From positions 1 through 64,000 of the IMG/VR virus record IMGVR_UViG_3300028654_000384: a DNA stretch of 64,000 nucleotides. One strand, written 5' to 3'. This document shows positions 1-64,000 of this stretch, piece after piece (positions within the stretch are counted from its first letter, which is position 1; every line of letters begins with the position of its first letter). The notes under the pieces were generated by a model. That model searched no databases and was not told the DNA's origin. It was given only the letters and a program-made list of their open reading frames with translations. The DNA comes from a virus. The position numbers and the translations under genes are program-made.

Positions 1-530
1 GTAACGGCGGCGTCGGGGGGTCGACCACCTTCGGTGCACTGGCCACCTTTCGTGGAGGTTCGGGCGGTGGAGGTGGCAACGTTACTGCGTCAACAGTCAG
101 CGGCGGCGGCCAGTGCACTCCTCTACAAGGCCCGGCCAACAACTATGCCGACGTGGAGTTGATAACAGCCGGCATTACATCAACCGTCGGTGCTTTCGTC
201 AGTTCTCCTGCAGGTGGCGGTTTCGGGTTATCTGCATCAGCGACCGGTCTGGCAGGTGCCTACAATGAAGTGGGTGCCGGTACCCCGGGCGTGGGCGGCG
301 CCGGCGCTGGGACTCACTTCGGTTCCGGCGGCGGAGGCGCGGGTCCCAATGGCAACGGAGGTGCGGGCGGTGCAGGCGTCGCGTCGGGCACCGCCAATGC
401 GGGTGGTACCGCATCGGCCAACACAGGGGCCGGCGGTGGGGGAGGCGGTAGCCAGAGCACTGCTGCCACTGCATCCGGCGCAGGAGGCGTCGGCGGTTCG
501 GGACAGTTGACAGTGGTGTGGATGGCGTGA
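1..530 (+). CDS. Glycine-rich tail fibre/adhesin protein, C-terminal part (5' end outside window)
   Basis: The reading frame is open from base 3 and has no stop before 530, so the true start lies upstream; the GTG at 153 is probably internal. The visible part is about 175 residues of Gly/Ala/Ser/Thr-rich sequence with runs such as GGGGAGPNGNGGAGGAG, and it ends in a hydrophobic strand (GQLTVVWMA). Low-complexity Gly-rich tips that finish with a short beta strand are typical of phage tail-fibre tips and T-even gp38-type adhesins, which contact the host surface. A tail-tip role is inferred from composition and from the tail module that follows. No catalytic domain is visible. Confidence 0.6.
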   Translation, partial: NGGVGGSTTFGALATFRGGSGGGGGNVTASTVSGGGQCTPLQGPANNYADVELITAGITSTVGAFVSSPAGGGFGLSASATGLAGAYNEVGAGTPGVGGAGAGTHFGSGGGGAGPNGNGGAGGAGVASGTANAGGTASANTGAGGGGGGSQSTAATASGAGGVGGSGQLTVVWMA

Positions 531-566
531 AAGTTGATCTAGGCATGTTAAGCACTGAAACACTCC

Positions 567-572
567 TACTTA
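567..572 (+). promoter_or_regulatory. Candidate late promoter element TACTTA
   Basis: The context is CTACTTACGATC, 30 bases before the patatin start codon, followed by an AGAGGTG ribosome-binding site at about 579-585. The same TA(C/G)TTA core recurs upstream of sheath, tube and tagged-protein genes. Confidence 0.4.
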
Positions 573-596
573 CGATCAAGAGGTGACGCTACGTAA

Positions 597-1466
597 ATGA
601 GGGCGCTGGTGCTGTCAGGCGGTGGTGCAAAGGGCGCTTATCAGGTCGGCATCCTGAAGCGATGGATGGGCGAACTCAACCTCGATTATGACATCATGTG
701 CGGTGTGTCGGTGGGTGCCATCAACGTCGCCGCCCTGGCCCAAGAGCCCCTAGGCAACCCACGTGCCGCCATCGAGCGCCTCGAGAAGTTCTGGCTGAGT
801 ATCAACCAGTCGTCAATATTCGGGCGCTGGCGGCCCTTCGGTCGCCTCCACGGCCTGCGCACTCGTCCTGCCATCTTCGATTCGACGCCGTTGTTGTCGC
901 TGCTAGAACGCAGCATCAACGCTGACATGATCAAAGTGTCGGGTCGGCAGTTGGCAGTCGGTGCTGTCTGCATCGAGACGGGGGAATTCAACTACGGCCG
1001 CGAGACCGATGCTGACATCATCAAGTGGGTGCAGGCGTCGGCCAGCTACCCGCTGTTCATGTCGCCCGTCGACATCGGCGGCAAGCTGTGGTGCGACGGC
1101 GGCCTCAGGCACATGATGCCCATCCGTGAGGCAATCAGGTTGGGGGCAACCGAGATCGACATCATCGCCTGCAATAACCCGTCGCTGTTTAACCCATGGA
1201 AGGCCACGGGCAAGCGTGCAGTACCCGACTACGTCATCAGGATGATTGACTTGATGACCGACCAGATCCTCCGCGCTGACATGCAGCTGGTGGGCTTGAT
1301 GAACGACGTGGTGACGCGAGCCGACAAGCACCGCCACATCAAGCTGCGGATGGTGCAGCCCAAGGTCAGGCTGACGTCGAACTCCATGCAGTTCGATCCC
1401 ACCGACATCGCCCGGATGATGGAGCAAGGTTACCTCGACGCCGATACGTATGTAGTCTACGACTAG
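597..1466 (+). CDS. Patatin-like phospholipase / serine lipid acyl hydrolase
   Basis: This 289-residue protein has the patatin signature intact: oxyanion-hole glycine loop GGGAKGAY at residues 8-15, nucleophile elbow GVSVG at 36-40 (Ser38), and the DGG motif at 167-169 (Asp167) completing the Ser-Asp dyad. Patatin-family enzymes cleave acyl chains from phospholipids. The ATG at 597 follows an AGAGGTG ribosome-binding site and a late-type TACTTA motif. It lies between a fibre end and head-tail genes, so it is probably made late. It could weaken the host membrane at lysis, alter the membrane during takeover or act in the virion; the sequence does not decide. No signal peptide or membrane segment is evident. 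The fold call is secure, the role is not. Confidence 0.88.
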   Translation: MRALVLSGGGAKGAYQVGILKRWMGELNLDYDIMCGVSVGAINVAALAQEPLGNPRAAIERLEKFWLSINQSSIFGRWRPFGRLHGLRTRPAIFDSTPLLSLLERSINADMIKVSGRQLAVGAVCIETGEFNYGRETDADIIKWVQASASYPLFMSPVDIGGKLWCDGGLRHMMPIREAIRLGATEIDIIACNNPSLFNPWKATGKRAVPDYVIRMIDLMTDQILRADMQLVGLMNDVVTRADKHRHIKLRMVQPKVRLTSNSMQFDPTDIARMMEQGYLDADTYVVYD

Positions 1467-1474
1467 GGTGACAC

Positions 1475-2002
1475 ATGACGTTAACACTGCTGCAGACCGC
1501 CAACTTTGGCACTTCGCGCGCCAATGTCACGGGTTCGTTCGGAGTGGGCTACACCGTCCTCGACGTGTCGGGCACCATCGTCACCGCCCGGACGACGTTG
1601 AACGTGTCGCAGTCGGCACCGGGCACGGGCAATTACTACGCCAACGTTACCTACCCGTCCAACTTCAATGGCCAGATCGTCTGGGACTGTCCCCAGATCA
1701 CCAGCTCACTGGGTGCGGTGTTGAGCCCGATCTATGCGTCAGAGCAGCAGAACTTTCAGGCCAACGATCCGTCGGCGGGGGCGGCCTACACGCTGTTGTC
1801 GGGCACCCTGGTGTCACAGGTGCAGGGCCTCTACGACGTCGCCTTCGGGCGGTGGAAGATCAACAAGGCGGCCAACCAGATGGTGTTCTACCGCGCCGAC
1901 AACGTCACCGTCGTCGCCACCTTCAACCTGCTCGATGACAATGGCAATCCGACGTTCGACGGCGTCTTTGAGCGCCAGCTGACTGGTGCGGTCACGCCGT
2001 GA
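1475..2002 (+). CDS. Putative virion structural protein (beta-rich, unknown)
   Basis: This 175-residue protein is rich in Thr, Val, Asn and Gly, with alternating hydrophobic patterns (GVGYTVLDVSGTIVTARTTL; GQIVWDCPQ) that suggest a beta-sandwich or Ig-like fold. I do not recognise the family. It begins nine bases after the patatin stop and ends three bases before the next gene, within a run of tail and neck genes. A minor virion or fibre-attachment protein is the simplest reading. No enzyme motif or transmembrane segment is seen. Confidence 0.6.
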   Translation: MTLTLLQTANFGTSRANVTGSFGVGYTVLDVSGTIVTARTTLNVSQSAPGTGNYYANVTYPSNFNGQIVWDCPQITSSLGAVLSPIYASEQQNFQANDPSAGAAYTLLSGTLVSQVQGLYDVAFGRWKINKAANQMVFYRADNVTVVATFNLLDDNGNPTFDGVFERQLTGAVTP

Positions 2003-2005
2003 GCC

Positions 2006-2374
2006 ATGGGCACCCCGCTCACCGATAAGATCATCACCAGGGGCATGGGTCCCGCGCGCAAGACGCCTGAGAAGGCCAGCCTCATCACCATGGGCTTTGG
2101 CCCGATCGAGGTCATCATTGCCGTCGTCGTCACCCCCGAGGAGAACCTCAAGTGGCTGACGTGGGCCCGCCTCAGGAGCGTTGACAATGCCTCGCCGGCA
2201 CAGTTGTTGGCGGCGGTGCAGGCGCAGGCGGCGTCGGGCATCAATGGCGGCCCGTTGCAGAACCCGGCATCGTGTGATTGTCCCAATGTGACGGTGAAGA
2301 CGACCGCGCCCGCACCGCTGGTGACGGGCAACGTGCCGTGGAGTCGACTACGCAACATCATGAGGCGGAGGTGA
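2006..2374 (+). CDS. Small protein of the neck/tail module, unknown
   Basis: A 122-residue protein with a basic N-terminus (TDKIITRGMGPARKTP), a hydrophobic stretch (IEVIIAVVV) too short to be a clear membrane helix, and a Cys-containing C-terminal part. It follows the previous gene by three bases, so the two are probably co-translated. No domain is recognised. Its position among neck and tail genes suggests a structural or assembly role, which is inference only. Confidence 0.55.
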   Translation: MGTPLTDKIITRGMGPARKTPEKASLITMGFGPIEVIIAVVVTPEENLKWLTWARLRSVDNASPAQLLAAVQAQAASGINGGPLQNPASCDCPNVTVKTTAPAPLVTGNVPWSRLRNIMRRR

Positions 2375-2408
2375 CACGAACGTCGTGATCGTCTTTCAAC
2401 ATCAAGCC

Positions 2409-2414
2409 TACTTA
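2409..2414 (+). promoter_or_regulatory. Candidate late promoter element TACTTA
   Basis: The context is CCTACTTAGATC, directly before the GTG start at 2419. The spacing would give an almost leaderless mRNA. No Shine-Dalgarno sequence is visible. Confidence 0.35.
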
Positions 2415-2418
2415 GATC

Positions 2419-3588
2419 GTGACCACGTTTAATCAGACGATCAATCCCACCGCTTTCGGCTTTTATGACGCGGACGCTGTTTTTCAGACCGAAGCCAACG
2501 CCATGGTGACGTACGTTAAAAGGCGGCTAGGTGACGACGTATTGAGTGTTGAGTTGACCTCGAAGCAGATCTGGGCGTGCCTCGAAGAGGCCACCCTCGA
2601 GTACTCACGCAACATTCAAGAGTTGAAGATTGTCAGTGACCTTGTCAATGTCATCGGGCAGTCAACGAGTTCGGTCAACATGACCAACACCTATCCCCAA
2701 CGCAGCCTCGAATTCTTGATGCGATCGTCCGACGCCTATGCCATGGCTGCCGGGGTGGGAGGCAACTTCGACACCATCCTGGGCTACATTCCGCTGATTT
2801 CGGGGCAGCAGGACTACAACCTGTACTCGTCAATGAAGACGATCGATGGCAGTCAATTGGTCATCGACTCACTGCCCGCGGGTAGCAAGGGCAAGCTGCG
2901 CGTCATCGAGCTGTTCCACTTTGAGCCCCTCGCTGCACAGTCAATGCTGCTCAACGCCAGCAACATCACCAACTTTCTTGCCACCAACTTCAACTATGAG
3001 TCCTACGTCAATAGCACGGTCTTCTACGTGCTCCCGGTCTTCGAGGACGTGCTGCGCCGCGGACAATTGAAAGAAGCTTTCCGCGTTCGCCGGTCGAACT
3101 ACAGCTACCAGATCATCGGCAACAACATCAGGATCTATCCGATTCCGATGAGTGAGTACACCGTCGGCAATATGTACCTCCGGGTCGGTGCACCTCCCAA
3201 CATCCTCGATCCGAGCTTTGAGGACGACTCGATCTACGGCATCTCGGGTCCCGAGAACGTGCCCTTCTCGCTGTTACCCTACTCGACGATCACGCTGCCC
3301 GGTCGGCAGTGGATCAGGCAGTACACGCTGGCGTTGGCCAAGGAGCTGCTCGGGTTGATCAGGAGCAAGTTTCAGACGATTCCAATCCCCAATGCCGACC
3401 TGCAGCTCAATGGACAGGAGCTGATCGCCCAAGGCCGTGAAGACAAGGACAAGCTGACGACGCAGCTCGGCGACTTCCTCAAGCAGCTGACGACGCAGGG
3501 CATGATGGCACAGCAGGCTGACATCGCCGAGAACATGCAGAAGACACTGCGGTACATCCCGTTCCCCAAGGCGATCACGTTTGGTTGA
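2419..3588 (+). CDS. Putative neck / head-tail connector structural protein
   Basis: A 389-residue protein with a GTG start directly after a TACTTA element. Its N-terminal part has the pattern YVKRRLGDDVLSVELTSKQI followed by a helix (EEATLEYSRNI) that recurs in neck or connector proteins of T4-like marine phages: a short tilted N-terminal helix region, then a long mixed domain. The C-terminus is helical and Gln-rich. It precedes a gp14-like and a gp15-like gene, the order expected for neck and tail-completion genes. I would compare it with T4 gp13, but the match is by arrangement and short pattern only. Confidence 0.6.
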   Translation: MTTFNQTINPTAFGFYDADAVFQTEANAMVTYVKRRLGDDVLSVELTSKQIWACLEEATLEYSRNIQELKIVSDLVNVIGQSTSSVNMTNTYPQRSLEFLMRSSDAYAMAAGVGGNFDTILGYIPLISGQQDYNLYSSMKTIDGSQLVIDSLPAGSKGKLRVIELFHFEPLAAQSMLLNASNITNFLATNFNYESYVNSTVFYVLPVFEDVLRRGQLKEAFRVRRSNYSYQIIGNNIRIYPIPMSEYTVGNMYLRVGAPPNILDPSFEDDSIYGISGPENVPFSLLPYSTITLPGRQWIRQYTLALAKELLGLIRSKFQTIPIPNADLQLNGQELIAQGREDKDKLTTQLGDFLKQLTTQGMMAQQADIAENMQKTLRYIPFPKAITFG

Positions 3589-3591
3589 TCC

Positions 3592-4050
3592 ATGCAGGTG
3601 ATGACGCTCAGAGAACTGCGGCACCGTCTTACTTTGATGATGGAGGGTGAGGATGTCGGCGCGTTCGATACTGCACGTTTGACGGTGCAATATCGGATTA
3701 TTGACGGCATGCGCATGTTCATTGATGCGCGCTTGAAGCAACCTGATTGGCTCGAGAAAGCAATAGCAGACGTTCGCCCCAAGCGCCCTGCCGTCGAACA
3801 GACTGTTGATCTCCACGGTCACGAGGCATACCTCAATCGCATGGACGCATATTTTCATGGCAAGGGCTACGGTGGTGAAGTGATGATGGCCGTCCTACGC
3901 TTTCTCAAGGATCGCGGGTATGCACGAGCACGTGGGTATATCGAGCACGCCAACATCGCGTCGCAGAGTATGATGAAGAAGGTGGGTGCTAAAGTACAAG
4001 AGCGGCAAGAACACGGCAGTTACTGGTCAATTGATCTGGAGAATGTCTGA
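3592..4050 (+). CDS. GNAT-family N-acetyltransferase-like protein
   Basis: A 152-residue protein whose C-terminal half carries GNAT motif A, GKGYGGEVMMAVLRFLKDRG, at residues 90-109 (acetyl-CoA pyrophosphate loop), and a motif-B-like ANIASQSMMKKVGAK at 120-134. The N-terminal half is not typical, so it is either a short GNAT or a fusion of a phage-specific N-terminus to a GNAT core. GNAT enzymes move an acetyl group from acetyl-CoA to amines. It sits between two neck genes with a four-base gap before it and a one-base overlap after it, so it is expressed with structural genes. The substrate is unknown. An in-frame ATG at 3601 preceded by GCAGGTG is an alternative start. Confidence 0.7.
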   Translation: MQVMTLRELRHRLTLMMEGEDVGAFDTARLTVQYRIIDGMRMFIDARLKQPDWLEKAIADVRPKRPAVEQTVDLHGHEAYLNRMDAYFHGKGYGGEVMMAVLRFLKDRGYARARGYIEHANIASQSMMKKVGAKVQERQEHGSYWSIDLENV

Positions 4051-4721
4051 TGTCACGCCTCTTCATCACACCGCGTGAAATCGCCTTCATCAGCGACATC
4101 ACCAAAGAACTTGTGAAAGACGTCATAGGACAGTTCATCTATTACTACGCCATCAATGAGAACAAGACACGCACCGATGTCGTCTACAACGAGGCACTGC
4201 AGAAGGTCTTTGATGCACCGATCAAGCTCGATTGCCTCGTCGACGCCCACTTTCAGGCCGACACCAAGATCAATGAGTTCGGCGTCGATGCACAGTTCAA
4301 GATTGAGGCCTACATTCAGTACCGCGACCTCGTCGACAAGGGCATCAACGTCGCCATCGGAGATTACTTCAGTTTCTCGGACGTCTTTTATGAAGTCACC
4401 GAGAAGGTCTTCATGCGTAACATCTACGGCATGCCCGAGCACAAGGACGGCGTCAAGCTGATCGGTACCAAGGCCCGCGACACGCAGTTCAAGGCCCTGA
4501 CGCTCGGGCCCACCGACATCGCCCGTCCCGAGGCCGACGCGGTGCAGACGACGTTCCATCAACAGCGCGGGCAGGCGACCAATGCCGAGGGCCCGACGGG
4601 CGACCAACGCGACCTGCAGAACCCTGCCGTCGTTGGCACGCCCATCACCGGTGCCAAGGAGGTGTCTCCTAAGGCGGCAGAATTCCCTGGCGATAGTGCC
4701 TTTTATGACGAGAATGACTGA
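4050..4721 (+). CDS. Putative gp14-like neck protein
   Basis: A 223-residue protein. The first 150 residues follow the layout of T4-like gp14 neck proteins: a helix, then QFIYYYAINENKTRTDVVY, a domain with a repeated extended pattern (INEFGVDAQFKIEAYI) and GDYFSFSDVFYEVTEKVF. The last 60 residues are polar and probably disordered. It overlaps the upstream gene by one base (TGATG) and the downstream gp15-like gene by one base, so the genes are tightly coupled. Neck proteins close the head and attach the tail. The assignment rests on pattern and gene order, not on an alignment. Confidence 0.55.
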   Translation: MSRLFITPREIAFISDITKELVKDVIGQFIYYYAINENKTRTDVVYNEALQKVFDAPIKLDCLVDAHFQADTKINEFGVDAQFKIEAYIQYRDLVDKGINVAIGDYFSFSDVFYEVTEKVFMRNIYGMPEHKDGVKLIGTKARDTQFKALTLGPTDIARPEADAVQTTFHQQRGQATNAEGPTGDQRDLQNPAVVGTPITGAKEVSPKAAEFPGDSAFYDEND

Positions 4722-5947
4722 TGACGACCCGCTACACCGCTCGCTCTAAATCGCGCTTTCGAGTGCCGGGCCTGCCGTCGGGCTTTGGTACACTGCCAGC
4801 AACGACGAAGGACGGCGTCACTCTGCCCCCGGTGGGCATCGAGGACGTCGACCGTGCCCTGTTCAACCTGTTCAATGCCGAGATCCCGTTCGCCGTCGCG
4901 GGCGACGGCACTGACATCGCCAAGGTGCCCGTCATCATGGCGGCGGGTGAAAAGTGGGCCCTCAACAAGCGCATGCGTGCCGTCCGTGACCGCAACAACG
5001 CGCTGATCCTGCCACTGATCACCATCGTCAGGACGTCGATCGTGCAGGACGTGGGTGCTGACGTGACGGGCCGCGGCATCAACCAGCAGACCGGCGAACT
5101 GGTCATCCAGCGGCGGCTCGATAATTCCGACCGCAGCTACCAGAACCTGGTCAACAACCTGCTCAACACCCACAATCTCGACCTCTGTGAAAACCTGTAC
5201 CCCAACCTCGACAACAACATCTTCGAGACCATCGTCGTCCCGGCACCACAGTTCTTCACCGCACAGTACGATGTCACCCTGTGGACGCAGTACACGCAGC
5301 ACATGAACCAACTGCTCGAGCAGCTGATGGCGTCGTTCCTACCTCAGGGCAACTGCTGGCAGCTCAACACACCGAAAGGCTACTGGTTCATCGCCACCGT
5401 CGATGCCAACACCTATACGTCGGAGACCAACACCGACGACTACTCGCAGGCCGAGCGCATGGTCAGGTACAAGTTTGTCATCAAGGTGCCGGGCTACGTG
5501 CTGGCGACGGGAGTGCCGGGCGCACCCGTTCCCATTAGGCGCTACGTGTCAGCGCCGTCGATTGACTTTGTCGTCGCAGCGTCTAGCGTTAGTGACAACC
5601 TCGATCTGGGTGGTGGTGAGGACTCTGTGGCCGATCCTTTCTTGGGCGCCGATGACCCCACGTTGCCCCTCGATGCGGCGACCAGCAAGCGGCGCGATCA
5701 GCGCTTGACCAACGGCACGCGCCTGTACCCGGGTGCGGACGCCATCACACCTGAGGATCCCGCCTTGACAACGTACCCACGCGGTGTCAAGCCCCCGCGC
5801 TACGTCAAGGTGACGGGCATCGATAGCAACGGCAACACCGTCGTCAAATACGTCAGGGTCAAGACCGTCAATCCGGCAACGGGAGAGATGGTATTAGCCT
5901 CCGATGCGACGTTGGGAGGCCTGTCGATCGTCACTGTCGATGGTTGA
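4721..5947 (+). CDS. Putative tail completion / sheath stabiliser protein (gp15-like)
   Basis: A 408-residue protein. The middle region holds the pattern seen in tail-terminator or sheath-stabiliser proteins of large myoviruses: ALILPLITIVRTSI, then a strand AQYDVTLWTQYTQHMNQLLE, then the strand RYKFVIKVPGYV. The C-terminal 100 residues are polar with an extended basic stretch (TSKRRDQR). It lies immediately upstream of the sheath genes, matching the gp15-sheath-tube order of T4. It probably caps the tail tube and sheath at the neck end. The family call is by motif memory and context. Confidence 0.6.
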   Translation: MTTRYTARSKSRFRVPGLPSGFGTLPATTKDGVTLPPVGIEDVDRALFNLFNAEIPFAVAGDGTDIAKVPVIMAAGEKWALNKRMRAVRDRNNALILPLITIVRTSIVQDVGADVTGRGINQQTGELVIQRRLDNSDRSYQNLVNNLLNTHNLDLCENLYPNLDNNIFETIVVPAPQFFTAQYDVTLWTQYTQHMNQLLEQLMASFLPQGNCWQLNTPKGYWFIATVDANTYTSETNTDDYSQAERMVRYKFVIKVPGYVLATGVPGAPVPIRRYVSAPSIDFVVAASSVSDNLDLGGGEDSVADPFLGADDPTLPLDAATSKRRDQRLTNGTRLYPGADAITPEDPALTTYPRGVKPPRYVKVTGIDSNGNTVVKYVRVKTVNPATGEMVLASDATLGGLSIVTVDG

Positions 5948-5991
5948 TGCACCTACCGAACGTCGATCGGGCTTTCACGCTTGTAACCGCA

Positions 5992-5997
5992 TAGTTA
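5992..5997 (+). promoter_or_regulatory. Candidate late promoter element TAGTTA (sheath 1)
   Basis: The context is GCATAGTTATGC, 43 bases upstream of the first sheath gene, which has its own strong AGAGGAG ribosome-binding site at about 6021. The position in an 87-base intergenic gap supports a promoter. Confidence 0.45.
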
Positions 5998-6034
5998 TGC
6001 TATAGCGATTCCACGCCGTTAGAGGAGCTCGGTA

Positions 6035-9000
6035 ATGTCCGCACAAACGTTTCAATCACCCAACTTCTTCGCTCGGGAGATCGATAAGTCTGCACCCGTT
6101 CCACAGGGGCCTGTCGGTGTTCCAGCAGGAGTGATCGGCACTTCTGATAGGGGCCCGGCCTTTGTCCCGGTCACTGTCGGTAATTTCGATCAATTCATCT
6201 CGACGTTTGGTAACCTCGATCCCAATTGCTTTGGGCCCTACGCTGCCTTCTACTTCTTGGCCAACCGCAGCGCGCTGACCTTCATGCGCGTCCTCGGGGC
6301 GGGTGCTAACCAGAGCAGCTCCGACATTACGCGGACGTCGACGACGGGTCGCACCCTGAGCGCCGGCTTTCACCTCGACGGCGTGTCGCCGGCAGTGACG
6401 GGTGACAATCGCCACACGGGCATCGTTCAGTTCATCGTGGGCGTGCACACCCTGCAGCCCAATGAGGCATACGGCGCCGCCATCTTCACCGACAATGATT
6501 CCTTCCACGGTTCGACCGTCCGCCTCGTTCGCGGCATGATCATGACGCCGCAGACGGCTCGCATCATGGTGACCGACGGCAACCACGACTTGTCGGCCGC
6601 TGGGCAGATCAGCAAGTTGGTCGACTTCGGTGACCTGACGAGCACGCCAGGTTACTTCAAGTTGGTCATCAGTTCATCGTTGGGTGCCAGCTTCTACAAC
6701 GACGACGGTAATCCAGGTTGCCGCATCTTGACGGCATCGCTCAATCCTGATGACTCGCGTTACTACGCCAAGTTGTTGAACACCAACCCCGACAGCTTCG
6801 TCCTCTACCAGCACCTGCTCTATGCAGACTTTGCCGTCGACGACGAGATTGCGACGGCCACGGTCGCCGGCATCCTGTCAGGAACTGCCAACACCAGCCT
6901 CAATAACTCCGACACTGCATACGCCGGCGCGCCCTACAACGACAAGTCGACGTACCTGTCATCGTTCGGCGCCTTCGATGCGCGGTTTCAGACGCCGACG
7001 TCGACGTACTTCATCAGTCAACCCTTCGGTAATACCGAGTACGATCTGTTCGCGGTGCAGGCCCTCGATGACGGCGCCTTCGCCAGCGACCTGTACAAGG
7101 TGTCGATCGCCAACGTGCAGGCATCGACCAACCCCGCCTATGCATATGGCACCTTTTCGCTGCAGGTTCGTCAGTTCAATGACACCGACGTCAATCCCAT
7201 CATCCTGGAGCAGTTCAATCACCTGTCGCTCGATCCCACCGCGGACAACTACATTGCCGCCGTCATCGGCGACCGCCGCGTCACCTTCAATTTTGACTCC
7301 ACGTTGCAGGAGGATCGCAGGGTCATCACCAGCGGAAAATACCCGAACAACTCGACCACGATCCGCGTGGTGATGAATGACTCCGTCAACAAGGGACTGA
7401 TCCCGGCGATGGCACTGCCCTTTGGTTTCCGGGGCGCGCTGGTGCCCAAGACCAACGACACGCTGACGGACAACGCCTTCCAGGCGACCAACACCGTCCG
7501 CATCAACGGCATCTTGACGGGCAGCAACTTCGGGCAGCAGGCCCTCAGCGGTGCCATCGTGCCGCCCGTTCCCTACCGCAGCAAGGTGACGAAGGGTGCA
7601 CGGCCCTCGCCGCAGCTGTGGTTGGGCCAACCAGGCCCGGCCGAGCTGTCGAGCCCGCTGTACTACTGGGGTACGCAGTTCGAGCGCCTTGACATACCGC
7701 TCGATCCGAACAATGAATCCATTCCCAACCCGTTGATCGCGTCCTACTCGCAGTTCTTGGGCATCGCCGCCCTCGACAACCTGGTCACCGGGTCAGGTGC
7801 TGACACCCTCAACAACGACAAGTTCAGCCTCAAGAAGGTTGCCTTCTCTAACCTCAGCATCAATGACCTGACGGCGTCGATCGACACTCACATGCGAGAG
7901 GCGGCTTACATCCGCAACGGTCGCAACGACGGCGCGCAGTACACTATCAACGACGGCGTCCTGGGCAGTAGGATCACCCTCGCGACGCTGTTGGCCAAGG
8001 GCACCGCACAGCAGTTCAATCGCTTTTCGCCCTACTTGAAGTTCACCAACTTCCTGCAGGGGGGCTGGGACGGCGTCAACATCCTCGATCCCAATGCCAA
8101 GCGGCTCAATGATCGATCGACCAGCTTCGATGCCGGTGGGCAAGCGGCCGCAGGCTTCATCAGCCCGGGTTTCACCGCACTGAATCAGGCGGGCTCGGGC
8201 CAGAACAACTCGGCGGTGCAGTCGTACCTCACTGCCATCAACGTGATGACGGATCCCATGCAGGCCAACCACAACATTCTGGTGATACCCGGCATTCGTG
8301 AACCCTTCATCACCGATTATGCTGGGACGGCGATCCGCAACTACGGCCTGGCCTACTACATCATGGACCTGCAGAAGTTCGATGAATTCAGCACTCGCTT
8401 GTTCAACGACTCGACGGGATCAGCAGGTGGTCCGGCACGGCCCGACGTGCAGCAGACGGCGACGGGTCTCAACACTCGCGCCCTCGACAACAACTACGTG
8501 GGTACCTACTTCCCCGACGTCATTGTCACCGATAAGTTCAACAACCGTCGGGTCAAGGTGCCGTCGTCAGTCGCCGCACTGGGGGCACTGGCCTTCAATG
8601 ACCGCGTCGGCTACCCGTGGTTCGCTCCGGCGGGCTTCAATCGTGCCGCACTCGACTTCGTCAACAATGTCGAGGTGAGGTTGAATGCGTCGGACAAGGA
8701 CGTGCTGTACAGCAGCAGGATCAATCCGATTGCATCGTTCCCTCGACAGGGGTTCGTCATCTTCGGTCAGAAGACGCTGCAACAGTCAGCATCGGCTCTC
8801 GACCGTGTCAATGTCAGGCGCCTGTTGCTCGAGGTCAAGCGCGTCATCGTCGGCATCGCCATGAAGTTGGAGTTCGAGAACAACACTCCCGACGTGTGGA
8901 ATAAGTTCACGTCGCAGGCGGTGTTGCAGTTGGGCCTGATTCAGGCGGCAGCGGGCATCGAGGCCTTCCAGGTCGTCATGAATGAGACCAATAATTCAGG

Positions 9001-9115
9001 TGATGATCGTGACCAGAACAAGCTGAACGGCAGAATCGTAGTTGTGCCCACGCGCGTGATTGAATTCATCGCGTTGGATTTCATTATCACGAATTCCGGC
9101 GTTCAATTCGTCTAA
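6035..9115 (+). CDS. Tail sheath protein 1
   Basis: This 1,026-residue contractile sheath subunit polymerises around the tail tube and contracts at infection. The N-terminus has the sheath signature PVGVPAGVIGTSDRGPAFVP followed by a V-x-N-F-x-x-F-x-x-x-F-G element. The conserved C-terminal domain includes GYPWFAPAGFNRA, YSSRINPIASFP, FGQKTLQQSASALDRVNVRR and a final strand pair ending FIALDFIITNSGVQFV. It is longer than T4 gp18 (659 residues), so large surface insertions are expected in the middle. ATG start with a strong AGAGGAG site. It is followed by a GIY-YIG endonuclease and then by a second full-length sheath paralogue; both copies look intact. Confidence 0.93.
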   Translation: MSAQTFQSPNFFAREIDKSAPVPQGPVGVPAGVIGTSDRGPAFVPVTVGNFDQFISTFGNLDPNCFGPYAAFYFLANRSALTFMRVLGAGANQSSSDITRTSTTGRTLSAGFHLDGVSPAVTGDNRHTGIVQFIVGVHTLQPNEAYGAAIFTDNDSFHGSTVRLVRGMIMTPQTARIMVTDGNHDLSAAGQISKLVDFGDLTSTPGYFKLVISSSLGASFYNDDGNPGCRILTASLNPDDSRYYAKLLNTNPDSFVLYQHLLYADFAVDDEIATATVAGILSGTANTSLNNSDTAYAGAPYNDKSTYLSSFGAFDARFQTPTSTYFISQPFGNTEYDLFAVQALDDGAFASDLYKVSIANVQASTNPAYAYGTFSLQVRQFNDTDVNPIILEQFNHLSLDPTADNYIAAVIGDRRVTFNFDSTLQEDRRVITSGKYPNNSTTIRVVMNDSVNKGLIPAMALPFGFRGALVPKTNDTLTDNAFQATNTVRINGILTGSNFGQQALSGAIVPPVPYRSKVTKGARPSPQLWLGQPGPAELSSPLYYWGTQFERLDIPLDPNNESIPNPLIASYSQFLGIAALDNLVTGSGADTLNNDKFSLKKVAFSNLSINDLTASIDTHMREAAYIRNGRNDGAQYTINDGVLGSRITLATLLAKGTAQQFNRFSPYLKFTNFLQGGWDGVNILDPNAKRLNDRSTSFDAGGQAAAGFISPGFTALNQAGSGQNNSAVQSYLTAINVMTDPMQANHNILVIPGIREPFITDYAGTAIRNYGLAYYIMDLQKFDEFSTRLFNDSTGSAGGPARPDVQQTATGLNTRALDNNYVGTYFPDVIVTDKFNNRRVKVPSSVAALGALAFNDRVGYPWFAPAGFNRAALDFVNNVEVRLNASDKDVLYSSRINPIASFPRQGFVIFGQKTLQQSASALDRVNVRRLLLEVKRVIVGIAMKLEFENNTPDVWNKFTSQAVLQLGLIQAAAGIEAFQVVMNETNNSGDDRDQNKLNGRIVVVPTRVIEFIALDFIITNSGVQFV

Positions 9116-9139
9116 CAGATCAACTGCTTGCATGTGGTG

Positions 9140-9145
9140 TATGAT
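9140..9145 (+). promoter_or_regulatory. TANNNT -10 element (TATGAT), near-leaderless
   Basis: TATGAT begins 11 bases before the ATG at 9151. The -35 region is weak (ATCAAC at 15 bp). No Shine-Dalgarno sequence is present. Confidence 0.4.
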
Positions 9146-9150
9146 GGATC

Positions 9151-9876
9151 ATGTTCATCATTTACAAGCACACTAACCGTTCCAACGGAAAGGTCTATGT
9201 TGGATACACTAAGTTTACACTTGATGAACGATGGAAACAGCATTGTAAAGATGCTCGACTAGGCAGTGACTTTGCTTTTCATCGGGCGATCCGCAAGCAC
9301 GGGTTAGATGTTTGGGATCACTGTGTCATCGAAGAGTGTATTGACCTCTCCGAAGAGCAGGTCGGAGCACGTGAGATGTATTGGATAGCCGAACTTGCAG
9401 CAACGACTGACAAGCATGGTTACAACATGACGCATGGTGGGTTAAGTCGTCTCACGGTGTGGACCGAAGAGATGCGAGAGTTTCACAGGGTTAGAACCAG
9501 TGAAGGTACCAAGTTGGCGTTTCAGGATCCTGAGATTAAGAAGCGTCACCAGGTAGCAACAAAGATCGCTAGCAATAAGCCTGAAAATCGGAAGCGCAAT
9601 AGTGATGCACAGAAGATTGCTCAGAACAAGCCTGATACCAAAGTTAAGCACGCAGCTTCAATAAAACGCGCGTGGGAAAATGAGCTTCCTACGTTGATTG
9701 CACGGAGAAAACTCATTGAGCAGCTTGATTTGGTCACGAAGGTTGTAATTGCTACGTTTAGATCAGCGCGCGAGGCAGCACGTGAATTAGGACTTAGTCA
9801 AGGTAGCATCTCTAACGTTGCACGTGGTTTGACTAAGTCTGCTGGTGGTTTTGGCTGGCGCTACGTCGTCGCTTAA
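9151..9876 (+). CDS. GIY-YIG homing endonuclease
   Basis: A 241-residue protein with a GIY-YIG nuclease domain at residues 1-95: IYK at 4-6, YVGYT at 16-20, Arg27, catalytic Glu75 in GAREMYWI and Asn92 in GYNMTHGG. A Lys/Asn-rich middle with NUMOD3-like repeats follows, then a C-terminal IENR1/NUMOD1 helix-turn-helix (SAREAARELGLSQGSISN) that binds DNA. Free-standing genes of this type copy themselves into alleles that lack them. It stands between the two sheath genes and is visibly more AT-rich than either. A TANNNT element begins 11 bases before the ATG. The N-terminal 30 residues are closely similar to those of the endonuclease after sheath 2. Confidence 0.92.
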   Translation: MFIIYKHTNRSNGKVYVGYTKFTLDERWKQHCKDARLGSDFAFHRAIRKHGLDVWDHCVIEECIDLSEEQVGAREMYWIAELAATTDKHGYNMTHGGLSRLTVWTEEMREFHRVRTSEGTKLAFQDPEIKKRHQVATKIASNKPENRKRNSDAQKIAQNKPDTKVKHAASIKRAWENELPTLIARRKLIEQLDLVTKVVIATFRSAREAARELGLSQGSISNVARGLTKSAGGFGWRYVVA

Positions 9877-9939
9877 TTACCCTCCACTTCCATATCTCGG
9901 GCCGTCAATTTTCGTGGCGATAGAACGTCGCTTTGGTGA

Positions 9940-9945
9940 TAGTTA
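9940..9945 (+). promoter_or_regulatory. Candidate late promoter element TAGTTA (sheath 2)
   Basis: The context is GTGATAGTTACATC, 23 bases before the ATG of the second sheath gene, with AAGGTG as a ribosome-binding site between them. It closely matches the GTGATAGTTA upstream of the tail tube and RNR genes. Confidence 0.45.
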
Positions 9946-9962
9946 CATCAAGGTGACTATCC

Positions 9963-12900
9963 ATGGCGCAACTTAAGTTCGGTTCTGCAGGTGTCTCGAC
10001 GACGGAGATTGACCTCTCACAGCCCACTTCACAGCAGCCTGTCGGAGTACCCGCCGGCATCATCGGCACCGCGCTGAAGGGCCCCGCCTTCGTGCCCATT
10101 ACCGTCGGAGTGATCGACGACTTCTACGCCAAGTTCGGTCTCACTGACGGCAAAAAATTCGGGCCCATCGCCGTCTCCGAATGGCTCCGCAATGCAGGCG
10201 CCGTCACTTACCTTAGGGTCCTCGGAGTTGGCGACGGCACCACGCGCCAGACCAACGGCGACGTCAACTCGGCAGGCTTCACCGTCGGTGAACAGCAACC
10301 CAACGCGACCAACGCAGGCAGCCTGGGTTCCAATCCCTACTCCAACGTCGGCGGTGCCCTGGGTCGCACCTACTTCTTGGGCGCCTTCATGGCCGAGACG
10401 TCGGGTTCCACGTTGTTCAGCCAGGCCGGCATCAATGCTGACGTCGCGGCCTTCACCGCGGCCCCCATCGTCCGCGGCGTGCTGATGGCCACGTCGGGCG
10501 TCATCCTGACGCTGTCGTCGTCGGTGTCAGGCGTCAACAGTGCCCCTGCCTCGAACACTGCGGTGGCCACCGATGCCGTAGGCTCGCCCCTCGGCGACGT
10601 CGTCTTGATGACCAGCGGCATTGCCCGTCAGGACTTCGTGCTGCTGATCAACGGCCTGACCAACACCAATCCGCTGTTCCCGAATGTCATCACCGCATCG
10701 TTCGACATGACGGCACCCAACTACTTTGGCAACGTCCTCAACACTAACCCGCTCAACCTGTCGCAGGCCGGTTACTGCCTCTACGCAGGTTGGGACATTC
10801 ACCCGTCGACGGCCGTCGTCACCGGGTCAGGCATCGTGTCGACCAAGTACGGTGCAGGGGCGGCCACGGTCTTTGCCGCCGGCATCGAGCCTTCGGCCTT
10901 CTTGTTGACGAGTTCGCTGGCACGTGACACGGGTAACTCACAGGTGCCTGATTACGAGGACTTCCGCGATCGTTTTAGTCACGCGCGCAGCTCGTGGGTC
11001 GTCAGCCAGCCCTTCGGCGGCCAGCCTCACAACCTGTTCCGCGTCCATGCCCTCGACGACGGCCACTACGCCTCTACTCTCTACAAGCTGTCGATCGAAA
11101 ATCTGGCTTATTCGTCGGATCCCACCAACCTGTACGGTAGCTTTGACCTCGTCCTACGCCAGTGGGGCGACAATGACCTGGCACCCACCTACATTGAACA
11201 GTGGCGTGGCCTGTCGCTCAATCCGTCTGACTCACGCTACATTGCGCAGGTCATCGGTGACATGAATGCCTACTTTGACTTCGATCGTGGGCCCACCGCA
11301 CAGAAGCTCGTCATCAATGGCAACTATCCGAACGCGTCCAACTACGTCCGCATTGAGATGGATGCCAACGTCGACGCCGGTGAAGTCGATCCGACGGCGC
11401 TGCCCGTCGGCATCCGTGGCGCCCGCCACCTCATCACTGCGGGGTCAGGCACCCTGGCCGCGCCGACCAATCGCATCGTGTCGGGTAGCAACAATGAACT
11501 GTTGATCAGCTCGACCGTTGCCTTTGCGTCGACGGTCGAGCCGCCGGTGCCGATGCGACAGAACTTGACGCAGGGGTCGGGCGCCAAGTTGCAGGTGCAG
11601 CCGCTGTTGTACTGGGGCGTGCAGTTTGAACACGTGCCCGCCGTCGCCACGCCCAATGCGACGTCGCAGCCCAACAATTCATTGAAGTCGTTCGCCAAGT
11701 TCTTCCCCGAGATGAGGACGGACATTCAGAACTTCCGGGTGGGTGATAACCCGGGTGCAGTCACCAGCGCCGGCGCCGTCGTCGACGCCGACAAGTTCAA
11801 TCTCAACATGTTCACCCTGATGAACGTGCAGGTCGTCACCAACTCGGCGGGCACCGCCGATCCCAACCAGTGGGTCAATGCAACCTACGTCCGCAATGGC
11901 AACATTGTTACCAACAACGTCGCGGCAACGCGGGCCTTGCTGACGACGGACTTCATTCAGGCCAACCGCCGCTTCTTGAAGTGGTCGTTCTTCATGCAGG
12001 GTGGTTTCAGCGGCGTCAACATCTTTGACAACGACGAGGCGACACTCTCTAACGCCGCCGTCGAGGCCGACATGAATGCGACCAACCGCGGCTTCAACGT
12101 GGGCCCGACAGTGTCGGCCTACGCCAAGGCTTTGCAGGTGATGGGCGACGTCGCCGGCGTCGACATCGAGCTGTTGGCCGTCCCGGGCATCAGGCACCCC
12201 GTCGTCACCGACAATGCGATCGCGACGGTTGAGCAGCGCTTTGACGCCCTGTTCATCATGGACATTGAACAGTACGATGTCAGCAATCAGGCAGTGACGT
12301 CGGACAGCCAGCAACCGTCGGTGACGCTGACGGCGGCCAACTTCGCCTCCCGTGCCGTCAACAGCAGCTTCGGTGCCGCCTACTTCCCCGACGTGGTGAT
12401 GCCCGATCCCAACACCGGCACCAACCTGTACGTGCCGCCGTCGGTCGCCGTCCTGGGAGCACTGGCCCTCAACGATGCAGTGGGTCACCCGTGGTTCGCT
12501 CCGGCGGGTTTCACTCGCGGAGCGCTGCAGACGACGCTTGAGGCCCGTGTCAAGCTGTCGAAGACCAACATGGACGTTCTGTACGATGTCAACGTCAATC
12601 CGATCGTTGCCTTCCCGGGCAACGCGACGGGGGGTACCAACCCGAAGGGTGGAGTGGTCGTATGGGGTCAGAAGACTTTGCAACAGGCGGCATCGGCCCT
12701 CGACCGCGTCAACGTTCGTCGCCTGCTGATTGAGATCAGGCGGCAGGTCAGGGACATCTCCAACACTGTCATATTTGAGCCCAACCGCGACGCTACGTTG
12801 GCGGCTTTCTCGGCCGCCGTCACTCCGGTCCTTCAAAGGATCCAGGCACAGGCAGGTCTCGAGCGCTTCAAGGTCGTCATCGACAGCAGCACCACGTCTC

Positions 12901-13013
12901 AGCTCGATGTAGAAAATAACACAATTCGTGGAAAAGTGTTTGTCATCCCGACGAAGAGCATCGAGTATGTTAGCATTGACTTCATCGTGACCAACGCGCT
13001 CAACCAACAGTAA
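9963..13013 (+). CDS. Tail sheath protein 2 (paralogue)
   Basis: A 1,016-residue full-length sheath paralogue. The N-terminus QPVGVPAGIIGTALKGPAFV and the C-terminus (HPWFAPAGFTRGAL, WGQKTLQQAASALDRVNVRR, YVSIDFIVTNALNQQ) match sheath 1 region by region, while the middle is strongly diverged. All conserved blocks are present, so both copies can probably assemble. The gene has its own TAGTTA element and AAGGTG site, which allows separate dosage. A tail of two different sheath subunits, or alternative sheaths, are both possible. Long antisense frames over it are codon-bias shadows. Confidence 0.92.
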   Translation: MAQLKFGSAGVSTTEIDLSQPTSQQPVGVPAGIIGTALKGPAFVPITVGVIDDFYAKFGLTDGKKFGPIAVSEWLRNAGAVTYLRVLGVGDGTTRQTNGDVNSAGFTVGEQQPNATNAGSLGSNPYSNVGGALGRTYFLGAFMAETSGSTLFSQAGINADVAAFTAAPIVRGVLMATSGVILTLSSSVSGVNSAPASNTAVATDAVGSPLGDVVLMTSGIARQDFVLLINGLTNTNPLFPNVITASFDMTAPNYFGNVLNTNPLNLSQAGYCLYAGWDIHPSTAVVTGSGIVSTKYGAGAATVFAAGIEPSAFLLTSSLARDTGNSQVPDYEDFRDRFSHARSSWVVSQPFGGQPHNLFRVHALDDGHYASTLYKLSIENLAYSSDPTNLYGSFDLVLRQWGDNDLAPTYIEQWRGLSLNPSDSRYIAQVIGDMNAYFDFDRGPTAQKLVINGNYPNASNYVRIEMDANVDAGEVDPTALPVGIRGARHLITAGSGTLAAPTNRIVSGSNNELLISSTVAFASTVEPPVPMRQNLTQGSGAKLQVQPLLYWGVQFEHVPAVATPNATSQPNNSLKSFAKFFPEMRTDIQNFRVGDNPGAVTSAGAVVDADKFNLNMFTLMNVQVVTNSAGTADPNQWVNATYVRNGNIVTNNVAATRALLTTDFIQANRRFLKWSFFMQGGFSGVNIFDNDEATLSNAAVEADMNATNRGFNVGPTVSAYAKALQVMGDVAGVDIELLAVPGIRHPVVTDNAIATVEQRFDALFIMDIEQYDVSNQAVTSDSQQPSVTLTAANFASRAVNSSFGAAYFPDVVMPDPNTGTNLYVPPSVAVLGALALNDAVGHPWFAPAGFTRGALQTTLEARVKLSKTNMDVLYDVNVNPIVAFPGNATGGTNPKGGVVVWGQKTLQQAASALDRVNVRRLLIEIRRQVRDISNTVIFEPNRDATLAAFSAAVTPVLQRIQAQAGLERFKVVIDSSTTSQLDVENNTIRGKVFVIPTKSIEYVSIDFIVTNALNQQ

Positions 13014-13014
13014 C

Positions 13015-13043
13015 GTGAACAGCCTGCCCGTGCAGGTTAAGAT
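13015..13043 (+). promoter_or_regulatory. Promoter GTGAAC-17-TAAGAT
   Basis: A sigma70-like pair with a 17-base spacer. The predicted transcript begins about seven bases before the ATG of the endonuclease at 13057. It starts just past the sheath 2 stop codon. Confidence 0.6.
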
Positions 13044-13056
13044 GAACTAACACCAC

Positions 13057-13848
13057 ATGTTCATCGTCTACAAGCACATCAATCGAGTCAACGGCAAAGT
13101 GTACATCGGTTACACAGCCAATGGGGTCGATGAACGTTGGCGTGGGCACTGTTATGCCGCTTCTTCAGGTGAGGAGCTCGTGTTTTCGCATGCAATTAGA
13201 AAGTACGGTGTAGATGCCTTTGCACATGATGTGTTAGAGACATGTGCGACAAAGCAACAAGCGTGTGAGGTTGAAATTCGATTGATCGCCGAACACAACA
13301 CCATGGTTCCGCACGGCTATAATATGACACACGGTGGTGAGCGTCGGGTCGGAGAATGGAATCCGATGGCCAAACTCACCGAAGATGATGTCCTTACGAT
13401 CAAGAATACGTGGAACACTCTGCGGCTCGATAATGCGGACGTAATTGGTGACTTCTATCGTCGCTTTGCTCAGAAGTTGAGTGTGACTGCAGACTTGATC
13501 TGTCAAATCATCAAGGGACGATTGTGGTCTCATGTTGGACCTGAACTTGTGAATGTCAACGTGAGTCACCGCGGCAAGGGCAAAGCTGCAGGTGAGAAAA
13601 TGAAGCAACGATGGGCCGACGCGGAGTTCCATGAAGTGCAATCACTCAAGCGCCGCGGCGAAAATAACGGTAGATCAGTGGTGACCGAAGACATTGTCAG
13701 GGCACTGCGCCTTGAGTTCGATCAGCTTGATACGAGCACTAAAGGTGTTACCAAGTCGTTCTGCGTGAAGCATGGTGAACGTCTCGGCGTGACCAGTGAG
13801 AACATCTATGGCATCGTCAAGCGCAAGTCGTGGAAAAACGTCGTCTAA
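13057..13848 (+). CDS. GIY-YIG homing endonuclease (second copy type)
   Basis: A 263-residue protein with a GIY-YIG domain at residues 1-93: VYK at 4-6, YIGYT at 16-20, Arg28, Glu73 and Asn89 in GYNMTHGG. The rest is a helical DNA-binding region; two segments with the pattern of a NUMOD-type helix-turn-helix (VTSENIYGIVKRKSWKNVV at the end) are visible. It starts like the endonuclease at 9151 (MFI-YKH-NR-NGKVY-GYT) but its C-terminal half is unrelated, so the DNA specificities probably differ. It directly follows sheath 2, mirroring the arrangement after sheath 1. Confidence 0.9.
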   Translation: MFIVYKHINRVNGKVYIGYTANGVDERWRGHCYAASSGEELVFSHAIRKYGVDAFAHDVLETCATKQQACEVEIRLIAEHNTMVPHGYNMTHGGERRVGEWNPMAKLTEDDVLTIKNTWNTLRLDNADVIGDFYRRFAQKLSVTADLICQIIKGRLWSHVGPELVNVNVSHRGKGKAAGEKMKQRWADAEFHEVQSLKRRGENNGRSVVTEDIVRALRLEFDQLDTSTKGVTKSFCVKHGERLGVTSENIYGIVKRKSWKNVV

Positions 13849-13895
13849 TCCTGCGCTACGTCACCTAACGCGTGAGAATGTGCGGGTGCCGACCA

Positions 13896-13901
13896 TACTT
13901 A
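13896..13901 (+). promoter_or_regulatory. Candidate late promoter element TACTTA
   Basis: The context is ACCATACTTACTCCTC; the motif begins exactly 12 bases before the ATG at 13908. If it is a -10 element, the mRNA is leaderless. Confidence 0.45.
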
Positions 13902-13907
13902 CTCCTC

Positions 13908-14195
13908 ATGAAGCTATCGGCACTGCGCCTTGTCGTCCGCGAAGAGTTGTCCCGTCTCAACGAGGTTTCCTTCGCACAGGCGGGTGCCGATCAGCCCCTG
14001 ACGCAGTTCATCAAGCACCTCAACATGGCCAAGGCCGACCTGAATGAGCTGTTTCAACAGACGACTGACACCAAGGCCGGCAATACGGCGACGAAGCTGC
14101 TCAACCAGCTCAACGCCATCATCCTGTCGCTCGACCATGCACCTGAACTGACGAAGAACCCGTTCGCCGACGCGGGACGAAAGGCACGCCGATGA
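13908..14195 (+). CDS. Small protein with capsid-targeting-like N-terminal tag
   Basis: The 95-residue reading starts at the ATG at 13908; upstream in-frame codons overlap the TACTTA element and are unlikely to be coding. The N-terminus MKLSALRLVVREELSRLNE belongs to the tag family found in at least ten other proteins of this window, with (L)-N-E as a possible prohead-protease site. The remainder is helical (KHLNMAKADLNELFQQTTD). It overlaps the next tagged gene by ATGA. By analogy with T4 internal proteins it may be packaged in the head; that is inference. Confidence 0.65.
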   Translation: MKLSALRLVVREELSRLNEVSFAQAGADQPLTQFIKHLNMAKADLNELFQQTTDTKAGNTATKLLNQLNAIILSLDHAPELTKNPFADAGRKARR

Positions 14196-14557
14196 AGCTC
14201 TCACAGAAGCAACTACGACAGATCATCAATGAAGTTGCAGGTCAGAGGATGACCGAGGCCGGCGACGACGGGCGGACGAGTTGGTCACGTGGGTACCGCA
14301 CGGGTGCAAACGAGCCGGACTACGAAGAACTCGGTGGCGCCCTCGCCGGTGCCGTCGTCAACAAGTTGACCAAGAACGTGCAGGATACCATTGACAGGAT
14401 CGTCGAGCACGTGTCGCCCGATGTTGAATTGCCGGCGCGCCTTGAAGACCTCGAAGCTGCAGCCTACGATATCGTCGAAGGGGCGATGCCGATGATCAGG
14501 GACGCGCTTGAGCGGTTGGCCGAGGCGCTGCTACGTAGTCTGATGAACCCCGAGTGA
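14192..14557 (+). CDS. Small protein with capsid-targeting-like N-terminal tag
   Basis: A 121-residue protein starting MKLSQKQLRQIINEVAG. This is the clearest example of the tag: Lys2, Ser4, Leu8-Arg9, Ile-Ile, then I-N-E followed by V, which fits the T4 gp21 cleavage pattern (I/L)-x-E. The body is acidic and helical. It overlaps the previous tagged gene by four bases and ends directly against the 3' end of the minus-strand endonuclease. No enzyme motif is seen. Confidence 0.7.
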   Translation: MKLSQKQLRQIINEVAGQRMTEAGDDGRTSWSRGYRTGANEPDYEELGGALAGAVVNKLTKNVQDTIDRIVEHVSPDVELPARLEDLEAAAYDIVEGAMPMIRDALERLAEALLRSLMNPE

Positions 14558-16213
14558 TCAGTAACTGATCTCGTAGGTCAGGTTCTTGCAACCGTAGATC
14601 CTGACGACGCCCGCTTCTTGTGCGACTTGTGCTTCTGTCAATCCCCGCGACTTATCAGCCTTGTACTTGAAGCGATTGAAGCGGTGATTGAAGTCCGTCC
14701 ACCAAAAGCGAGGTGGTGATTCACCTGTCTGGTGCCACCCTGCAGATGACCAACTGTTTGACGCACCCAAGCGGGTGTCGACGTATGACAATAGCCTTTG
14801 GCATCCCAGCTCTTTGGCCCTTGCTTGGGCACTCGATGTCAGCCTGCTCAACGCCCCGGGCACGTTGGTGCCAACCTTAGTGCAGAAGCGGGCAATTTCG
14901 AGGGCACCCTGGTGTTTCTTGTGCAGTGGCGTACGTATTGATAGTGCGGTGATGATTTCACCATTGTGACTCAATCCCAGTGCCCACGATGCCTGTGTGT
15001 CGCCGTCAATGTGATTGCGAGTGAAGAAAGATCTACGTTCAGCAGTATTGAGCTCGACGATGCTGCACTTGCGTGCTCCGACCATTACAGGCGTCAGGCC
15101 CAATCGGTGCGAGATCATAGATTCAACGATCGATCGCTTGTCACGCCACTCATCTTCAAAGACGTGGAGCAGGGTGATGCCCTTCGCTCTACACAGGTCG
15201 GTCTTGTTCTGGTGGTAGATCGCCGACTTGTGGACGATGCTGTGCCAGTAGAGGCCGTTGTACTCGATCGCTAGCGACACAGCAGGCACGAAGATGTCGA
15301 GCTCGAGTCCCTCGATCTGACCGCGATCGTTGGTGGTGATGTCGCTCGTCAATTCCCTGACATAGTTCGCAACGTCCTGTTGCCCTCGGCTACCACCGGG
15401 ATCACAGGCATAGCACCGTCCGTGTTGCAGGCGCCTGAGCGAGCTCGTCCACTGGACCCCGCACTGTGAGCATGCGACTTCAATATTGCTTGTCTTGTCG
15501 TCGACGTATGAATTTAGGCTGTCATTGATCACGCGCAGCGTGGTGCCTTCCTCGATGCGGACCTTGACGTCATCGACCTTCAATCTCTTCATGTCGTCGA
15601 GGTGTTGCCTGAGCTTGGCCTGTGAGTGAGCCAGCGAGACCTTCGCTGCCATGTCCTTGATCCTCTGATCATTCTCCTTGTTCAGGCCTTTGGCCCAGGG
15701 CGTCAGTTCGCCCGAAGCAAAGCGTCCACGTTGATTGTCAGCGAATTCTTGTAGCCTCGAGTCAGTCTCCTTGGTCAGGCCCTTCGACCACGCGACGATG
15801 GTACCCGCATCGAATGCTGCCTGGCGACCCACGCTGGTGGCTTGAGCGCGAGCTGCGACGCGCTCGTCAGTTTCCTTGGTCAGGCCCTTTGACCAACTCT
15901 CTTTACCTACGAGCTTCTCACGTCGTTTTTGTGAGATCTCCTCGGCTTTATCGGCGTCGTACAATGCGTAGATGTTGCCATTGTGGCCGCGCAGTAGGTT
16001 GCCATAGCCTTGTCGCCAACCCAACCATGTGGTGACTTGTTGGCACCCACAGGCACATAGCTTGGGACCTGAATTGAGCTCATTCCATAACGTTTGTGAA
16101 GACGTCTGGTGTGCTGTGGTCAGGTGGGTCTCAAAAGTTGTCTGGCGCTTCGATGAGAATGAACTGCACAGTGGACAAGTGATGGGTTCGACTGTCTGAC
16201 CTAGTTGTGCCAT
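14558..16213 (-). CDS. Vsr/EDxHD-like homing endonuclease with zinc fingers
   Basis: A 551-residue protein on the minus strand, opposite to nearly all neighbours. The N-terminus has a C2H2-like finger (Cys13, Cys16, His30, His35) and a CACGC cluster at 53-57. Next come three repeats of the NUMOD3-like type WSKGLTKETD (near 107, 142 and 173), a zinc ribbon (Cys248, Cys251, Cys267, Cys270), then a Vsr-like nuclease core with GLELDIFVP at 302-310 and IEYNGLYWHS at 316-325 and a downstream FEDEWRDK. This matches the EDxHD homing nuclease family (I-Bth0305I type). It shares this architecture and many motifs with the plus-strand gene at 16883, on the other side of the tail tube gene. Confidence 0.85.
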   Translation of the reverse strand: MAQLGQTVEPITCPLCSSFSSKRQTTFETHLTTAHQTSSQTLWNELNSGPKLCACGCQQVTTWLGWRQGYGNLLRGHNGNIYALYDADKAEEISQKRREKLVGKESWSKGLTKETDERVAARAQATSVGRQAAFDAGTIVAWSKGLTKETDSRLQEFADNQRGRFASGELTPWAKGLNKENDQRIKDMAAKVSLAHSQAKLRQHLDDMKRLKVDDVKVRIEEGTTLRVINDSLNSYVDDKTSNIEVACSQCGVQWTSSLRRLQHGRCYACDPGGSRGQQDVANYVRELTSDITTNDRGQIEGLELDIFVPAVSLAIEYNGLYWHSIVHKSAIYHQNKTDLCRAKGITLLHVFEDEWRDKRSIVESMISHRLGLTPVMVGARKCSIVELNTAERRSFFTRNHIDGDTQASWALGLSHNGEIITALSIRTPLHKKHQGALEIARFCTKVGTNVPGALSRLTSSAQARAKELGCQRLLSYVDTRLGASNSWSSAGWHQTGESPPRFWWTDFNHRFNRFKYKADKSRGLTEAQVAQEAGVVRIYGCKNLTYEISY

Positions 16214-16289
16214 GGTTGATTATACGTATCCACCTATTCTTGTATAGTGCACTTGAGTGAGTTTTAGGTCATAATCCTAGATGACGTGA

Positions 16290-16295
16290 TAGTTA
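16290..16295 (+). promoter_or_regulatory. Candidate late promoter element TAGTTA (tail tube)
   Basis: The context is GTGATAGTTAGCC, 47 bases before the tail tube ATG, with a GGAG ribosome-binding site at about 16328. It lies in the gap behind the divergent endonuclease gene. Confidence 0.45.
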
Positions 16296-16336
16296 GCCTT
16301 GAATGGTGCACCACGCACCCCCAAATGGAGATAAAA

Positions 16337-16825
16337 ATGGCCGAAACGCTCGACGTGACAAGCATGCTTCCCAACAAATTCGAACCCAAGCGCAAGAACC
16401 GTTGGGTGCTCCAGATTGAAGGCGTTGACGCCTACATCATCAAGACGGCCGCGCGGCCCACGGTGACGACGGAGCCCGTCGAGATTCCCTTCATCAACAG
16501 CCGCCGTTACTTGGCCGGGCTGACGAAGTACGGCACCATCGCCGTCACCTTGCACGATCCCATCGCACCGTCGGGCGCGCAGCAGGTGATGGAGTGGGTG
16601 CGACTGCACTTCGAGAGCGTGTCGGGTCGGTCGGGCTACGCCGACTTCTACAAGCGTGACATTCAGCTGAAACTTCTCGATCCCGTTGGGACGGTGGTGG
16701 AGTTATGGGATGTTAAAGGTGCGCTGATCACCGAGGCCAACTTCGGTGAACTCACCTATGAAGACGGCACCCCTGTCGAGATCGCTCTCACTATTCAGGC
16801 GGATCAGTACGTTTTGCAGTTCTAA
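16337..16825 (+). CDS. Tail tube protein (gp19-like)
   Basis: A 162-residue protein. I chose the ATG at 16337 because GGAG lies just upstream; an ATG at 16325 is also possible. The pattern MLPNKFEPKRKNRWVLQIEG, then ISSRRY-like NSRRYLAGLTKYGTIAVTLHDPI, then a terminal strand ADQYVLQF is the standard layout of small T4-like tube proteins (T4 gp19 is 163 residues). It forms the stacked hexamer rings inside the sheath. It is bracketed by two homologous homing endonucleases in opposite orientations. Confidence 0.88.
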   Translation: MAETLDVTSMLPNKFEPKRKNRWVLQIEGVDAYIIKTAARPTVTTEPVEIPFINSRRYLAGLTKYGTIAVTLHDPIAPSGAQQVMEWVRLHFESVSGRSGYADFYKRDIQLKLLDPVGTVVELWDVKGALITEANFGELTYEDGTPVEIALTIQADQYVLQF

Positions 16826-16846
16826 GCGACCTTAGTACACATTGGG

Positions 16847-16876
16847 TTGTACAACTTACGTGGGTCGTGGTACAAT
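16847..16876 (+). promoter_or_regulatory. Promoter TTGTAC-18-TACAAT, leaderless
   Basis: TACAAT begins exactly 12 bases before the ATG at 16883, so the predicted +1 is the A of the start codon. There is no Shine-Dalgarno sequence. Confidence 0.65.
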
Positions 16877-16882
16877 TGTGCC

Positions 16883-18538
16883 ATGGCCTACGATCGTTTA
16901 AAGTGTCAGCTGTGTGCCAAGGACTTCGGCCAAGAGGTTGGCTTCCTGCGCCATGTCGCCGACGTTCATGGACTACAACCCGACGAAGAACTTTACGTCA
17001 CGTGGACACTCGTACCTGCAGTCAAGCCCACCTGTGCCTGTGGTTGTGGCCAAGTCGTCAAGTGGAATGGGTGGAAAAAGGGGTACACGTCGAAGTACCT
17101 GCGGGGTCACAACGCTGCATCCGACACCGTCTTTGCCGATCCCGTTCGCGCAAAGGAGTTCGCAGAGAAACGCGCGAAAGGCTACGCCGACGGCAAGTAC
17201 TCGTCGTGGAACAAGGGCCTGACCAAGGAGAATGATCCACGCATTCAGGTGATCGCTGACAAGATCTCCGCATCGCTGATCGAGGGCTACGCTTCAGGGT
17301 CGATCGTTGACTGGCACGCGCTCGATCCTGATAAGGCCCGTGCCGCGGTAGCAAAGCAGTCAGCGACGAAGGCAGCTCGGTTCGCGTCAGGTGAATTGGT
17401 GCCGTGGAACAAGGGTGAAACGAAAGAGACCAATCCGATCATTGCTGCCGCAGCGGTGAAGATTGCCGCGCAGTACACACGCCCCAATGCCGGCGCGCGC
17501 ATCAAGCTCGACCAGGTGAAGGAGCGGATTGACGCACACGCTGACAAGTTCACCGCCGTGTCTGACCTGAGCGAGTACACGACTCGTCGCGTTGCTCGGC
17601 TCAAATTTCGCTGCACTGTCTGCGGCACCGAACAGAGCAAGAGCCTCGCCATGCTCGAGGAGTGTCCCGTCTGCTTCACCTGTCACCCGAAGGAGTCGAA
17701 GGGTCAACTCGAGGTCTACGACTTCGTCAAGGCGCTGTCACCCGACGCTGTGCTGTCAGATCGCACCGTCATCGCTCCACTAGAGCTCGACGTCTTTGTC
17801 CCCTCGCACAAGTTGGGCATCGAGTACAACGGCCTTTACTTCCACAGTGCCGAGTGCCTCACTGACCCGAACTATCACCAGCGCAAGCTCGAGGCCTGTC
17901 TCACCGCCGGCATCAACCTGTTTTCCGTCTACGAGGACGAGTGGCGTGATCGCCGGCCCATCATCGAGGCCATGATCCGTCACCGCCTGTTGTCACCCAC
18001 CGTCACCTACCACGCTCGTAAGTTGTCGGTCGTCGAGCTACCAACCGCTCAGGCTCGTGCCTTCTTTGACGCCAACCACCTCGAGGGCTATGCACGGTCG
18101 TCGGTCACCCTCGGCCTCGTCGATACCAAAGATGGTGTGGTCGCCGCCATGGCACTGCGCAGGCCCTTTCACCGAGGCCATGCCTCATCATACGAGGTGT
18201 CGCGGTGCTGTGCCAAGTTGGGCACCTCTGTCCGCGGTTGGCTGGGCAAGTTGACGACGCGTGCCGCGGGGTGGGCCGCCGAACGGGGTTCGGTGCAGCT
18301 GATGACCTACGTCGATGCTCGTGTCGGCAGGGGCACGGGCTATGAAGCGGCGGGTTGGCAGCTGGTCAAGGCATCGACGGGCATCCGCTTCTGGTGGACT
18401 GACTTCGATCACCGCTACAACCGCTTCAAGTTCAAGGCCGACAAGGCTCGAGGCATGACGCAGGCCCAAGTCGCTGATGAGGCAGGCGTCGTCCAGATCT
18501 TCGGCTGCACCAACTCATCATGGCGTTACGTGATCTGA
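16883..18538 (+). CDS. Vsr/EDxHD-like homing endonuclease with zinc fingers
   Basis: A 551-residue protein. The start at 16883 is fixed by the leaderless promoter; an upstream in-frame codon at 16847 lies inside the promoter. Layout: N-terminal finger Cys8/Cys11/His24/His29, CACGC cluster, NUMOD3-like repeats (WNKGLTKEND, PWNKGETKETN), a zinc ribbon (CTVCG, CPVC, C-H-P-K), then a Vsr-like core with LELDVFVP, IEYNGLYFHS and YEDEWRDR, and a C-terminal half ending FWWTDFDHRYNRFKFKADK. It is a clear paralogue of the minus-strand gene at 14558-16213. Confidence 0.86.
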   Translation: MAYDRLKCQLCAKDFGQEVGFLRHVADVHGLQPDEELYVTWTLVPAVKPTCACGCGQVVKWNGWKKGYTSKYLRGHNAASDTVFADPVRAKEFAEKRAKGYADGKYSSWNKGLTKENDPRIQVIADKISASLIEGYASGSIVDWHALDPDKARAAVAKQSATKAARFASGELVPWNKGETKETNPIIAAAAVKIAAQYTRPNAGARIKLDQVKERIDAHADKFTAVSDLSEYTTRRVARLKFRCTVCGTEQSKSLAMLEECPVCFTCHPKESKGQLEVYDFVKALSPDAVLSDRTVIAPLELDVFVPSHKLGIEYNGLYFHSAECLTDPNYHQRKLEACLTAGINLFSVYEDEWRDRRPIIEAMIRHRLLSPTVTYHARKLSVVELPTAQARAFFDANHLEGYARSSVTLGLVDTKDGVVAAMALRRPFHRGHASSYEVSRCCAKLGTSVRGWLGKLTTRAAGWAAERGSVQLMTYVDARVGRGTGYEAAGWQLVKASTGIRFWWTDFDHRYNRFKFKADKARGMTQAQVADEAGVVQIFGCTNSSWRYVI

Positions 18539-18560
18539 TCGTCAGTGTGCGGGTGACGAA

Positions 18561-18566
18561 TACTTA
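18561..18566 (+). promoter_or_regulatory. Candidate late promoter element TACTTA
   Basis: The context is GAATACTTACTTTC; the motif begins 14 bases before the ATG at 18575, giving a leader of about two bases. It closely resembles the element at 13896, which precedes another tagged gene. Confidence 0.45.
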
Positions 18567-18574
18567 CTTTCATC

Positions 18575-19012
18575 ATGCAGCTCACCGAACGTCACCTCCG
18601 CGACCTCATCGGTCAGGTCATCACTGAAGCCAAGGGCAAGGATCGCGGCGCCGACGCTGCCAAGCAGGTGGCTGATGCTATCAAGGTGCTCATCACGGTG
18701 GGCCCCAAGGTCGAGAAGTACTTTGAGGAGAAGTTGTCTATGATGACGACGATCCCCGCTATGTTCTCTGACGAGCTCGAAGTAGAACATGTTGTCGACA
18801 AACTGCGTAATCTCATTGATAAGGCGGTGGAGCTCGACGATGTCGTGGTGCCTGTATACAAGGCCGCCGCAAAGGCTGCGCCCAAGGCTCCCACCCGCGA
18901 CCGCTCTCGCGGCCGCCTGGCCAACGCCAATCCTACCGCCGACGAGCGTTCACTGGGACTAAACAAGCGTCGTGAAATTCGGCGTCAGGCACGTGAGCGT
19001 GGTCGGACCTAG
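18575..19012 (+). CDS. Tagged small protein with basic C-terminus
   Basis: A 145-residue protein starting MQLTERHLRDLIGQVITEAKG, a member of the tag family whose I-T-E|A would suit a prohead protease. The middle is helical and amphipathic. The last 45 residues are Ala/Lys/Arg-rich (KAAAKAAPKAPTRDRSRGR, ending RQARERGRT), as expected for a DNA-associated protein. A head-packaged DNA-binding internal protein would fit the tag, the basic tail and the late-type motif; this is inference. Confidence 0.65.
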   Translation: MQLTERHLRDLIGQVITEAKGKDRGADAAKQVADAIKVLITVGPKVEKYFEEKLSMMTTIPAMFSDELEVEHVVDKLRNLIDKAVELDDVVVPVYKAAAKAAPKAPTRDRSRGRLANANPTADERSLGLNKRREIRRQARERGRT

Positions 19013-19020
19013 GCCACCAC

Positions 19021-19281
19021 ATGTCCTCCTGGCTCCGCGACGGCACCGCACCCCCACCGAGGGCCCTCGAAATAATCATCGGCCACTTCGATAGGGTTGC
19101 CTGTCCCACATACCTCGGGGCCATCTCGCTTGAAGTGGGGTGGAGCCTGGCCCGGACGCAGGAGATGGTGACGGTGCTGGTGCATCAGGGCTTGGTGCGT
19201 GAGCTGTCGATCGATGAAAAGCGGGCAATGGGTGGTGACGCTGACCACACAATCTACGTGCGCGTGTCAAAAGCGGCCTGA
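19021..19281 (+). CDS. Small putative winged-helix protein
   Basis: An 86-residue protein. The pattern ALEIIIGHF...YLGAISLEVGWSLARTQEMVTVLVHQGLVREL, followed by a polar turn and a strand TIYVRVS, looks like a winged helix (three helices and a wing). That would suit a small transcription regulator, but no family was recognised. It starts nine bases after the tagged gene and precedes the baseplate chaperone operon. Confidence 0.5.
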   Translation: MSSWLRDGTAPPPRALEIIIGHFDRVACPTYLGAISLEVGWSLARTQEMVTVLVHQGLVRELSIDEKRAMGGDADHTIYVRVSKAA

Positions 19282-19319
19282 GATCACGCGGTAGCTGACA
19301 CCTATCCTCGTCGGTGGTG

Positions 19320-19325
19320 TATGAT
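19320..19325 (+). promoter_or_regulatory. TANNNT -10 element (TATGAT)
   Basis: It is preceded by TGACAC at 18 bp. The predicted start at 19332 gives a short leader containing GAGGAA before the ATG at 19348. Confidence 0.45.
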
Positions 19326-19347
19326 GACCATTGAACGAGGAATGCAC

Positions 19348-20217
19348 ATGTCAGACGAACGTGAACAGCGTAACCAGGTCTTTGCAGCGGCGCCCACCGC
19401 CGGCGTCGATGCGCGGATCCCGACTCAATCGGCCGTAGACAAGTTCAAGGCCGACTTCGGCATTGACATCCCGACGGAGACAGTGCCCCTGCCGTCGAAT
19501 GGCAAGGTCTACCCGCCGGCGTCGCCGCTCCACAATCAGGAGACGGTCGACATTCTACCCATGACGGCCCGCGAAGAGGACATCCTGACCAGCCGCGCCC
19601 TGATGAAGAAGGGCACCATCCTCAGTGAACTGATCAAGTCGTGCCTCGTCAACAAGGCCATCGACCCGCTCGACATGCTGATCGGTGATCGGACGGCAAT
19701 CATGGTCGCCATCCGGATCACGGGCTACGGCGCCGACTATGACACCGAAGTCGAGTGCAATGAGTGCCAGAACAAGTCGCCCAAGCCCTTTAACTTGGGT
19801 GAACTGCCCATCAGGCGCTTGGCACTGACACCTGTCGCCGACGGCCTCAACTTGTTTGAGTTCACGTTGCCGCTGACCAAGAAGGTGATCAGGTTCAAGT
19901 TCCTGACGGGCCGCGATGAGGAGCAGATCACGGCGACGGCGGACAGGCAGAAGAAGCTAAACCTACAGTCCGACGCGACGGTGACGACCAACCTGTTGTA
20001 CTGCATTCAGGCCATTGACGGCATCGAGGATCGGGCCAAGATCGCCTCCTTCGTCAGGATGATGCCCGCGCGGGACTCACTGGCGCTACGTAGCTATATC
20101 CGCGACAACGAACCCGGCATCATCATGCGGCAGGAGGTGACGTGCCCGTCCTGTGGATGTACGGAGGTGATCTCGATGCCAATTGGGATTACGTTCTTTT
20201 GGCCTGGCTCCAAGTGA
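19348..20217 (+). CDS. Baseplate hub assembly chaperone, gp26-like (T4 base plate protein family)
   Basis: A 289-residue protein. The start at 19348 follows GAGGAA; longer in-frame starts overlap the promoter. The order LPSNGKVYPP, then PMTAREEDILTSRALMKKG, then DRTAIMVAIRITGYGADYDT and a zinc ribbon (CNECQNKSPKPF with CPSCGC near the C-terminus) is that of the family Pfam names T4 bacteriophage base plate protein (PF12322; T4 gp26/gp51 region). These are needed for baseplate hub assembly. The downstream small gene overlaps it, as in related phages. Confidence 0.8.
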   Translation: MSDEREQRNQVFAAAPTAGVDARIPTQSAVDKFKADFGIDIPTETVPLPSNGKVYPPASPLHNQETVDILPMTAREEDILTSRALMKKGTILSELIKSCLVNKAIDPLDMLIGDRTAIMVAIRITGYGADYDTEVECNECQNKSPKPFNLGELPIRRLALTPVADGLNLFEFTLPLTKKVIRFKFLTGRDEEQITATADRQKKLNLQSDATVTTNLLYCIQAIDGIEDRAKIASFVRMMPARDSLALRSYIRDNEPGIIMRQEVTCPSCGCTEVISMPIGITFFWPGSK

Positions 20218-20473
20218 CAAAGAGCTGCTCATCTGGGAACCAGCGTTTCTCTGCGTCTATTATGGGGGCATGACTGCATCTGAGGCGTATAACCTTCCCG
20301 TTCCCGTCAAACGTTGGTGGGTGGATCGCATCGTGCGCGAGCTCAATAAGGACAAGAGCGTCGATGGCGATAGCTCTCCGAGCCGTGCTCTCCACACCAA
20401 TTCTCCTGAAGTGAGGCAGATGCAGGGTAGAACAAGGCCGCAGTCACCTTCTCGTTTGAGGCGCTTCACTTGA
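20183..20473 (+). CDS. Small conserved baseplate-operon protein
   Basis: A 96-residue reading with a TTG start overlapping the preceding gene by 35 bases. The conserved core is LLIWEPAFLCVYYGGMTASE followed by NLPVPVKRWWVDRIVREL, a pattern I associate with the small protein encoded just after the baseplate chaperone in many myoviruses. The tail is basic and Ser/Arg-rich. Its function is unknown; a role in tail or baseplate assembly is inferred from position. The exact start is uncertain because no good ribosome-binding site is visible. Confidence 0.6.
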   Translation: MGLRSFGLAPSDKELLIWEPAFLCVYYGGMTASEAYNLPVPVKRWWVDRIVRELNKDKSVDGDSSPSRALHTNSPEVRQMQGRTRPQSPSRLRRFT

Positions 20474-20488
20474 TCTCCTTCTAGTGGA

Positions 20489-20494
20489 TAGTTA
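20489..20494 (+). promoter_or_regulatory. Candidate late promoter element TAGTTA
   Basis: The context is GTGGATAGTTAGATC, 52 bases before the ATG at 20541, in the intergenic gap. Confidence 0.35.
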
Positions 20495-20540
20495 GATCTG
20501 CAGCGAATTGTGGAGAACGCCGCGGCAGAAAGACACTCTC

Positions 20541-20831
20541 ATGCAGATCGACTCAAACATTGTCACGGCGTTTTTTACCGCGGTGCCCGCCACGCTGTTG
20601 GCCTTGGGAACCTTAGTTACATCGCTCAAGAACGCGCGCAAGCTCGATGACGTTCACTTGACGCTCAACAGTAGGTTGACGGAACTGATCAAGACCACGC
20701 TCGCACAAGGTAGGCAGAATGAGCGCGATGATCAGCGCGACGGGTCAAGCACCGCACCCACGAAGTCACAACCTGCAGTCATTCCAATCGTCTTTGTGCC
20801 GACCGTCACCATCGACAAAGACGACAAGTAA
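20541..20831 (+). CDS. Small single-TM membrane protein
   Basis: A 96-residue reading from the ATG at 20541. It has an N-terminal hydrophobic helix (IVTAFFTAVPATLLALGTLV, about residues 4-24), then a conserved-looking DDVHLTLNSRLTELIKT and a charged C-terminal tail. Small phage proteins with this layout (one helix plus an NSR-L-ELL motif) are common near lysis genes and have been proposed as holins or lysis regulators. No endolysin is adjacent, so the role stays open. A TTG at 20508 in frame is a possible longer start. Confidence 0.6.
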   Translation: MQIDSNIVTAFFTAVPATLLALGTLVTSLKNARKLDDVHLTLNSRLTELIKTTLAQGRQNERDDQRDGSSTAPTKSQPAVIPIVFVPTVTIDKDDK

Positions 20832-20852
20832 TTCCACGCCCTAGAGCGGGAA
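20832..20852. terminator. Possible bidirectional hairpin between convergent genes
   Basis: TTCC(A)CGC and GCGGGAA pair around CCTAGA, giving about seven pairs with one bulge. It sits exactly where the plus-strand and minus-strand genes converge. There is no T-run, so terminator function is uncertain. Confidence 0.3.
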
Positions 20853-21125
20853 CTTGATACCGAGCACCCGCTCAAATTCCCGTGCCGACGCGTGCTTCAG
20901 GTTGAGCTTATTCATGACGCTGTCGACGGTCGCACCCGGCCGCTCGAGCTCTTCCTGAAAGCGCCGTGAGTCAATCATGGCTTGAGCCACAGCATTGACC
21001 TCTTCGGGAGTGCCCCTGATCTTGAGGTTGATGGCCTTGCCGACGAGCCACGCGGCCACCGATGTCAGAAAGATCTTGCCGAGGACGTTCATGCGAAGTT
21101 CGTTGAGGCGGTTAGCGTCGTTCAT
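20841..21125 (-). CDS. Small conserved phage protein (minus strand)
   Basis: A 94-residue protein, one of only two minus-strand genes. The pattern LNELRMNVLGKIFLTSVAAW then GKAINLKIRGTPEEVNAVAQ and SRRFQEELERPGATVDSVMNKL is one I associate with small uncharacterised proteins of T4-like marine phages. It has one moderately hydrophobic helix near the N-terminus and an otherwise helical, soluble-looking body. A TACTTA motif lies on its own strand two bases beyond the predicted start of transcription. It is divergent from the tape measure gene. Confidence 0.65.
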   Translation of the reverse strand: MNDANRLNELRMNVLGKIFLTSVAAWLVGKAINLKIRGTPEEVNAVAQAMIDSRRFQEELERPGATVDSVMNKLNLKHASAREFERVLGIKFPL

Positions 21126-21133
21126 GGCGACGA

Positions 21134-21139
21134 TAAGTA
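21134..21139 (-). promoter_or_regulatory. Candidate late promoter element TACTTA (minus strand)
   Basis: On the minus strand the sequence reads ACATACTTATCGTCGCC and then ATG at 21125. It shares ATACTTATCG with the elements at 45866 and 61716 although it is in the opposite orientation. Confidence 0.45.
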
Positions 21140-21158
21140 TGTCACAGGATGTTGACCT

Positions 21159-24100
21159 GTGCCGTCTAACGAAGATCTGTCTGACCAGCTCAGCCTGACG
21201 ACAAAGCTCGCCTCAATGCTGGAGCGGATGGCCGCGGCGTCGGGTAAGATCGAGCAGTCGTACGCGTCACAGATCGACTCCGTCACGAAGTTGGCGGCCG
21301 CGATGGGCCAGATCAACACGCAGGGGGCCGTCGCCGGCATTGAAGTCCTCAACAAGTCCGTCAAGGACATGCAGGACAAGATGAAGCAGGCCGGCGGGGC
21401 CTCGGAGAGTGCCTTTCAAAAGCTGGGCAAGAAGGTCGAAGACACGGGCAAGACCTTCAAGGACAAGTTTCCCAAGTCGGTCGTCATTGCGACGGCGGCA
21501 CTGTCGGGCTTTGCCCAGGGCGTTCGCAACATCATCGCCTTGGGTAAGGGCCTGACGGGTTTCGTCACGGGCTTTGTCGACGGCATCTTCAGCCTCGGCG
21601 CCGCCATCATTGCCATCCCATTCAAGATCTTCGAGGGCCTCGTCGACATGGCGGCCAAGTCGGCAGGTGGCAGCAACGAGCTGATGCAGGCGATCGAGGG
21701 GCTCCGCAAGGAATTTGGCTTCCTGTACGGCACCACCAACAAGACAATCATAGACATGACCAAGTCGTTGCAGGGTTTCAGCGACACCGGGCTGTCGGCA
21801 TGGCGCATCTTCGGCAACATGGCACAGCGCCTCGAGGCCTTTCAAAAGTTGGCGACGGAGATGGGAGCGACCTTCACCTCGCTGCGCAAGGAGTTTGAGG
21901 CCAATGGCGGCGCACTGCTAGCCTACCAGAAGGGCCTGGGCATCAGCGATGAGCTGATGAAGGGCGTCGCTTCCCGGGCCATCGCGATGGGCGATTCATT
22001 GGGTGACACCCTGAAGAGCGCGACCAAGTACTCGCTGGAGTTGGCCAAGGCCTTCGGCCTCGATGCCAAGGTACTGAGCCGCGACATGGCCAAGGCACTG
22101 ACTGACGTCAAGCACTTTGCAGGGGCGACGATCAAGGAGATCGGCGAGGCGGCGACCTATGCCCGCAAGTTGGGCCTGGAGCTTGACAAGATCACGGGTA
22201 CCCTCGACGCCTTTGAGACCTTCGACTCCGCCGCCGAGAACGTCGCCAAGCTGTCACAGGCCTTCGGGGTGCAGGCCGACGCCTTCGAGCTGATGTCAGC
22301 ACAGAATCCTGCGGAACAGATCGACATTCTACGTAAGTCGTTCTCAAAGGCGGGCGTCGATGCCTCGACCTTCAACCGCCAGCAACTCAAGTTGTTGGCA
22401 TCGACGACGGGCCTCGACGAGGCGACGGCGAAACAGGCCTTCTCGTTGAAGAACCAGGGCATTGGCCTCGATCAAGTCAAGAAGAAGGGTGGCGAGGCCG
22501 AGAAGAAGACGCTGACACAGGCTGAGGCAATGGGCAAATTGGCCGACGCCATCGAGCGTATGGTGCAGTCGGGTGGCGGCATGGAGGGTGGCTTCTGGGA
22601 CCAGTTCGTCAAGGGCATCAAGAACGGCATCATGTCGTCGAAGGAGTTCTTTGGCCTGATGCGCAACATTCAGATCGCTCTGCGTGACGTCTACATGATT
22701 GGCGTCCAGTTGGGTCGCGTCCTGGTCAAGATCGTGCCGGGTTTCAAGGACATCTTGGGAGGCCTAAGTGACTTCTTCCAGCCCAAGTACTTCGACAAGC
22801 TGTTCAGGGGCATCAGCGACTCTGTCAAGCGTTTCTTCAGTCCTGACAGTCCTGACAAGAACTCGATTCCTAAACTGATCGAGGGCCTGCAGAAGTCCTT
22901 CACCGACATGTTCACCGCCGAAGGCCCACACGGCAAGCGAATCCTCGAGGGCTTCAAGACCTTCTTCAAGGCGTTCTCCGGCATCGCGGCGTCGGCCATC
23001 ACTTGGTTGGCAGATCAGATCCGCGATGGCATCAAGGTCGTCATTGACCTACTGACAGGTCGCACGAAGTTGGGTACTGCGGGAGCCAAGGGCGCCGCCG
23101 CTGGTGGATTGGGCTTCTTGGCCGATGTGTTGGGCCCTGTCGTCGAGTCGTTGAAGGGCGCGTGGCAAAAGCTGAAGGATCCCCTCCACGACCTGGTGAT
23201 GCAGCTGGGCAAGATGTTGAAGACGTTCCTGACATCTGACGAGTTCATCGGCTTCATCAAGCCTGCGCTGCCCTACCTCGCCACAGCGTTGTTCGGGCCC
23301 GTCTTCACTCGTGCCATCCTCGGCGCAGTGACTGCTAGCCTGGCCAAGGGTGCCATCGGCATGCTGACCGGGGGCGGAGGACAGGCCGTCATCAAGCAAG
23401 TGGCCGCGAAGGCTGCGGCGAGCCTATCGGGTAAAGTGGAGGGCGGTCTATTGGGCAAAGCGGGCGGTCTGGCAGGTCGCGTCGCTGGGCCTGCTGCGCT
23501 GGTGGTGGCAGCGCTGGCCATTGGCAAGGGCGTCGATGAGTACACTGACCAAATCACCAGCACCCTCGATCGGTCGTCGAAAGTCATCGGTGCGGGTGCC
23601 ACAGGCGTCGTCGACGCCCTGACGTTGGGCCTATTGCCCGATGACCTGAAGTTGAAGCTGGCCAACACCATGGCGTCGGTGACCGACTCGGTCTTTGGTG
23701 CCATCAAGTCGGCCTTCGGCGAGGGCTTTGGTAACAGCCTCAAGCAGACGCTGGCGTCGGCCTTCGAGGTCTTCGGCAACATCTGGTCGGTGTTGAGCAA
23801 CCTATTCACCGGCGACCAAGCGTCGTTCAACCAGTCGGTCCTCGAGTTGGGAGCGTCACTGCTGCGGTTCGTCATCAATGCCGTTGAGTACACCCTCAAC
23901 CAAGCACCATTGTTGCTGGTGAAACTGGGGACGAAGGTGATTGACGGCCTGGGCGGCATCATCATCAAGATGGTGACGGGCTTTGGCTCCCTGTTGGCAT
24001 CGGGTGTCGATGAGGTCTTTGGCACCCACTTGGCCGACAAGATGAAGCAATGGGGTGAGACCGTCAACAAGGGAATGGATGCTGCTGCCGCGGCCATCGT

Positions 24101-25040
24101 CAAGACGACTGATCAGAACTCCAAGCAGATCGCTGACGCCACGCAGAACTTCAATGACACCTATCTCCGGACGTCGGCCGATAAGGCTAAGATTGCCGCA
24201 TCGGCTGCACTGTCGGCGACACAGGCCACCAATGATGCTGTCAAGCAAGCCGCTGATGCGGCGGGTGGCGGCTTGTCAAAGGTAGCTGAGAACCTGCAGG
24301 CCGTCAAGGACGCCAAGAAGCAGCTCGATGACAAGGACTTTGATGTCGCTGGGGCGCTCAAGTCGATCGGCGACAAGCTCCGAGGTGTGTCGTTCAACCT
24401 CATCAGCGACGATCAATTGGCTGACATCGACAAGTCGAACACCGGACTTCAGTCACTGCACGACCTCGTCGGTACCATTCCCACCACGTTGGGCGACATC
24501 TCGAGCGGGTTGAAGGCCACGTCGTTCAACTTCATCAGTGATGATCAGTTGACGGACATGAGCAAGTCGTTGAAGGGCTTCAAGGCGCTCGACAAGTTCT
24601 CGACCGACGTTGCGGGTTCGTTCTCCAACTTTACCGATCTATCGAAGGCCGCGGCGACGATCAAGAAGGGTGCCATCGCCGAGGCTGCCATGGCAATCTC
24701 TGACATGGTCGCCGCCGCCAATGAGCTCGATTCTGCGTTGGCCGACGGCAACATCAATAAGATTGACGTCAAGGCCAAGCTCGATCGAGTCGCCAAGGCG
24801 GTGGGTCTAGGAGGCAAGGCCACGTACACTGTCAATCCAAGCAAGCAGGTGCAGATCGTCGTCAATCTCGAGGTGACAATGGACGTCGACAAGGTCGAAA
24901 AGGTGATGATCATGCGCCAGCAATCGATCATCCGCGACCGCCTCAATTTTGCGACTGACAATCCGGCCGCCAAGGGCGTCACGACAGTGCCCTCGACGTA
25001 CCAAGCAACGCTGCCCAACGTGCAAGGCGGGTCACAGTGA
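21159..25040 (+). CDS. Tail tape measure protein
   Basis: A 1,293-residue protein with a GTG start preceded by CAGGATG. It is long, mainly helical and Ala/Gly/Lys-rich, with hydrophobic segments typical of tape measures (VVIATAALSGFAQGVRNIIALG near 110; IIAIPFKIFEGLVDMAAKSA; PYLATALFGPVFTRAILGAV near 710-740). The protein fills the tube lumen and sets tail length; by the usual rule of about 0.15 nm per residue, a tail near 190 nm would follow. The C-terminal third has repeated segments (FNLISDDQLADIDKS and FNFISDDQLTDMSKS). It lies between the chaperone genes and the baseplate genes, as expected. Confidence 0.88.
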   Translation: MPSNEDLSDQLSLTTKLASMLERMAAASGKIEQSYASQIDSVTKLAAAMGQINTQGAVAGIEVLNKSVKDMQDKMKQAGGASESAFQKLGKKVEDTGKTFKDKFPKSVVIATAALSGFAQGVRNIIALGKGLTGFVTGFVDGIFSLGAAIIAIPFKIFEGLVDMAAKSAGGSNELMQAIEGLRKEFGFLYGTTNKTIIDMTKSLQGFSDTGLSAWRIFGNMAQRLEAFQKLATEMGATFTSLRKEFEANGGALLAYQKGLGISDELMKGVASRAIAMGDSLGDTLKSATKYSLELAKAFGLDAKVLSRDMAKALTDVKHFAGATIKEIGEAATYARKLGLELDKITGTLDAFETFDSAAENVAKLSQAFGVQADAFELMSAQNPAEQIDILRKSFSKAGVDASTFNRQQLKLLASTTGLDEATAKQAFSLKNQGIGLDQVKKKGGEAEKKTLTQAEAMGKLADAIERMVQSGGGMEGGFWDQFVKGIKNGIMSSKEFFGLMRNIQIALRDVYMIGVQLGRVLVKIVPGFKDILGGLSDFFQPKYFDKLFRGISDSVKRFFSPDSPDKNSIPKLIEGLQKSFTDMFTAEGPHGKRILEGFKTFFKAFSGIAASAITWLADQIRDGIKVVIDLLTGRTKLGTAGAKGAAAGGLGFLADVLGPVVESLKGAWQKLKDPLHDLVMQLGKMLKTFLTSDEFIGFIKPALPYLATALFGPVFTRAILGAVTASLAKGAIGMLTGGGGQAVIKQVAAKAAASLSGKVEGGLLGKAGGLAGRVAGPAALVVAALAIGKGVDEYTDQITSTLDRSSKVIGAGATGVVDALTLGLLPDDLKLKLANTMASVTDSVFGAIKSAFGEGFGNSLKQTLASAFEVFGNIWSVLSNLFTGDQASFNQSVLELGASLLRFVINAVEYTLNQAPLLLVKLGTKVIDGLGGIIIKMVTGFGSLLASGVDEVFGTHLADKMKQWGETVNKGMDAAAAAIVKTTDQNSKQIADATQNFNDTYLRTSADKAKIAASAALSATQATNDAVKQAADAAGGGLSKVAENLQAVKDAKKQLDDKDFDVAGALKSIGDKLRGVSFNLISDDQLADIDKSNTGLQSLHDLVGTIPTTLGDISSGLKATSFNFISDDQLTDMSKSLKGFKALDKFSTDVAGSFSNFTDLSKAAATIKKGAIAEAAMAISDMVAAANELDSALADGNINKIDVKAKLDRVAKAVGLGGKATYTVNPSKQVQIVVNLEVTMDVDKVEKVMIMRQQSIIRDRLNFATDNPAAKGVTTVPSTYQATLPNVQGGSQ

Positions 25041-25049
25041 GTATAGGAT
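25021..25049 (+). promoter_or_regulatory. Promoter TGCAAG-17-TAGGAT, leaderless
   Basis: TAGGAT begins exactly 12 bases before the ATG at 25056. The element shares TGCAAG and GTATAGGAT with that at 61091. Confidence 0.55.
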
Positions 25050-25055
25050 CTGCAC

Positions 25056-25322
25056 ATGGCTGACAATAATGACTTCATCGACCGCCTGCGCGAAGATCCG
25101 ATGTATCAGGCCGCGCTGGCCAAGGCGCGGACGCCCGCGGAACGCCAATTGATCACCACGTTGGTCGAGAACCTGGTCGGTGGCATCGGCGGAGTGCTGG
25201 GCCCGGTCATCGAACGCGCCAAACGTGACCCCGAGTTTGCGCGACAATTGAACAAGGCAATCAGTGAAGACAAGGACGTACTTACCGCTAGCACCGCCGC
25301 GTTGTCGGGCTCGACTTCCTGA
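25056..25322 (+). CDS. Small helical protein between tape measure and baseplate genes
   Basis: An 88-residue protein. The sequence is acidic at the start (MADNNDFIDRLREDPMYQ), then helical (TPAERQLITTLVENLVGGIG) with a mildly hydrophobic centre and a Thr/Ser/Ala-rich end. No family is recognised. It has its own leaderless promoter inside the end of the tape measure gene, unusual for a gene flanked by late structural genes, which suggests expression timing different from its neighbours. Confidence 0.55.
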   Translation: MADNNDFIDRLREDPMYQAALAKARTPAERQLITTLVENLVGGIGGVLGPVIERAKRDPEFARQLNKAISEDKDVLTASTAALSGSTS

Positions 25323-25327
25323 ACTGC

Positions 25328-28300
25328 ATGCCTACCTCTGGAGATAACCTCAACACCGGGCCCGGTGGCTTTCCCATCGATGGCCAGACGTACACCTATG
25401 ACGTCGGCGTCCCCGATGCACAGGGAGGCAGCCAAGGGCCCCACAAGGCCACCATCGACGTCAGTGCCGGTTTCATCGATGCCGACGGCAAGCCCAAGGA
25501 CTTGTCGGCGCCGACGAAGGCCACGTTGGGCCAGTACTTGAGCAAGGCGACGCAAGGCAAAGAGGGATCGTCAACCGTCACTAACAAGTACCCCGTCGAC
25601 GCGGTCATCAGGACGCTGACGTTGAGCGACGGCAAGGGCTTTCCGGTGCAGCTCGAAAATCCTGTCAACAACGCGAATTCTTTCACAGGCGGCGACACTA
25701 CGGCGATCGCGGCGACCACGACGTCATATCCATCGATCTCATCGTTGATCAAGAAGGGCAAGTCGTCGACGCCGGGCATTGACGGCAATGATCTGTTATC
25801 AGGGGTACCCGGCACTGTCAACTACACTTCGCAACCCGGCAAATTGAGCGGCAACGGCAGCGCTAACCCGCAACCCATCGTCGGTCACAAGAAGACAGAC
25901 CAGGTCGTCAATTCCTATGTGTCGACGGTGTTATCGACCAATCGTTTTGCGTCGGCGGGCACCAATAACCAAGCGCCCTACACGACGACGGACGTCAACA
26001 CCCCCGATCCTGCATATCAACCGGCGTTGACACGACAGCACAAACTGGGTGCCTATGATCCGCTCGCACCGACAGTCACGACTGGGAGGCTGGCATCGAT
26101 TGGGCCATTGCTGACGATGCGCGCGGGTCTTGAATTGAACTCGACGGCGCCCGGCGCAGATCCCAACTCCGACAGCCTACAGGCCGGAGCACTACTACCA
26201 GGCCTTGCACAGTTGGGGGCCACGCGCGTCGATCAGCGCTTGTTGTTGGCCAGCGACATTCTAGCGACGTTGACGGACAATGAAGTACCCAATTCCGACG
26301 TCCTCAGCATCGGCGCGCAATCATGGGGCCAGCTCAATAACGTTGATGATCCATTCTCGGGCACTGACGCCCTGGGCATGACGGCGCTGTCAACGGCTCT
26401 CGTCGCGGGGCTCGTCCTGATCATTGACGGTCTATCGCTGTTGATCGGTGCGATTACACCTGGCACCCGTGCTCCGACACGAGACAATCGGGGTCGCTAT
26501 GCCGTCGGTGAGTACTTTGCCGGCACTAAGGCCGGGAACAAGGCGGCGGGAGGCAGTCTATTGGGAGCTATCAGCGCGGTGAGCTCGCTCAATTTGGGTG
26601 CACTAGTGGGCATTCAACCCACCAATTTTCCATTGAACCTAGCACTGCAGACGGGCACCAATGCGTTCTTCGGCCTGCCACAAGGCGGCAATGTCGCCAC
26701 ACAGTTGCTCGGGACGATCAAGTCATCTGCCGATAGTCCGGGTTTCAACGTTGTCATTGCGCGGGCCATCATTCGTGGTAGCGTCACCATCGCCGATGCA
26801 CTGGGTAGGATTGGGGGCAACGTGATGAATGACATCACTGCCATCCTATCGTTGATCGACAGCATCAGGTCGTCGAAGGTCATTGCTGCCATCAATGTCT
26901 TCTCGATCCTCGGCGACGCCATCCTGTCGCAACCCGCTGACTTTGTCGACGGTTCTTCGGCGGGCGGCAACAAGACGTCGGAGATGGACAGTTACGACAA
27001 CACGCTGACGAACGCTGCCAGCAAGAGTCGCCTGAAGGGTAGCTTGAAACTGGCGTGGGCGTCTAACACGGCGCCTGCCAACGTGCTGTTGCCCGCATCG
27101 ATCCTGGGTGCCAGTGCCGCCGTCAAGGGCTTAGGTCAATTCAGTCCCTACCTCGGCGTGCAAGTTGATTCTTATTCACGCGTGCAAGCCACCGTCGTCA
27201 CCAAGGACAATGGCGGTCGCATCGATCCTGCAACGGCGGCGGCATTCGAGACGGAACTCGATGCCGAGTACGTGCCCTTCTACTTTCACGACGTGCGAAC
27301 GAACGAGATGGTCAGCTTCCACGCCTTTTTGGCATCGCTGACCGATGACTTTGCGGCCGGTTTCGAAAAGTCGGAGGGTTTCGGTCGCGTTGAGCCCGTC
27401 AGGATCTACAAGTCGACTGAACGTAGGATCGGCATGTCGTTCTACATTGCGGCGACGTCGCTCAACGACTTTGATGAGATGTGGGTGAAGATCAATAAGC
27501 TCGTCACCCTTGTCTATCCACAGTACACACAAGGCCTGACAATGATGAGTGCCGATCAATCGTACTCCGTCACCCAACCCTTCAGTCAATTGGTCGGTGC
27601 CAGCCCATTGATCAGGATCAGGTTGGGCGACCTGTTGCGCAGCAACTACTCGCAGTTTGCGCTCGCCCGCCTCTTCGGCCTAGGCAACCAGGACTTCAAG
27701 GTCAATGGTTCGTCGTTCGTGGGAGATTCACTGTTCGATCAGAGCCAACTCGATCTGCTGAGCCTCGCTGTCGCGCAAGCCAAGCAGTTTCCCAACGGCG
27801 AAACCTACGTGCCCGCCGACGGCAGCTATCCATTGTTCGCCGACACGGGTAACATCCTGGGTCGGCTTGCGGCTAGCTTGCCCATTCCCAAAATTCCCGG
27901 CGTTAGCACCGGTCAGGGTCCATCCTACGCGCCGACGTTCCAACCACAGAAGATCGCCGTCGCCGGTACCATCATCATGGTAAAGGCTCTGGCACCCGTG
28001 CCGGGCAGTCCCGACATGTTGATCTGCGAGGTCGCGTACAATGATGATCCGCGGATTCGCGAGACCTTTGCACAGCAGCTCGCGCGCGCTGATGCTGCCT
28101 TCAATAATGACGACTTGCCCCTGCAGAAGGTCATCGGTGGCAAGTACGTCATTCCGGCCTATGTACTGCGACCCACTGACGCGACGATGGGTAATTTTGT
28201 CAGTGCCATCTCCGGGGGCGATCTGAACACCACGTTTGCGACTGACCTGACCGACTTCCTCAATCCGAACGACAGCGCAACGGGGTACAACGCTGTCGCC

Positions 28301-28546
28301 AAGTCGTTCAAGGACACGGGAGGTAAGGGACTCGCGGGGTTCATCGAGACGATGGCGTTTGATTGGTTGAACCAGACGACGTGGGAGACGAACTTGGGTT
28401 CGACGGCACCCAAACTGTGCAAGGTCACCATCGGCTTCGCCCCCATTCACGACATCAGCCCGGGCATTGACCACCTCGGGTTCAATAGAGCACCCATCTT
28501 TCCTGTCTCGAGCATGGGTCAACAGAACCAAACGAAGGCGCAGTGA
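25328..28546 (+). CDS. Large baseplate / tail structural protein
   Basis: A 1,072-residue protein. The C-terminal half carries a conserved-looking block: VPFYFHDVRTNEMVSFHAFL, a Tyr/Lys segment (VRIYKSTERRIGMSFYIAAT), FDEMWVKINKLVTLVYPQYT and LIRIRLGDLLRSNYSQFALA, a pattern I associate with baseplate proteins of large T4-like and marine myoviruses (tube-initiator or hub-like folds). The N-terminal 200 residues are Ser/Gly/Thr/Pro-rich and probably extended. It begins five bases after the previous gene and precedes the gp53-like gene. The exact T4 counterpart is uncertain. Confidence 0.65.
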   Translation: MPTSGDNLNTGPGGFPIDGQTYTYDVGVPDAQGGSQGPHKATIDVSAGFIDADGKPKDLSAPTKATLGQYLSKATQGKEGSSTVTNKYPVDAVIRTLTLSDGKGFPVQLENPVNNANSFTGGDTTAIAATTTSYPSISSLIKKGKSSTPGIDGNDLLSGVPGTVNYTSQPGKLSGNGSANPQPIVGHKKTDQVVNSYVSTVLSTNRFASAGTNNQAPYTTTDVNTPDPAYQPALTRQHKLGAYDPLAPTVTTGRLASIGPLLTMRAGLELNSTAPGADPNSDSLQAGALLPGLAQLGATRVDQRLLLASDILATLTDNEVPNSDVLSIGAQSWGQLNNVDDPFSGTDALGMTALSTALVAGLVLIIDGLSLLIGAITPGTRAPTRDNRGRYAVGEYFAGTKAGNKAAGGSLLGAISAVSSLNLGALVGIQPTNFPLNLALQTGTNAFFGLPQGGNVATQLLGTIKSSADSPGFNVVIARAIIRGSVTIADALGRIGGNVMNDITAILSLIDSIRSSKVIAAINVFSILGDAILSQPADFVDGSSAGGNKTSEMDSYDNTLTNAASKSRLKGSLKLAWASNTAPANVLLPASILGASAAVKGLGQFSPYLGVQVDSYSRVQATVVTKDNGGRIDPATAAAFETELDAEYVPFYFHDVRTNEMVSFHAFLASLTDDFAAGFEKSEGFGRVEPVRIYKSTERRIGMSFYIAATSLNDFDEMWVKINKLVTLVYPQYTQGLTMMSADQSYSVTQPFSQLVGASPLIRIRLGDLLRSNYSQFALARLFGLGNQDFKVNGSSFVGDSLFDQSQLDLLSLAVAQAKQFPNGETYVPADGSYPLFADTGNILGRLAASLPIPKIPGVSTGQGPSYAPTFQPQKIAVAGTIIMVKALAPVPGSPDMLICEVAYNDDPRIRETFAQQLARADAAFNNDDLPLQKVIGGKYVIPAYVLRPTDATMGNFVSAISGGDLNTTFATDLTDFLNPNDSATGYNAVAKSFKDTGGKGLAGFIETMAFDWLNQTTWETNLGSTAPKLCKVTIGFAPIHDISPGIDHLGFNRAPIFPVSSMGQQNQTKAQ

Positions 28547-28554
28547 GGTGATGC

Positions 28555-28848
28555 ATGTCGCTTAGCAGGTACAGTCGTACACCGGTGCTCGACTATGGAT
28601 CATCGTACGGCATGGGTCGTGCGCGCGTGGCGATCCAGAGCGCCATTGCTAGTGGGCAATTGACGACACGTCAGATGATCGTCCGCGGCGTTGAAAGGCT
28701 TGATACCATTGCGGGCGAGGTGTACGGCGACGCGCGGTATTGGTGGGTGGTGGCGGCCGCCTCAGGGATCGGATGGGGGCTGCAGGTGCCGCCGGGAACA
28801 ATCCTACAGATCCCATCACTTGCAGACGTGGCGAGCTTGGTCGGTTAA
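28555..28848 (+). CDS. LysM-like baseplate wedge protein (gp53-like)
   Basis: A 97-residue protein with a GAGGTG ribosome-binding site. Residues 42-90 form a LysM-like unit: VERLDTIAGEVYGDARYWWV, then the ASGIGWGLQVPPGTILQIP stretch, which matches the pattern of gp53/LysM baseplate proteins of myoviruses (domain needed to bind wedges, not peptidoglycan). It lies between two large baseplate genes with short spacing. The family is fairly secure; its precise position in the wedge is inferred. Confidence 0.78.
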   Translation: MSLSRYSRTPVLDYGSSYGMGRARVAIQSAIASGQLTTRQMIVRGVERLDTIAGEVYGDARYWWVVAAASGIGWGLQVPPGTILQIPSLADVASLVG

Positions 28849-28850
28849 TC

Positions 28851-31772
28851 ATGCCCGGCGACTTCTCGACACTCGACCAGATTTTTCAGATGGTGACGCC
28901 CGGTGACCTGGGTGGAGGCCAGGACTTCGTCTTTGGCGGGCCCTTGAACAAGGTTGATAGCACCATTGTTCAGATGCAGAAGATCCTCGAAAACGACGGC
29001 CGCGGCGTCTATAACACTGCCGACCTCATCAACAAGTTCAAGGCGTTGTCGACATCACCCAATGGTGGTCAAGGCGTTGACCTATCGACGTACCTCGCGG
29101 TGTACAGTACCCAAGGCTTCGTCGATTCACTGGGTCCCAACGTCGCCCTGTCAAAGAAATACACCGGTGCTGATGGTGCCACACGTGACCTCAGCGGTAA
29201 TGGCATGCAGGAGATCGTGGGCAAGGACTACGCACTGTCGGTGGCGTCGAAGGGCCCGTCTGACATTGCCATCGTCATGAGCAAGACGCCGTTCTTCAAC
29301 CCGACGACGCGTAACACCAAGAAAGCAGAGATCTTCCTCAACTCGATGCCGTCGACGGTGCTGTCGCAGCTGGTTCCCTACATGCAGGTCGAATTTCAGA
29401 CGACGCGTAGCCCATCGCCCTTCCTACAGACAGCGGGCCAGCTCAAGTTCCTGTTGGGTGCCGTCGACAAGGCGACGACGTTGGCCGAGGGCCCGAACAA
29501 GGTACTGGTCGAAGGACACCAGATCACCGCCAATGGCTCCGAGCTCGATTACGCCGGCATGGAGCTGTTCACCAGCCCGCAGACGTTGGTCAACCCGCAG
29601 CCCAATCGCGTGGTGCAGGGTTCAGGTGGGCGCTATGCTGACGTCATCGATCCGTTCAGGCCCTTTGCTTCACTGGAGCACGTGTCGATCGTGTCCGTGC
29701 CTGCTGTCGGCATGTTCTCGTACAAGAAGGCGACGATGACGATCAAAGTCCACGATCGGTCGAGGTTGGCCGAGATCAGTGACCTGATCAGGCCCCGCGT
29801 CTACACCGGGGTGACGGTGTGGATGACCTATGGTTGGCGCGCGCCGGTTCGTTCAGGCGTTGCCGATGCTACGTACTTCGACTATGTCAACAACAACCTG
29901 CTGATGCGTGAAGCCTACGGCATCGTCAATTCGAACTTCTCATTCGACAACGTGGGCCAAGTGACGATCACCCTGGAGCTGTTCACCAAGGGCATTGACG
30001 AGATGCGTCAGGCCAAGATCTCCGACAACAAGAACGACATGGCCTTCAGGACTGACGAGATCAAGCGCTTGACCGAACAGATTTCGGAATACCGTCAACG
30101 GTTGAAGCTCGATCCTCCCGAGGGCCTCAATAAGGAGATCAGGACCTTTCAGATCCTCGATGCCGCCGAAGCGGGTTCGTTCCCCGATCTCAACGCCAAC
30201 GACGTCGCCAAATCGATCGACGCGCTACAACAGGCATTGAACAAGACGGCCAACATCGATCAAGCGGCCCTACGTGGCCTCATCACGGGCCTGAAGAAGC
30301 TGTACACGCCGGCCAACAACGACAAGACCAAGTTCAACTTTCAAGTCGCCTACCAGACGCGGGTGACGCAGACGATCAGCACCATGTTTCAAGAGGTCCA
30401 GACGGGTCCCGATCCCTTCTTGCCCATCCTCGCCAAAGGTAAGGCCGTCAATGTGGAGTTGGCCAAGTTGATCGATCAGTACAACTCGCCCGCCAAGACG
30501 CAAGTGGCGTCGTTCAAGAAGAAGGCGGTGTCGTTCGGCAAGTTGTTCAGCGTCTTTGCCCTCCGAGCCATCACCAGCATGAACATCTTCGATGAGGTGC
30601 AGGTCTTCTTCTACAACCTCAATGAACAGTGTGGCCCGGTCAGCCAACACAGCATCGCCGAGTTTCCGATCGACATGGCGCAGTTTCTCGATCAATACCG
30701 CGAGCTCGTCGTGTCCCGCGGCGGTGAGCGCATCACCCTCGAGGACTTCCTACAGTTGGCGATCAACGCACAGTTCCTCGACAATCGGGCCATTGGCTAC
30801 GGCCTGCGCCAGTACTACTTGCCCTACGACCCGAAGAACAAGGACCCACAGGTCAAGAAGGATCAGGAGGCCAACTTCGAGAATGTGTTGTCGAAGTACA
30901 CTGCGCAGTACGGGCCCTTCAAGAAGCCCGTCATTGAGATGTACGTCGAGGTGGCTCACGAGAAGTCGAGTGAGGTGGGTGACAGCGACGTGCTGCAACT
31001 GTTGAACTACTCGGCGAAGGATGCCACGACCCTCAACGTCAATGACATCAAGGGCAAGCAGGCGCGCAAGATCATGCGGCTCCACGTCTACGACAAGCAG
31101 ACCAACGCCTACCGCGCCGCGGGCCAACTGCTGAAGAATGAGAGCAACACGGGCTTCATCTCGGTGCCGTCGTCGGACTATGCCAAACAGTTCGTCAGTG
31201 ACACACAGATGGCCGATGGGTTCTGGCAGAACGCCGTCAATGCGCAGATCCAACAGGACGCGACGCGGGGTGCTGTCAAGTTGATCGACATCAAGAGCAA
31301 TCAACAGATCAAGAACGTGGTGTCAAAGCTGGTGCCAACGATTCGCTTCGGCGCCAACGGGACGACGATCACCGTGGCCAGCCTGGCATCGAAGGCAGAC
31401 CCGCTGTTGTCGACAGTGCAGATGGTCCGCAGCATGACGGTCAAGAACAATGCGTCGCCTGCGGGGTCGGGTGAGGGTGGCATTCCACTCCGCGTCATCC
31501 CGGCGCAATTGACGCTGACGACGTTGGGCAACCCCCTCGTGTGCATGGCACAGATGTATTTCTGTGATTTTGGTACTGGGACGACGCTAGATTCGTTGTA
31601 CACCGTCACTGGGCTGACGCACACTTTCTCACCGGGAAAGTTCGAGACGCAGTGGAACTTCTGTTATTCTGATGGTTATGGCGTCTGGGAGGGAGCACCA
31701 AACGTGATGAAGGTCATCACTTCGTTCCCACCTGACATCTCGAGCCCGACGAACGGTGCGAAGCAGTCCTGA
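28851..31772 (+). CDS. Large baseplate hub-like protein
   Basis: A 973-residue protein. The start is the ATG at 28851, two bases after the preceding stop. A central domain has the strand-rich pattern GMFSYKKATMTIKVHDRSRL, then ISDLIRPRVYTGVTVWMTYG with W and G positions typical of hub proteins (compare T4 gp27). The middle and C-terminal parts are helical, with a long region ending in strands ICMAQMYFCDFGTG-like and VTGLTHTFSPGKFETQWNF. It closes the tail module; the replication genes follow at once. Hub identity is inferred from order and domain feel. Confidence 0.6.
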   Translation: MPGDFSTLDQIFQMVTPGDLGGGQDFVFGGPLNKVDSTIVQMQKILENDGRGVYNTADLINKFKALSTSPNGGQGVDLSTYLAVYSTQGFVDSLGPNVALSKKYTGADGATRDLSGNGMQEIVGKDYALSVASKGPSDIAIVMSKTPFFNPTTRNTKKAEIFLNSMPSTVLSQLVPYMQVEFQTTRSPSPFLQTAGQLKFLLGAVDKATTLAEGPNKVLVEGHQITANGSELDYAGMELFTSPQTLVNPQPNRVVQGSGGRYADVIDPFRPFASLEHVSIVSVPAVGMFSYKKATMTIKVHDRSRLAEISDLIRPRVYTGVTVWMTYGWRAPVRSGVADATYFDYVNNNLLMREAYGIVNSNFSFDNVGQVTITLELFTKGIDEMRQAKISDNKNDMAFRTDEIKRLTEQISEYRQRLKLDPPEGLNKEIRTFQILDAAEAGSFPDLNANDVAKSIDALQQALNKTANIDQAALRGLITGLKKLYTPANNDKTKFNFQVAYQTRVTQTISTMFQEVQTGPDPFLPILAKGKAVNVELAKLIDQYNSPAKTQVASFKKKAVSFGKLFSVFALRAITSMNIFDEVQVFFYNLNEQCGPVSQHSIAEFPIDMAQFLDQYRELVVSRGGERITLEDFLQLAINAQFLDNRAIGYGLRQYYLPYDPKNKDPQVKKDQEANFENVLSKYTAQYGPFKKPVIEMYVEVAHEKSSEVGDSDVLQLLNYSAKDATTLNVNDIKGKQARKIMRLHVYDKQTNAYRAAGQLLKNESNTGFISVPSSDYAKQFVSDTQMADGFWQNAVNAQIQQDATRGAVKLIDIKSNQQIKNVVSKLVPTIRFGANGTTITVASLASKADPLLSTVQMVRSMTVKNNASPAGSGEGGIPLRVIPAQLTLTTLGNPLVCMAQMYFCDFGTGTTLDSLYTVTGLTHTFSPGKFETQWNFCYSDGYGVWEGAPNVMKVITSFPPDISSPTNGAKQS

Positions 31773-31774
31773 CA

Positions 31775-31803
31775 TGTAGTTCGTCACCTCTGCGGTGTAC
31801 GTT
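31775..31803 (+). promoter_or_regulatory. Promoter TGTAGT-17-TACGTT, leaderless
   Basis: TACGTT begins exactly 12 bases before the GTG at 31810 of the polymerase gene. It marks the switch from the tail module to the replication module. Confidence 0.5.
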
Positions 31804-31809
31804 GGTTTG

Positions 31810-33009
31810 GTGCATCGCTTTTGCCTAGACGCCGCGCTCCTCGGCACCGACAAGCACCTGCTCGTCGACGGTGAGAGCGCATCGTGGTCACCCGTCGTTC
31901 CACCGAAGGTGTTCCACTGCACCGGCCACGTGAAGTCCACCAGCGAGCAGTGCCTCGACACCGTCGCCAAGTTGGCAGGCCTCGAGCTGCCCTTCGCGCC
32001 GCCGCCACGCTTCGTGCAGGCGATGTCAGCGTTGTCGGGCTCAATCACCGGTGATGTGCCGTGGCAGCAGGTGATGCCCGCCGCCGCCCACCAAGACTTC
32101 ATCAGGTGCCTCGTCAATGCGACCAGGGTTGTCATGCAATCGGCCCTCGTCGATTATTTTGAGGGCATTTGGGTGCCAGGTAGTGTTGTTGTGGCTTCGC
32201 TCGCTCGCGCATCCATCGACGTGACCAAGTGGCAGGAGTTAGTCGCCGTGGGATTGGGCAACGTGCCCGCGTTGAAGTCGTTTCAACCTGATGCTGACGG
32301 CTTCGCACGCGCAGTCATCTACGATCGGTTCGCGACGCTGACGGGACGCCTGACGGTGACAGCGGGCCCACAGATCTTGACGTTGAAGCGGGAACACCGG
32401 TGCATCCTCAGGTCGCGCCATGGCGATGCCGGGACGATCGTCGCCCTCGACTTTGCGGCCCTCGAGGCCCGAGTGTTGCTGTACGAGTTCGGCCGCAGCT
32501 GCGATGAACCTGACCTGTACGGGGCGCTGGCACGCGAATTGGGCCACGATCGCAAGGCGATCAAGGGTGCTGTCATCTGTGAGCTGTACGGCAGCAGCAA
32601 GTACGCATTGGGCAAGCACTTGGGCATCGAAGGCAAGGAGCTCAATCACTTCGTCAAGCGCGTCAAGGCCTACTTTAGGACCAGCGAGCTGCTGGCGCGG
32701 ATCAAGGCACAGTTCGTGGCGACGGGCTTCATCACCAATCGCTACGGCCGACCCATCAAGGTCGATGAACCTCTCGATCACGTGCTGGTCAATCACTATG
32801 CACAGTCCACCGGCGTTGACGTGACGATGTTGGGCTTTCACCAAGTCATCCAACGTTTGCCGCCGAGGACGAAGCCGATCTTCCTGCTTCACGACTCGAT
32901 CCTGCTCGACGTGCACAATGATGACTTGGCCGAAGTGCAGAAGATCGACAACGTGCGTGTCAAGGGCTATGTTCAGAAGTTTCCGTTGAGGATGGAGAAG
33001 ATTGCATGA
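31810..33009 (+). CDS. Miniature family A DNA polymerase (no exonuclease domain)
   Basis: A 399-residue protein. The GTG at 31810 is chosen because the promoter predicts transcription from that base; an in-frame GTG at 31795 would add five residues. Palm and fingers motifs are present: GRLTV near 180, motif A VALDFAALEARV (Asp214, Glu219), motif B RKAIKGAVICELYG (Arg248, Lys252, Tyr260) and motif C LLHDSILLDV (His361, Asp362). The usual HDE of motif C reads HDS. There is no 3'-5' or 5'-3' exonuclease domain and little thumb, so it is far shorter than Pol I (928) or T7 gp5 (704). It may be a repair or primer-processing polymerase, or depend on partners for processivity. Confidence 0.85.
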   Translation: MHRFCLDAALLGTDKHLLVDGESASWSPVVPPKVFHCTGHVKSTSEQCLDTVAKLAGLELPFAPPPRFVQAMSALSGSITGDVPWQQVMPAAAHQDFIRCLVNATRVVMQSALVDYFEGIWVPGSVVVASLARASIDVTKWQELVAVGLGNVPALKSFQPDADGFARAVIYDRFATLTGRLTVTAGPQILTLKREHRCILRSRHGDAGTIVALDFAALEARVLLYEFGRSCDEPDLYGALARELGHDRKAIKGAVICELYGSSKYALGKHLGIEGKELNHFVKRVKAYFRTSELLARIKAQFVATGFITNRYGRPIKVDEPLDHVLVNHYAQSTGVDVTMLGFHQVIQRLPPRTKPIFLLHDSILLDVHNDDLAEVQKIDNVRVKGYVQKFPLRMEKIA

Positions 33010-33254
33010 TGACCCCGGGCACCGTCATCGAGTGGCGCTATGTGTCGAGCGCCAGGCGCGTACGCGGCGGCACAATGATGCTGGTCGACTTCGGTCCCGA
33101 CGTGTTGATCGGTGGCTTTCACCTGCTGATCGGCTTCGTCGACGACGTGATGACGTGGATGCCCTTGGGCCGTGCCAAGTTGTACCAAGTCAGGATCGCC
33201 ACCCAACGCCTCGTCTATCCGTGTGAGGCAGTGATGCTGATGGGGCACACGTGA
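33006..33254 (+). CDS. Small PGDLIEW-family protein (divergent copy)
   Basis: An 82-residue protein overlapping the polymerase stop (ATGATGA). It begins MMTPGTVIEWRYV and contains GGFHLLIGFVDDVMTWMPLG, matching the layout of its neighbour at 33251 (PGDLIEW ... GGVHLLIS ... LTWLPLG). A compact five-strand barrel (SH3/KOW-like) is plausible from the Gly and Trp positions. Its function is unknown; it is an apparent tandem duplicate. Confidence 0.6.
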   Translation: MMTPGTVIEWRYVSSARRVRGGTMMLVDFGPDVLIGGFHLLIGFVDDVMTWMPLGRAKLYQVRIATQRLVYPCEAVMLMGHT

Positions 33255-33514
33255 AACCGGGTGACCTGATCGAGTGGGTGTATGAACCCGAGAATGTACT
33301 TGTGCGCGCCAATGAACACATGTGGTCGTCGATGATGAAAGCCTGGGTCCACATCGGAGGTGTCCACTTGCTTATCTCTCGCGCCGAAGGCACCCTGACG
33401 TGGTTGCCCCTCGGTGCATTTGACAAGGGGTTGCTCCGCGCGCGCGCGGATGATACATGGCGACAGCGTTCGCAAACCACTAGGACCGCGGTTGCTCCAC
33501 GTAGCGTCGAATGA
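33251..33514 (+). CDS. Small PGDLIEW-family protein
   Basis: An 87-residue protein with a GTG start overlapping the preceding stop. N-terminus MKPGDLIEWVYEPENV, then HMWSSMMKAWVHIGGVHLLI, LTWLPLGAF and GLLRARADDTW. It is very similar to the protein at 54933 (MKPGDLIEWFYK ... LWSSIEQRYVPIGGTHLLV ... LTFLTLG ... GLLRAHEDDL), and the similarity extends to the DNA (GGGGTTGCTCCGCGCGC in both). A small beta barrel is the likely fold. No catalytic motif is seen. Confidence 0.6.
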   Translation: MKPGDLIEWVYEPENVLVRANEHMWSSMMKAWVHIGGVHLLISRAEGTLTWLPLGAFDKGLLRARADDTWRQRSQTTRTAVAPRSVE

Positions 33515-33520
33515 TGGCGC

Positions 33521-33549
33521 CTGAACACTGTGCCCGGTGATGATAAGAT
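33521..33549 (+). promoter_or_regulatory. Promoter CTGAAC-17-TAAGAT, leaderless
   Basis: TAAGAT begins exactly 12 bases before the ATG at 33556. This is one of the best matches to the consensus in the window. Confidence 0.7.
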
Positions 33550-33555
33550 CAACCC

Positions 33556-34176
33556 ATGTCGTTGACACCTGAGCAGATTGAGCAGAACTGGCTACGCTTT
33601 CGGACGTTGTGTGGCAAGTTGGGTGAGCGCTCACCCGCGGTGATGCGGATGGTCGATGAGCTCGATGAGCGGCTGTGCCTGTGCCCGGCGTCGTCGAAGA
33701 GGGATTTCCACCACGCATTCCCAGGAGGTTTAATTTCGCACTCATTACGCGTATTGAACAATTTGGTCATTCTCAATAATTCATATGGATGGAATTTGCC
33801 TAAGGACAGCATGATTATCGCCGCATTGTTTCACGACATCGGAAAATGTGGGCTACCAGGCACTGATGCGGTGAATGACTTTTATACACCTCAAACAGAC
33901 GGCTGGCGTGTTGAAAAAATGGGTGAGGAGTACAAGTACAACAACGATCTAGCCTATATGACGACGCCTGATCGAAGTATGTTTATGATGCAACACTACG
34001 GTATTCAACTCTCTATTGATGAATATTTGTCAATCAAATTAAATGATGGCTTTATCGTGCCTGAAAACAAGTCATATGGATTGAAGATTTCTCCACTGGT
34101 CTATGGGACGATGACAGCAGATTATGTCAGTACAATGGAAGAAAAACACGTAGCATATTGGCCGTCTGAACAATGA
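33556..34176 (+). CDS. HD-domain phosphohydrolase
   Basis: A 206-residue protein. The metal-binding HD signature is visible: FHHAFPGGLISHSLRV (first His pair) and ALFHDIGKCG (His-Asp), with a later Asp near YVSTMEE. HD enzymes hydrolyse nucleotides or signalling phosphates; in phages they often act in nucleotide metabolism. The first 170 bases are GC-rich like the neighbours, then from about 33728 the gene turns AT-rich and stays so through the homing endonuclease that follows. That is what a co-conversion tract from a homing event would leave. It overlaps the endonuclease by ATGA. Confidence 0.82.
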   Translation: MSLTPEQIEQNWLRFRTLCGKLGERSPAVMRMVDELDERLCLCPASSKRDFHHAFPGGLISHSLRVLNNLVILNNSYGWNLPKDSMIIAALFHDIGKCGLPGTDAVNDFYTPQTDGWRVEKMGEEYKYNNDLAYMTTPDRSMFMMQHYGIQLSIDEYLSIKLNDGFIVPENKSYGLKISPLVYGTMTADYVSTMEEKHVAYWPSEQ

Positions 34177-35081
34177 CAAAGTCACTTCAATATGAAGTGT
34201 ACTGTTACAGTTGTCATTGCGCACGATGCACGTGGCGCGATATCTACGTCGGTAAGGCTAAATATGGCACCAATGATCGGCACCATACGCACGTAGTCGT
34301 TGCTCGTCGAATATTGTCAGGGCGCGGCACTAAAAAAGACCTGAAGTTTGATTACTTCATGGCAAAGCACGGGATTGATAATCTTCATGTAAGAACTTTG
34401 ATCACGTGTTCATCTGAAGACGAAATGAATGACCAAGAGATTAAGATGATTGTTGAAAAAAAGACGTTCCACGAGTTTGGTGGAATGAATTTTGATCGTG
34501 GTGGTCGTGGCGGGCGTAGAAAGGGAGTTTATACACCTACGCCTGAGACGCGTGTTAACGCTAGCATTGCACAAAAGAAAGCTCATGAAGCTGATCCCAC
34601 ATTGCGATACAGAGCAACGCGTGGTTTAATAGAAGGTGGAAAAGTGTGGCGTGAAGCAAATCCTGATGCGATGAAAGGTGTTGTTGAACGTGGGTGGGAA
34701 ACAATTCATAAGCAACTTGAAACTGATCCTGAGTATGCTGAACAATTCACAGCCATGCACATGGAGAAGTCGCGCAAGGGTGGCGATGCGTTCTTGGTTA
34801 AACACGCCAATCCAGAATTTGCAGATGATTTTGCAAAAAAGTGTGGTGATGGCGTAAGTGCTTGGTGTAAGGCAAACCCAGAAAGTGTCAAGCTACGTGC
34901 ACAACGCGCCGCGGGAACTAAAGCTGCTAATGGTACTGGGATTAAAGCTGCTCGCGCCACAGCGCAAAAAACGCCTAAATCAGAGTACACACGTCGTGGA
35001 CTAAAAGGGTGGGAGTTACGACGTCAAAGGCAATTTCGCCAAAAATCTCACTCATGGCTTACGAGAGAAAAGGCAGAGTGA
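34173..35081 (+). CDS. GIY-YIG-type homing endonuclease (divergent)
   Basis: A 302-residue protein. The N-terminus reads YEVYCYSC...WRDIYVGKAKYG, a GIY-YIG core in which the second element is IYVGKA, followed by a conserved Arg/His region and a Glu (NDQEIKMIVE) at the expected position and a GGMNFDRGG end. The remainder is Lys/Ala-rich with NUMOD3-like repeats and ends with FRQKSHSWLTREK, similar to the C-terminus of the endonuclease at 50798 (FREKSHTWLTHQRKV). The gene is AT-rich relative to the genome and overlaps the HD gene by four bases. Confidence 0.8.
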   Translation: MTKSLQYEVYCYSCHCARCTWRDIYVGKAKYGTNDRHHTHVVVARRILSGRGTKKDLKFDYFMAKHGIDNLHVRTLITCSSEDEMNDQEIKMIVEKKTFHEFGGMNFDRGGRGGRRKGVYTPTPETRVNASIAQKKAHEADPTLRYRATRGLIEGGKVWREANPDAMKGVVERGWETIHKQLETDPEYAEQFTAMHMEKSRKGGDAFLVKHANPEFADDFAKKCGDGVSAWCKANPESVKLRAQRAAGTKAANGTGIKAARATAQKTPKSEYTRRGLKGWELRRQRQFRQKSHSWLTREKAE

Positions 35082-35383
35082 TGACTTCACTCATTGTTCC
35101 CGGCGATGTTGTTTCCCTCAAAGGCACAAGCGGGGGTATGTCGCGTCAACACCTGTATTCGACACCGGGTATCGATGCTATCGCCGACGTAAGTGATGAT
35201 GGGGTGTTGTTCGTTGTGTCTACCCTTGAGGTCAAGGACGCATACAAGAGGAGCGGCATACTTCGCAGCGAGTTCTTCTTCTACGTTCTCATCATGTCGG
35301 GTCACATTAGTGGCCATATGGCCGGGTGGATCACTGCTGGTCGAGTGGTGAAGTTGTGGAGTGCACATGAAGCAGTTGCCTGA
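35081..35383 (+). CDS. Small beta-rich protein, PGD-type
   Basis: A 100-residue protein whose ATG at 35081 overlaps the endonuclease stop. N-terminus MTSLIVPGDVVSLKGTSGG, then IDAIADVSDDGVLFVVS and a C-terminal strand-rich part (VLIMSGHISGHMAGWITAGR). The opening PGDVV resembles the PGDLIEW family and KOW/SH3-like barrels, but the rest is not clearly alignable. Its function is unknown. It overlaps the next gene by about 17 bases. Confidence 0.55.
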   Translation: MTSLIVPGDVVSLKGTSGGMSRQHLYSTPGIDAIADVSDDGVLFVVSTLEVKDAYKRSGILRSEFFFYVLIMSGHISGHMAGWITAGRVVKLWSAHEAVA

Positions 35384-35543
35384 TGACAAGACCTATGCGT
35401 GTCCCAAGTGCGCGGGACCTACCACTAAGTTGAAGGGCTTTGCATGCTACTGGTGCCGACCCTGTGACCACGTCATTGATCTGTGGTATACCGATGATCT
35501 CGTGGTCATTGATGCGTCAAAGTCACCCGTCAAGCCTATTTAG
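35367..35543 (+). CDS. Small zinc-ribbon protein
   Basis: A 58-residue protein with two CxxC pairs, CPKC and CYWC (in YACPKCAGP and FACYWCRPC), a likely zinc ribbon, followed by DHVIDLWYTDDLVVI. An ATG at 35367 is preferred to the GTG at 35361. Small zinc ribbons in phages often modify host transcription or bind nucleic acid, but nothing here shows which. It precedes a tagged gene with three bases between. Confidence 0.6.
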   Translation: MKQLPDDKTYACPKCAGPTTKLKGFACYWCRPCDHVIDLWYTDDLVVIDASKSPVKPI

Positions 35544-35546
35544 AAC

Positions 35547-35771
35547 ATGAGCAATTCACTGCTCGAAAAGTACATCAGGTTGATGGTTCAAGAGGCACAT
35601 GATGCCCGGGTACCCAATCAATTGGTCGGTGACTCGGGTGATGAGGGCGAACAGGTTGAAGTGGATGAGGCATCGGTGGTTGGCGGCATAGCAGGCTACA
35701 CTGCACCTCTCGGCATGGATCCAGACAAACTAGGACGTAGGAAGAACGCATCCAAGCGGAAGCGCAAGTAA
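35547..35771 (+). CDS. Tagged small acidic/basic protein
   Basis: A 74-residue protein. N-terminus MSNSLLEKYIRLMVQEAHD is a looser version of the tag (V-Q-E|A at the putative cleavage site). The middle is acidic (GDEGEQVEVDEASVVGG) followed by IAGYTAPLGM and a very basic end (GRRKNASKRKRK). The GxAGYTxPLG segment is one I associate with small proteins of marine phages. A virion-associated role is inferred. A strong hairpin lies 26 bases after the stop. Confidence 0.55.
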   Translation: MSNSLLEKYIRLMVQEAHDARVPNQLVGDSGDEGEQVEVDEASVVGGIAGYTAPLGMDPDKLGRRKNASKRKRK

Positions 35772-35796
35772 TTCAGCACAAAGCGGTAACAGGAAC

Positions 35797-35822
35797 GGTG
35801 GCGCAGAACAATCTGCGCCACC
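35797..35822 (+). terminator. Perfect 11-bp hairpin, probable terminator
   Basis: GGTGGCGCAGA and TCTGCGCCACC pair completely around a four-base ACAA loop. The flank has no T-run, so termination may rely on the stem or need a factor. It separates two transcription units, as a promoter begins three bases later. Confidence 0.6.
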
Positions 35823-35824
35823 CC

Positions 35825-35853
35825 TTGAACAAGGCAACGGACGAAGGTATGAT
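35825..35853 (+). promoter_or_regulatory. Promoter TTGAAC-17-TATGAT
   Basis: The best match to the sigma70 consensus in the window. It directly follows the hairpin. The predicted transcript has a leader of about 62 bases with AAAGAGG before the ATG at 35922, so translation here is not leaderless. Confidence 0.75.
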
Positions 35854-35921
35854 CCAATGGTAGGTGCACTGATGCACTCACATAGTGGTTCATTCTGAGG
35901 TAGTAGGAAAGAGGATAGAAA

Positions 35922-36146
35922 ATGGCACAGGAATTCAATCCCGGTGATCAAGTTAAACACTTGTCAGGTGGACCTGTAATGACGGTTGACTATTGCAACG
36001 GCACCGCAGCTACTTGTTCATGGTTCGATCATAAAAGTGGTAAGTTTGAAACAGCGACACTCAGGAAAATAGCTCTCAAACTTCATGTGGAAGAGCATCA
36101 ACCTGTCGTCCTACAAGACGACGGATACAAGTGGCCGACGGACTAA
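35922..36146 (+). CDS. YodC-like DUF2158 small protein
   Basis: A 74-residue protein. The pattern FNPGDQVKHLSGGPVMTVDY then ATCSWFDHKSGKFETATL is that of the DUF2158/YodC family (SGGP-MTV and C-WF signatures). The family is found in many bacteria and phages and has no established biochemical role. It has an AAAGAGG ribosome-binding site and a strong promoter. It is followed three bases later by a homing endonuclease. Confidence 0.8.
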   Translation: MAQEFNPGDQVKHLSGGPVMTVDYCNGTAATCSWFDHKSGKFETATLRKIALKLHVEEHQPVVLQDDGYKWPTD

Positions 36147-36149
36147 TCG

Positions 36150-37082
36150 GTGCTGATTACCAAGCTTTCCGCCACGCGTGCACTATGTGCGTGTGATGTT
36201 TGTGGCACAGAAATTGTTCGTTCATTCAACCGTATGGGTGAACTGCAATTCTGTACACGTGCATGCATGACTTCAGCGCGGAAAGCTGGTGGTGTTCTAC
36301 AACGGAAGACCGAAGCTACAGCACTTACAAAGTACGGTGTCACGAACGTAGCAAAATCAGTTCTCATCAAGGAACAGACGAAGCAAACGTGCATGGTGCG
36401 CTATGGTGTCTCAGCACCTGTGTTATCGCCTGAGATTGATGCCAAACGTCGCAAGACGCTTGAAGAGCGGTATGGTGTTGATCAGACGTTCAAGTCTACT
36501 GATGTGCGTGCCAAGTCTCGTGATACCAAACTTGAACGGTATGGTGAGGAATGGCCTGCTAAATTAGACGCCACGAAGCAAAAAGTGATAGAGACGAACA
36601 TGGAGCGTTACGGCGTTCCAAGTCCCTTTAGTCTCGGATCACCCTTTCGCAGCGCTGATGATTGTAGTAAAGGGGGACAGGTTAGCTATCGTGCTCAAGG
36701 ACTTAAGGCGGGTGGCGAAGGGTTCTTATCGAAACCTGAACTTCAGTTACGTGATCTATTGGTTGAACAGTTCGGCGTTGAAGATGTTGATCAACAAGTT
36801 GTGGTGCAACACGGCGTTCGAAAACCTTGGTTGATCGACTTCTATGTCAAGTCAATTGACACCTACGTGCAATCAGACGGCGTCTATTGGCATGGGCTTG
36901 ATAGGGCATATAATGAACTGCATCCGGATGCACAGAAGACGTATGATCACGATAGACAGCAAGATCAATGGTTCGTGAACAATGGACGACGTCTGATTAG
37001 GATTACTGACAAGCAAGTGAAAGAGTGGATGAAGACGGGATCCGCGTCAGATGCGCTGAAGCAGATTCTTCTTCAACGGTAA
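36150..37082 (+). CDS. Vsr/EDxHD-like homing endonuclease with RYGV repeats
   Basis: A 310-residue protein with a GTG start. N-terminal zinc-binding segment (CACDVCGTE and FCTRAC), then four repeats of the form KYGVTNVAKS, RYGVSAPVLS, RYGVDQTFKS and RYGVPSPFSL, known from phage homing endonucleases as DNA-binding repeats. The C-terminal nuclease core has WLIDFYVKSIDTYVQSDGVYWHG, with catalytic Asp and His positions like Vsr-type enzymes, then QQDQWFVNNGRRLIRITDKQ. It lies between the DUF2158 gene and the SSB gene. Composition is more AT-rich than the SSB gene after it. Confidence 0.82.
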   Translation: MLITKLSATRALCACDVCGTEIVRSFNRMGELQFCTRACMTSARKAGGVLQRKTEATALTKYGVTNVAKSVLIKEQTKQTCMVRYGVSAPVLSPEIDAKRRKTLEERYGVDQTFKSTDVRAKSRDTKLERYGEEWPAKLDATKQKVIETNMERYGVPSPFSLGSPFRSADDCSKGGQVSYRAQGLKAGGEGFLSKPELQLRDLLVEQFGVEDVDQQVVVQHGVRKPWLIDFYVKSIDTYVQSDGVYWHGLDRAYNELHPDAQKTYDHDRQQDQWFVNNGRRLIRITDKQVKEWMKTGSASDALKQILLQR

Positions 37083-37102
37083 TAGGAAAGAGGAATAGGA
37101 AC

Positions 37103-38029
37103 ATGGTAGATCTCGAGGCGATTCGTCGCAAAGTCGCGCAGCTCAACGGCGAGCGCAAGAATTCAAACGTCCAGCTGTGGAAGCCCGCCCCGGGCGAGTA
37201 CAAGGTCAGGGGACTGCCGTGGAAGCCCGGCACCGCGACCGCTGATTCCCCCTTCATTGAGCGCCAGTTCTACTACTTGGGCGATCAACCCCGGATCCTG
37301 GCCCCTCGCCAGTTCAACAAGCCCGATCCCATCAATTCGCTGATCACCAAGCTGTTCCGCTCTGGCAACCCCGATGACCGCGAGAACGCCAAGAAGCTGA
37401 TGCCCAAGATGGTCGCCTACATGCCCCTCATCGTCCGCGGTGAAGAGGACAAGGGCGTGCAGGTGTGGTCGCTCAACAAGCTCGTCTACAAGGACCTGCT
37501 GGCGCTGTTCACCAATACCGAACTGTCGGATGATGGCAGCCTCATTGACTTTCTCGACCCGGTCGATGGCATTGATCTCAAGGTGACGATCACCAAGTCG
37601 CCCAAAAAGTTCAACGGGCGTGACGTGATGGACGTCAAGATCGGCGCCGTCCGCAAGCAGAGCAAGTTGTCGAACGACGACGCGCAGGCCAAGAAGTGGC
37701 TCGACAACCTCCCCAACGTCGACGACATGTTCCCGACCAAGACGACGGCCGAGATTGAAGCGGCGCTCAACGCTTACCTGTCGGGTGATTCACCTGACGC
37801 TGACGGTTCAAGCCGTGGCACTAAACCTCAGGACGAACTCGACAAGTTGGCCGATGATGTCAAGGCCGAAGTCAAGGCGCCCGCGACCGAAGCAGCGAAG
37901 GCGCCAAAGGCAGCGCCCGCCGCGAAGAAGGCCCCTGCCAAGAAGGCCGAAGTTGATGACGACGCTCCCGCTGAAAAAGTGTCGCTCGATGATGCCTTTG
38001 CATCGTTGATCAACGACAACGACGAGTAA
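37103..38029 (+). CDS. Single-stranded DNA-binding protein (gp32-like)
   Basis: A 308-residue protein. ATG at 37103 with AGAGGAATAGGA upstream; the longer frame upstream overlaps the endonuclease. The N-terminal basic helix (MVDLEAIRRKVAQLNGE) and the OB-fold-like body (VQLWKPAPGEYKVRGLPW, FYYLGDQPRILAPRQF) match the gp32 type. A Lys/Ala-rich linker (KAAPAAKKAPAKKAE) leads to an acidic C-terminal end (DDDAPAEKVSLDDAFASLIN), which in gp32-like proteins recruits replication proteins. It lies upstream of uvsX, as expected. Unlike T4 gp32, no zinc cluster is visible. Confidence 0.82.
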   Translation: MVDLEAIRRKVAQLNGERKNSNVQLWKPAPGEYKVRGLPWKPGTATADSPFIERQFYYLGDQPRILAPRQFNKPDPINSLITKLFRSGNPDDRENAKKLMPKMVAYMPLIVRGEEDKGVQVWSLNKLVYKDLLALFTNTELSDDGSLIDFLDPVDGIDLKVTITKSPKKFNGRDVMDVKIGAVRKQSKLSNDDAQAKKWLDNLPNVDDMFPTKTTAEIEAALNAYLSGDSPDADGSSRGTKPQDELDKLADDVKAEVKAPATEAAKAPKAAPAAKKAPAKKAEVDDDAPAEKVSLDDAFASLINDNDE

Positions 38030-38038
38030 CAACAGATC

Positions 38039-38058
38039 GGCGAGGGTCCTTCCTCGCC
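38039..38058 (+). terminator. Hairpin after SSB gene
   Basis: GGCGAGG and CCTCGCC pair perfectly around GTCCTT. It lies ten bases after the SSB stop and directly before the tRNA-like element. There is no T-run; it may be a processing or attenuation hairpin. Confidence 0.5.
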
Positions 38059-38060
38059 TT

Positions 38061-38130
38061 GCGAGCCAGGTGTAAAGGTGCACAGTCGGCTACCCGCCGG
38101 CAGGGCTAGGTTCAATGCCTAGGGTTTCGC
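38061..38130 (+). tRNA. tRNA-like cloverleaf (anticodon loop atypical)
   Basis: A full cloverleaf can be drawn: acceptor GCGAGCC (38061-38067) against GGTTTCGC (38123-38130) with one bulged T; D arm GTGT/GCAC with loop AAAGGT (38070-38083); anticodon arm GTCGG/CCGGC (38085-38101) with loop CTACCCG; four-base variable loop; T arm CTAGG/CCTAG with loop TTCAATG (38106-38122), matching the universal TTCRANN. By position the anticodon would be ACC (Gly), but base 37 is C and base 8 is A, both abnormal, and CCA is not encoded. It may be a decayed tRNA or a tRNA-like leader of uvsX. Confidence 0.4.
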
Positions 38131-38150
38131 TCGAAGAAAGGCAGTGCCAT

Positions 38151-39347
38151 ATGGCGAAAAAAGTCGAGGCTCAAGATCCCAAAGCTAGCAGTGCTGACGT
38201 CGACGACTTCACGTCGCAATTGATCAAAGACATCAATAAGGAAATGGGTCTTCGTGTGGCCTATAACCTCAATGAGGCTACGGCACCGACGATCGTCAAA
38301 AGGTGGATCCCGACTGGCTCACTTCAACTCGATTATGCGATCAGGAATTGTGCTGGCGGTGGTTATCCTGAAGGTCGCATCATTGAGATTGCAGGGACGC
38401 CGTCTGTCGGAAAGTCGCACTTGGCCTACCACGTCGCCGCCAACGTGCAGGCGATGGGCGGATTGGTCGTCTACATTGACACCGAGAACGCAACCCCCGT
38501 TGACAAGCTGAAACACATGGGGATTGACGTTCGTAAGCGTTTCGTGTATTGTGATGAGCATGCAACGGAGAACGTCTTCAAGATCATTGAATCGATCATC
38601 CTTAAGGCAAAGACGTTGCCCGCGACCAAGGACATCCCGATTGTCGTGATTTGGGATTCGATTGCTGCCACATCGCCGCTAGCCGAATTGAACGGTGAGT
38701 ATGAGGACAATACCATAGGGTTGCAAGCACGCGTCATCAGTAAGGGGATGAGGAAGATCACTGGCGTCATAGGGCAAAACAATGTGACGTTGTTGTGCTT
38801 GAATCAGCTACGTGATGCCATAGGCGTGATCCATGGTGATCCTCAGGTGACACCCGGGGGAAAAGCAGTGCCATTTCATGCATCAGTTCGTATACGACTT
38901 AGCTCTGGCACGCAAGTCAAGGACAGCAAAGGCAACACGATCGGCATCCACGTCATTGCCACAATCAAGAAGAACAAGGTTGCACCACCTTTTAGGAAGC
39001 ATGAGTTCGACATCATCTTTGGTGTTGGGATCGTTGAACACGAGTACATCTTTGATGAAGTCAGAGCATACTGTGCTGACAACAAGGTGTTTGCAGCGTC
39101 AGGTGACAAGCAAGTAGAGATCAAGATCTCTGGAGCGAGTTCATGGAAGGAACTTATTGTCAGCGATGCTAAGACTGGTGAGGTCATCCTCGAGAAGAAG
39201 TTCTATAAGAGTGACTTCGGTGACCTAATGAAGGACTCGCAGTATAAACCATTCATTGATAAGGTGATCGAGGCAACTTACATGACTGTTTCTGGTGAGA
39301 AAGCCGAAGAAGGTGAGACGCCTGTTGACGATGAAGAGGCGGCCTGA
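38151..39347 (+). CDS. uvsX: UvsX/RecA-like recombinase
   Basis: A 398-residue protein. ATG at 38151 with AAGAAAGG upstream. It holds Walker A GTPSVGKS at residues 82-89, Walker B IPIVVIWDS at 162-170 (Asp169), a L2-like Gly/Gln region (NNVTLLCLNQLRDAIG) and a polar acidic C-terminus (EKAEEGETPVDDEEAA). UvsX catalyses strand exchange on gp32-coated ssDNA and drives recombination-dependent replication; the adjacent SSB gene supports this. It overlaps a homing endonuclease gene by TGATG, and the 3' half is more AT-rich than the 5' half. Confidence 0.9.
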   Translation: MAKKVEAQDPKASSADVDDFTSQLIKDINKEMGLRVAYNLNEATAPTIVKRWIPTGSLQLDYAIRNCAGGGYPEGRIIEIAGTPSVGKSHLAYHVAANVQAMGGLVVYIDTENATPVDKLKHMGIDVRKRFVYCDEHATENVFKIIESIILKAKTLPATKDIPIVVIWDSIAATSPLAELNGEYEDNTIGLQARVISKGMRKITGVIGQNNVTLLCLNQLRDAIGVIHGDPQVTPGGKAVPFHASVRIRLSSGTQVKDSKGNTIGIHVIATIKKNKVAPPFRKHEFDIIFGVGIVEHEYIFDEVRAYCADNKVFAASGDKQVEIKISGASSWKELIVSDAKTGEVILEKKFYKSDFGDLMKDSQYKPFIDKVIEATYMTVSGEKAEEGETPVDDEEAA

Positions 39348-40147
39348 TGGTAGAGCGCATGGTGTGTCATCGAACCATGACGATGGTGACCAATACACAT
39401 TTGAAGCGTCATGCACTGTCGGTCGACGAATACAGGAAGAAATTCCCGGGTGTCACACTAGGAAGCACGCCATGGCTTGAGACCTGGCGCAATAGTGAGA
39501 AGAACAAGCAATACGCTCGTGATCTACTGGTTCACATCGGCCAAGATGAAGAGTTGCAAACGCGTCGGAAGGCTAGCGTAAAGACTGCGTGGAAGAATGT
39601 TGATCTACTCAAGCGCCACTCTGACACAATGAAATCAGTAGTTCTCATGAATGAAACATACGCAGCACACCTGAGAAACAAGCCAGTCACGGATCGCATG
39701 CGCATGTCGAACTTCGATAGGTGGGTGATCGATCATGGGTACTCCGAAGCTGTTATTCGTCAGCAGGAATGGCAGAAGAACAATGTACTGCCCACGTCGT
39801 CAAGGGACACGAAGATAGAACTTCGTGTGCGTGATCTACTAGATGAGTTGGGACACATGTATCTGACACAGTTTGCCGTGCTTCACTACAGGTGTGATGT
39901 GTATGTTCCCGCGTTGAACCTTATCATTGAAGCGAACGGTGATTACTGGCACGCTAACCCAACAAAGCATGCACCAGACGATCTCATTGGTCCGTCACGC
40001 TCGTCAGCAGCGTCTATTTGGGAGCGTGATGTACATAGGGTACATGCATTGAGAAACATGGGGTTCACCGTTCTTATGTTATGGGAGAGTGACATCAAGT
40101 CATTGAGTGCGGAGAGATTAATGGCGTTGATGAAGGAGTGTAACTGA
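39347..40147 (+). CDS. Vsr/EDxHD-like homing endonuclease
   Basis: A 266-residue protein. The N-terminus holds a MucR-like element (LKRHALSVDEYRKKFPG), a frequent DNA-recognition module in phage endonucleases. The C-terminal half carries the nuclease core: YRCDVYVPALNLIIEANGDYWHA (catalytic Asp, Glu and His pattern), then a helix with WERDVHRVHALRNMGFTVLM and a terminal LWESDIKSLS. It overlaps uvsX by one base and the following gene by one base, so it is inserted without disturbing the operon. AT-richer than neighbours. Confidence 0.82.
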   Translation: MVERMVCHRTMTMVTNTHLKRHALSVDEYRKKFPGVTLGSTPWLETWRNSEKNKQYARDLLVHIGQDEELQTRRKASVKTAWKNVDLLKRHSDTMKSVVLMNETYAAHLRNKPVTDRMRMSNFDRWVIDHGYSEAVIRQQEWQKNNVLPTSSRDTKIELRVRDLLDELGHMYLTQFAVLHYRCDVYVPALNLIIEANGDYWHANPTKHAPDDLIGPSRSSAASIWERDVHRVHALRNMGFTVLMLWESDIKSLSAERLMALMKECN

Positions 40148-40554
40148 TGGACACTCACGTGCAGTGGGCGATCTCTGCCGATGTTGAGGGCTTGGTCAAG
40201 GTGATCACCGATTGTAGAAAGCAGTTGATCGACATTGCCAAGCGTAAGCACAACAAGTCTCGCGTCACCGTCGTGGCGTGCGATGCCTATGCAGATCCCA
40301 AGGTCGTTGAATTGCTACGCCTGAGTGAGGCGTGGATCGGTGCTGACCCACTACCCGCCGTCATCAACAAGCGGACGGGTGAGGAACAGGTTGAGTTGTC
40401 GGAGCGTGTCGCCACATTTGACTCCTTTCAACTGCACACCCACCCGATCATGGGTGAGCGCGACATCAGGTTGATCATGGAACTTGGAGTGGGTGACGAC
40501 CGCGATCAGCTCTTTTTCGGCAATATTGCACTGACAGACGGAACGACGCCATGA
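40147..40554 (+). CDS. Unknown protein with HTHP motif
   Basis: A 135-residue protein beginning by overlap with the endonuclease stop. It is helical at the start (VEGLVKVITDCRKQLIDIAK) with alternating strands later. FDSFQLHTHPIMGERD contains HxHP and a following Asp that recall the metal site of JAB/MPN peptidases, but the conserved Ser-x-x-Asp spacing is not clear, so I do not assign it. It lies between uvsX and FEN genes, so a replication-associated role is possible. Confidence 0.55.
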   Translation: MDTHVQWAISADVEGLVKVITDCRKQLIDIAKRKHNKSRVTVVACDAYADPKVVELLRLSEAWIGADPLPAVINKRTGEEQVELSERVATFDSFQLHTHPIMGERDIRLIMELGVGDDRDQLFFGNIALTDGTTP

Positions 40555-40784
40555 AGAATGCACTGATCTTTCTGGAGCTATTGACCAAGCAGTTCCCGCC
40601 ACTGGCCCGTCATGCCCACTCGTTGACCCTGCACCGTGGCAAGTTGATGGTGGCCTTGGTCAACACAGCGCCGTGTTCCACGTTCATCCTCAACGCTGCA
40701 GACCTGGAGCACGACCCTGCCAAACTGGTCAGGGAGATCGTGGGCCTGATGTCGAAAGAAGATCAACCGAAGCAGCCGGCCTGA
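40551..40784 (+). CDS. Small unknown protein
   Basis: A 77-residue protein overlapping the previous stop (ATGA). The sequence alternates helix (ALIFLELLTKQFPPLARHAH) and short strands (LTLHRGKLMVALVNTAP). No motif is recognised. It ends 33 bases before the FEN gene, and the -35 element of that gene's promoter overlaps its stop codon. Confidence 0.5.
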   Translation: MKNALIFLELLTKQFPPLARHAHSLTLHRGKLMVALVNTAPCSTFILNAADLEHDPAKLVREIVGLMSKEDQPKQPA

Positions 40785-40809
40785 ACTGTGTGCCCGTGAG
40801 GGGTACAGT
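40781..40809 (+). promoter_or_regulatory. Promoter CTGAAC-17-TACAGT, leaderless or nearly so
   Basis: TACAGT begins 13 bases before the ATG at 40817. No ribosome-binding site is visible. Confidence 0.6.
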
Positions 40810-40816
40810 GATAGAC

Positions 40817-41791
40817 ATGTCAAGTGATCGTCCTATCCTGATTGTGGATGCAATGAATCTGTTCGTCAGGAGTTGGGCCGCTTATCCGACCATGTCGAGC
40901 CATGGATACCAGATGGGCGGTTGCATCGGCTTTCTGAAGACGTTGAAGCGCATTGTCAATGAAGTGCAGCCCCGGGCCGTCTATGTCTGTTGGGAGTCAG
41001 GAGGTAGCTCACGCCGTCGCAAGTTGTTCGCCGAATACAAGCTCAACCGCAAACCTGGTAAGCTCAATCGCTTCTATGAAGACGACATTCCTGACACCGA
41101 AGAGAACAGGCGCCACCAACTCGAGGCACTGGTCTACATGTCAAAGTGTGCGCCCTTCTGCCAGTTATTCGTGCAGGACTGTGAGGGAGATGACCTCGTC
41201 GCCTACCTGTGTTGCGGGCCCCTGCGCGGCGACGACAAGGTCATCGTGTCGTCCGATAAGGACCTCTACCAGCTGCTCGACGATCGGACGAAGTTGTACA
41301 GCCTTCACAAGAAGACCTACGTCACTAAGGCCGATGTCATGGAGGAATTTAGAGTACAGTCAAAGCACTTCGCGTTGGCCAAGGCACTGTGCGGTGACAA
41401 TGGTGACAACGTGCCTGGCATCAAGGGCTTGGGTTTCAAGACGGTGGCCAAGCTGTTCCCAATGTTGGGCCTCGATGATGACTTGTTGTTGCAGGACATC
41501 ATCGACTACGCTCATACCCACGTCGATGAGTCGAAGATCTTTCAACGCATCGTCGAACAAGCGGACGATGTGAGGCGCAATTGGAGACTAGTGTTCTTAG
41601 ACGGCAGCATGTTGTCGGCGACACAGCAGGCGGCGATAGACCAGCGATTGCAGAACTTCGTGCCTAGGCCTGATAGGATTGGGTTGGTCAGGCGCCTCAT
41701 CAATGAGGGCATCGGTGACTTTGCCGTTGAGGACTTTTTTGGTGCGTTCAATTGCATTGAGAACACGCAACACAAGACGGGAGACGAGTGA
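40817..41791 (+). CDS. 5'-3' exonuclease / FEN-RNase H-like
   Basis: A 324-residue protein. The FEN active-site residues are present: ILIVDAMNLF (Asp11), VCWESGGSSRRRKLF (Glu60 and basic arch), DCEGDDLVAY (Glu123, Asp125, Asp126), VIVSSDKDLYQLL (Asp147, Asp149), and the helix-hairpin-helix GDNVPGIKGLGFKTVAKLF. T4 RNase H (305 residues) has the same role: removing RNA primers and flaps during lagging-strand synthesis. Its presence compensates for the lack of an exonuclease in the small polymerase. It overlaps the helicase gene by TGATG. Confidence 0.9.
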   Translation: MSSDRPILIVDAMNLFVRSWAAYPTMSSHGYQMGGCIGFLKTLKRIVNEVQPRAVYVCWESGGSSRRRKLFAEYKLNRKPGKLNRFYEDDIPDTEENRRHQLEALVYMSKCAPFCQLFVQDCEGDDLVAYLCCGPLRGDDKVIVSSDKDLYQLLDDRTKLYSLHKKTYVTKADVMEEFRVQSKHFALAKALCGDNGDNVPGIKGLGFKTVAKLFPMLGLDDDLLLQDIIDYAHTHVDESKIFQRIVEQADDVRRNWRLVFLDGSMLSATQQAAIDQRLQNFVPRPDRIGLVRRLINEGIGDFAVEDFFGAFNCIENTQHKTGDE

Positions 41792-43212
41792 TGGCGATAG
41801 CTTCGACAGTTTCATTCGGGACTTATGGGAAAGCGTTCCAAGAGAAGGTCATACAGGCCCTGCTCACCGACCGCCCGTGGGCCGAGCAGATGCAGGAAGT
41901 CATCGACACTTCGTACTTTGACCTACGCTACCTGACGTTCCTCGCCGAGCACTACTTCAACTACGCCAAGAAGTACAAGGTGTTTCCGTCGTTGCAACTG
42001 CTCATCACCATCATCCGTGACGAACTGAAGGTGGGCACTGACACCGTGCTCCGCGATCAGATCATCGAGTACTTGACGCGGATGCGCACCAGCCCCGACA
42101 TGGGTGACCTGCAGTACGTCAAGGAAAAGTCGCTCGACTTCTGTCGTAAGCAGGCACTGAAGCAGGCGTTGGGTGAGGCCGTCGAACAGATGCAGGACGG
42201 CAAGTACGAGCAGATCGTCGAGGGCATCAAGAAGGCCGTCTGCGTGGGCACTACACCCGCCTTGGGCCATGACTTCTTTCAGGACTATGAGGCCCGCTTC
42301 ACCCGGCTGCAGCGTAACTGCGTGGCCACGGGCCTCGACGAGCTCGACCGCAAGGACATCCTCAATGGAGGTTTGGGTGGTGGTGAACTCGGCGTCATTG
42401 TCGCTCCGACTGGGGTCGGCAAATCGCACTTCTTGACGTGGTTGGGTTGTCACGCGCTCCGTCGAGGCGTCGACGTGCTGCACTACACCTTCGAGCTGTC
42501 TGAGGCGGCGACGGGTCTACGTTACGACTCCAACCTCTGTGACATTGACTCCAACACCGTCATCGAGAACAAGGACAAGGTCATCGAGACGTATCGGACG
42601 GCGAAGATGGGTCGGCTGATGATCAAGGAATTTCCTGCCAACACGGCGACGATCTACACTCTTCGTGCACACATGGAGCGGCTCGATCTCAAGGGCTTCA
42701 GCCCGGGCATGCTGATCATTGACTACGCCGACATCATGCGGTCAACGCGTCAATACGACTCGCTGCGCCATGAACTGAAGTTGATCTATGAGGAATTACG
42801 TAGCTTCTCAATGGAGAAGAGGATCCCAGTATGGACCGCCAGTCAGAGCAATCGCGAAGGCAGCACGCAGGATGTCGTTGACCTCAATAACATGAGCGAA
42901 GCGTACGGGAAAGCGATGACTGCAGATGTTGTGTTGAGCCTGAGTCGGCGCACACACGAGAAGTCATCTGGTGAGGGGCGCCTCTGCGTGGCCAAGAACA
43001 GGTCGGGCAGAGATGGGCTGGTTTATCCGGTGCTGATTGACACCGCGCGGAGTAAGTTTGCCATAACGGGCGGAGTGATGGGCTTTCAAAAGGCGACTGA
43101 CGACGATGAAAAGGAGAAGAAGCGACAGATCCGGGAGAAGTGGCTCGAACTCAAGCGAGAACCAGCATTCAATGAATCGCTCAAGCCCACTGCAACGCCG
43201 AGTGAAAGCTGA
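41791..43212 (+). CDS. DnaB-like replicative helicase (gp41-like)
   Basis: A 473-residue protein. Walker A APTGVGKS at residues 205-212, Walker B MLIIDYAD near 308-314, and the DnaB-type arginine and sensor region (ASQSNREG, ADVVLSLSRR, AKNRSGRDG). N-terminal 150 residues form the helical DnaB/gp41 N-domain. The enzyme unwinds DNA at the phage fork and normally partners with a primase, which is not visible in this window. ATG at 41791 overlaps the FEN stop. Confidence 0.9.
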   Translation: MAIASTVSFGTYGKAFQEKVIQALLTDRPWAEQMQEVIDTSYFDLRYLTFLAEHYFNYAKKYKVFPSLQLLITIIRDELKVGTDTVLRDQIIEYLTRMRTSPDMGDLQYVKEKSLDFCRKQALKQALGEAVEQMQDGKYEQIVEGIKKAVCVGTTPALGHDFFQDYEARFTRLQRNCVATGLDELDRKDILNGGLGGGELGVIVAPTGVGKSHFLTWLGCHALRRGVDVLHYTFELSEAATGLRYDSNLCDIDSNTVIENKDKVIETYRTAKMGRLMIKEFPANTATIYTLRAHMERLDLKGFSPGMLIIDYADIMRSTRQYDSLRHELKLIYEELRSFSMEKRIPVWTASQSNREGSTQDVVDLNNMSEAYGKAMTADVVLSLSRRTHEKSSGEGRLCVAKNRSGRDGLVYPVLIDTARSKFAITGGVMGFQKATDDDEKEKKRQIREKWLELKREPAFNESLKPTATPSES

Positions 43213-43266
43213 TGCTGATCATCACCCGAACTTTGCGCAAACCCTAAACCCGGGCAAGTTGCGTGA

Positions 43267-43272
43267 TAGTTA
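43267..43272 (+). promoter_or_regulatory. TAGTTA element upstream of RNR
   Basis: GTGATAGTTATGACC in the 136-base gap before the RNR gene, about 80 bases from the start. The motif matches those before sheath 2 and tail tube, but RNR is not expected to be a late gene, so this may be chance. Confidence 0.25.
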
Positions 43273-43348
43273 TGACCCTGGTAACGTGTCATCGGGCACC
43301 GCAAGTTAGCCCCCTGATATTCCACTTGGTCTCACAGGAGAGGGCAAA

Positions 43349-45856
43349 TTGACGACGACGTACACCTATGATGAGGCGCGTGACGCCTCGCTTACTTACT
43401 TTGACGGCGATGAGCTGGCGTCTGACGTTTTCGTTGGCAAGTATGCGCTGCAGGACTTGAAGGGCACGCTGTTCGAGCGCACGCCCGATGACATGCACGC
43501 CCGCGCTGCCCGAGAGTTTGCTCGCATCGAGGCCAACTACGCGAACCCACTGTCCAAGAGGGAGATTCAACGCCTGTTGTCATCGTGGGAAGTCGTCATG
43601 CAAGGCGGACCCATGTCGGCGATAGGCAACCCCTACCAGGTGCAGTCGTTGAGCAATTGCTTCGTCATTGAGTCACCCTATGACAGCTATGGCGGCATCA
43701 TGAAGGCTGACCAGGAGCAGGTGCAGATCATGAAGCGCCGCGGCGGCGTGGGTTTTGACATGTCGACGATTCGTCCGCAAGGCCTACCTGCTGCGAACGC
43801 GGCCCGGACGACCGACGGCATTGGCATCTTCATGGAGCGATACAGCAACACCTGTCGCGAAGTGGCCCAAGGTGGCCGTCGTGGGGCACTGATGCTGACG
43901 ATCAGCGTTCACCATCCCGAAGTACTGACCTTCGCCAACATCAAGCGCAACACCTTGAAGGTGACGGGTGCCAACGTGTCGGTGCGGGTGACCGACGACT
44001 TCATGAACGCCGTCATCAATGATAAACAGTACCAGCAGCGCTTTCCCGTCGACGGCCCACCCGGTAAATTGGTCACCGAGCAGTGGGTCAGCGCCCGCGA
44101 AGTGTGGTACAACATCATCGCGGCGATGCGTGACTGCAGCGAGCCCGGCATGCTATTCTGGGACACCGTGCAACGGATGGGCCCGGCAGATGCCTACGCA
44201 CAGTTCGGCTATGGATCGGTGAGCACCAACCCGTGCGGCGAAATTCCCCTCTCGTGCTACGACAGTTGTCGGTTGATGCTGATGAACTTGTGGAAGTTTG
44301 TCCGTGAGCCCTTCACTCCTCGAGCCAAGTTTGACTTCGCCGCTTTCGAGGCATCGACTTACATAGCTCAACGGCTGATGGACGATCTCGTCGATCTGGA
44401 GCTCGAGGCCATCGATAGGATCTTGGCCAAGCTCGACGCTGACCCCGAACCCGCCGGTGTCAAACGCACTGAGGTCGAATTGTGGCACAAGATCAGGAAC
44501 GCAGGCGCCAATGGCCGTCGCACTGGTCTGGGCATCACCGCACTGGGCGATTGCATCGCCGGCCTCAACATGCACTATGGCAGTGACGAGTCGATCGCGG
44601 TGACTGACGCCGTCTATCGGACGCTGGCACTGTCGAGCTATCGCTCGTCCGTCGCCATGGCCAAGGAACGCGGTGCCTTTCCGATCTTTTCTCATGACGT
44701 GGAACGGGGCAATCCATTCATCCAGCGCATCATGGCCGAGGATTACTCCCTTCGTCGTGACTATGAACAATACGGCCGCCGCAACATCGCCAACACCACG
44801 ACGGCCCCAGCAGGCAGCGTGTCGATCCTGACGCGGACAACGTCGGGCTGTGAGCCCGTGTTGTTCCTGAAGAGCCGTCGCAAGCGCAAGATCACCGCCG
44901 CTGACAAGCAGGCCCGCGTCGATGAGACCGATGCGTTGGGTGACCAGTGGCAGCACTATGACCTGTTTCATGCAGGGTTGACAGAGTGGATGCGAGTGAC
45001 GGGCGAGACCGACATCACCAAGTCGCCCTACCACGGTGCGACGGTCGAGTCGATCGATCCCCTGAAGAAGATCGCCGTGCAGGCCGCTGCACAGAAGTGG
45101 ATCTGTCACGCCATCAGCAATACCACTAACCTGCCCGAAGACGTCACGGTGGGCAGCGTCGAGGCCCTGTGCCTCCGCGCGTGGGAGACTGGGTGCAAGG
45201 GCGTCACCATCTACCGCAAGAACAGCCGAGCCGCCGTCATCGTTGATGAAGCGTCGGCAAACGCGGGAGGACAACCGCTGGTCGTCACCGAGACCCACGC
45301 GCCCAAGCGGCCCAAGGAACTGGAGTGCGACGTGCACCGGGTCGCCGTCAAGGGTGAGCAACACCTCGTCCTGGTGGGCCTGTTGAACGGCTCGCCTTAT
45401 GAGATCTTCGCGGGCCTGTCGGAGCAGGTCGAGGTGCCCAAGAAGGCCAAGCGAGGCACCCTGATCAAGAACGGTAAGAAGGATGGGTTGGCCACCTACA
45501 ACCTGCGCATTCCATTGGGTGATGATGACCAACTGTTATTGAGGGACGTGGTGTCGCTGTTCGACAATGCACTGCACGGCGCCTTCACCCGGACGTTGAG
45601 CCTGGCGCTGCGTCACGGCGTGCCCGTCCAGTACCTGGTCGAACAACTGCGCAAGGACAAGCACAGCGACATCACCTCGTTCAGCGCCGTCATCGCTCGG
45701 GTGTTGAAGGGCTACATTAAGGACGGTGCAGCGACGACGACTGACAAGGCATGCCCCAACTGTGGCGGTGCAACGCTGGTCTACCAACAGGGATGTGTGC
45801 AGTGTGTGGGTGGCATGTTGCCCAATGGAACGGCGTGCACGTGGAGCAAGTGCTGA
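43349..45856 (+). CDS. nrdJ: Adenosylcobalamin-dependent ribonucleotide reductase (class II)
   Basis: An 835-residue protein with a TTG start preceded by AGGAG. Conserved elements: LSNCFVI with Cys104, RRGGVGFDMSTIRP, NPCGEIPL (Asn294, Cys296, Glu298), TAPAGSVSIL and a C-terminal TSCPD-like domain with a Cys cluster (CPNCGG ... CVQC). This layout is that of the single-subunit B12-dependent enzyme, NrdJ, which needs neither oxygen nor a second subunit and makes dNTPs for phage replication. The 136-base gap in front is the largest nearby. Confidence 0.92.
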   Translation: MTTTYTYDEARDASLTYFDGDELASDVFVGKYALQDLKGTLFERTPDDMHARAAREFARIEANYANPLSKREIQRLLSSWEVVMQGGPMSAIGNPYQVQSLSNCFVIESPYDSYGGIMKADQEQVQIMKRRGGVGFDMSTIRPQGLPAANAARTTDGIGIFMERYSNTCREVAQGGRRGALMLTISVHHPEVLTFANIKRNTLKVTGANVSVRVTDDFMNAVINDKQYQQRFPVDGPPGKLVTEQWVSAREVWYNIIAAMRDCSEPGMLFWDTVQRMGPADAYAQFGYGSVSTNPCGEIPLSCYDSCRLMLMNLWKFVREPFTPRAKFDFAAFEASTYIAQRLMDDLVDLELEAIDRILAKLDADPEPAGVKRTEVELWHKIRNAGANGRRTGLGITALGDCIAGLNMHYGSDESIAVTDAVYRTLALSSYRSSVAMAKERGAFPIFSHDVERGNPFIQRIMAEDYSLRRDYEQYGRRNIANTTTAPAGSVSILTRTTSGCEPVLFLKSRRKRKITAADKQARVDETDALGDQWQHYDLFHAGLTEWMRVTGETDITKSPYHGATVESIDPLKKIAVQAAAQKWICHAISNTTNLPEDVTVGSVEALCLRAWETGCKGVTIYRKNSRAAVIVDEASANAGGQPLVVTETHAPKRPKELECDVHRVAVKGEQHLVLVGLLNGSPYEIFAGLSEQVEVPKKAKRGTLIKNGKKDGLATYNLRIPLGDDDQLLLRDVVSLFDNALHGAFTRTLSLALRHGVPVQYLVEQLRKDKHSDITSFSAVIARVLKGYIKDGAATTTDKACPNCGGATLVYQQGCVQCVGGMLPNGTACTWSKC

Positions 45857-45865
45857 GCTGACCGA

Positions 45866-45871
45866 TACTTA
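45866..45871 (+). promoter_or_regulatory. Candidate late promoter element TACTTA
   Basis: Part of a 20-base stretch (45864-45883) that also occurs unchanged at 61714-61733, including the AGGAG ribosome-binding site. Both copies lie in front of genes encoding tagged proteins. Confidence 0.55.
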
Positions 45872-45889
45872 TCGCTCAGGAGCACGCGC

Positions 45890-46258
45890 ATGAGGGTCAG
45901 TTACCGCGCACTGAAGAAGATCATCCGTGAAGTGGCGCTGTCGCCCTCCGTCTTCAAGAACAACCACGTGGTGCAGGATCCCATGGATCGGCCCAACATC
46001 GCGCAGGCACTGACGGCGTTGGAGCAGCCCTTCAAGACTGGGTTGGAGACCAACCTCGTCCTCGATGCCCGTGACAGCTACGACGAGGAGACGCGGGAGC
46101 TCGACGATGCCGAATACGCGAGGATCAAGGACGTGGCGGCGAAGGCGACTGAGTTGATGCTGGCTCGCGCCCACAAGGCGGTGCAGGCGTCGTGGGCCGA
46201 GGCGATGAAGGGCGTGGGCAGCGCCGACAAAGCAACCGTACAGAAGAAGGTGGCGTGA
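45890..46258 (+). CDS. Tagged small protein (first of four in tandem)
   Basis: A 122-residue protein, ATG after AGGAG. N-terminus MRVSYRALKKIIREVALS: a basic first helix ending in I-R-E|V, the tag and a candidate prohead-protease site. The remainder is helical, with acidic segment DSYDEETRELDDAEYARIKD and Ala/Lys-rich end. It overlaps the next tagged gene by one base. Its arrangement with three others (46258, 46509, 46858) suggests one operon of co-produced virion proteins. Confidence 0.68.
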   Translation: MRVSYRALKKIIREVALSPSVFKNNHVVQDPMDRPNIAQALTALEQPFKTGLETNLVLDARDSYDEETRELDDAEYARIKDVAAKATELMLARAHKAVQASWAEAMKGVGSADKATVQKKVA

Positions 46259-46509
46259 TGGCAAAGGTAATCAAGCTAACGCAGGAGCAGCTCAGGAATC
46301 TCATCAAGGAAGGGATTAGTACCGGCGAAGTGCGTGCAATGACCCATCACCTACAAGACATTAAACGCTCTCTTGGGCGGATGGGTGCTATTCAACAAGG
46401 CATTGGATATGGCAATACGACATCCGAGATCTCCAGTGCACTCGATGCGCTTAAAAGTGCCATCGATGAAGTCGACGAAGTGCTCATTCAGGCACTCGGA
46501 GGTAAGTGA
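46258..46509 (+). CDS. Tagged small protein (second of four)
   Basis: An 83-residue protein. N-terminus MAKVIKLTQEQLRNLIKEGIS, where the tag KLTQEQLRNLIKE is displaced four residues by a short extension. The body is a long amphipathic helix region (SEISSALDALKSAIDEVDEV). Starts by overlap with the previous stop; the ATG at 46258 is chosen because the longer frame overlaps the previous gene without a start signal. It overlaps the next gene by one base. Confidence 0.65.
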   Translation: MAKVIKLTQEQLRNLIKEGISTGEVRAMTHHLQDIKRSLGRMGAIQQGIGYGNTTSEISSALDALKSAIDEVDEVLIQALGGK

Positions 46510-46853
46510 TGGTAAAGTTGTCAGTGAAACAACTGCGGAATCTCATTCGTGAAGCCGGTGAAGGTCTGAAGACCCCTTCTCGGCACATGAGGTGGGGCAC
46601 ATGGATGGTTGCATGGGGCGTAGCGCTAGCCGATGCAGGTGTCAACCAAGAGGATCTGCCGATCTTCGACGTCGTTGATGAGGACATGGGACAACTTGCT
46701 CTGGAGAAGATGTGGGGCGACTTCTTCGATAAGGGCAAGTCACCTGAAGAAGCCGTAGCACTGGCGATGGATCGTGATGCGTTCGCTGCTGACTATTACG
46801 ATCCCTACATCGACGAATTCACTAGTGAACTTGAACACGCTGGGAGGCTGTGA
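46509..46853 (+). CDS. Tagged small protein (third of four)
   Basis: A 114-residue protein. N-terminus MVKLSVKQLRNLIREAGEG is almost the same as that of the preceding protein (QLRNLI-E) and contains the I-R-E|A site. The body is acidic and helical, with Trp/Asp-rich segments (MRWGTWMVAWGVALADAG). Coupled by overlap with the upstream gene. No enzyme motif is seen. Confidence 0.66.
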   Translation: MVKLSVKQLRNLIREAGEGLKTPSRHMRWGTWMVAWGVALADAGVNQEDLPIFDVVDEDMGQLALEKMWGDFFDKGKSPEEAVALAMDRDAFAADYYDPYIDEFTSELEHAGRL

Positions 46854-46857
46854 TCCA

Positions 46858-47151
46858 TTGAAATCCACGGTGGGCCAGCTGCGCCGCATCCTCTTTGAAG
46901 AGGCACCTCCGCGCGTGCTGCACGAGGCCTACCTCAACGGCGTGCCCGAGTGGCAGCTCCGCCAAGATACCACCGACTACGTTGACCAGATCCGCGTCCG
47001 CATCAAGCAGTTCATCCTGCTGAACAAGAGCCAGAGCTCGTCAGACCAGCGTGAGGCCATCAACGCCATGAACGACGTCTGTGATGAACTCGAGATGAAA
47101 CTCTATGACCAACTGGAAAATAGTCTCTTCGACTTCACGCGGCGAGTTTGA
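46858..47151 (+). CDS. Tagged small protein (fourth of four)
   Basis: A 97-residue protein. A TTG at 46858, four bases after the previous stop, gives MKSTVGQLRRILFEEAPPR, the tag with L-F-E|E. The longer in-frame ATG lies deep in the previous gene and is rejected. The body is helical (YVDQIRVRIKQFILLNKSQS). Product may be co-translated with the upstream gene. Confidence 0.6.
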   Translation: MKSTVGQLRRILFEEAPPRVLHEAYLNGVPEWQLRQDTTDYVDQIRVRIKQFILLNKSQSSSDQREAINAMNDVCDELEMKLYDQLENSLFDFTRRV

Positions 47152-47180
47152 GGTACGTTCATAATCGTCAGTGAACAGCC

Positions 47181-47186
47181 TAGTTA
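47181..47186 (+). promoter_or_regulatory. Candidate late promoter element TAGTTA
   Basis: CCTAGTTATCAGTATGACC: the motif begins 11 bases before the ATG at 47192. Confidence 0.3.
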
Positions 47187-47191
47187 TCAGT

Positions 47192-47404
47192 ATGACCCTC
47201 CTAATGCTGTTCGCCGCCGTCCTCATCTTTGCACTTTTCATTTGGATTGCCAGCATCGTGCCGGTGCCTGCAAAGATGCCCTGGCTCCGTACCATCTTCT
47301 ACATTTTCATCGCGCTGGTCGCGATCGTCCTTTTGGCGCAGTTCGCCGGCTGCACTGACCTGGGCCTCAACCACAGCATCGGCGTCGGCCACCGCGCCAA
47401 CTAA
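47192..47404 (+). CDS. Small two-TM membrane protein (holin-like candidate)
   Basis: A 70-residue protein from the ATG at 47192, or 77 from the GTG at 47171. Two hydrophobic helices: MLFAAVLIFALFIWIASIV and TIFYIFIALVAIVLLAQFAG, with a short loop holding Pro and Lys, and a polar C-terminus. This size and layout are typical of class II holins, but many small phage membrane proteins look the same. No endolysin gene is nearby, though the LD-carboxypeptidase lies 13 kb away. Confidence 0.6.
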   Translation: MTLLMLFAAVLIFALFIWIASIVPVPAKMPWLRTIFYIFIALVAIVLLAQFAGCTDLGLNHSIGVGHRAN

Positions 47405-47409
47405 TTGCC

Positions 47410-47438
47410 TTGACCATCTCGCCCACCCGGTATAGGGT
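47410..47438 (+). promoter_or_regulatory. Promoter TTGACC-17-TAGGGT, leaderless
   Basis: TAGGGT begins exactly 12 bases before the ATG at 47445, and the -35 is near-consensus. Confidence 0.65.
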
Positions 47439-47444
47439 GTGGCG

Positions 47445-47768
47445 ATGGACCTTGAAGAGCACTACGTAGCCTGCGCCTGCAGTGACTTCAACCACGTCTT
47501 TCGCTTCGTCTTTGACCCCGACGACGGCGACCTGTGGTTGGAGGTGCAGTTGCGCCAGTGGCGACCCTGGTACAAGCGTGCGTGGATTGCACTGCGCTAT
47601 GCCTTCGGTCTGCAACAGGCCTATGGCCACTATGACGTCACGGTGCTGAAATCAGCCGACTTCGCGCGGTTGCATGCGCTGCTCGATCGCGCCGAGGCCT
47701 TTGACCGTGCCCGCTCGGCCGCCGCGGCCCTTGGTTCACTGCAGAATAAACCCGTGTTGAAAGGATAG
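47445..47768 (+). CDS. Small conserved phage protein, unknown
   Basis: A 107-residue protein. N-terminus MDLEEHYVACACSDFNHVFRFVFDPDDGDLWLEVQLRQW: Cys-x-Cys and Asp/Asn/His positions followed by an antiparallel strand pair. The pattern CxCxDxNHxxRF is one I recall from uncharacterised phage proteins. A metal-binding role is possible. The start is fixed by the leaderless promoter; the GTG at 47439 lies beside the -10. It precedes thyX by eight bases. Confidence 0.6.
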   Translation: MDLEEHYVACACSDFNHVFRFVFDPDDGDLWLEVQLRQWRPWYKRAWIALRYAFGLQQAYGHYDVTVLKSADFARLHALLDRAEAFDRARSAAAALGSLQNKPVLKG

Positions 47769-47776
47769 GTTCTCCA

Positions 47777-48688
47777 ATGGCCTACAATGCAAAGGTGCTG
47801 TGTGATAGCCTGAGTCCTGATGGCGTGCGACTCATCACGATGGAGGTGACATTCGCGAGATGTGTCCTCGCTGAGATAAATACGCATAGGGCATTTTCCC
47901 GTAACAGCGCATCATCCCGTGCAATCCCGATTGCAAAGATGTTGCAAAGAGTACAGGATGATCCTTTCATCCCCATTTATTGGGGGCGCAATCAAAGCGG
48001 GATGCAGGCGAATGAAGAGTTGACACCTGAAGCACAAGCGCTAGCACTAGAACAGTGGTTGTTGGCTCGTGATAACGCTGTGAAAACGGTGGAACGTCTT
48101 CAGTCGCCCGACATCAACCTTCACAAACAGATCGCTAATCGGCTACTAGAACCCTTTCTTTATCATACTGCAATCATAAGTGCCACCGAGTGGGGCAATT
48201 TCTGGGGCTTGCGCTGTCACCCCGCCGCGCAGCCCGAGATCAGGAAGGCCGCCGACTTGATGCGCGCCGAGTACGATGCATCGGAACCCTTTCCCGTCAA
48301 CTATGGCGACTGGCACCTGCCGCTCGTGCGCCACGCCGAGGCCTTCGACCTGCAGGTCAACGGCATGTCGCTCGACGACGTCGTCAAGGTGTCTGCGGGT
48401 AGGTGTGCCCGGGTGTCGTACCTGACTCATGCTGGGATAAGAGATCCGAAGGCCGACATTGAACTGTGCGATAGGTTGGTGAGCTCGGGCCACATGAGTC
48501 CGCTCGAGCACGTCGCTAGGCCGATGACGCGTGAAGACGCTGAGCGGTTGGTATGCGCCAGTGTTGATTTACCCGCTCGTCACTACATCGACATCAAGCA
48601 GGTGTTCTGTGGCAATTACAGAGGGTGGGTACAAGCGCGCAAGGAACTGCAACACGAGGCCGACTTCTCTGCACGTCCGTCAGTTTGA
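47777..48688 (+). CDS. thyX: FAD-dependent thymidylate synthase
   Basis: A 303-residue protein. ThyX signature THRAFSRNSASSR at residues 36-48 (family consensus RHRxxSxNxxSxR; the first Arg is Thr here) and the C-terminal GNYRGWVQARKEL region. Makes dTMP from dUMP using FAD and methylenetetrahydrofolate; it works with the thymidylate kinase next door. Base use changes within the gene: the first 400 bases are AT-rich and the sequence turns GC-rich near 48185. ATG after AAAGGATAGG; a TAGGTT lies 11 bases upstream. Confidence 0.92.
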   Translation: MAYNAKVLCDSLSPDGVRLITMEVTFARCVLAEINTHRAFSRNSASSRAIPIAKMLQRVQDDPFIPIYWGRNQSGMQANEELTPEAQALALEQWLLARDNAVKTVERLQSPDINLHKQIANRLLEPFLYHTAIISATEWGNFWGLRCHPAAQPEIRKAADLMRAEYDASEPFPVNYGDWHLPLVRHAEAFDLQVNGMSLDDVVKVSAGRCARVSYLTHAGIRDPKADIELCDRLVSSGHMSPLEHVARPMTREDAERLVCASVDLPARHYIDIKQVFCGNYRGWVQARKELQHEADFSARPSV

Positions 48689-48788
48689 TTATCGTTTTAG
48701 AGGGTCCTGAAATATAATTTGTTAACATATGAACAACTTGCGCTAATGACAGACGTTACATGGAATAAAGGAGCAAAGGAATACATTG

Positions 48789-49400
48789 ATGAAAAATGCA
48801 ATAACGCTGGCATTTGAAGGGCCCGATCGGCACGGAAAATCGACGCAGGCCAAGTTGCTGCACGAGGCATGCCTTGCCGCTGGGTACAAGGCCATCCTCG
48901 TCAAGGTACCCACCGATTCCTGCACTCGGACGCACCGCTTGATCTACGCCATGTTGGCCAACGGTTGGGCACGCAAGGTGCCACACCTGTTTCAACTGGT
49001 GCACTTTCTCAACAAGTTGCTGTTTCAATTGCTGTACTTGCCCATCATGTTGAAGTGGTGTGACATCGTCATCCTCGATCGTTGGGCGCTGTCGGCGACG
49101 GTGTACGGTACCGTCGACGGTGCCAATCGCTGGTTCTCACGCGCGCTGTTCTCCCTGTTGAAGAAGCCCGACATCACTGTTGTTTTTCACGGTGCGCCTT
49201 TCAAGCGGGCGTCGGTCGACGATTCCTACGAGAAGGACGGCGGCTTTCAACAGCGCGTCGCGCAGGGGTACGTTGACTGGGCGATGGAACACCCGTTTGA
49301 TCACACGTTGATCAACAATCAGTTCAAGGATGTCAATGGCATTCACAGCGACATCATCACTCGACTCCTTCAACGCGGCTTGATACGTGGTGTGAAGTGA
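48789..49400 (+). CDS. tmk: Thymidylate kinase-like P-loop kinase
   Basis: A 203-residue protein. ATG at 48789 with AAAGGA upstream, in an AT-rich 100-base gap. P-loop FEGPDRHGKST at residues 9-19, DRW motif in VILDRWALSATVYG near 96, and a C-terminal HTLINNQF-type helix. It phosphorylates dTMP to dTDP, the next step after ThyX. P-loop Gly/Lys/Ser are intact. Confidence 0.85.
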   Translation: MKNAITLAFEGPDRHGKSTQAKLLHEACLAAGYKAILVKVPTDSCTRTHRLIYAMLANGWARKVPHLFQLVHFLNKLLFQLLYLPIMLKWCDIVILDRWALSATVYGTVDGANRWFSRALFSLLKKPDITVVFHGAPFKRASVDDSYEKDGGFQQRVAQGYVDWAMEHPFDHTLINNQFKDVNGIHSDIITRLLQRGLIRGVK

Positions 49401-50005
49401 TCTTCGATTGTCTCGTCGCCGACCCGCCTTGGGCCTTTGACGACAAGTTGGCGCGGATGAAGTCGCCCACTCGCCGCGGCGCCGCATCGCAGTACTCGAC
49501 GTTGTCGCTGGCCGACATTGCAGCACTGAAGGTGCAGGACCTGATCAATCCTGCCGGTTGTGTGCTGGCGCTGTGGGTGCCGTCAACGCTGCTGCTCGAC
49601 GGGCTCCGGGTGATGCAGGCTTGGGGGTTCTCTCCCAAGAGCACCGTCATCTGGGTCAAGACGTCAAAGAAGGCGCAGCCCATCGACGTGGCGACGGGTG
49701 ACGGCCTGGCCTTCGGCATGGGGCGGACGTTCAGGCAATCGCACGAGCTGGCGCTGATCGGCACCGCGGGTAAGAGCGTCTATCCGACGATGCAGGATCA
49801 CTCGCAGCGGTCGGTCATCTTTGCGCCCAACATGGGCCATAGCCAGAAGCCCGATGAGCTGCAACTGCGCCTCGAGAAAATGTGGCCTGACGCTCAGAGG
49901 TTGGAACTGTTCGCCCGGCGCTCGCTGCTCAATTGGACGTGCGTGGGCGATGGAATTGACGGCCTCGACATTCGCGACGCTATACAAAAGCTCACAGCGC
50001 TGTAA
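49397..50005 (+). CDS. MT-A70-type adenine DNA methyltransferase
   Basis: A 202-residue protein, GTG start overlapping the tmk stop. Catalytic DPPW at residues 9-12 (VADPPWAFDD), AdoMet side motif LELFARR near the end and NMGHSQKPDELQLRLE. MT-A70 enzymes methylate adenine N6; in phages they protect DNA from restriction. It is one of three methyltransferases in the window, with no restriction enzyme beside it. Confidence 0.82.
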   Translation: MIFDCLVADPPWAFDDKLARMKSPTRRGAASQYSTLSLADIAALKVQDLINPAGCVLALWVPSTLLLDGLRVMQAWGFSPKSTVIWVKTSKKAQPIDVATGDGLAFGMGRTFRQSHELALIGTAGKSVYPTMQDHSQRSVIFAPNMGHSQKPDELQLRLEKMWPDAQRLELFARRSLLNWTCVGDGIDGLDIRDAIQKLTAL

Positions 50006-50008
50006 GAT
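49980..50008 (+). promoter_or_regulatory. TANNNT -10 element (TAAGAT), leaderless
   Basis: TAAGAT (50003-50008) begins exactly 12 bases before the ATG at 50015. The -35 (CTATAC) is weak. Confidence 0.5.
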
Positions 50009-50014
50009 CTGCAC

Positions 50015-50323
50015 ATGAAACGAGATTACTCAAAGCGCACGAGCACGATGTACGATGATCGTGACGGCGACACCTTGACGACGTTGAGCGCGCCTCTCAT
50101 CAAGACGTGTGACAGCGAGAAGCCCATCATGACGTTCTTCTTGATGCCGGTGTCGGGGACGGTGCCGACGTCACAGCATGGACAACCCGCGATTGGTTTT
50201 GAAATCATCGGTTACGTGAGACTGGACGCATTATCGAGGGACCTGCAGGCCGCCGTCCGCAAAGAGCTACATACCCGCCCACCAACCGCGCCATTGGGCA
50301 CGCGCACAGGAGATGCAGGATGA
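50015..50323 (+). CDS. Unknown small protein
   Basis: A 102-residue protein with a basic N-terminus (MKRDYSKRTSTMYDDRDGD), a central strand pair (MTFFLMPVSGTVPTSQHGQP, GFEIIGYVRLDAL) and Thr/Pro-rich end. No domain is recognised. The start is fixed by a leaderless-type promoter. It overlaps the Ntn-hydrolase candidate by ATGA. Confidence 0.5.
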   Translation: MKRDYSKRTSTMYDDRDGDTLTTLSAPLIKTCDSEKPIMTFFLMPVSGTVPTSQHGQPAIGFEIIGYVRLDALSRDLQAAVRKELHTRPPTAPLGTRTGDAG

Positions 50324-50826
50324 CATGTGTAGTCAGTGCTGTTGATGGTGATAAAGTCGTGATGATGGGTGATCATTCCTATATGCAGACGGATCATCAT
50401 ACCATGAATGGTTGCAAAAAGGTCTTAAAGTCGGGTGAATTCATATGTGGTTTTGCAGGGTTTATTGACCCTGCAATGGCAACACTTAATGCCATTGAAA
50501 AAACACCGCTAATTGGGAAAACGCTTGACGAGCGCCGGAATGAATTACTTGCTAGATTTAATAAAGTTCAACCTGTACGTGCCAATAACACCTATCTAGT
50601 GGGACACAAAGGTAAGCTCTACACCGTTCTACCTAACACTGTGTTAGAGTCGAATGTTGGTTTCATTGGATCAGACGTAAATCTGTACGCAATCGTGTAT
50701 AAATACGCCATCGCGAGGGGCGACAGCGTGAAAGTTGCGCTGGCATCAACAATCGTGTTTGCCGCAGATTATCTGCCTAGATATGTAGTTCTCGATCATG
50801 AAGGACCAACGATTGAAGAAGTTTGA
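50320..50826 (+). CDS. Candidate Ntn-hydrolase (HslV/proteasome-like)
   Basis: A 168-residue protein. It opens MTCVVSAVDGDKVVMMGDHS, the beta-strand arrangement of HslV and proteasome beta subunits, with Thr2 exposed after Met removal as nucleophile and Asp18 as the conserved acidic residue. FICGFAGFIDPAMATLNAIE then resembles the G-x-A-G turn of that fold. Length is close to HslV (176). No HslU-like partner is visible. The gene is AT-rich from its first base, as is the endonuclease that overlaps its end, so it may belong to a transferred tract. Function is inferred by fold only. Confidence 0.6.
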   Translation: MTCVVSAVDGDKVVMMGDHSYMQTDHHTMNGCKKVLKSGEFICGFAGFIDPAMATLNAIEKTPLIGKTLDERRNELLARFNKVQPVRANNTYLVGHKGKLYTVLPNTVLESNVGFIGSDVNLYAIVYKYAIARGDSVKVALASTIVFAADYLPRYVVLDHEGPTIEEV

Positions 50827-51613
50827 CGGCGTTCGCTTCTATGGCTACAAGCACTGGACGCTTGAGGCAGTGCCGCGTTGTTTCAACGTGGGCAAGGGTG
50901 TTATAGGTCGTTCTGACGTTGACCGTGGGCGTAATCACAAGTGGCACGCCATGGTCAAACGCCTTGGTCTCCGTGTTGAGGTCTGCATCGGCCCGGTGAC
51001 CAATGAAGAGGCATGTGCTTGGGAGATTGAGTGGATTGCTAAGGAGAACACTTTCTCAACCAACCACTCACATGATGATCCCAATGACATCGGATGCAAT
51101 TTCACGAAGGGTGGTGGGGGCGTTGTAGGACGTCCTCAAACAGATGAAGAACGTCGTAAACGGCGCGCAAGTTTGAAAGTTACATATGAATCGCCTGAAC
51201 TTCGTCAAGGGCAAAGTGCATTGCAGAAGGATCACTGGTCAGACGATGAACGTAAGCAAGCGCATGTTCGTGGTATTAAGGCTCAAGCGAACACCCCTGA
51301 AACGTTGGCGAAGAAAAGAGCGGCTACAACGAAGAGTTGGGAAAATGAAGAGACGCGGCAAAAGCATGAGGCGGGCAATGCTCGACGTTGGAGCGATCCT
51401 GCTGAACGAGAACGTCATGGTAAGGCAATACAATTGGCTGCTCAGGCTCCCGGCGCTAGAGAACGACGTGTACAAGCCGCGCGTGAAATCAATAGTCGTC
51501 CTGAGGTCAAACGCATAAAGAGCGCAAAGATGACAGCAATATGGGTTATACGCAAAGTCAAGGCGTTTAGAGAAAAATCACACACGTGGCTTACACATCA
51601 ACGCAAGGTGTAG
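50798..51613 (+). CDS. GIY-YIG-type homing endonuclease (VGKG type)
   Basis: A 271-residue protein overlapping the preceding gene by 29 bases. N-terminus FYGYKHWTLEAVPRCFNVGKG, a GIY-YIG variant whose second motif is FNVGKG-x-x-R, followed by a catalytic Glu region (ACAWEIEWIAKEN) and CNFTKGGGG. Lys/Arg/Gln-rich NUMOD3-like helices follow (RRKRRASLKVTYESPELRQG). The end FREKSHTWLTHQRK matches the end of the endonuclease at 34173. AT-rich like its left neighbour. Confidence 0.78.
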   Translation: MKDQRLKKFDGVRFYGYKHWTLEAVPRCFNVGKGVIGRSDVDRGRNHKWHAMVKRLGLRVEVCIGPVTNEEACAWEIEWIAKENTFSTNHSHDDPNDIGCNFTKGGGGVVGRPQTDEERRKRRASLKVTYESPELRQGQSALQKDHWSDDERKQAHVRGIKAQANTPETLAKKRAATTKSWENEETRQKHEAGNARRWSDPAERERHGKAIQLAAQAPGARERRVQAAREINSRPEVKRIKSAKMTAIWVIRKVKAFREKSHTWLTHQRKV

Positions 51614-51625
51614 TAGAGATAGAAT

Positions 51626-51895
51626 ATGGAAAATGAGTTCAAGTTCGCAGACGAAGTGTTTCACCGCCTCGTGCAGATCGTTCAGGAGGCGCTACTGTCC
51701 GGCGTCGACTGCGCCGATCTCCTCCGCCAGATCCGCGTCACCGTGGGTGATGCGGGTGACTTGGTGCTGACATCAGCGTATCAACAGCAGGTCAAGGAGA
51801 TGCACGACAAGATGTTGGAACACGCTCGCGAGCTGCAATCTGTGCAGGCGGGCAACAAGTTCATCGTGCCGGGTGGCAACGACGGTAACAACTGA
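51626..51895 (+). CDS. Small coiled-coil protein
   Basis: An 89-residue protein. A helical N-terminal half (MENEFKFADEVFHRLVQIVQ) leads to a heptad-like helix (QQQVKEMHDKMLEHARELQS) and a Gly/Asn-rich end. Likely oligomeric. No domain recognised. It begins 12 bases after the endonuclease and ends one base before the dUTPase-like gene. Confidence 0.5.
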   Translation: MENEFKFADEVFHRLVQIVQEALLSGVDCADLLRQIRVTVGDAGDLVLTSAYQQQVKEMHDKMLEHARELQSVQAGNKFIVPGGNDGNN

Positions 51896-51896
51896 C

Positions 51897-52271
51897 ATGA
51901 GCGCCCCCATCGACATGCGTGTCCTCTGGGAGCAACAGTTGGCCTTCATGCGCCTGCTGCAGGAGAAGCGCAACTGGCCTCAATTCCCAGTTGACATCTC
52001 GACGAAGCAGGGGCAGACGCTGTTGCACGACATCCGCCATCACATCATGGATGAATTGTTCGAGGCGGGTCAGCACCTGAAGAACGCCAAGGCCCACCGG
52101 GCGACTGAGGTGCCTGAAGTCGACCGTGAAGCCTACAAGGAAGAACTTGTCGACGCCCTCCACCTGTACTTCGAGCTTGTCATTGCCAGCGGCATCTCGA
52201 TTGAAGAGTTGGCTGACGCCTACATGAAAAAAGGTGAAGTCAATGTTGAACGTATCATGCGCGGATATTAG
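51897..52271 (+). CDS. All-alpha NTP pyrophosphatase (dUTPase/MazG-like)
   Basis: A 124-residue protein. Metal-binding helices are visible: DIRHHIMDELFEAGQHLKNA (Asp/Glu positions) and YKEELVDALHLYFELVIASG (E-x-x-D). This is the pattern of dimeric dUTPase and MazG-like enzymes, which hydrolyse dUTP or other NTPs and limit uracil in DNA; the neighbouring ThyX and kinase make that plausible. The ATG at 51897 is preferred to a longer upstream in-frame reading. Confidence 0.72.
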   Translation: MSAPIDMRVLWEQQLAFMRLLQEKRNWPQFPVDISTKQGQTLLHDIRHHIMDELFEAGQHLKNAKAHRATEVPEVDREAYKEELVDALHLYFELVIASGISIEELADAYMKKGEVNVERIMRGY

Positions 52272-52287
52272 GTGACGCCAACTGAAG

Positions 52288-52317
52288 GTGAACTTGTGAC
52301 CGCACCGGTGTTACCAT
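52288..52317 (+). promoter_or_regulatory. Promoter GTGAAC-18-TACCAT, leaderless
   Basis: TACCAT begins exactly 12 bases before the ATG of the Hsp20 gene at 52324. Confidence 0.6.
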
Positions 52318-52323
52318 TGAGGA

Positions 52324-52758
52324 ATGGCACCGAGCAAAGGTTCTTTCAACTACGACTGGTTGGGCGACATGGCTGAGTCGTTCAACAACATGTTTTCACA
52401 GTCTAAGATGTCAACGACGGTGACGGAGACGACTGAAGAGGACAACACGCCGGGCACCTATCGCAATGGTCCTGGCTACCACACCACGAAAGACGCGACG
52501 GGCATGACGTTGGTCATTGACCTGCCCGGTGTCGATCCCACGGGACTCGAGGTGTGGGCCGAAGGTGAGAGCGTCATCGTCGTCAGTGGCAAGAAAGTCG
52601 GCGGCAAGAACGCCTCTTTCACCGCACGTTATCGGCTCGACATCGGTTATAGTACGTTCGCAGCGACGGCGGAAGCGAAGTTAGGCCAACTCCACATCCG
52701 TGTTTTCACGGCATCTCCTTTTGTTACCGTGAAGCCAATTCCCATCGACATCAAGTGA
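52324..52758 (+). CDS. Hsp20/alpha-crystallin-like small heat shock protein
   Basis: A 144-residue protein. C-terminal ACD-like strands: GMTLVIDLPGVDPTGLEVWA (DLPGV is the classic Hsp20 turn), VIVVSGKKVGGKNASFTARY, LGQLHIRVFTA. The N-terminal 50 residues are polar and probably disordered. Small heat shock proteins hold unfolded proteins; several T4-like phages carry one, probably to aid assembly or host protein takeover. The end overlaps the next gene by one base. Confidence 0.85.
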   Translation: MAPSKGSFNYDWLGDMAESFNNMFSQSKMSTTVTETTEEDNTPGTYRNGPGYHTTKDATGMTLVIDLPGVDPTGLEVWAEGESVIVVSGKKVGGKNASFTARYRLDIGYSTFAATAEAKLGQLHIRVFTASPFVTVKPIPIDIK

Positions 52759-53369
52759 TGCAGCCCTTCATCGTCGACCCGGCGACCTACGACAAGCGGC
52801 AGGCCTTCGACGCTGCGTTGGTCTACGTCAAGGCCTTCCTCGACCTCAACGGCATCGCACCCGTCACCGAGTACCTGACGGAGCCCGATGACGCCAAGAA
52901 GCCACCTGGGAAGAACCCGTGGCACGATCGCGGTTGGTACTGGTTCGGCACCGTCTTCGTCAACCTAAAGAAGACGCGGACGCCCGTCAAGGTGCCCGGC
53001 TTTCAATGGTCTTATACGGGTTACAAGGCCGACCTCACCACACCCGGAGTGCTGGCCCACGAGGTCGGTCACCACGTGCACTTTGAGCTCGACCGCGTGC
53101 GTGGCGAACACGTGCTGGGCAAAGTGCGTGCAGTTTACGCGATTGAACCACCAGTGTCTGGCTATGAACCCAACCCGTACGAGGTCTTCGCTGAGTCGAT
53201 GCGACTGTTCATCCTCAACCCGATGTTGCTAGCCGAGGGTCGCCCTGAGCGGTACAGCATGTTGATCAAGCTGAACCTGCAACCACTACACCATGCACCG
53301 TGGCGCGAGGTGTTGGTAAACGCTCATCCGAAGATCATCGCGGCGGCCGAGAGGTGGATTGAACGATGA
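52758..53369 (+). CDS. Zincin-like metallopeptidase
   Basis: A 203-residue protein. HEVGHH at residues 101-106 (LAHEVGHHVHFELDR) is a HExxH zinc site, and Glu146 in YEVFAESMRLF is a candidate third ligand. The enzyme has no signal peptide or membrane helix, so it probably acts inside the cell or within the virion. It overlaps the Hsp20 stop (TGATG), which suggests the two are made together. Substrate unknown. The phage prohead protease is a serine type in T4, so this is a different protease. Confidence 0.72.
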   Translation: MQPFIVDPATYDKRQAFDAALVYVKAFLDLNGIAPVTEYLTEPDDAKKPPGKNPWHDRGWYWFGTVFVNLKKTRTPVKVPGFQWSYTGYKADLTTPGVLAHEVGHHVHFELDRVRGEHVLGKVRAVYAIEPPVSGYEPNPYEVFAESMRLFILNPMLLAEGRPERYSMLIKLNLQPLHHAPWREVLVNAHPKIIAAAERWIER

Positions 53370-54385
53370 ACTTCGACATTGACGCACGGACGATCCTGCA
53401 GGTTCGGCACGGCTCACACGCCTACGGCCTCAACACCCCCACGTCCGACCTCGACATCAAGGGTGTTTGCGTCAAGCCCAAGAGCGCGTACCTCGGTTTC
53501 ACGCAGCGCTTCGAGCAGCAGGAGCACATAGGTGGTAAGGACGCCAGTGATGGCGTCGATAAGGTCACCTTCTCGCTCGACAAGTTCGCCGCACTGGCCG
53601 CCGACTGCAACCCGAACATCATCGAGATCCTGTGGGTCGACGACAGCGACGTGCTGAAGTCAGATGCCTTCGGTGATGAGCTGCGTGGCCTGCGCGCGGA
53701 CTTCTTGTCGAAGAAAGCGCGGCACACATTTAGCGGCTACGCCTTTGCGCAGTTGAAGCGCATCAAGTCCCACCGTGTGTGGCTCTTGAACCCGCCGTCT
53801 GCACCGCCTACACGTGAACAGTTCGGTCTGACGGAGCTGACGAAAGTCAGCAAGTCTGAGATCGGCGCCTTCGACTCGCTATTCAACCTGCACACCGTCG
53901 ATGATGAAGCCACGTCGGCCGAGCGCATCGGTGAGATCGTTGAGACTGCACGCAGCGTCCTCAATGTCGAGCTACCCAAGGACGTCATCACCCTGTTCAC
54001 CCGGGAGAAGGCGTACCGAGCGGCACTAGCCCACTGGGAGCAGTACCTCACGTGGAAAAAGGCACGTAACCCAAAGCGGGCCGAACTCGAGGCCAAGTTC
54101 GGGTACGATACCAAGCACGGCATGCACCTTTGGAGGCTGATGCGCATGTGCAAGGAGATCTTGATGACGGGCAGGGTGCTAGTTAAGCGGCCAGATCGCG
54201 AAGACCTATTGCGTGTCCGCAATGGTGACGTCAGCTACGATGAGTTGATTGAGCAGGCCGATCGCCTCGAGGTCGAGTGCGATGAGTTGTACCAGACGTC
54301 GTCGCTACCTCGTGAACCCAACCGAGCCTACCTCGATAGGTGCATCGTCGACATGACCGATCGCTACCTGACGCTGCACGGTTAA
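53366..54385 (+). CDS. RlaP/YcgL-type predicted nucleotidyltransferase
   Basis: A 339-residue protein. It starts at residues 15-33 with HGSHAYGLNTPTSDLDIKG, the polymerase-beta-type active site (GS, then D28 x D30) of the RlaP family, plus helical C-terminal domain. RlaP enzymes are linked with RNA repair and AMP/nucleotide transfer; phage-borne copies are common. Its function in the phage may be nucleic acid end processing. ATG overlaps the metallopeptidase stop. Confidence 0.78.
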   Translation: MNFDIDARTILQVRHGSHAYGLNTPTSDLDIKGVCVKPKSAYLGFTQRFEQQEHIGGKDASDGVDKVTFSLDKFAALAADCNPNIIEILWVDDSDVLKSDAFGDELRGLRADFLSKKARHTFSGYAFAQLKRIKSHRVWLLNPPSAPPTREQFGLTELTKVSKSEIGAFDSLFNLHTVDDEATSAERIGEIVETARSVLNVELPKDVITLFTREKAYRAALAHWEQYLTWKKARNPKRAELEAKFGYDTKHGMHLWRLMRMCKEILMTGRVLVKRPDREDLLRVRNGDVSYDELIEQADRLEVECDELYQTSSLPREPNRAYLDRCIVDMTDRYLTLHG

Positions 54386-54410
54386 ACACGGCCCCACACC
54401 GGTGTACTGT
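54382..54410 (+). promoter_or_regulatory. Promoter TTAAAC-17-TACTGT, nearly leaderless
   Basis: TACTGT begins 14 bases before the ATG at 54419. No ribosome-binding site is visible. Confidence 0.5.
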
Positions 54411-54418
54411 GTGATCAG

Positions 54419-54910
54419 ATGTTGTTCATTGTCGTCTTTGCCGTGTCACTGCTCACTGCGACATTCTTCGGCCACGCGATTCACTGGGCCCTGCACCAAC
54501 GCTGGTCGCGGGTCTTCAATCGGGCCCACATGGAACATCATTGTGATTTGTACCCTCCCGGTCGCCTGTCGTCCGACAAGTACCGCCTACCACGCTGGTA
54601 CCACCGCGGGGCCTTGCTCTTTACGCCGCCACTCCTCATTATTCTGGCGACGGCGGGTGGGCTGTTGTGGTTGCTGGGTGCGCCGTGGTGGACGTTGGTC
54701 GTCTTTGGCATCGTCTTGATTGGCTTCGGCCTCTTCAACGATGCGGCCCACGACACCATGCACATCAGGCAGTACCCGCTGATGAAGCACAGGTGGTACC
54801 GTAACATGCGGAAACTGCACTACCTGCATCACGTCGACATGAAGACAAACTTCGGCATCGTGAGTTTCACCTGGGATAAAGTGTTCAGGACGTTCGCTGA
54901 TAAACGCTGA
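54419..54910 (+). CDS. Fatty-acid hydroxylase/sterol desaturase-like membrane protein
   Basis: A 163-residue protein. Hydrophobic helices at about 1-20, 65-87 and 91-108 alternate with histidine clusters: H19/H22/H26, H37/H40/H41 (NRAHMEHHCD), H111/H115 and H134/H137/H138 (KLHYLHHVD), ending NFGIVSFTWDKVF. This eight-plus histidine arrangement is that of di-iron membrane hydroxylases (FA_hydroxylase family). It could alter the host membrane or a wall lipid. In phages this is unusual. All histidine clusters are intact, so the protein is probably active. Confidence 0.78.
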   Translation: MLFIVVFAVSLLTATFFGHAIHWALHQRWSRVFNRAHMEHHCDLYPPGRLSSDKYRLPRWYHRGALLFTPPLLIILATAGGLLWLLGAPWWTLVVFGIVLIGFGLFNDAAHDTMHIRQYPLMKHRWYRNMRKLHYLHHVDMKTNFGIVSFTWDKVFRTFADKR

Positions 54911-54932
54911 CGCACACGAACGCAGTGACAAC

Positions 54933-55226
54933 ATGAAACCCGGTGACCTCATCGAGTGGTTTTACAAGTTGAACGGCGACGTCGTTCATCCTCGTGAAAC
55001 GTTGTGGTCGTCGATTGAGCAGCGCTACGTGCCCATCGGGGGCACCCACCTGTTGGTCAGCATCGTCAACGGTGAGCTGACCTTCCTCACTTTGGGGGCA
55101 CAATGTAAGGGGTTGCTCCGCGCGCACGAGGATGATCTAGTGAGCGCGTCGGACTTCGAGGCATCGTGGCGGATTGCTCCACGCGTGAGTGAGTGTAAAG
55201 TGTTGGTGCCTCGTGGTAGGATGTAG
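54933..55226 (+). CDS. Small PGDLIEW-family protein (distant copy)
   Basis: A 97-residue protein, paralogue of the protein at 33251. It reads MKPGDLIEWFYK, LWSSIEQRYVPIGGTHLLVS, LTFLTLG and GLLRAHEDDL, with a longer C-terminal tail (SEASWRIAPRVSE-like and Val/Lys/Arg). The copies are 22 kb apart, so a duplication and move or a shared origin is implied. Fold: probable small beta barrel. Function unknown. Confidence 0.6.
   Translation: MKPGDLIEWFYKLNGDVVHPRETLWSSIEQRYVPIGGTHLLVSIVNGELTFLTLGAQCKGLLRAHEDDLVSASDFEASWRIAPRVSECKVLVPRGRM
55194..55222 (+). promoter_or_regulatory. Promoter TGTAAA-17-TAGGAT, nearly leaderless
   Basis: TAGGAT begins 14 bases before the ATG at 55231. The element overlaps the end of the upstream gene. 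Confidence 0.55.
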
Positions 55227-55230
55227 CTAG

Positions 55231-55488
55231 ATGTGTCCCTATCGCTATGCGCTGCAGCCGTCGTCGGTGCCCCGTCCTCGACGTACCCTATTGGGTCGTT
55301 ACAGGACGTTCTGCCGGCGCGTCGAAGTCTTCTTCGGTCGCCTGCACTTGGGCCGCCTGAAGCGAGACACCTGCTTTGCGTGCGGCAAGCGAGAACCGGG
55401 ACCTGCGAATCGTACGTCACGGCACCGAGATTTTCCTGACCTGTACGACTGTGGTTGCATTGAGAGGAGTTGCTCACATGATCGCTGA
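55231..55488 (+). CDS. Small Cys-rich basic protein
   Basis: An 85-residue protein. It is Arg-rich (RPRRTLLGRYRTFCRRVEV) and has a possible zinc knuckle (CFACG and CGC in DLYDCGCIERSC). It is supported mainly by a promoter directly before its start, since its 3' end overlaps the next gene by 11 bases and its codon use is less typical. Small Cys/Arg-rich phage proteins often bind host nucleic acid or polymerase; no more can be said. Confidence 0.4.
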   Translation: MCPYRYALQPSSVPRPRRTLLGRYRTFCRRVEVFFGRLHLGRLKRDTCFACGKREPGPANRTSRHRDFPDLYDCGCIERSCSHDR

Positions 55489-56011
55489 AGTTGACCCGAA
55501 GTTGCTCTCGATCGCCGCCGCGTTCATCGGCGCGCGCCTGCAGCACGTGCTGCCACGCTGTAATAGCCGCCACCTTGGCCCGGTGTCGACGATCAGCGTT
55601 GAGCAATACAAGAGCAAGTTCAATTACGTACGCATCTATTGCACTCTGGCTGATCCCGACCTGGTGCAGGCAAAGGCTGAGGCCGCCGGGTTCGCAGTCG
55701 ACGCCCTCTTCACGGCCACGTGCCTCAGGCGCGACGCCATGTTCTACCGCCAGTGTTACCTCGACATGGTGACGTTGATGCCGCACCTGCGTGAGGCGAT
55801 CTGTTCGCAGGCCGACTACTACGAGCTGTTGTTCGCCGACGTCGCTGAGCTGCATGCTCACCTCGATGAGTTAGCAATACCTGATCCGAAGGTGATCAAC
55901 AAGTTCGAGCACTATTTCAGGCGGTACGGCGTTGATAGCGTCGACAAGCTGAAGGAGCTGCTGGCATCGTTCTACCCGCCGCCCTCACGCGATACGACTG
56001 TCAACCGCTGA
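55478..56011 (+). CDS. Unknown helical protein
   Basis: A 177-residue protein from the ATG at 55478, preceded by GAGAGGAG. It starts MIAEVDPKLLSIAAAFIGAR, then mixed strand/helix with Cys and Tyr residues and a helical C-terminal half (FRRYGVDSVDKLKELLASFY). No family is recognised. The -35 of the next promoter overlaps its stop. Confidence 0.55.
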   Translation: MIAEVDPKLLSIAAAFIGARLQHVLPRCNSRHLGPVSTISVEQYKSKFNYVRIYCTLADPDLVQAKAEAAGFAVDALFTATCLRRDAMFYRQCYLDMVTLMPHLREAICSQADYYELLFADVAELHAHLDELAIPDPKVINKFEHYFRRYGVDSVDKLKELLASFYPPPSRDTTVNR

Positions 56012-56036
56012 ACAACATCGCCGCGTGGTGTACGAT
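56008..56036 (+). promoter_or_regulatory. Promoter CTGAAC-17-TACGAT, leaderless
   Basis: TACGAT begins exactly 12 bases before the ATG at 56043; the start of transcription would be the A of ATG. Clear match to consensus. Confidence 0.7.
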
Positions 56037-56042
56037 TGTAAC

Positions 56043-56855
56043 ATGACACAATTCGCGTGGGCAACTGATTGCCATCTCGATCACTTGGGTGACGACAATC
56101 AACACTTGATCAAGTTCGCCGAGTCGCTGATCAAGAGCAACCCGACGGGCGTCTTCTTGACAGGCGACATCTCCGTCGCGCGCAAGCTGGTCTTTCACCT
56201 GTCGGCGATCGAGAAGGTGGTGCAGCGACCCATCTATGTCGTGTTGGGCAACCACGATTACTACGGGAGTTCGATTGAGCACGTCCGCAAGATGATGCGA
56301 GAGCTGACCAACGTCAGTCCCTTCATCCGCTACATGCCGACGATGCCCTACTTTTCCCTGACGCAGGCAACGGGCATCGTCGGCCATGATGGCTGGTACG
56401 ACGGCTACATCGGTGACTGGCAGAACAGCTCGTTCAACATGACTGATTGGACTGCAATTCACGACTTCTTGCCCGTCAACGGTGCCAAGTCGACGATCGT
56501 CGGGCTGGCCCGTAAATTGGCCCACGAGGGCGTCCTCCACATGCAGAACGGCATCAAGCAGGCCGTCAAGTACCACAAGCACATCGTCGTCCTCACCCAC
56601 TACCCGCCCTTTGCCGAGGCCCACGTGCACGAAGGTCACCCGGGCGAACAGAGCGTCATGCCATTCTTCACCAGCAAGATGTGCGGTGACATGCTGATGG
56701 CGGCATCGAAGGCGTACCCGAACGTCAATTTCAACGTCTTCGCCGGTCACACACACGGGAAGGTCGACTTGAAAATCACGCCGAATTTGTCTGTCCACGT
56801 GGGCGCCGCGACCTACGGCAAACCCGAACTGCAGGGGCTGGTCGACGTCGCATGA
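56043..56855 (+). CDS. Calcineurin-like metallophosphoesterase
   Basis: A 270-residue protein. Metal site residues: ATDCHLDH (Asp9, His11), LTGDIS (Asp42), LGNHDYYG (Asn70, His71), LTHYPP and GHTHGK. All five motifs of the fold are present and the length is usual for this class. It may cleave a phosphodiester in nucleic acid or a nucleotide signal. It overlaps the next gene by ATGA. The start is fixed by the leaderless promoter. Confidence 0.85.
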   Translation: MTQFAWATDCHLDHLGDDNQHLIKFAESLIKSNPTGVFLTGDISVARKLVFHLSAIEKVVQRPIYVVLGNHDYYGSSIEHVRKMMRELTNVSPFIRYMPTMPYFSLTQATGIVGHDGWYDGYIGDWQNSSFNMTDWTAIHDFLPVNGAKSTIVGLARKLAHEGVLHMQNGIKQAVKYHKHIVVLTHYPPFAEAHVHEGHPGEQSVMPFFTSKMCGDMLMAASKAYPNVNFNVFAGHTHGKVDLKITPNLSVHVGAATYGKPELQGLVDVA

Positions 56856-57139
56856 ACTTCAAGATCGTCATGGGGGAGACCGCTCTCGGCATTGAGCACA
56901 AGTTCGTTGGGCCCGGCCTTTCACAGTACGCGAACGGGGTTCACTTTCTTCAGGTCCCAAACGCCTGGGCGCTCAAGTGCATGGAGGGAGACGAGGTACT
57001 CTCGTGCGAAGAGAAGATTGATCACAGCTTTGGTAAGCGCCAAGCTGAGACAGTCATACAGTTACTCGAACAGGCGTTTGAAGCCGGGAAGACCGAAGCC
57101 AAACGGGAACTGCGCGCCATGTTGGGCATTCACCAGTGA
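56852..57139 (+). CDS. Unknown small protein
   Basis: A 95-residue protein. The N-terminal half is beta-like (NFKIVMGETALGIEHKFVGP), the C-terminal half helical (KRQAETVIQLLEQAFEAGKT). No domain is recognised. It overlaps the phosphoesterase by four bases and the methyltransferase by four bases, so all three are co-translated. Confidence 0.5.
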   Translation: MNFKIVMGETALGIEHKFVGPGLSQYANGVHFLQVPNAWALKCMEGDEVLSCEEKIDHSFGKRQAETVIQLLEQAFEAGKTEAKRELRAMLGIHQ

Positions 57140-58026
57140 GGGTTGAGACCTTCACCGACGGCTACGCCATCTGCGCTGACTGCACCACAGTCGAGACCGT
57201 CAACGCAGTCCGTGAACTGACGGGTGCGATCCCATTAATCATTGCGGATCCGCCTTACGGGCACATCCTATCAGACGCTTGGGACAACCCGATCGAACTC
57301 TCCAACGCCAGCGAGTTCGCGCAGTGGATGTTGGAGTGGACATACAAGTGGTCACAATTGTTGCTGCCCAACGCAGCTTTTTACGTCTGGGGGGGAACGG
57401 GGAAACCTGACTTCAGGCCCTTCTTTCGCTACATCATCAAGGTTGAGGATCAGTTTACTGGCACGGGTGATCCACGTAGTGCAGTCGGCCTGAAACTCGC
57501 CAATCTGATCACCTGGTCGAAAAAGCGGGCCTACGGCGTCAAGCACAACTACTTGTTCACACGTGAAGAGCTGGCTTACTTCATCAAGGGTGATGACATC
57601 AAGAAACCTCGTTGTTTTAACATCCCATTGCTCGAGACATTGCGTGGGTACAAAGGCTATAACAAAAAATACCCGGCAAAATCTGATTTTTACCGTCGCA
57701 CCAACGTGTGGACTGACATCACCGAAGTCATGCGCGGCAAGGTGCACTCGGCGCAGAAGGCCCAACGTGTCATCGAGATCCCGATCGAGGTGCACACGCA
57801 GCCCGGTGAGTACGTCATTGACCCATTCGCGGGTTCGGGCACCACGGCCCTGGCCGCCCGCAAGTTGGGCCGCAAGTTCGTCGTCATCGAGAACGATGAA
57901 AAGACGTTCGATGAGATGGTCGCTAGACTACACGAAAGTGCCATTGTAAACGGGCACGGCCCAAGTGTAGAGTCTGACCATGGACACCAAGCAGCCACTG
58001 ATCGGTCAGACACCGACGTCGACTGA
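57136..58026 (+). CDS. DNA adenine/cytosine-N4 methyltransferase (DPPY)
   Basis: A 296-residue protein, GTG start overlapping the previous stop. Catalytic DPPY at residues 38-41 (IIADPPYGHIL) and AdoMet-binding FAGSGTT at about 231-237 in the DPPY-first order, i.e. a beta-class N6/N4 enzyme. An AT-rich patch inside (about 57600-57690) breaks an otherwise GC-rich frame. The C-terminus has an Asp/His-rich tail. It is likely part of DNA protection. Confidence 0.85.
   Translation: MRVETFTDGYAICADCTTVETVNAVRELTGAIPLIIADPPYGHILSDAWDNPIELSNASEFAQWMLEWTYKWSQLLLPNAAFYVWGGTGKPDFRPFFRYIIKVEDQFTGTGDPRSAVGLKLANLITWSKKRAYGVKHNYLFTREELAYFIKGDDIKKPRCFNIPLLETLRGYKGYNKKYPAKSDFYRRTNVWTDITEVMRGKVHSAQKAQRVIEIPIEVHTQPGEYVIDPFAGSGTTALAARKLGRKFVVIENDEKTFDEMVARLHESAIVNGHGPSVESDHGHQAATDRSDTDVD
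57945..57973 (+). promoter_or_regulatory. Promoter TGTAAA-17-TAGAGT, leaderless
   Basis: TAGAGT begins exactly 12 bases before the ATG at 57980; it lies inside the end of the methyltransferase gene. Confidence 0.6.
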
Positions 58027-58306
58027 ACCCGTACGCGAGGATCCCGCCACGTTGCAGCGGCAGATTGCGTACTACACTCACGTACAGCGCTGTGCGTCAA
58101 TTCGCCGTGAACGTGCCGAGGAGCTGATGCAGCGTCCCGTCGCCAAGTCTTGGGACGCGGCCAAGAAGGCCAAGATGGTGCGCAAGTTGATGGCGTCGAA
58201 GCAGGAGTTCGATCAGTCGGTCAGCGCGCTCGACCAGCTCAACTTCAGGTTGCAGCAGGTCACCAACGGGCAGGGCACTTCGGGACCTGTCACCAACACG
58301 CCATGA
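57980..58306 (+). CDS. Small coiled-coil protein
   Basis: A 108-residue protein. The N-terminal 25 residues are Thr/Pro/Glu-rich, then long basic helices (RRERAEELMQRPVAKSWDAA; KKAKMVRKLMASKQEFDQSV) with heptad periodicity. No domain is recognised. It overlaps the upstream gene by 47 bases and the downstream gene by ATGA, and lies between two methyltransferases. Confidence 0.55.
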   Translation: MDTKQPLIGQTPTSTEPVREDPATLQRQIAYYTHVQRCASIRRERAEELMQRPVAKSWDAAKKAKMVRKLMASKQEFDQSVSALDQLNFRLQQVTNGQGTSGPVTNTP

Positions 58307-59079
58307 ATACCATTCACCAAGCCACTGCGTTGTCGGTGCTGAAGGCGACGCCTGACAACAGCGTCGATCTTGTGTACTCCGATCCGCCTTTTGGCACCGG
58401 CGTTGTGCAGTCGTCTCACGGTATGGCATACAACGACGTCACACTGGAGTACGGCGCCTTCTTGAGCCAGCACCTCGTTGAATTTCACCGCGTCCTGAAA
58501 CCCACGGGTACCCTGTACCTGCACCTCGACTGGCGACACGTGCACATCGCTCGTCTCGACTGCGATCAGATCTTCGGTACAGACAACTTTCTCAACGAGA
58601 TTATCTGGAGCTACAATTTTGGGGGCCGTGGCAAGACGACATGGGCACGTAAGCATGATAACATTCTCGTCTATGCCAAGCACGCTGGTCAGCACGTCTT
58701 CAACTACGATGACATTGACCGCGTGCCCTACAAAGCTCCCGACATGCAGCGAGTGGGCAGGACACCTGAAGACGCTGAGGCTCGCATCGCACGTGGGCAG
58801 GTGCCGACCGACGTTTGGGAGATGAGCATCATCGGGACGAACGCCAAGGAACGCACGGGGTATCCCACACAAAAGCCCCTAAAGCTCGTCGAACGCATCA
58901 TCACCGCCAGCTCGCCACCCGGGGGTCTGGTCATGGACGTCTTCGCGGGTTCTGGCACCACAGGCGAAGCCGCACACAAGCACGGCCGTTCGTTCGTCCT
59001 TGCCGACACCAACCCACAGGCGATTGAAGTGATGCAGCGACGATTGAAGGACGTGCCCACTGATTGGAGATTACCGTGA
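58303..59079 (+). CDS. DNA methyltransferase (DPPF)
   Basis: A 258-residue protein. Catalytic DPPF at residues 27-30 (VYSDPPFGTG), YPTQKPLKLVERII (AdoMet site) and VFAGSGTTGEAAHKHGRSFV. Class beta N4-cytosine or N6-adenine type. It starts by ATGA overlap and ends overlapping the next gene by four bases. Different sequence from the DPPY enzyme, so a distinct target is likely. With the MT-A70 enzyme this makes three. Confidence 0.86.
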   Translation: MNTIHQATALSVLKATPDNSVDLVYSDPPFGTGVVQSSHGMAYNDVTLEYGAFLSQHLVEFHRVLKPTGTLYLHLDWRHVHIARLDCDQIFGTDNFLNEIIWSYNFGGRGKTTWARKHDNILVYAKHAGQHVFNYDDIDRVPYKAPDMQRVGRTPEDAEARIARGQVPTDVWEMSIIGTNAKERTGYPTQKPLKLVERIITASSPPGGLVMDVFAGSGTTGEAAHKHGRSFVLADTNPQAIEVMQRRLKDVPTDWRLP

Positions 59080-60020
59080 CCGACGTCGTGAACTTCAATG
59101 AAGTCAAGCTGAACAAGCCCCTGTTGACGATGCTGCACGAAGGCCAGCTCTTCAACCGTGGCACGTTGGAACTGCTTGGGCTCGTCTTCGAGCACGGTGG
59201 CTACATCGCTGGCGGTTTTGCGGCGTTGGTCGCCCGCCACGTGGTCATGTGCACACCAGCGGCAGACTTTTACCGTGATGTCGTCAATCACACGGGAGGC
59301 CCGATCAAGGTCGCTGGGTGGTCGCATGCGTTTCGTCGCCACGGTGACATCGACGTCTTCTTCTCGTCACAGCAACAACTCGACGGCTTTCTCAACGATC
59401 CACGTCGGTCGATCGTCGACTTGAACGTCACGCCGACGGTGACGGGCGCTGGGTTGGATCACATCGTCGATGGAGATGTCAAGGTGCAGGTCATCACCCG
59501 GTGGGCGAGGCCGATGAAGGAGCACATGACCAGCTTTGACATCTACAACTCCATGGCGGGCGTGACGAATGAAGTGTTGGTGATGGCGGAGCAGTGGGAA
59601 GCGCTCGAGCGAGCCATGATGCTGCACGTGACGACGTGGGCCGGGCCGTGGACAGTCGGCCGTGTCTTCAAGTATGTCAACACTAAGGGCTACAGTACAC
59701 TGACACCGTTGACTGCGGCTTACCTACACAGTGAGGTGTGCAAGACGCTGGAGCAGGTCAAGTCGGTGCGCTTTGAGATCGAACACGCTCGCATGGTGAC
59801 TCGCAAGGCTCCTCCCGCTCACCTCCACCTCGAATTGCAGCGTAACACACTGTTGAGGTACATGGTCGGGTGTAGAGAGGGTAGGAAGCAGTGGGTGTTG
59901 AAGCCCCTGCTGGCCAGTTTCACTGCAGAGCAATTGCTGACGTTGTCGGCGCTGTGTGGGACGGAACCCGCGTACGACTACGCCATGAAGGAAATTCACA
60001 GGCGCATGCCCGTCGGGTGA
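59076..60020 (+). CDS. Polymerase-beta-like nucleotidyltransferase
   Basis: A 314-residue protein, GTG start overlapping the previous stop. It contains HGGYIAGGFAALVARH (the Gly-rich nucleotide loop) and RHGDIDVFFSS (the D-x-D metal pair), the two hallmarks of the polymerase-beta/CCA-adding superfamily, with a helical C-terminal region (about residues 200-310). This is a second such enzyme in the window, unlike that at 53366. Substrate unknown; tRNA or RNA 3' ends are the usual choice. Confidence 0.7.
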   Translation: MTDVVNFNEVKLNKPLLTMLHEGQLFNRGTLELLGLVFEHGGYIAGGFAALVARHVVMCTPAADFYRDVVNHTGGPIKVAGWSHAFRRHGDIDVFFSSQQQLDGFLNDPRRSIVDLNVTPTVTGAGLDHIVDGDVKVQVITRWARPMKEHMTSFDIYNSMAGVTNEVLVMAEQWEALERAMMLHVTTWAGPWTVGRVFKYVNTKGYSTLTPLTAAYLHSEVCKTLEQVKSVRFEIEHARMVTRKAPPAHLHLELQRNTLLRYMVGCREGRKQWVLKPLLASFTAEQLLTLSALCGTEPAYDYAMKEIHRRMPVG

Positions 60021-60051
60021 GGTGTGATGCATAAGATGCATCAGCACTGCC

Positions 60052-60057
60052 TAGTTA
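60052..60057 (+). promoter_or_regulatory. Candidate late promoter element TAGTTA
   Basis: CTGCCTAGTTATCGCTGAC begins 14 bases before the ATG at 60066. It shares TTATCGCT with the elements at 45866 and 61716. Confidence 0.45.
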
Positions 60058-60065
60058 TCGCTGAC

Positions 60066-61016
60066 ATGTACCTCGCGCCCAAGCGGCTTCGACCCGGAGC
60101 CCGCGTTGCCATCATCGCCCCTGCTTCACCCTTTCGCCCTGAAGAGCTGGTGGTGGGCCTCGACGTCGTCCGCGAGTGTGGCCTTGAGCCCGTGCTGGGC
60201 CCCAACGTCAGGTCACTGCGGACGGTTGACATCCACGCCGCACCGCTGGTCGACCGCGCTGAAGAACTGATGTGGGCCTTCACCGACCCGACGATCAGCG
60301 GTGTCATCTGTGCGTTGGGTGGCTACGGCAGCGCCGAGACGTTGCCCTACCTCGACTTTGACAAGATCAGGGCCTCAAGGCGCCCGCTGCTAGGCCTGAG
60401 CGACATCTCGGCCCTCAACAATGGCCTGTTGACGGGCGCGGGCCTCATCAGCATCAATGGCCAGTACCCGGCGATCAGGCTCGACAAGGGTGAGCGCATC
60501 AAGAAGCTCGACTGTGAGTCGCTGAAGTTTGGCTTGGAATTGATGATGAGCGACCAGCCGTGGGACGTACGTCCCTTTGCAGTCAACCAGTTCCTGCCCC
60601 GGACGGTGTCGCCCGGGCGGGCCAGCGGCCACGTCATCGGCATGAACTTGGAGACGTTCTGTTGCTTGCTGGGCACCCCCTTCTTTCCCGACGCCCAGGA
60701 TGCTATTCTGTTCATTGAGGACGTGCGCAAGGACGGCGAAAAAGTGGCCCGCATGTTTAGCCAACTGCGCCTCGCTGGCGTCCTTGACAAGGTGGCTGGC
60801 ATCGTCGTCGGTGAGTTTGCCGAGGTGCCGACGAAGTTGGAACCCGACGTGCCGTCGATCGAGGACGTCATCCTGCAGTACCTGTCGAACGGGCCCCCGT
60901 GTATGTATGGGGCATCCTTCTCTCACGGCGATTGGACAATTCCCGTCCCGGTGGGAGCACAGTGTACGATGGATGCAGATACGGGTGAAGTGTCCTTTGA
61001 CTTCTCGATGGCCTGA
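60066..61016 (+). CDS. LD-carboxypeptidase-like protein (S66 family)
   Basis: A 316-residue protein from the ATG at 60066; in-frame upstream ATGs overlap the motif TAGTTA. Conserved blocks: RPGARVAIIAPASPF, LGGYGSAETLPYLDF, GLSDISALNN (nucleophile Ser112), FIEDV (Glu218) and SFSHGDW (His287), so the Ser-Glu-His triad of S66 is intact. These cut the tetrapeptide L-D bond in peptidoglycan or hydrolyse acyl-AMP toxins (MccF). In a phage it could act in lysis, wall remodelling or defence against microcin-like toxins. Confidence 0.85.
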   Translation: MYLAPKRLRPGARVAIIAPASPFRPEELVVGLDVVRECGLEPVLGPNVRSLRTVDIHAAPLVDRAEELMWAFTDPTISGVICALGGYGSAETLPYLDFDKIRASRRPLLGLSDISALNNGLLTGAGLISINGQYPAIRLDKGERIKKLDCESLKFGLELMMSDQPWDVRPFAVNQFLPRTVSPGRASGHVIGMNLETFCCLLGTPFFPDAQDAILFIEDVRKDGEKVARMFSQLRLAGVLDKVAGIVVGEFAEVPTKLEPDVPSIEDVILQYLSNGPPCMYGASFSHGDWTIPVPVGAQCTMDADTGEVSFDFSMA

Positions 61017-61041
61017 ACACCCCCGCGTTCCGCATTAGGAT
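61013..61041 (+). promoter_or_regulatory. Promoter CTGAAC-17-TAGGAT
   Basis: It begins at the LD-carboxypeptidase stop and predicts transcription at about 61048, so the HNH gene would have a 95-base leader. Confidence 0.55.
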
Positions 61042-61090
61042 TGGACTGTGATCTTGTCAGTCGAATTTTTGAGTGTGGTGCCGTGGGCTG

Positions 61091-61119
61091 TGCAAGCGTG
61101 TGCGGTGTAAGTATAGGAT
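61091..61119 (+). promoter_or_regulatory. Promoter TGCAAG-17-TAGGAT
   Basis: Predicted start at about 61126, before GAAGGATG and the GTG start of the HNH gene at 61143. The same TGCAAG/GTATAGGAT pair occurs at 25021. Confidence 0.55.
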
Positions 61120-61142
61120 GAACTCTGACGAAGGATGATCCC

Positions 61143-61700
61143 GTGAAGCGCGCCCTGCTCCTCAATGCCGATTACACACCCCTCCATTTCATCAGCGATT
61201 GGCGTGCCATTCGCCTGGTGATGCTCTCTCGCGCCGAGATCGTCATTGACTTTCAGACGGGTCTGCCGTCGGTGTGGGATGACGAGGCCTTCACTTCGCC
61301 CGGATTGATGCCCACTGATCCACTGCGATCGGTCGCCATCCCGGCGACGTTGCGGATGTACCGCAAGATCCACAAGAAGTGGAAGCCACCGCGTTTTCGC
61401 AGCCAAGTGTTGTTCAACCGTGATGATTGGACGTGCCAGTATTGCGGCACCAAGTTGTCGTGGAAGACGGTCGAGATCGAGCACGTGGTGCCGTTGTCAC
61501 GTGGTGGGCCGACGACGTGGCTCAACTGCGTGTCTGCGTGCAGGGACTGCAACAAGCGCAAGGGCAACAGGACGCCCGACGAAGTGGGCATGAAGCTGTT
61601 GAAGAAGCCCGCCAGTCCGACGGCACTGCACTTCTGGGACGCCGCCAAGACCGATTGTTACCACCCGTCGTGGGATACATTCCTCCCGAAGGAACGCTGA
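61143..61700 (+). CDS. HNH endonuclease
   Basis: A 185-residue protein with a GTG start after GAAGGATG. HNH motif: Cys98-x-x-Cys101 (CQYCG), EIEHVVPLSRGGPTTWLNCV (Glu113, His114, Asn128) and CRDCN (Cys133, Cys136), i.e. zinc-stabilised HNH. It is like stand-alone phage and bacterial HNH proteins rather than a homing gene with DNA-binding repeats, so it could work in packaging or host DNA degradation. It has two promoters in front. Confidence 0.85.
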   Translation: MKRALLLNADYTPLHFISDWRAIRLVMLSRAEIVIDFQTGLPSVWDDEAFTSPGLMPTDPLRSVAIPATLRMYRKIHKKWKPPRFRSQVLFNRDDWTCQYCGTKLSWKTVEIEHVVPLSRGGPTTWLNCVSACRDCNKRKGNRTPDEVGMKLLKKPASPTALHFWDAAKTDCYHPSWDTFLPKER

Positions 61701-61715
61701 CCGACGCGTCGCTGA

Positions 61716-61721
61716 TACTTA
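61716..61721 (+). promoter_or_regulatory. Candidate late promoter element TACTTA
   Basis: Shares the 20 bases from GATACTTATC to CAGGAGC (61714-61733) with 45864-45883, including the AGGAG ribosome-binding site. Confidence 0.55.
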
Positions 61722-61741
61722 TCGCTCAGGAGCCTGTGCGC

Positions 61742-62923
61742 ATGCGATTGAACCTGACTGAGTTGCAGCGAGTCGTGGAGCGAACAATTGACGAAGAGAG
61801 GGCCGTTGATGCCCTGAAGGGTGAAATCCGCCGCGTCTTGGGCCCGGTCGTCATCACTGAGGGTCGGCTAGAACACGTCGTGGCCGAGGCCAATGATCGC
61901 CTCGACGTCCTGCACCGCACGGGCCGCGACGGGCAACTTGACTTTCTCTCCAACATCACCACGACCTTCATCGACCACAAGCACCCCGAGGTTCGACGCT
62001 TTGCGGCGCGCATCATCCCGGAACGTTTCTTGCCCAAGATGGTGACCGACAAGGACGCCGCCGTCCGCGCCGCCGTCGCCATGCGGGTGCCCATGCCCGC
62101 GGTTCGCGAGATGATGAAGCGCTTCAAGCACGACGACCAACTACGTGCCATCTATCGCCAACGCAAGCAGGCGCTGCACGAGGCGGGCATCAGCCCACCC
62201 AAGGCAGAACCCCTGGGCCATGACCCTGTCGACGGTGCAGAGCGAATGGGCGACGTGGCCCGGACGGCCGAAGGCCCCGAATTGAGCGATGCATGGTACG
62301 ACGAACAGGCCCGCCTCTTCATTCACGACTACGCTCGAGCCGAGGCCAATGATCAGCATGCCCGGTTGCTCGATCGGGGGTGGGCATCGCTCGTCGTCCG
62401 CCGCTTCTGTGCCAGCACCAAGGCGACGGCGCACGTTGAGATCGATGCAGAGAAGTTGCTGAAGCACGTCAACGACCTGATGGAAGAGAAGGACGATCGG
62501 ACGCTGGAACGCGACGCGATGAAGGAGACCCTGGCGTGGTTGGGTGCGCAGGACATCAATGAGTCGGCACTGCCTGAATTCCACGAGATCATCGATCCCG
62601 TCCGTGCACTGCTGGAGGCCAACCTGTCGCAGGAACAGTACGTCGCCGAGGCGCTGAAGCTGTTCAACGTCAAGCGGTCGGAGCTGCCCAAGGGCATCCG
62701 CAAGTACTGCCTGGGTGAGGCCAACCTGCGGGTGACGTTGGTGCCGTGCCTGGGTAGCCTGCCGCACCAGCACGGTTTCCGCGCCGTCGACGAGCGTGCC
62801 CTCGACAAGTTCTGTGAGTCGTGGAACGACGGCCAAGCGCTGGTCGGCGAGCCCTTCGTCCTCAACTGGGGACCTCACCAGGGCGATGCATCGAAGGTCA
62901 ACTTTACCGTCACCCTGAAGTAA
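61742..62923 (+). CDS. Tagged 393-residue protein, HEAT-repeat-like part
   Basis: The ATG at 61742 follows CAGGAG; a longer upstream frame is a shadow in the HNH gene. N-terminus MRLNLTELQRVVERTIDEER is a tag variant with I-D-E|E. The body is helical, with segments like RRFAARIIPERFLPKMVTDK that look like HEAT/ARM repeats, and an acidic linker. The C-terminal part has a polar globular domain (YCLGEANLRVTLVPCLG). It is the largest tagged protein here and may be a head-internal or scaffold-associated protein. Confidence 0.65.
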   Translation: MRLNLTELQRVVERTIDEERAVDALKGEIRRVLGPVVITEGRLEHVVAEANDRLDVLHRTGRDGQLDFLSNITTTFIDHKHPEVRRFAARIIPERFLPKMVTDKDAAVRAAVAMRVPMPAVREMMKRFKHDDQLRAIYRQRKQALHEAGISPPKAEPLGHDPVDGAERMGDVARTAEGPELSDAWYDEQARLFIHDYARAEANDQHARLLDRGWASLVVRRFCASTKATAHVEIDAEKLLKHVNDLMEEKDDRTLERDAMKETLAWLGAQDINESALPEFHEIIDPVRALLEANLSQEQYVAEALKLFNVKRSELPKGIRKYCLGEANLRVTLVPCLGSLPHQHGFRAVDERALDKFCESWNDGQALVGEPFVLNWGPHQGDASKVNFTVTLK

Positions 62924-62926
62924 GAT
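62921..62926 (+). promoter_or_regulatory. TANNNT -10 element (TAAGAT), leaderless
   Basis: TAAGAT begins exactly 12 bases before the ATG at 62933 and overlaps the stop of the preceding gene (TAA). The -35 region (CAACTT) is weak. Confidence 0.45.
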
Positions 62927-62932
62927 CTTGAG

Positions 62933-63415
62933 ATGCAGACGACGCTCGGCAAGCTGAAGTACGTGATCAGCGAGGTGCTTGAGGCCAACCAGGTGCTCAA
63001 TCGCCTGCGTGCCGTTGCTGCTGGCAAGAAGCCCTACATGGTGGGCCAGTGGGCGACGGTGCCCCGAGATTATTCACAGCCCAGCGTGGGCGTCGCTAGT
63101 TGTTGGGTTGCCGAAGACCCCGAGTTGGGCAAGGTGTACCTGACGTTTAGCTCACACATCACCTACAAGAAGGTCAAGAACAGTCGCCTGCGCGATCCCG
63201 GCGGCACCCGCTATGCCTACACCGCGATCCTGTCGTCGCACCCGTGGGAGACGTTTGAGAACCACGGCAATGTGCCTGTCTTCAAGCTGGCGGCGACGGG
63301 TGAAGGCCGCGAGGACGACAAAGCACTGCAGGCGCGCAAGCAGATGGTGAAGCTGTTCGGCGTCGACCCGATGGCCCACAGGGGCCCACTTGAACCGACG
63401 GAGACACGAAGATGA
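62933..63415 (+). CDS. Tagged protein
   Basis: A 160-residue protein. N-terminus MQTTLGKLKYVISEVLEANQ is the tag with I-S-E|V. The remaining part has a beta-type domain (WATVPRDYSQPSVGVASCWV; GKVYLTFSSHITYKKVKNSR) and a helical basic end (EDDKALQARKQMVKLFGVDP). Function unknown; co-translated with the next tagged gene through ATGA. Confidence 0.65.
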   Translation: MQTTLGKLKYVISEVLEANQVLNRLRAVAAGKKPYMVGQWATVPRDYSQPSVGVASCWVAEDPELGKVYLTFSSHITYKKVKNSRLRDPGGTRYAYTAILSSHPWETFENHGNVPVFKLAATGEGREDDKALQARKQMVKLFGVDPMAHRGPLEPTETRR

Positions 63416-63747
63416 AGACGACAATCAGCAAGCTGAAGCAGTTGATCAACGAGCACCTGTTGGTCGAGGTACCCGTTGGATCCGGCATGCGCAAGCCGCA
63501 GTTCGGCCTGTCGTCGGGAGGCGGTGGTCTCAGGCCCGCCAAGTTCGATCCTGCAGTGCACGATCTCAAGGACGTCATGTGGGCCGTCATGGACGAGTTT
63601 GCGGGCGTTGCCTCTGACCTCGGTGTCGACGACATCAAGGATCCCGCCTTCATCGGTTACATCGGCGATCAGTTGACTGATAAGGGTGTGCCCAACGACA
63701 TCATCCTGCAGGTCAAGGCCAAGCTGCAACGCGGGCAGTCGCGTTAG
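63412..63747 (+). CDS. Tagged small protein
   Basis: A 111-residue protein. N-terminus MKTTISKLKQLINEHLLVEV carries the tag with I-N-E. The body has a Gly/Pro/Arg-rich segment (FGLSSGGGGLRPAKFDPAVH) and a helical region (LKDVMWAVMDEFAGVASDLG). Overlaps the previous gene by four bases. No enzyme motif seen. Confidence 0.66.
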   Translation: MKTTISKLKQLINEHLLVEVPVGSGMRKPQFGLSSGGGGLRPAKFDPAVHDLKDVMWAVMDEFAGVASDLGVDDIKDPAFIGYIGDQLTDKGVPNDIILQVKAKLQRGQSR

Positions 63748-63749
63748 GG

Positions 63750-63778
63750 TTGAACATCACGTGCAGTGTGTGTAAGAT
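63750..63778 (+). promoter_or_regulatory. Promoter TTGAAC-17-TAAGAT
   Basis: One of the closest matches to the consensus. Predicted leader of 17 bases with GGGGAGGG before the ATG at 63802. Confidence 0.7.
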
Positions 63779-63801
63779 CATGAACGTGGGGAGGGCAGCA
63801 C

Positions 63802-64000
63802 ATGATCAATGAATTGTCACAGGCGAGGTTGTCGCCCGAGAGTGATGCGTACAAGCGCGTCTATGACCTGCTCGAGGAACACACAGTCTCGTGGGTGACT
63901 GACGCGTGGAAGAAGAACCCCACGCTCGATGCCATTCAACAGCAACCGCTGTACAAAGTGACGCTTGAACAGGTGTTGAATGCGCCCAACGGGCGTAGTC
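63802..64000 (+). CDS. Partial unknown gene (runs past window end)
   Basis: Open for 66 codons to the window edge with no stop. It begins MINELSQARLSPESDAYKRV with a GGGGAGGG ribosome-binding site and a strong promoter. The visible part is helical and acidic (YDLLEEHTVSWVTDAWKKNP). No domain can be assigned from this much. Confidence 0.6.
   Translation, partial: MINELSQARLSPESDAYKRVYDLLEEHTVSWVTDAWKKNPTLDAIQQQPLYKVTLEQVLNAPNGRS

Follow-up and report, generated by a model that had tools for sequence, protein, structure and literature searches.

The window analyzed here covers positions 1–64,000 of a virus record with 215,857 bases, which represents an uncultured giant phage. Within this window, two tail sheath genes (S1 and S2) and two endonuclease genes (E1 and E2) are arranged on the plus strand in the order S1-E1-S2-E2, and according to the ORF list and the translations none of these four reading frames is interrupted. 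The following genes were assigned in this region:

6035–9115, plus strand: S1, tail sheath protein 1, 1026 aa (PHROG 23, PF17482, tree, predicted fold)
9151–9876, plus strand: E1, predicted GIY-YIG free-standing homing endonuclease, 241 aa (PF01541; NUMOD1 / I-HmuI-like tail)
9963–13013, plus strand: S2, tail sheath protein 2, 1016 aa (PHROG 23, PF17482, tree)
13057–13848, plus strand: E2, predicted GIY-YIG free-standing homing endonuclease, 263 aa (PF01541)
14558–16213, minus strand: large homing endonuclease, 551 aa (PHROG 3339), between the genes downstream of S2 and the tube gene
16337–16825, plus strand: tail tube protein, single copy; translation was assigned to start with ATG at 16337 instead of GTG at 16286
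16847–18538, plus strand: second large homing endonuclease, 563 aa (PHROG 3339)
19321–20217, plus strand: baseplate hub protein, the next conserved gene in the tail cassette

The sheath genes are surrounded by a T4-type tail cassette, which leads from a gp15-like gene upstream through the sheaths to the tube and the hub. Based on profile matches, a head-tail adaptor gene also lies upstream of the sheaths together with the gp15-like gene. The array of homing endonuclease genes extends past position 13848 with the two PHROG 3339 members, one on each strand, which are 39% identical to each other and flank the tube gene.

S1 and S2 matched the PHROG 23 tail sheath profile with E = 8.5e-49 and E = 5.8e-52, respectively, both scored above the cut-off for the sheath C-terminal domain PF17482, and no further sheath match was found in the whole record. 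The two proteins are 34% identical across their full length (E = 2e-164), and profiles of both match the sheaths of T4 (gp18), Afp and Pvc. The structure model of S1 (mean pLDDT 67.5) matched solved sheaths at Z 12–18 over residues 11–1006. The model of S2 was weak (mean pLDDT 54), with a best Z of 10.6 that covers residues 335–999 only, so that the assignment of S2 to this fold rests mainly on sequence. The alignments behind the structure models were built without one row from a reference phage record. Judged from these matches, S1 and S2 are intact sheath genes of the T4 gp18 type; the first-pass annotation had described two full-length, diverged sheath paralogues of these sizes.

Two scans of viral contigs retrieved 46 loci (labeled L and a number below), with 37 distinct contigs that reach both sheath genes. 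S1 and S2 stood in tandem in all 37, usually with a spacing of 22–266 bp in related contigs, and a wider profile scan added ~29 contigs with the same tandem. Loss of S1 or S2 was not observed in any contig spanning both places, and records of 309, 236 and 140 kb contained exactly two sheath matches each. L007, L008 and L020 turned out to be identical pieces of the phage under study. The phage collection contained no close isolate of the group (0 records covering 80% of either sheath). Some relatives sit in contigs binned into metagenome-assembled genomes (MAGs) of Halobacteriovorax, Methylococcaceae and Flavobacteriales; a host assignment from these bins was dropped, because misbinning is too likely.

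The tube protein was 62–88% identical in 24 other loci. A second tube gene that could be paired with the two sheaths was not seen, and a single tube gene was located 3' of the sheaths in the 26 loci where one was found.

When 77 sheaths were placed in one tree, S1 and S2 separated into two sister clades, each with 100% SH-aLRT support. The sister group in a wider tree has a single sheath of about 950–1,030 aa, which places the S1/S2 pair as the product of one duplication after that split. The tandem sheath pairs of L210 and L218 represent separate duplication events in the wider tree, which also indicated that the S1 side was duplicated or converted once more in L174, while the two sheaths of L054 have long branches and were not safely placed in either tree. 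These results show that S1 and S2 go back to a single tandem duplication, which took place in an ancestor of a large uncultured phage group, and that the two genes have remained adjacent since.

The divergence of the two paralogues was compared across the 13 loci in which both genes are complete. Mean pairwise identity amounted to 57.1% among the S1 and 56.9% among the S2 sequences, and the pairwise distances of the two genes were tightly correlated (correlation 0.947, slope 0.98). Where pairwise dN/dS was estimable, it ranged from about 0.07 to 0.23 for S1 and for S2, with many pairs being saturated at synonymous sites. The conserved positions comprised 129 that are conserved in both sheaths, 35 fixed differences, 56 conserved in S1 only and 41 conserved in S2 only. 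These data show strong purifying selection on both copies, which is equal in strength, and together with the equal divergence rates this means that neither copy looks redundant. The earlier view of two diverged sheaths that both keep the conserved blocks was supported, and the relaxed selection on one of them, which the same annotation had named as evidence against its reading, was not seen. The idea that one of the two sheaths is redundant or in decay has nothing in its favor beyond the presence of two copies. It is contradicted by the selection tests, by the equal divergence and by the lack of any loss in contigs covering both places, and we regard it as extremely improbable. From the dN/dS values, the equal divergence and the counts of conserved positions we conclude that neither copy is decaying and that S1 and S2 are probably not interchangeable. 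Equal rates of divergence are, however, no proof that the two proteins occur in equal amounts or are assembled into one tail.

Both E1 and E2 scored above the cut-off for the GIY-YIG domain PF01541, in agreement with the initial proposal of such an endonuclease behind each sheath. E1 was aligned to residues 5–92 of I-TevI and keeps R27, H31, the Glu and the Asn; E2 has the same GIY-YIG motifs, judged by reading its translation, and its tail contains a tandemly repeated module of ~63 residues. E1 and E2 share 53% identity over 94 residues of the catalytic domain and 26% over the remainder of the proteins. Hence, the differing C-terminal parts described in the first-pass annotation were recovered, while the "near-identical opening" that it ascribed to the two enzymes is overstated. 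GC content falls at both insertions. Without the E1 ORF, the gap between S1 and S2 measures 35 + 86 = 121 bp. The endonuclease-free gaps of L021 and L013 span 120 and 123 bp, respectively. Most relatives contain no endonuclease in this gap. Endonuclease-like ORFs occupy it in L010, L011, L035 and L023, truncated and decayed endonuclease remnants remain in L009 and L029, and L048 carries an unrelated ORF with a terminase-like domain. A strain of the phage under study without E1 was not found in the viral collection. The empty, filled and decayed states of the gap are the expected cycle of a homing gene. E1 and E2 are ORFs of their own, lie between conserved genes and are missing from most relatives, by which free-standing homing endonucleases are recognized. 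Both are thus predicted to be free-standing, site-specific homing endonucleases, which were inserted later than the sheath duplication.

The two parts of these enzymes have mixed histories. L023 possesses endonucleases at both sites that are occupied by E1 and E2, and its gap-1 tail matches the tail of E1 (35%, z 14), whereas its gap-2 tail matches that of E2 (44%, z 30). For the tails, groupings other than by site were rejected (AU tests, p about 1e-4). In contrast, the catalytic domains favored a grouping by phage, and the grouping by site was rejected (AU test, p = 0.03). After the addition of outgroups, the catalytic-domain pair of L023 stayed together (92/88), whereas E1+E2 was weakly supported (60/57). 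According to these values, an exchange of catalytic domains between the two endonucleases of L023 is likely, and it is unproven for E1 and E2. A single endonuclease clade per site was not found either: the gap-1 enzymes of L010, L011 and L035 are nearer to E2 than to E1, which indicates that the sites were invaded more than once. Of the earlier suggestion of two homing events into equivalent paralogous sites, the two events are retained; the notion of equivalent sites served by one enzyme has to be abandoned, as the DNA-binding tails go with the site.

The positions of the endonuclease genes were also related to a short motif upstream of the tail genes. GATASTTA occurs six times in the window, each time on the plus strand, compared to 0.74 occurrences expected on both strands. 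A looser form, found at 5990, 9938, 13894, 16288 and 18559, precedes S1, S2, an ORF at 13914, the tube gene and an ORF at 18575, respectively. Across the related loci, the 100 bp preceding the gene contained NATA[ACG]TTA for 18 of 22 S1 genes and for 25 of 35 S2 genes, at a background of 0.03 per 100 bp. This motif may represent a late promoter. The motif copies near the sheath and tube genes and the leader of E1 are:

5990–5997, plus strand: late-promoter-like motif CATAGTTA, 37 nt upstream of S1
9128–9145, plus strand: leader TTGCATGTGGTGTATGAT, directly 5' of E1
9938–9945, plus strand: late-promoter-like motif GATAGTTA, 17 nt upstream of S2, unbroken by the E1 insertion
13894–13901, plus strand: late-promoter-like motif CATACTTA, upstream of the small ORF at 13914
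16288–16295, plus strand: late-promoter-like motif GATAGTTA, upstream of the tube gene

Each of the region's four endonuclease genes is located between a tail-region gene and the next motif. The leader of E1 was considered as a repeated element and rejected, since it occurs only once in the genome; a near-identical leader stands before a different endonuclease in L011.

The comparison of L010 with L011 revealed a pattern that may go back to homing. The two loci are identical over 235 bp upstream of S1 and 98–100% identical across nt 450–1950 of S2, whereas their S1 genes have diverged (65–93% over most of the length) and their endonucleases share 49% identity at the DNA level. The stretch of high identity begins at the 3' end of the endonuclease. 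This pattern would fit the replacement of a sheath allele together with the endonuclease. The mosaic comes from one metagenomic contig pair, and ordinary recombination or a chimeric assembly could also account for it.

The best explanation for these observations, to which we assign a probability of roughly 0.6, is a two-component sheath of S1 and S2, overlaid by later and independent homing endonucleases. The contractile tail sheath would then be built from two paralogous subunits, which most likely polymerize in comparable amounts around the single tube protein. S1 and S2 both retain the residues and end segments that are common to sheath proteins; as both keep these shared residues, the C-terminal core and the terminal arms, both most likely polymerize around the tube. 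In such an assembly, contacts to the tube would be expected from the conserved C-terminal core, and links between subunits from the terminal arms. E1 and E2 each lie between the stop codon of a tail gene and the late-promoter-like motif of the next gene, a position in which they disturb neither, provided that the motif indeed acts as a promoter. In phages without the respective endonuclease, the enzyme most likely cleaves the corresponding region, and repair then copies its gene in, together with neighboring sheath sequence. The DNA-binding tail would determine where the enzyme acts, and catalytic domains appear to have been exchanged between endonucleases residing in one phage. We infer this homing mechanism by analogy with the Seg enzymes of T4 and from the sequence patterns described above. 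A stronger version, in which S1 and S2 form an obligate heteropolymer of fixed proportion and the homing endonucleases drive the replacement of sheath alleles between phages while swapping their catalytic domains, is unlikely in our view.

Other arrangements of the two proteins were weighed against the two-component sheath. One paralogue could make up almost all of the sheath, with the other being confined to a few special rings at the neck or baseplate, similar to PVC and AFP. Systems with multiple sheath proteins exist (PMC8894135), with Pvc2/3/4 and Afp2/3/4 being separate chains, and the conserved positions and fixed differences that distinguish S1 from S2 would suit such a division of labor. 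However, Afp2–4 vary in size (354–451 aa), while S1 and S2 are nearly equal in length and rate, which is a weak argument against regional specialization, and we consider this arrangement possible, if on the improbable side. The tails could also carry either one sheath or the other, for example depending on condition or host. As S1 and S2 each have their own late-promoter-like motif upstream, separate control is conceivable, but S1, S2 and the tube gene all share the same motif type, the tandem order is strict, and the constraint is equal in all lineages. Such alternative use is therefore very unlikely. Hardly any probability remains for the duplicated sheath-endonuclease unit that was put forward on first inspection. 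The order S1-E1-S2-E2 does resemble a repeat, and the similarity of the two catalytic domains also speaks for such a unit. Nevertheless, the sheath duplication predates the family, most members of which have no endonuclease between S1 and S2, the gap is of normal length once E1 is left out, and the barely related tails of E1 and E2 resemble the enzymes at the same sites in L023 more than each other.

Two-component sheaths are already known from the Pseudomonas phage PaBG, in which both sheath paralogues (gp76 and gp213) were detected in the virion proteome and explained by gene duplication (PMC7412058). Like S1 and S2, these are two full sheath paralogues (38% identical there, 34% here). The PaBG sheaths form their own clade and thus go back to a separate duplication event, so PaBG would represent the same kind of sheath and does not belong to the same family. 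Moreover, its sheath genes are ~119 kb apart on the record and encode proteins of about 530–550 aa, whereas S1 and S2 are adjacent and about 1,020 aa long. Two sheath genes have also been recorded for Alexandravirus (PMC9686651), and a survey of sheath evolution noted two copies in some phages (PMC9230969). AFP (Afp2–4) and PVC (Pvc2–4) likewise possess several paralogous sheath genes per system, whose C-terminal domains match by profile, but these are injection systems instead of phages, and their paralogues are unequal in size and distant in sequence. The locus is also not an AFP/PVC-type injection cluster without phage connector genes, as the virus record contains the head-tail adaptor and gp15-like genes. 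The T4 gp18/gp19 cassette shares the gp15-like, sheath, tube and hub genes as well as the sheath fold predicted for S1, but in T4-type phages the tube gene follows a single sheath gene, where two sheath genes are found here.

The free-standing Seg (GIY-YIG) and Mob (HNH) enzymes of T4 sit between conserved genes (PMC2988022). E1 and E2 resemble T4-type Seg and Mob enzymes in this location, in the I-TevI-related GIY-YIG domain with a separate DNA-binding tail, in their patchy occurrence and in the presence of decayed copies. In contrast to the T4-type enzymes, E1 and E2 are predicted enzymes whose sites flank paralogous sheath genes, and there are signs of catalytic-domain exchange between two residents of one phage. 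New in the present case are the separate origin of the sheath pair, its tandem arrangement and its wide distribution, together with the detail on the endonucleases.

Two-part sheaths are probably not a curiosity of PaBG, as at least one large uncultured group has long kept such a pair, and the trees contain further independent sheath duplications (PaBG, L210, L218 and one in L174). In the endonucleases, intronless homing can probably be followed in nature: one and the same site is found empty, filled or with a decayed copy, and tails and catalytic domains differ in history. If the fixed-proportion heteropolymer and the homing-driven replacement of sheath alleles held true, selfish genes would reshuffle the tail machinery. 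A contracting helical lattice of two subunits would be informative about sheath firing and about the way in which duplicated lattice proteins become mutually dependent.

The tube gene of the tail cassette is bracketed by two large homing endonuclease genes in opposite orientations, whose products are paralogues sharing 39% identity, and a patatin-like phospholipase gene lies upstream of the cassette:

597-1466, gene for the patatin-like phospholipase, upstream
14558-16213, (-) strand, large homing endonuclease, on one side of the tube gene
16847-18538, (+) strand, large homing endonuclease, on the other side of the tube gene

The same layout, with the tube gene between two large homing endonucleases, was found in the related loci L025 and L027. 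Outside the tail cassette, the late-promoter-like motif GATASTTA also occurs on the + strand at positions 43265, 45864 and 61714. A fragment of a PHROG 3339 homing endonuclease with an internal stop is located at 36135-36641 and is apparently a decayed endonuclease. In Pseudomonas phage MIJ3 (L084:4002-5618), an HNH homing endonuclease immediately follows the sheath gene on its 3' side.

The gap between the tandem sheath paralogues S1 and S2 is occupied in L048 (964-2091) by a 375-aa ORF in place of the endonuclease, and this ORF matches a terminase N-terminal domain. S2 itself is longer by roughly 130 to 500 residues in one branch (L039, L044, L095, L096 and L166), where the extra segment lies near residue 160 in the cases examined and keeps the reading frame.

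Tandem sheaths also occur in LR756508, a 484-kb uncultured phage (L054:4020-9983), which encodes two 824-aa copies separated by about 1 kb; both group apart from the S1 clade and the S2 clade, with an uncertain placement. In the tandem pairs at L210:2883-6405 and L218:1367-5521, each copy is closest to its own partner, and these pairs represent two more independent tandem sheath duplications.

Follow-up and report, generated by a model that had tools for sequence, protein, structure and literature searches.

Capsid targeting in T4 and related systems

The closest described system is that of phage T4, for which both the capsid-targeting sequence (CTS) and the L/I-X-E cleavage motif have been characterized (PMC9026906, PMC3012670). 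There, a short N-terminal segment of 10 residues (MKTYQEFIAE) is carried by a handful of dissimilar proteins (IPI–IPIII), with (L/I)-x-E, the gp21 motif, at or after its end. A second parallel is offered by SPN3US, a phiKZ-like Salmonella phage in which many different head-packed proteins are cut by the prohead protease (PMC5694885, PMC10052503). The set of proteins proposed below would, like these ejection (E) proteins, be diverse, packed in the head and processed; unlike in SPN3US, the head is T4-type with an S77 protease and Gp23. The tag here is short and shared, and its motif is (L/I)-x-E.

The window analysed here, a stretch of 64,000 nucleotides (positions 1 to 64,000 of IMG/VR record IMGVR_UViG_3300028654_000384), holds eleven genes whose products begin alike. 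Probably this common segment is a capsid-targeting tag working like that of T4, in an uncultured, large myovirus that is a distant member of the T4 type. Most likely the tag loads proteins into the head and is then removed by the head protease, a reading for which the sequences give strong if indirect support, and our verdict is that the system is a sequence-distinct, much expanded form of T4-style capsid targeting.

The N-terminal tag

The relevant genes of the window are the following:

2419..3588, + strand: untagged neck/head-tail adaptor gene (phrog_211 head-tail adaptor Ad2, E=4.5e-8)
13908..14195, + strand: tagged protein, 95 aa, MKLSALRLVVREELSRLNE then VSF...; PSSM 16.8 bits; VRE and LNE sites
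14192..14557, + strand: tagged protein, 121 aa, MKLSQKQLRQIINEVAGQRMTE then AGDD...; PSSM 13.6 bits; INE and MTE|A sites
18575..19012, + strand: tagged protein, 145 aa, MQLTERHLRDLIGQVITE then AKGK...; PSSM 17.0 bits; ITE|A
35547..35771, + strand: marginal tagged protein, 74 aa, MSNSLLEKYIRLMVQE then AHDA...; PSSM 4.6 bits; VQE|A
45890..46258, + strand: tagged protein, 122 aa, MRVSYRALKKIIRE then VALS...; PSSM 16.1 bits; IRE
46258..46509, + strand: tagged protein, 83 aa, MAKVIKLTQEQLRNLIKE then GIST...; second in a run of four tagged genes
46509..46853, + strand: tagged protein, 114 aa, MVKLSVKQLRNLIRE then AGEG...; IRE|A
46858..47151, + strand: tagged protein, 97 aa, TTG start, MKSTVGQLRRILFEEAPPRVLHE then AYL...; PSSM 16.8 bits; LFE and LHE|A
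61742..62923, + strand: 393-aa protein with divergent tag, MRLNLTELQRVVERTIDE then ERAV...; PSSM 2.1 bits; IDE
62933..63415, + strand: tagged protein, 160 aa, MQTTLGKLKYVISEVLE then ANQV...; PSSM 13.4 bits; ISE and VLE|A
63412..63747, + strand: tagged protein, 111 aa, MKTTISKLKQLINEHLLVE then VPVG...; PSSM 16.5 bits; INE and LVE

A preliminary description of the window had reported eleven open reading frames with a common N-terminal segment, and this is borne out: its written pattern is exact in five (14192, 45890, 46858, 62933 and 63412), fits with a small shift or substitution in five more (13908, 18575, 46258, 46509 and 61742), and is marginal in 35547. It had further counted nine with (I/L)-x-E; the motif is indeed present, and the number was a slight undercount, since 10 of the 11 have it in or just past the segment and 35547 has VQE. 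The small tagged proteins of the window gave no informative match in Pfam or PHROGs. Relatives were found with the gene at 4721-5947, which adjoins the neck gene at 2419..3588; the product of the latter is 61% identical to the neck protein of one of them, G005. The G005 homologue of 61742 retains a similar N-terminal helix (MQLKLEKLQKVASKVVSEE), and an N-terminus resembling that of 35547 was also seen in a relative (G005, MSDVLRQYIQEMILEVK, L094). For 61742, as for the J-domain protein discussed below, the homologues in IMG/VR were confined to copies of the same phage.

In environmental phages the consensus of the tag is M-K-I-T-K-x-Q-L-R/K-x-I-I-K/R-E-E. A position-specific scoring matrix (PSSM) trained solely on the tags of related phages was run over the whole 215,857-bp record, which has 256 predicted proteins with a length of 60 aa or more, with shuffled N-termini as the null. 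Scores of at least 6 bits were reached by 19 of the 256 proteins, where 1.28 were expected, and at least 8 bits by 16 (0.36 expected); among uncalled ORFs of the record the figure at 6 bits was 3 of 975, the top one being a tagged gene at 134658. Counted by hand, the phage has 27 tagged proteins, 10 clear and one marginal in the window and about 16 elsewhere in the record, where the preliminary description had suggested searching.

That the segment arose by chance, or is a start-codon element acting at the nucleotide level (a translation enhancer or promoter) and not a protein signal, is highly improbable. The segment does nearly always begin at the start codon, as such an element would. The excess over shuffled N-termini nevertheless shows that the tag of this phage is not a chance product, and the strict pattern, when reversed, matched nothing in 37 records. 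Synonymous codons are used freely (CTG, CTA, CTT, TTA and CTC for Leu; ATT, ATC and ATA for Ile), the same residues recur in AT-rich marine phages and in the 58% GC phage of the window, and in L104 a core protein has the motif twice internally, away from the start.

The head module and its protease

An S77 prohead protease was recognized by Pfam in 10 of 12 related records, and the related phages also encode a T4-type portal, a scaffold and a gp23-like capsid protein. All 14 tag-bearing records of at least 100 kb have S77, as compared to 2 of 6 large viral records drawn at random (p=0.003, with a small control). The protease and head module are absent from the phage's own, incomplete record; no S77 was found there because the record is without a head module. 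Both are present on L373, an 18-kb contig of metagenome 3300028556, in which a fragment identical to part of the window also occurs. L373 agrees with the window's phage in composition (GC 57.1%, tetranucleotides r=0.947, codon usage r=0.93) and carries the S77 protease (PF03420, E=9e-24), the T4 portal (PF07230), Gp23 (PF07068) and both tagged core genes described below. L373 is probably the head-module contig of this phage, an assignment by composition and sample and not by linkage. A gp21-like protease, which the preliminary description had proposed to look for, is thus found in the relatives and, probably, in the same phage.

In the relatives, two small genes (s1 and s2) between the S77 protease and the scaffold are themselves tagged (MGITKNQLKLIVKECLVEILAEG, MKLTSxLLKxIIxEE), and the corresponding pair on L373 sits in the T4 core-gene neighbourhood. 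[LI]xE is enriched in the relatives' scaffolds (observed/expected 1.71) and in the two core proteins (3.27 and 1.87), in contrast to the portal (1.00) and terminase (1.07); the L373 scaffold has 13 as against 8.4 expected. The capsid protein has a prosegment with an invariant L58-x-E60. With its gp20 portal, site-rich gp22-like scaffold and gp23 with a putatively cleavable prosegment, the head module resembles that of a T4-type CTS system. The genes for gp67 and gp68 of T4, small components of the prohead core, lie between the portal and the protease. The s1 and s2 products are likewise small and have many (L/I)-x-E sites, their genes are in the same neighbourhood, and s2 is charged and partly acidic; they differ in lying between protease and scaffold, and the likeness noted is one of position and composition. 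A C-terminal W-A-x-L-A motif is common to s1 and the scaffold. The idea that the tag is a copy of the capsid protein's N-terminus was also considered; that N-terminus scores 9-11 bits in close relatives and −6 in L373, and the idea is therefore just a weak lead.

Placement of the probable cut site

In 284 environmental tags, the Glu of [LIM]xE is concentrated at +8 relative to the tag Glu (88, with 7.0 expected), with further peaks at +7 (36), +4 (26) and +5 (16), and beyond these it drops below expectation. At +7/+8, where the frequency is 5-12 times expectation, the site is past the conserved helix. The helix-ending site is followed in many marine tags by Glu, and not by Ala, Ser or Gly, and in many marine relatives the cut likely falls at this second (L/I)-x-E, 7-8 residues past the tag Glu, and not at the one ending the helix. 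In the window's phage (L/I)-x-E also lies at or just past the segment, here counted with the wider form [LIMV]xE|[AGS]: 18 of the 27 tagged proteins have it at residues 9-26, where 2.7 were expected, as compared to 3.4% of untagged proteins. The residue after the chosen site is Ala in 13 of the 27, against a background of 9.6% (one site being picked per protein).

If the protease acts inside the head, cargos should avoid internal sites, which is a prediction of the model and not an established defining feature of a CTS. In 278 environmental cargos, the observed/expected ratio of [LI]xE is 0.92, against 1.22 in untagged neighbours, whereas [LI]xD (1.34 against 1.05) and [LI]xQ (1.37 against 1.03) go the other way; it is the Glu form alone that is avoided (odds ratio 0.59, p=1e-13), and the comparison was also bootstrapped. 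In the phage's own 27 cargos, a small sample, (L/I)-x-E is not avoided (38 observed, 29 expected).

These data bear on the alternative of a docking helix that stays uncut and recruits proteins to some phage structure, be it the core of the head, the tail, the site of replication or a membrane, with (L/I)-x-E a by-product of a helix rich in Leu, Ile and Glu. The amphipathic, Ile/Leu/Glu-rich character of the tag helix, the Glu after the helix-ending site in many marine tags and the lack of avoidance in the phage's own cargos would all suit it. The concentration of sites outside the helix, the Glu-specific avoidance in environmental cargos, the excess of Ala after the site and the tags on genes within the head module argue against it, and we regard it as improbable. 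A capsid-targeting tag that is cut remains the preferred reading.

This tag has no recognizable sequence homology to MKTYQEFIAE, the likeness being the MK start and the hydrophobic-x-Glu end only, and what is common is therefore the design, not proven descent. The earlier reading of the segment as a T4-like CTS is supported by the protease and by the (L/I)-x-E sites just after the tag, with two amendments, namely the lack of recognizable homology and the second, likely cut site in many marine relatives. At about 14-22 residues the tag (MKITKxQLRxIIKEE) is also longer, in many cases a further cut site follows separately, and, unlike in T4, two head-module genes are tagged.

Cargos and their spread

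As in T4, one short N-terminal segment is common to otherwise unrelated proteins. Among the matches listed, 457 distinct tagged proteins fell into 320 cargo groups (blastp 1e-4). A single phage can have as many as 26 strict matches, and the tandem arrays reach 13 or more members; some phages have 20 or more tagged genes, often in tandem, compared to the handful in T4. Most cargos are without a recognizable domain; the others include J-domain plus WGR, NUDIX, YkuD, AAA_33, HAD and PAP2 folds, with polynucleotide-kinase-like and L,D-transpeptidase domains. The cargos had been described as mostly small, which is fair (environmental median 118 aa), although several, with 190-406 aa, are enzymes or resemble chaperones. 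The remark that MKIT-type N-termini are common proved right for environmental phages, a degenerate DNA pattern being matched abundantly in IMG/VR.

A single paralogous family, with a conserved N-terminus, a remainder diverged past recognition and no transferable tag, would also give tandem arrays, as expected of duplicated genes, and cargos mostly devoid of a recognizable domain. It is very unlikely given the number of cargo groups and their unrelated folds, and given the tag-free counterparts that were found, namely the NUDIX cargo's homologue in G005 and, in another tagged phage, a J-domain match. A transferable tag is favored, and we think it likely that MKITKxQLRxIIKEE with a prohead-protease site is a general cargo-loading code of large environmental T4-type phages. 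Exchangeable tandem cassettes would give a phage up to 26 or more genes with this code, and a large, mostly unknown set of proteins at work in the first minutes of infection could then be listed from sequence alone.

A possible loading pathway

The genomes themselves show the tag and how modularly it is spread, that head-core genes have it too, the protease and the placement of the sites and, in the environmental set, the avoidance of sites in cargos. The pathway that we infer from them, from docking and cleavage to a place in the virion, ejection and a role in the host, would begin with the N-terminal amphipathic helix of a tagged protein docking, during head assembly, on a prohead core made of a big acidic scaffold and the two small proteins with the same helix. 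Closure of the gp23-like shell would enclose the docked cargos, and the S77 (gp21-type) protease would cut at (L/I)-x-E, either where the helix ends or within a few residues after it, and so release the cargo within the head. The same protease would shred the scaffold. Once DNA fills the head, it would take the cargos (chaperone-like, NUDIX, a putative nuclease and many of unknown kind) along into the next host.

If so, each infecting particle could carry its own protein toolkit, and phage proteins that enter the host with the DNA could be found by searching sequences. Candidate packaged effectors would then number in the hundreds among the hypothetical proteins of environmental phages, and would include the J-domain/WGR protein, the NUDIX hydrolase, polynucleotide-kinase-like proteins and the L,D-transpeptidase. 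The tagging of internal proteins, of which T-even coliphages offer a few examples, would be a major strategy of large aquatic phages involving tens of genes, with a defined protease rule and possibly a short peptide by which proteins could be brought into phage heads.

Cultured phages

We know of no virion proteome of a phage with a clear form of the tag, which counts against the head-loading reading. The core strings of the motif were not found in the open-access literature searched. A tblastn search of cultured phages with a 20-aa tag consensus gave no match, possibly owing to low-complexity masking, and blastn with tag DNA gave weak, scattered matches only. With the DNA pattern, no clear tag was seen in the cultured T4-like phages HTVC008M, Mosig, Vibrio phage 2.275.O, Cr30, Mel-JY01, immuto and RM378; immuto has a single tag-like N-terminus, MKKSQLRQIIKEAL.

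The tag in the window's phage

The window carries the genes of a T4-like myovirus (neck, two tail sheaths, tube and baseplate hub), as well as those for a gp32-like SSB, UvsX, a DnaB-like helicase and ribonucleotide reductase; the IMG/VR virus record of which it forms bases 1-64000 is linear, with 215,857 bases. The preliminary description had assigned a T4-like capsid-targeting tag to eleven otherwise unrelated proteins, and the segment was indeed found at the N-terminus of these 11 ORFs (exact pattern in five, a small shift or substitution in five, marginal in one), with about 16 further tagged proteins in the rest of the record. A position-specific profile, trained solely on tags from related phages (26 rows selected with a regular expression), was then run on the record. 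Scores of at least 6 bits were reached by 19 of its 256 predicted proteins vs 1.28 expected from shuffled N-termini, at least 8 bits by 16 (0.36 expected) and at least 12 bits by 11 (0.04 expected). Among 975 uncalled ORFs, three scored at least 6 bits, the top one being a real tagged gene; genes were called with a simple in-house model, and the few tagged ones that it missed were added by hand. The cargo domains found in this phage included a J-domain plus WGR, and NUDIX. Another tagged protein, in the L002 stretch of the record, has no family match in Pfam and adjoins a 422-aa protein whose EKLDG motif is ligase-like:

L002:15977-16786 (record 99477-100286): tagged protein, 269 aa, possible PD-(D/E)XK nuclease motif DIRIDIP...FLEVKL

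Spread and cargos in environmental phages

Among the matches listed for a degenerate DNA tag pattern in IMG/VR, there were at least 457 distinct tagged proteins (median 118 aa) in at least 320 cargo groups, 266 of the 320 being singletons. Alignment of 100 of the 457 gave the consensus MKITKxQLRxIIKEExxxxLxE, with little shared beyond it. A single phage had up to 26 tagged genes by the strict pattern; the same pattern matched nothing in 12 large viral records taken at random, and its reversed form gave no match. In the tag-bearing record G019, consecutive genes are all tagged (13 strict matches in 9 kb, more by eye). Most cargos lack a known domain; those recognized outside the window's phage included YkuD, AAA_33/polynucleotide kinase, HAD and PAP2. 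The homologue of the NUDIX cargo in the relative G005 has no tag, nor has a J-domain hit from another tagged phage, which would fit a module subject to gain and loss.

The head module and its protease

The preliminary description had called for a search for a gp21-like protease, and a T4-type S77 prohead protease was present in 10 of the 12 relatives found via window gene 4721-5947. S77 occurred in 14/14 tag-bearing records of at least 100 kb vs 2/6 viral records picked at random in the same size range (Fisher p=0.003, with a small control). The gene order in the relatives is terminase, portal, a ~285-aa gene, S77 protease, two small tagged genes (s1 and s2), one or two more genes, scaffold and gp23-like capsid protein. 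The s1 tag reads MGITKNQLKLIVKECLVEILAEG... and that of s2 MKLTSxLLKxIIxEE...; the s2 of L104 has the tag twice, both internal. Scaffold and s1 also have a common C-terminal motif, W-A-x-L-A-(G/F) (e.g., DRWAKLAG, SKWAALAF, ERWATLAG, GRWANLAF), seen in both proteins of L096, L101, L104 and the contig L373 and in s1 of L340 and L341, which is possibly a common core docking site. In two large relatives, the gp23-like capsid protein genes form a tandem pair with near-identical N-termini (L340:11110-14965, L341:11269-15150).

For the window's own phage, the expected protease was missing from the record, which is without the head module: tblastn with G005 proteins recovered sheath and neck, but not terminase, portal, protease, scaffold or capsid protein. 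A Peptidase_S77 (E=9e-24) is encoded, together with Portal_T4 (E=1e-69) and Gp23 (E=2e-75), on L373, an 18.4-kb contig found by a search with capsid proteins, in which s1 and s2 are both tagged. Its metagenome, 3300028556, also gave an 8-kb fragment (L009) with a 100% match to window gene 4721-5947 at the same offset. The GC content of L373 (57.1%) matches that of the phage, the tetranucleotide correlation (r=0.947) lies inside the range of the record's own 16-kb blocks, and codon usage correlates at r=0.93 (next best tested, 0.86). With no sequence overlap found between L373 and the record, the contig is assigned to this phage as its probable head module. A gene for peptide deformylase (PF01327, E=2e-44; L373:3946-4458) lies within that module, close to those for the prohead protease and s1.

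The proposed cleavage site

T4 gp21 cleaves at L/I-x-E, and in T4 IPIII ten residues are enough for targeting; residues 4 and 7 matter for that step, and residues 8 and 10 for processing (PMC9026906). Each cargo group contributed one tag to a set of 284 environmental tags, in which the Glu of [LIM]xE after the helix peaked at +8 from the tag Glu (88 observed vs 7.0 expected), with further peaks at +7 (36), +4 (26) and +5 (16), and fell below expectation beyond. Past the site, [LI]xE stood at 0.92 of expectation in the environmental cargos vs 1.22 in neighbouring untagged proteins, whereas [LI]xD and [LI]xQ were raised (odds ratio 0.59, p=1e-13); the E/(D+Q) ratio was 0.49 (bootstrap 0.42-0.58) vs 0.84 in untagged proteins. 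In the relatives, [LI]xE was enriched in scaffold (1.71-fold), s1 (3.27), s2 (1.87) and also the mature capsid protein (1.66), but not in portal or terminase; these rows are homologous, so that z-scores overstate their independence. L58-x-E60 is invariant in the capsid prosegment. In the window's phage, the placement of the proposed site near the tag was supported, with [LIMV]xE|[AGS] within residues 9-26 in 18 of 27 tagged proteins (2.7 expected) and in 3.4% of 234 untagged ones. The cargos of this phage showed no avoidance of (L/I)-x-E (38 observed vs 29 expected, in a sample of just 3,942 residues), which counts against cleavage of the tag.

The tag is best accounted for by a route in which its helix would dock on the prohead core, the cargo would then be enclosed in the head, the S77 protease would cut off the tag and the cargo would exit together with the DNA. 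Of these steps, docking and the cut are supported by position and sequence; ejection and function of the cargos are suggested by analogy with T4.

Comparison with T4

In design the tag follows the T4 capsid-targeting sequence, proposed by its reviewers as a general way for T4-like phages to pack proteins (PMC9026906). Unlike in T4, and new, are the tag sequence, a separate cut site in many relatives, tens of tagged genes in arrays, and the tagging of core genes. Six strings of the tag motif were not found in the open-access literature searched, subscription papers and preprints lying outside that search. A jumbo-phage review (PMC7824862) notes S77 in two groups of these phages, and a term search of the review gave no mention of capsid targeting.

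Other genes

Further features were observed in the window and in the L003 and L004 stretches of the record:

609-1466: patatin-like protein, GGGAKGAYQVG motif (by eye)
6035-9115 and 9963-13013: two tail sheath genes, ~1,020 aa each
14558-16213 (-) and 16883-18538 (+): two 551-aa proteins, either side of the tail tube gene
L003:1441-2976 and 2992-4374 (record 104441-105976 and 105992-107374): malate synthase (PF01274) and isocitrate lyase (PF00463)
L004:6710-8371 (record 129210-130871): GroEL chaperonin (phrog_5725, E=6e-146)

Both sheaths match the sheath of one relative, at identities of 53% and 34%; a third sheath-like gene occurs in several relatives. The 551-aa proteins, with C2H2-type zinc-finger-like N-termini (by eye), are possibly homing endonucleases; similar proteins adjoin the capsid gene in relatives. 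The adjacent malate synthase and isocitrate lyase make up a complete glyoxylate shunt, a pair discussed for a viral genome in a marine virus study (PMC5332604).
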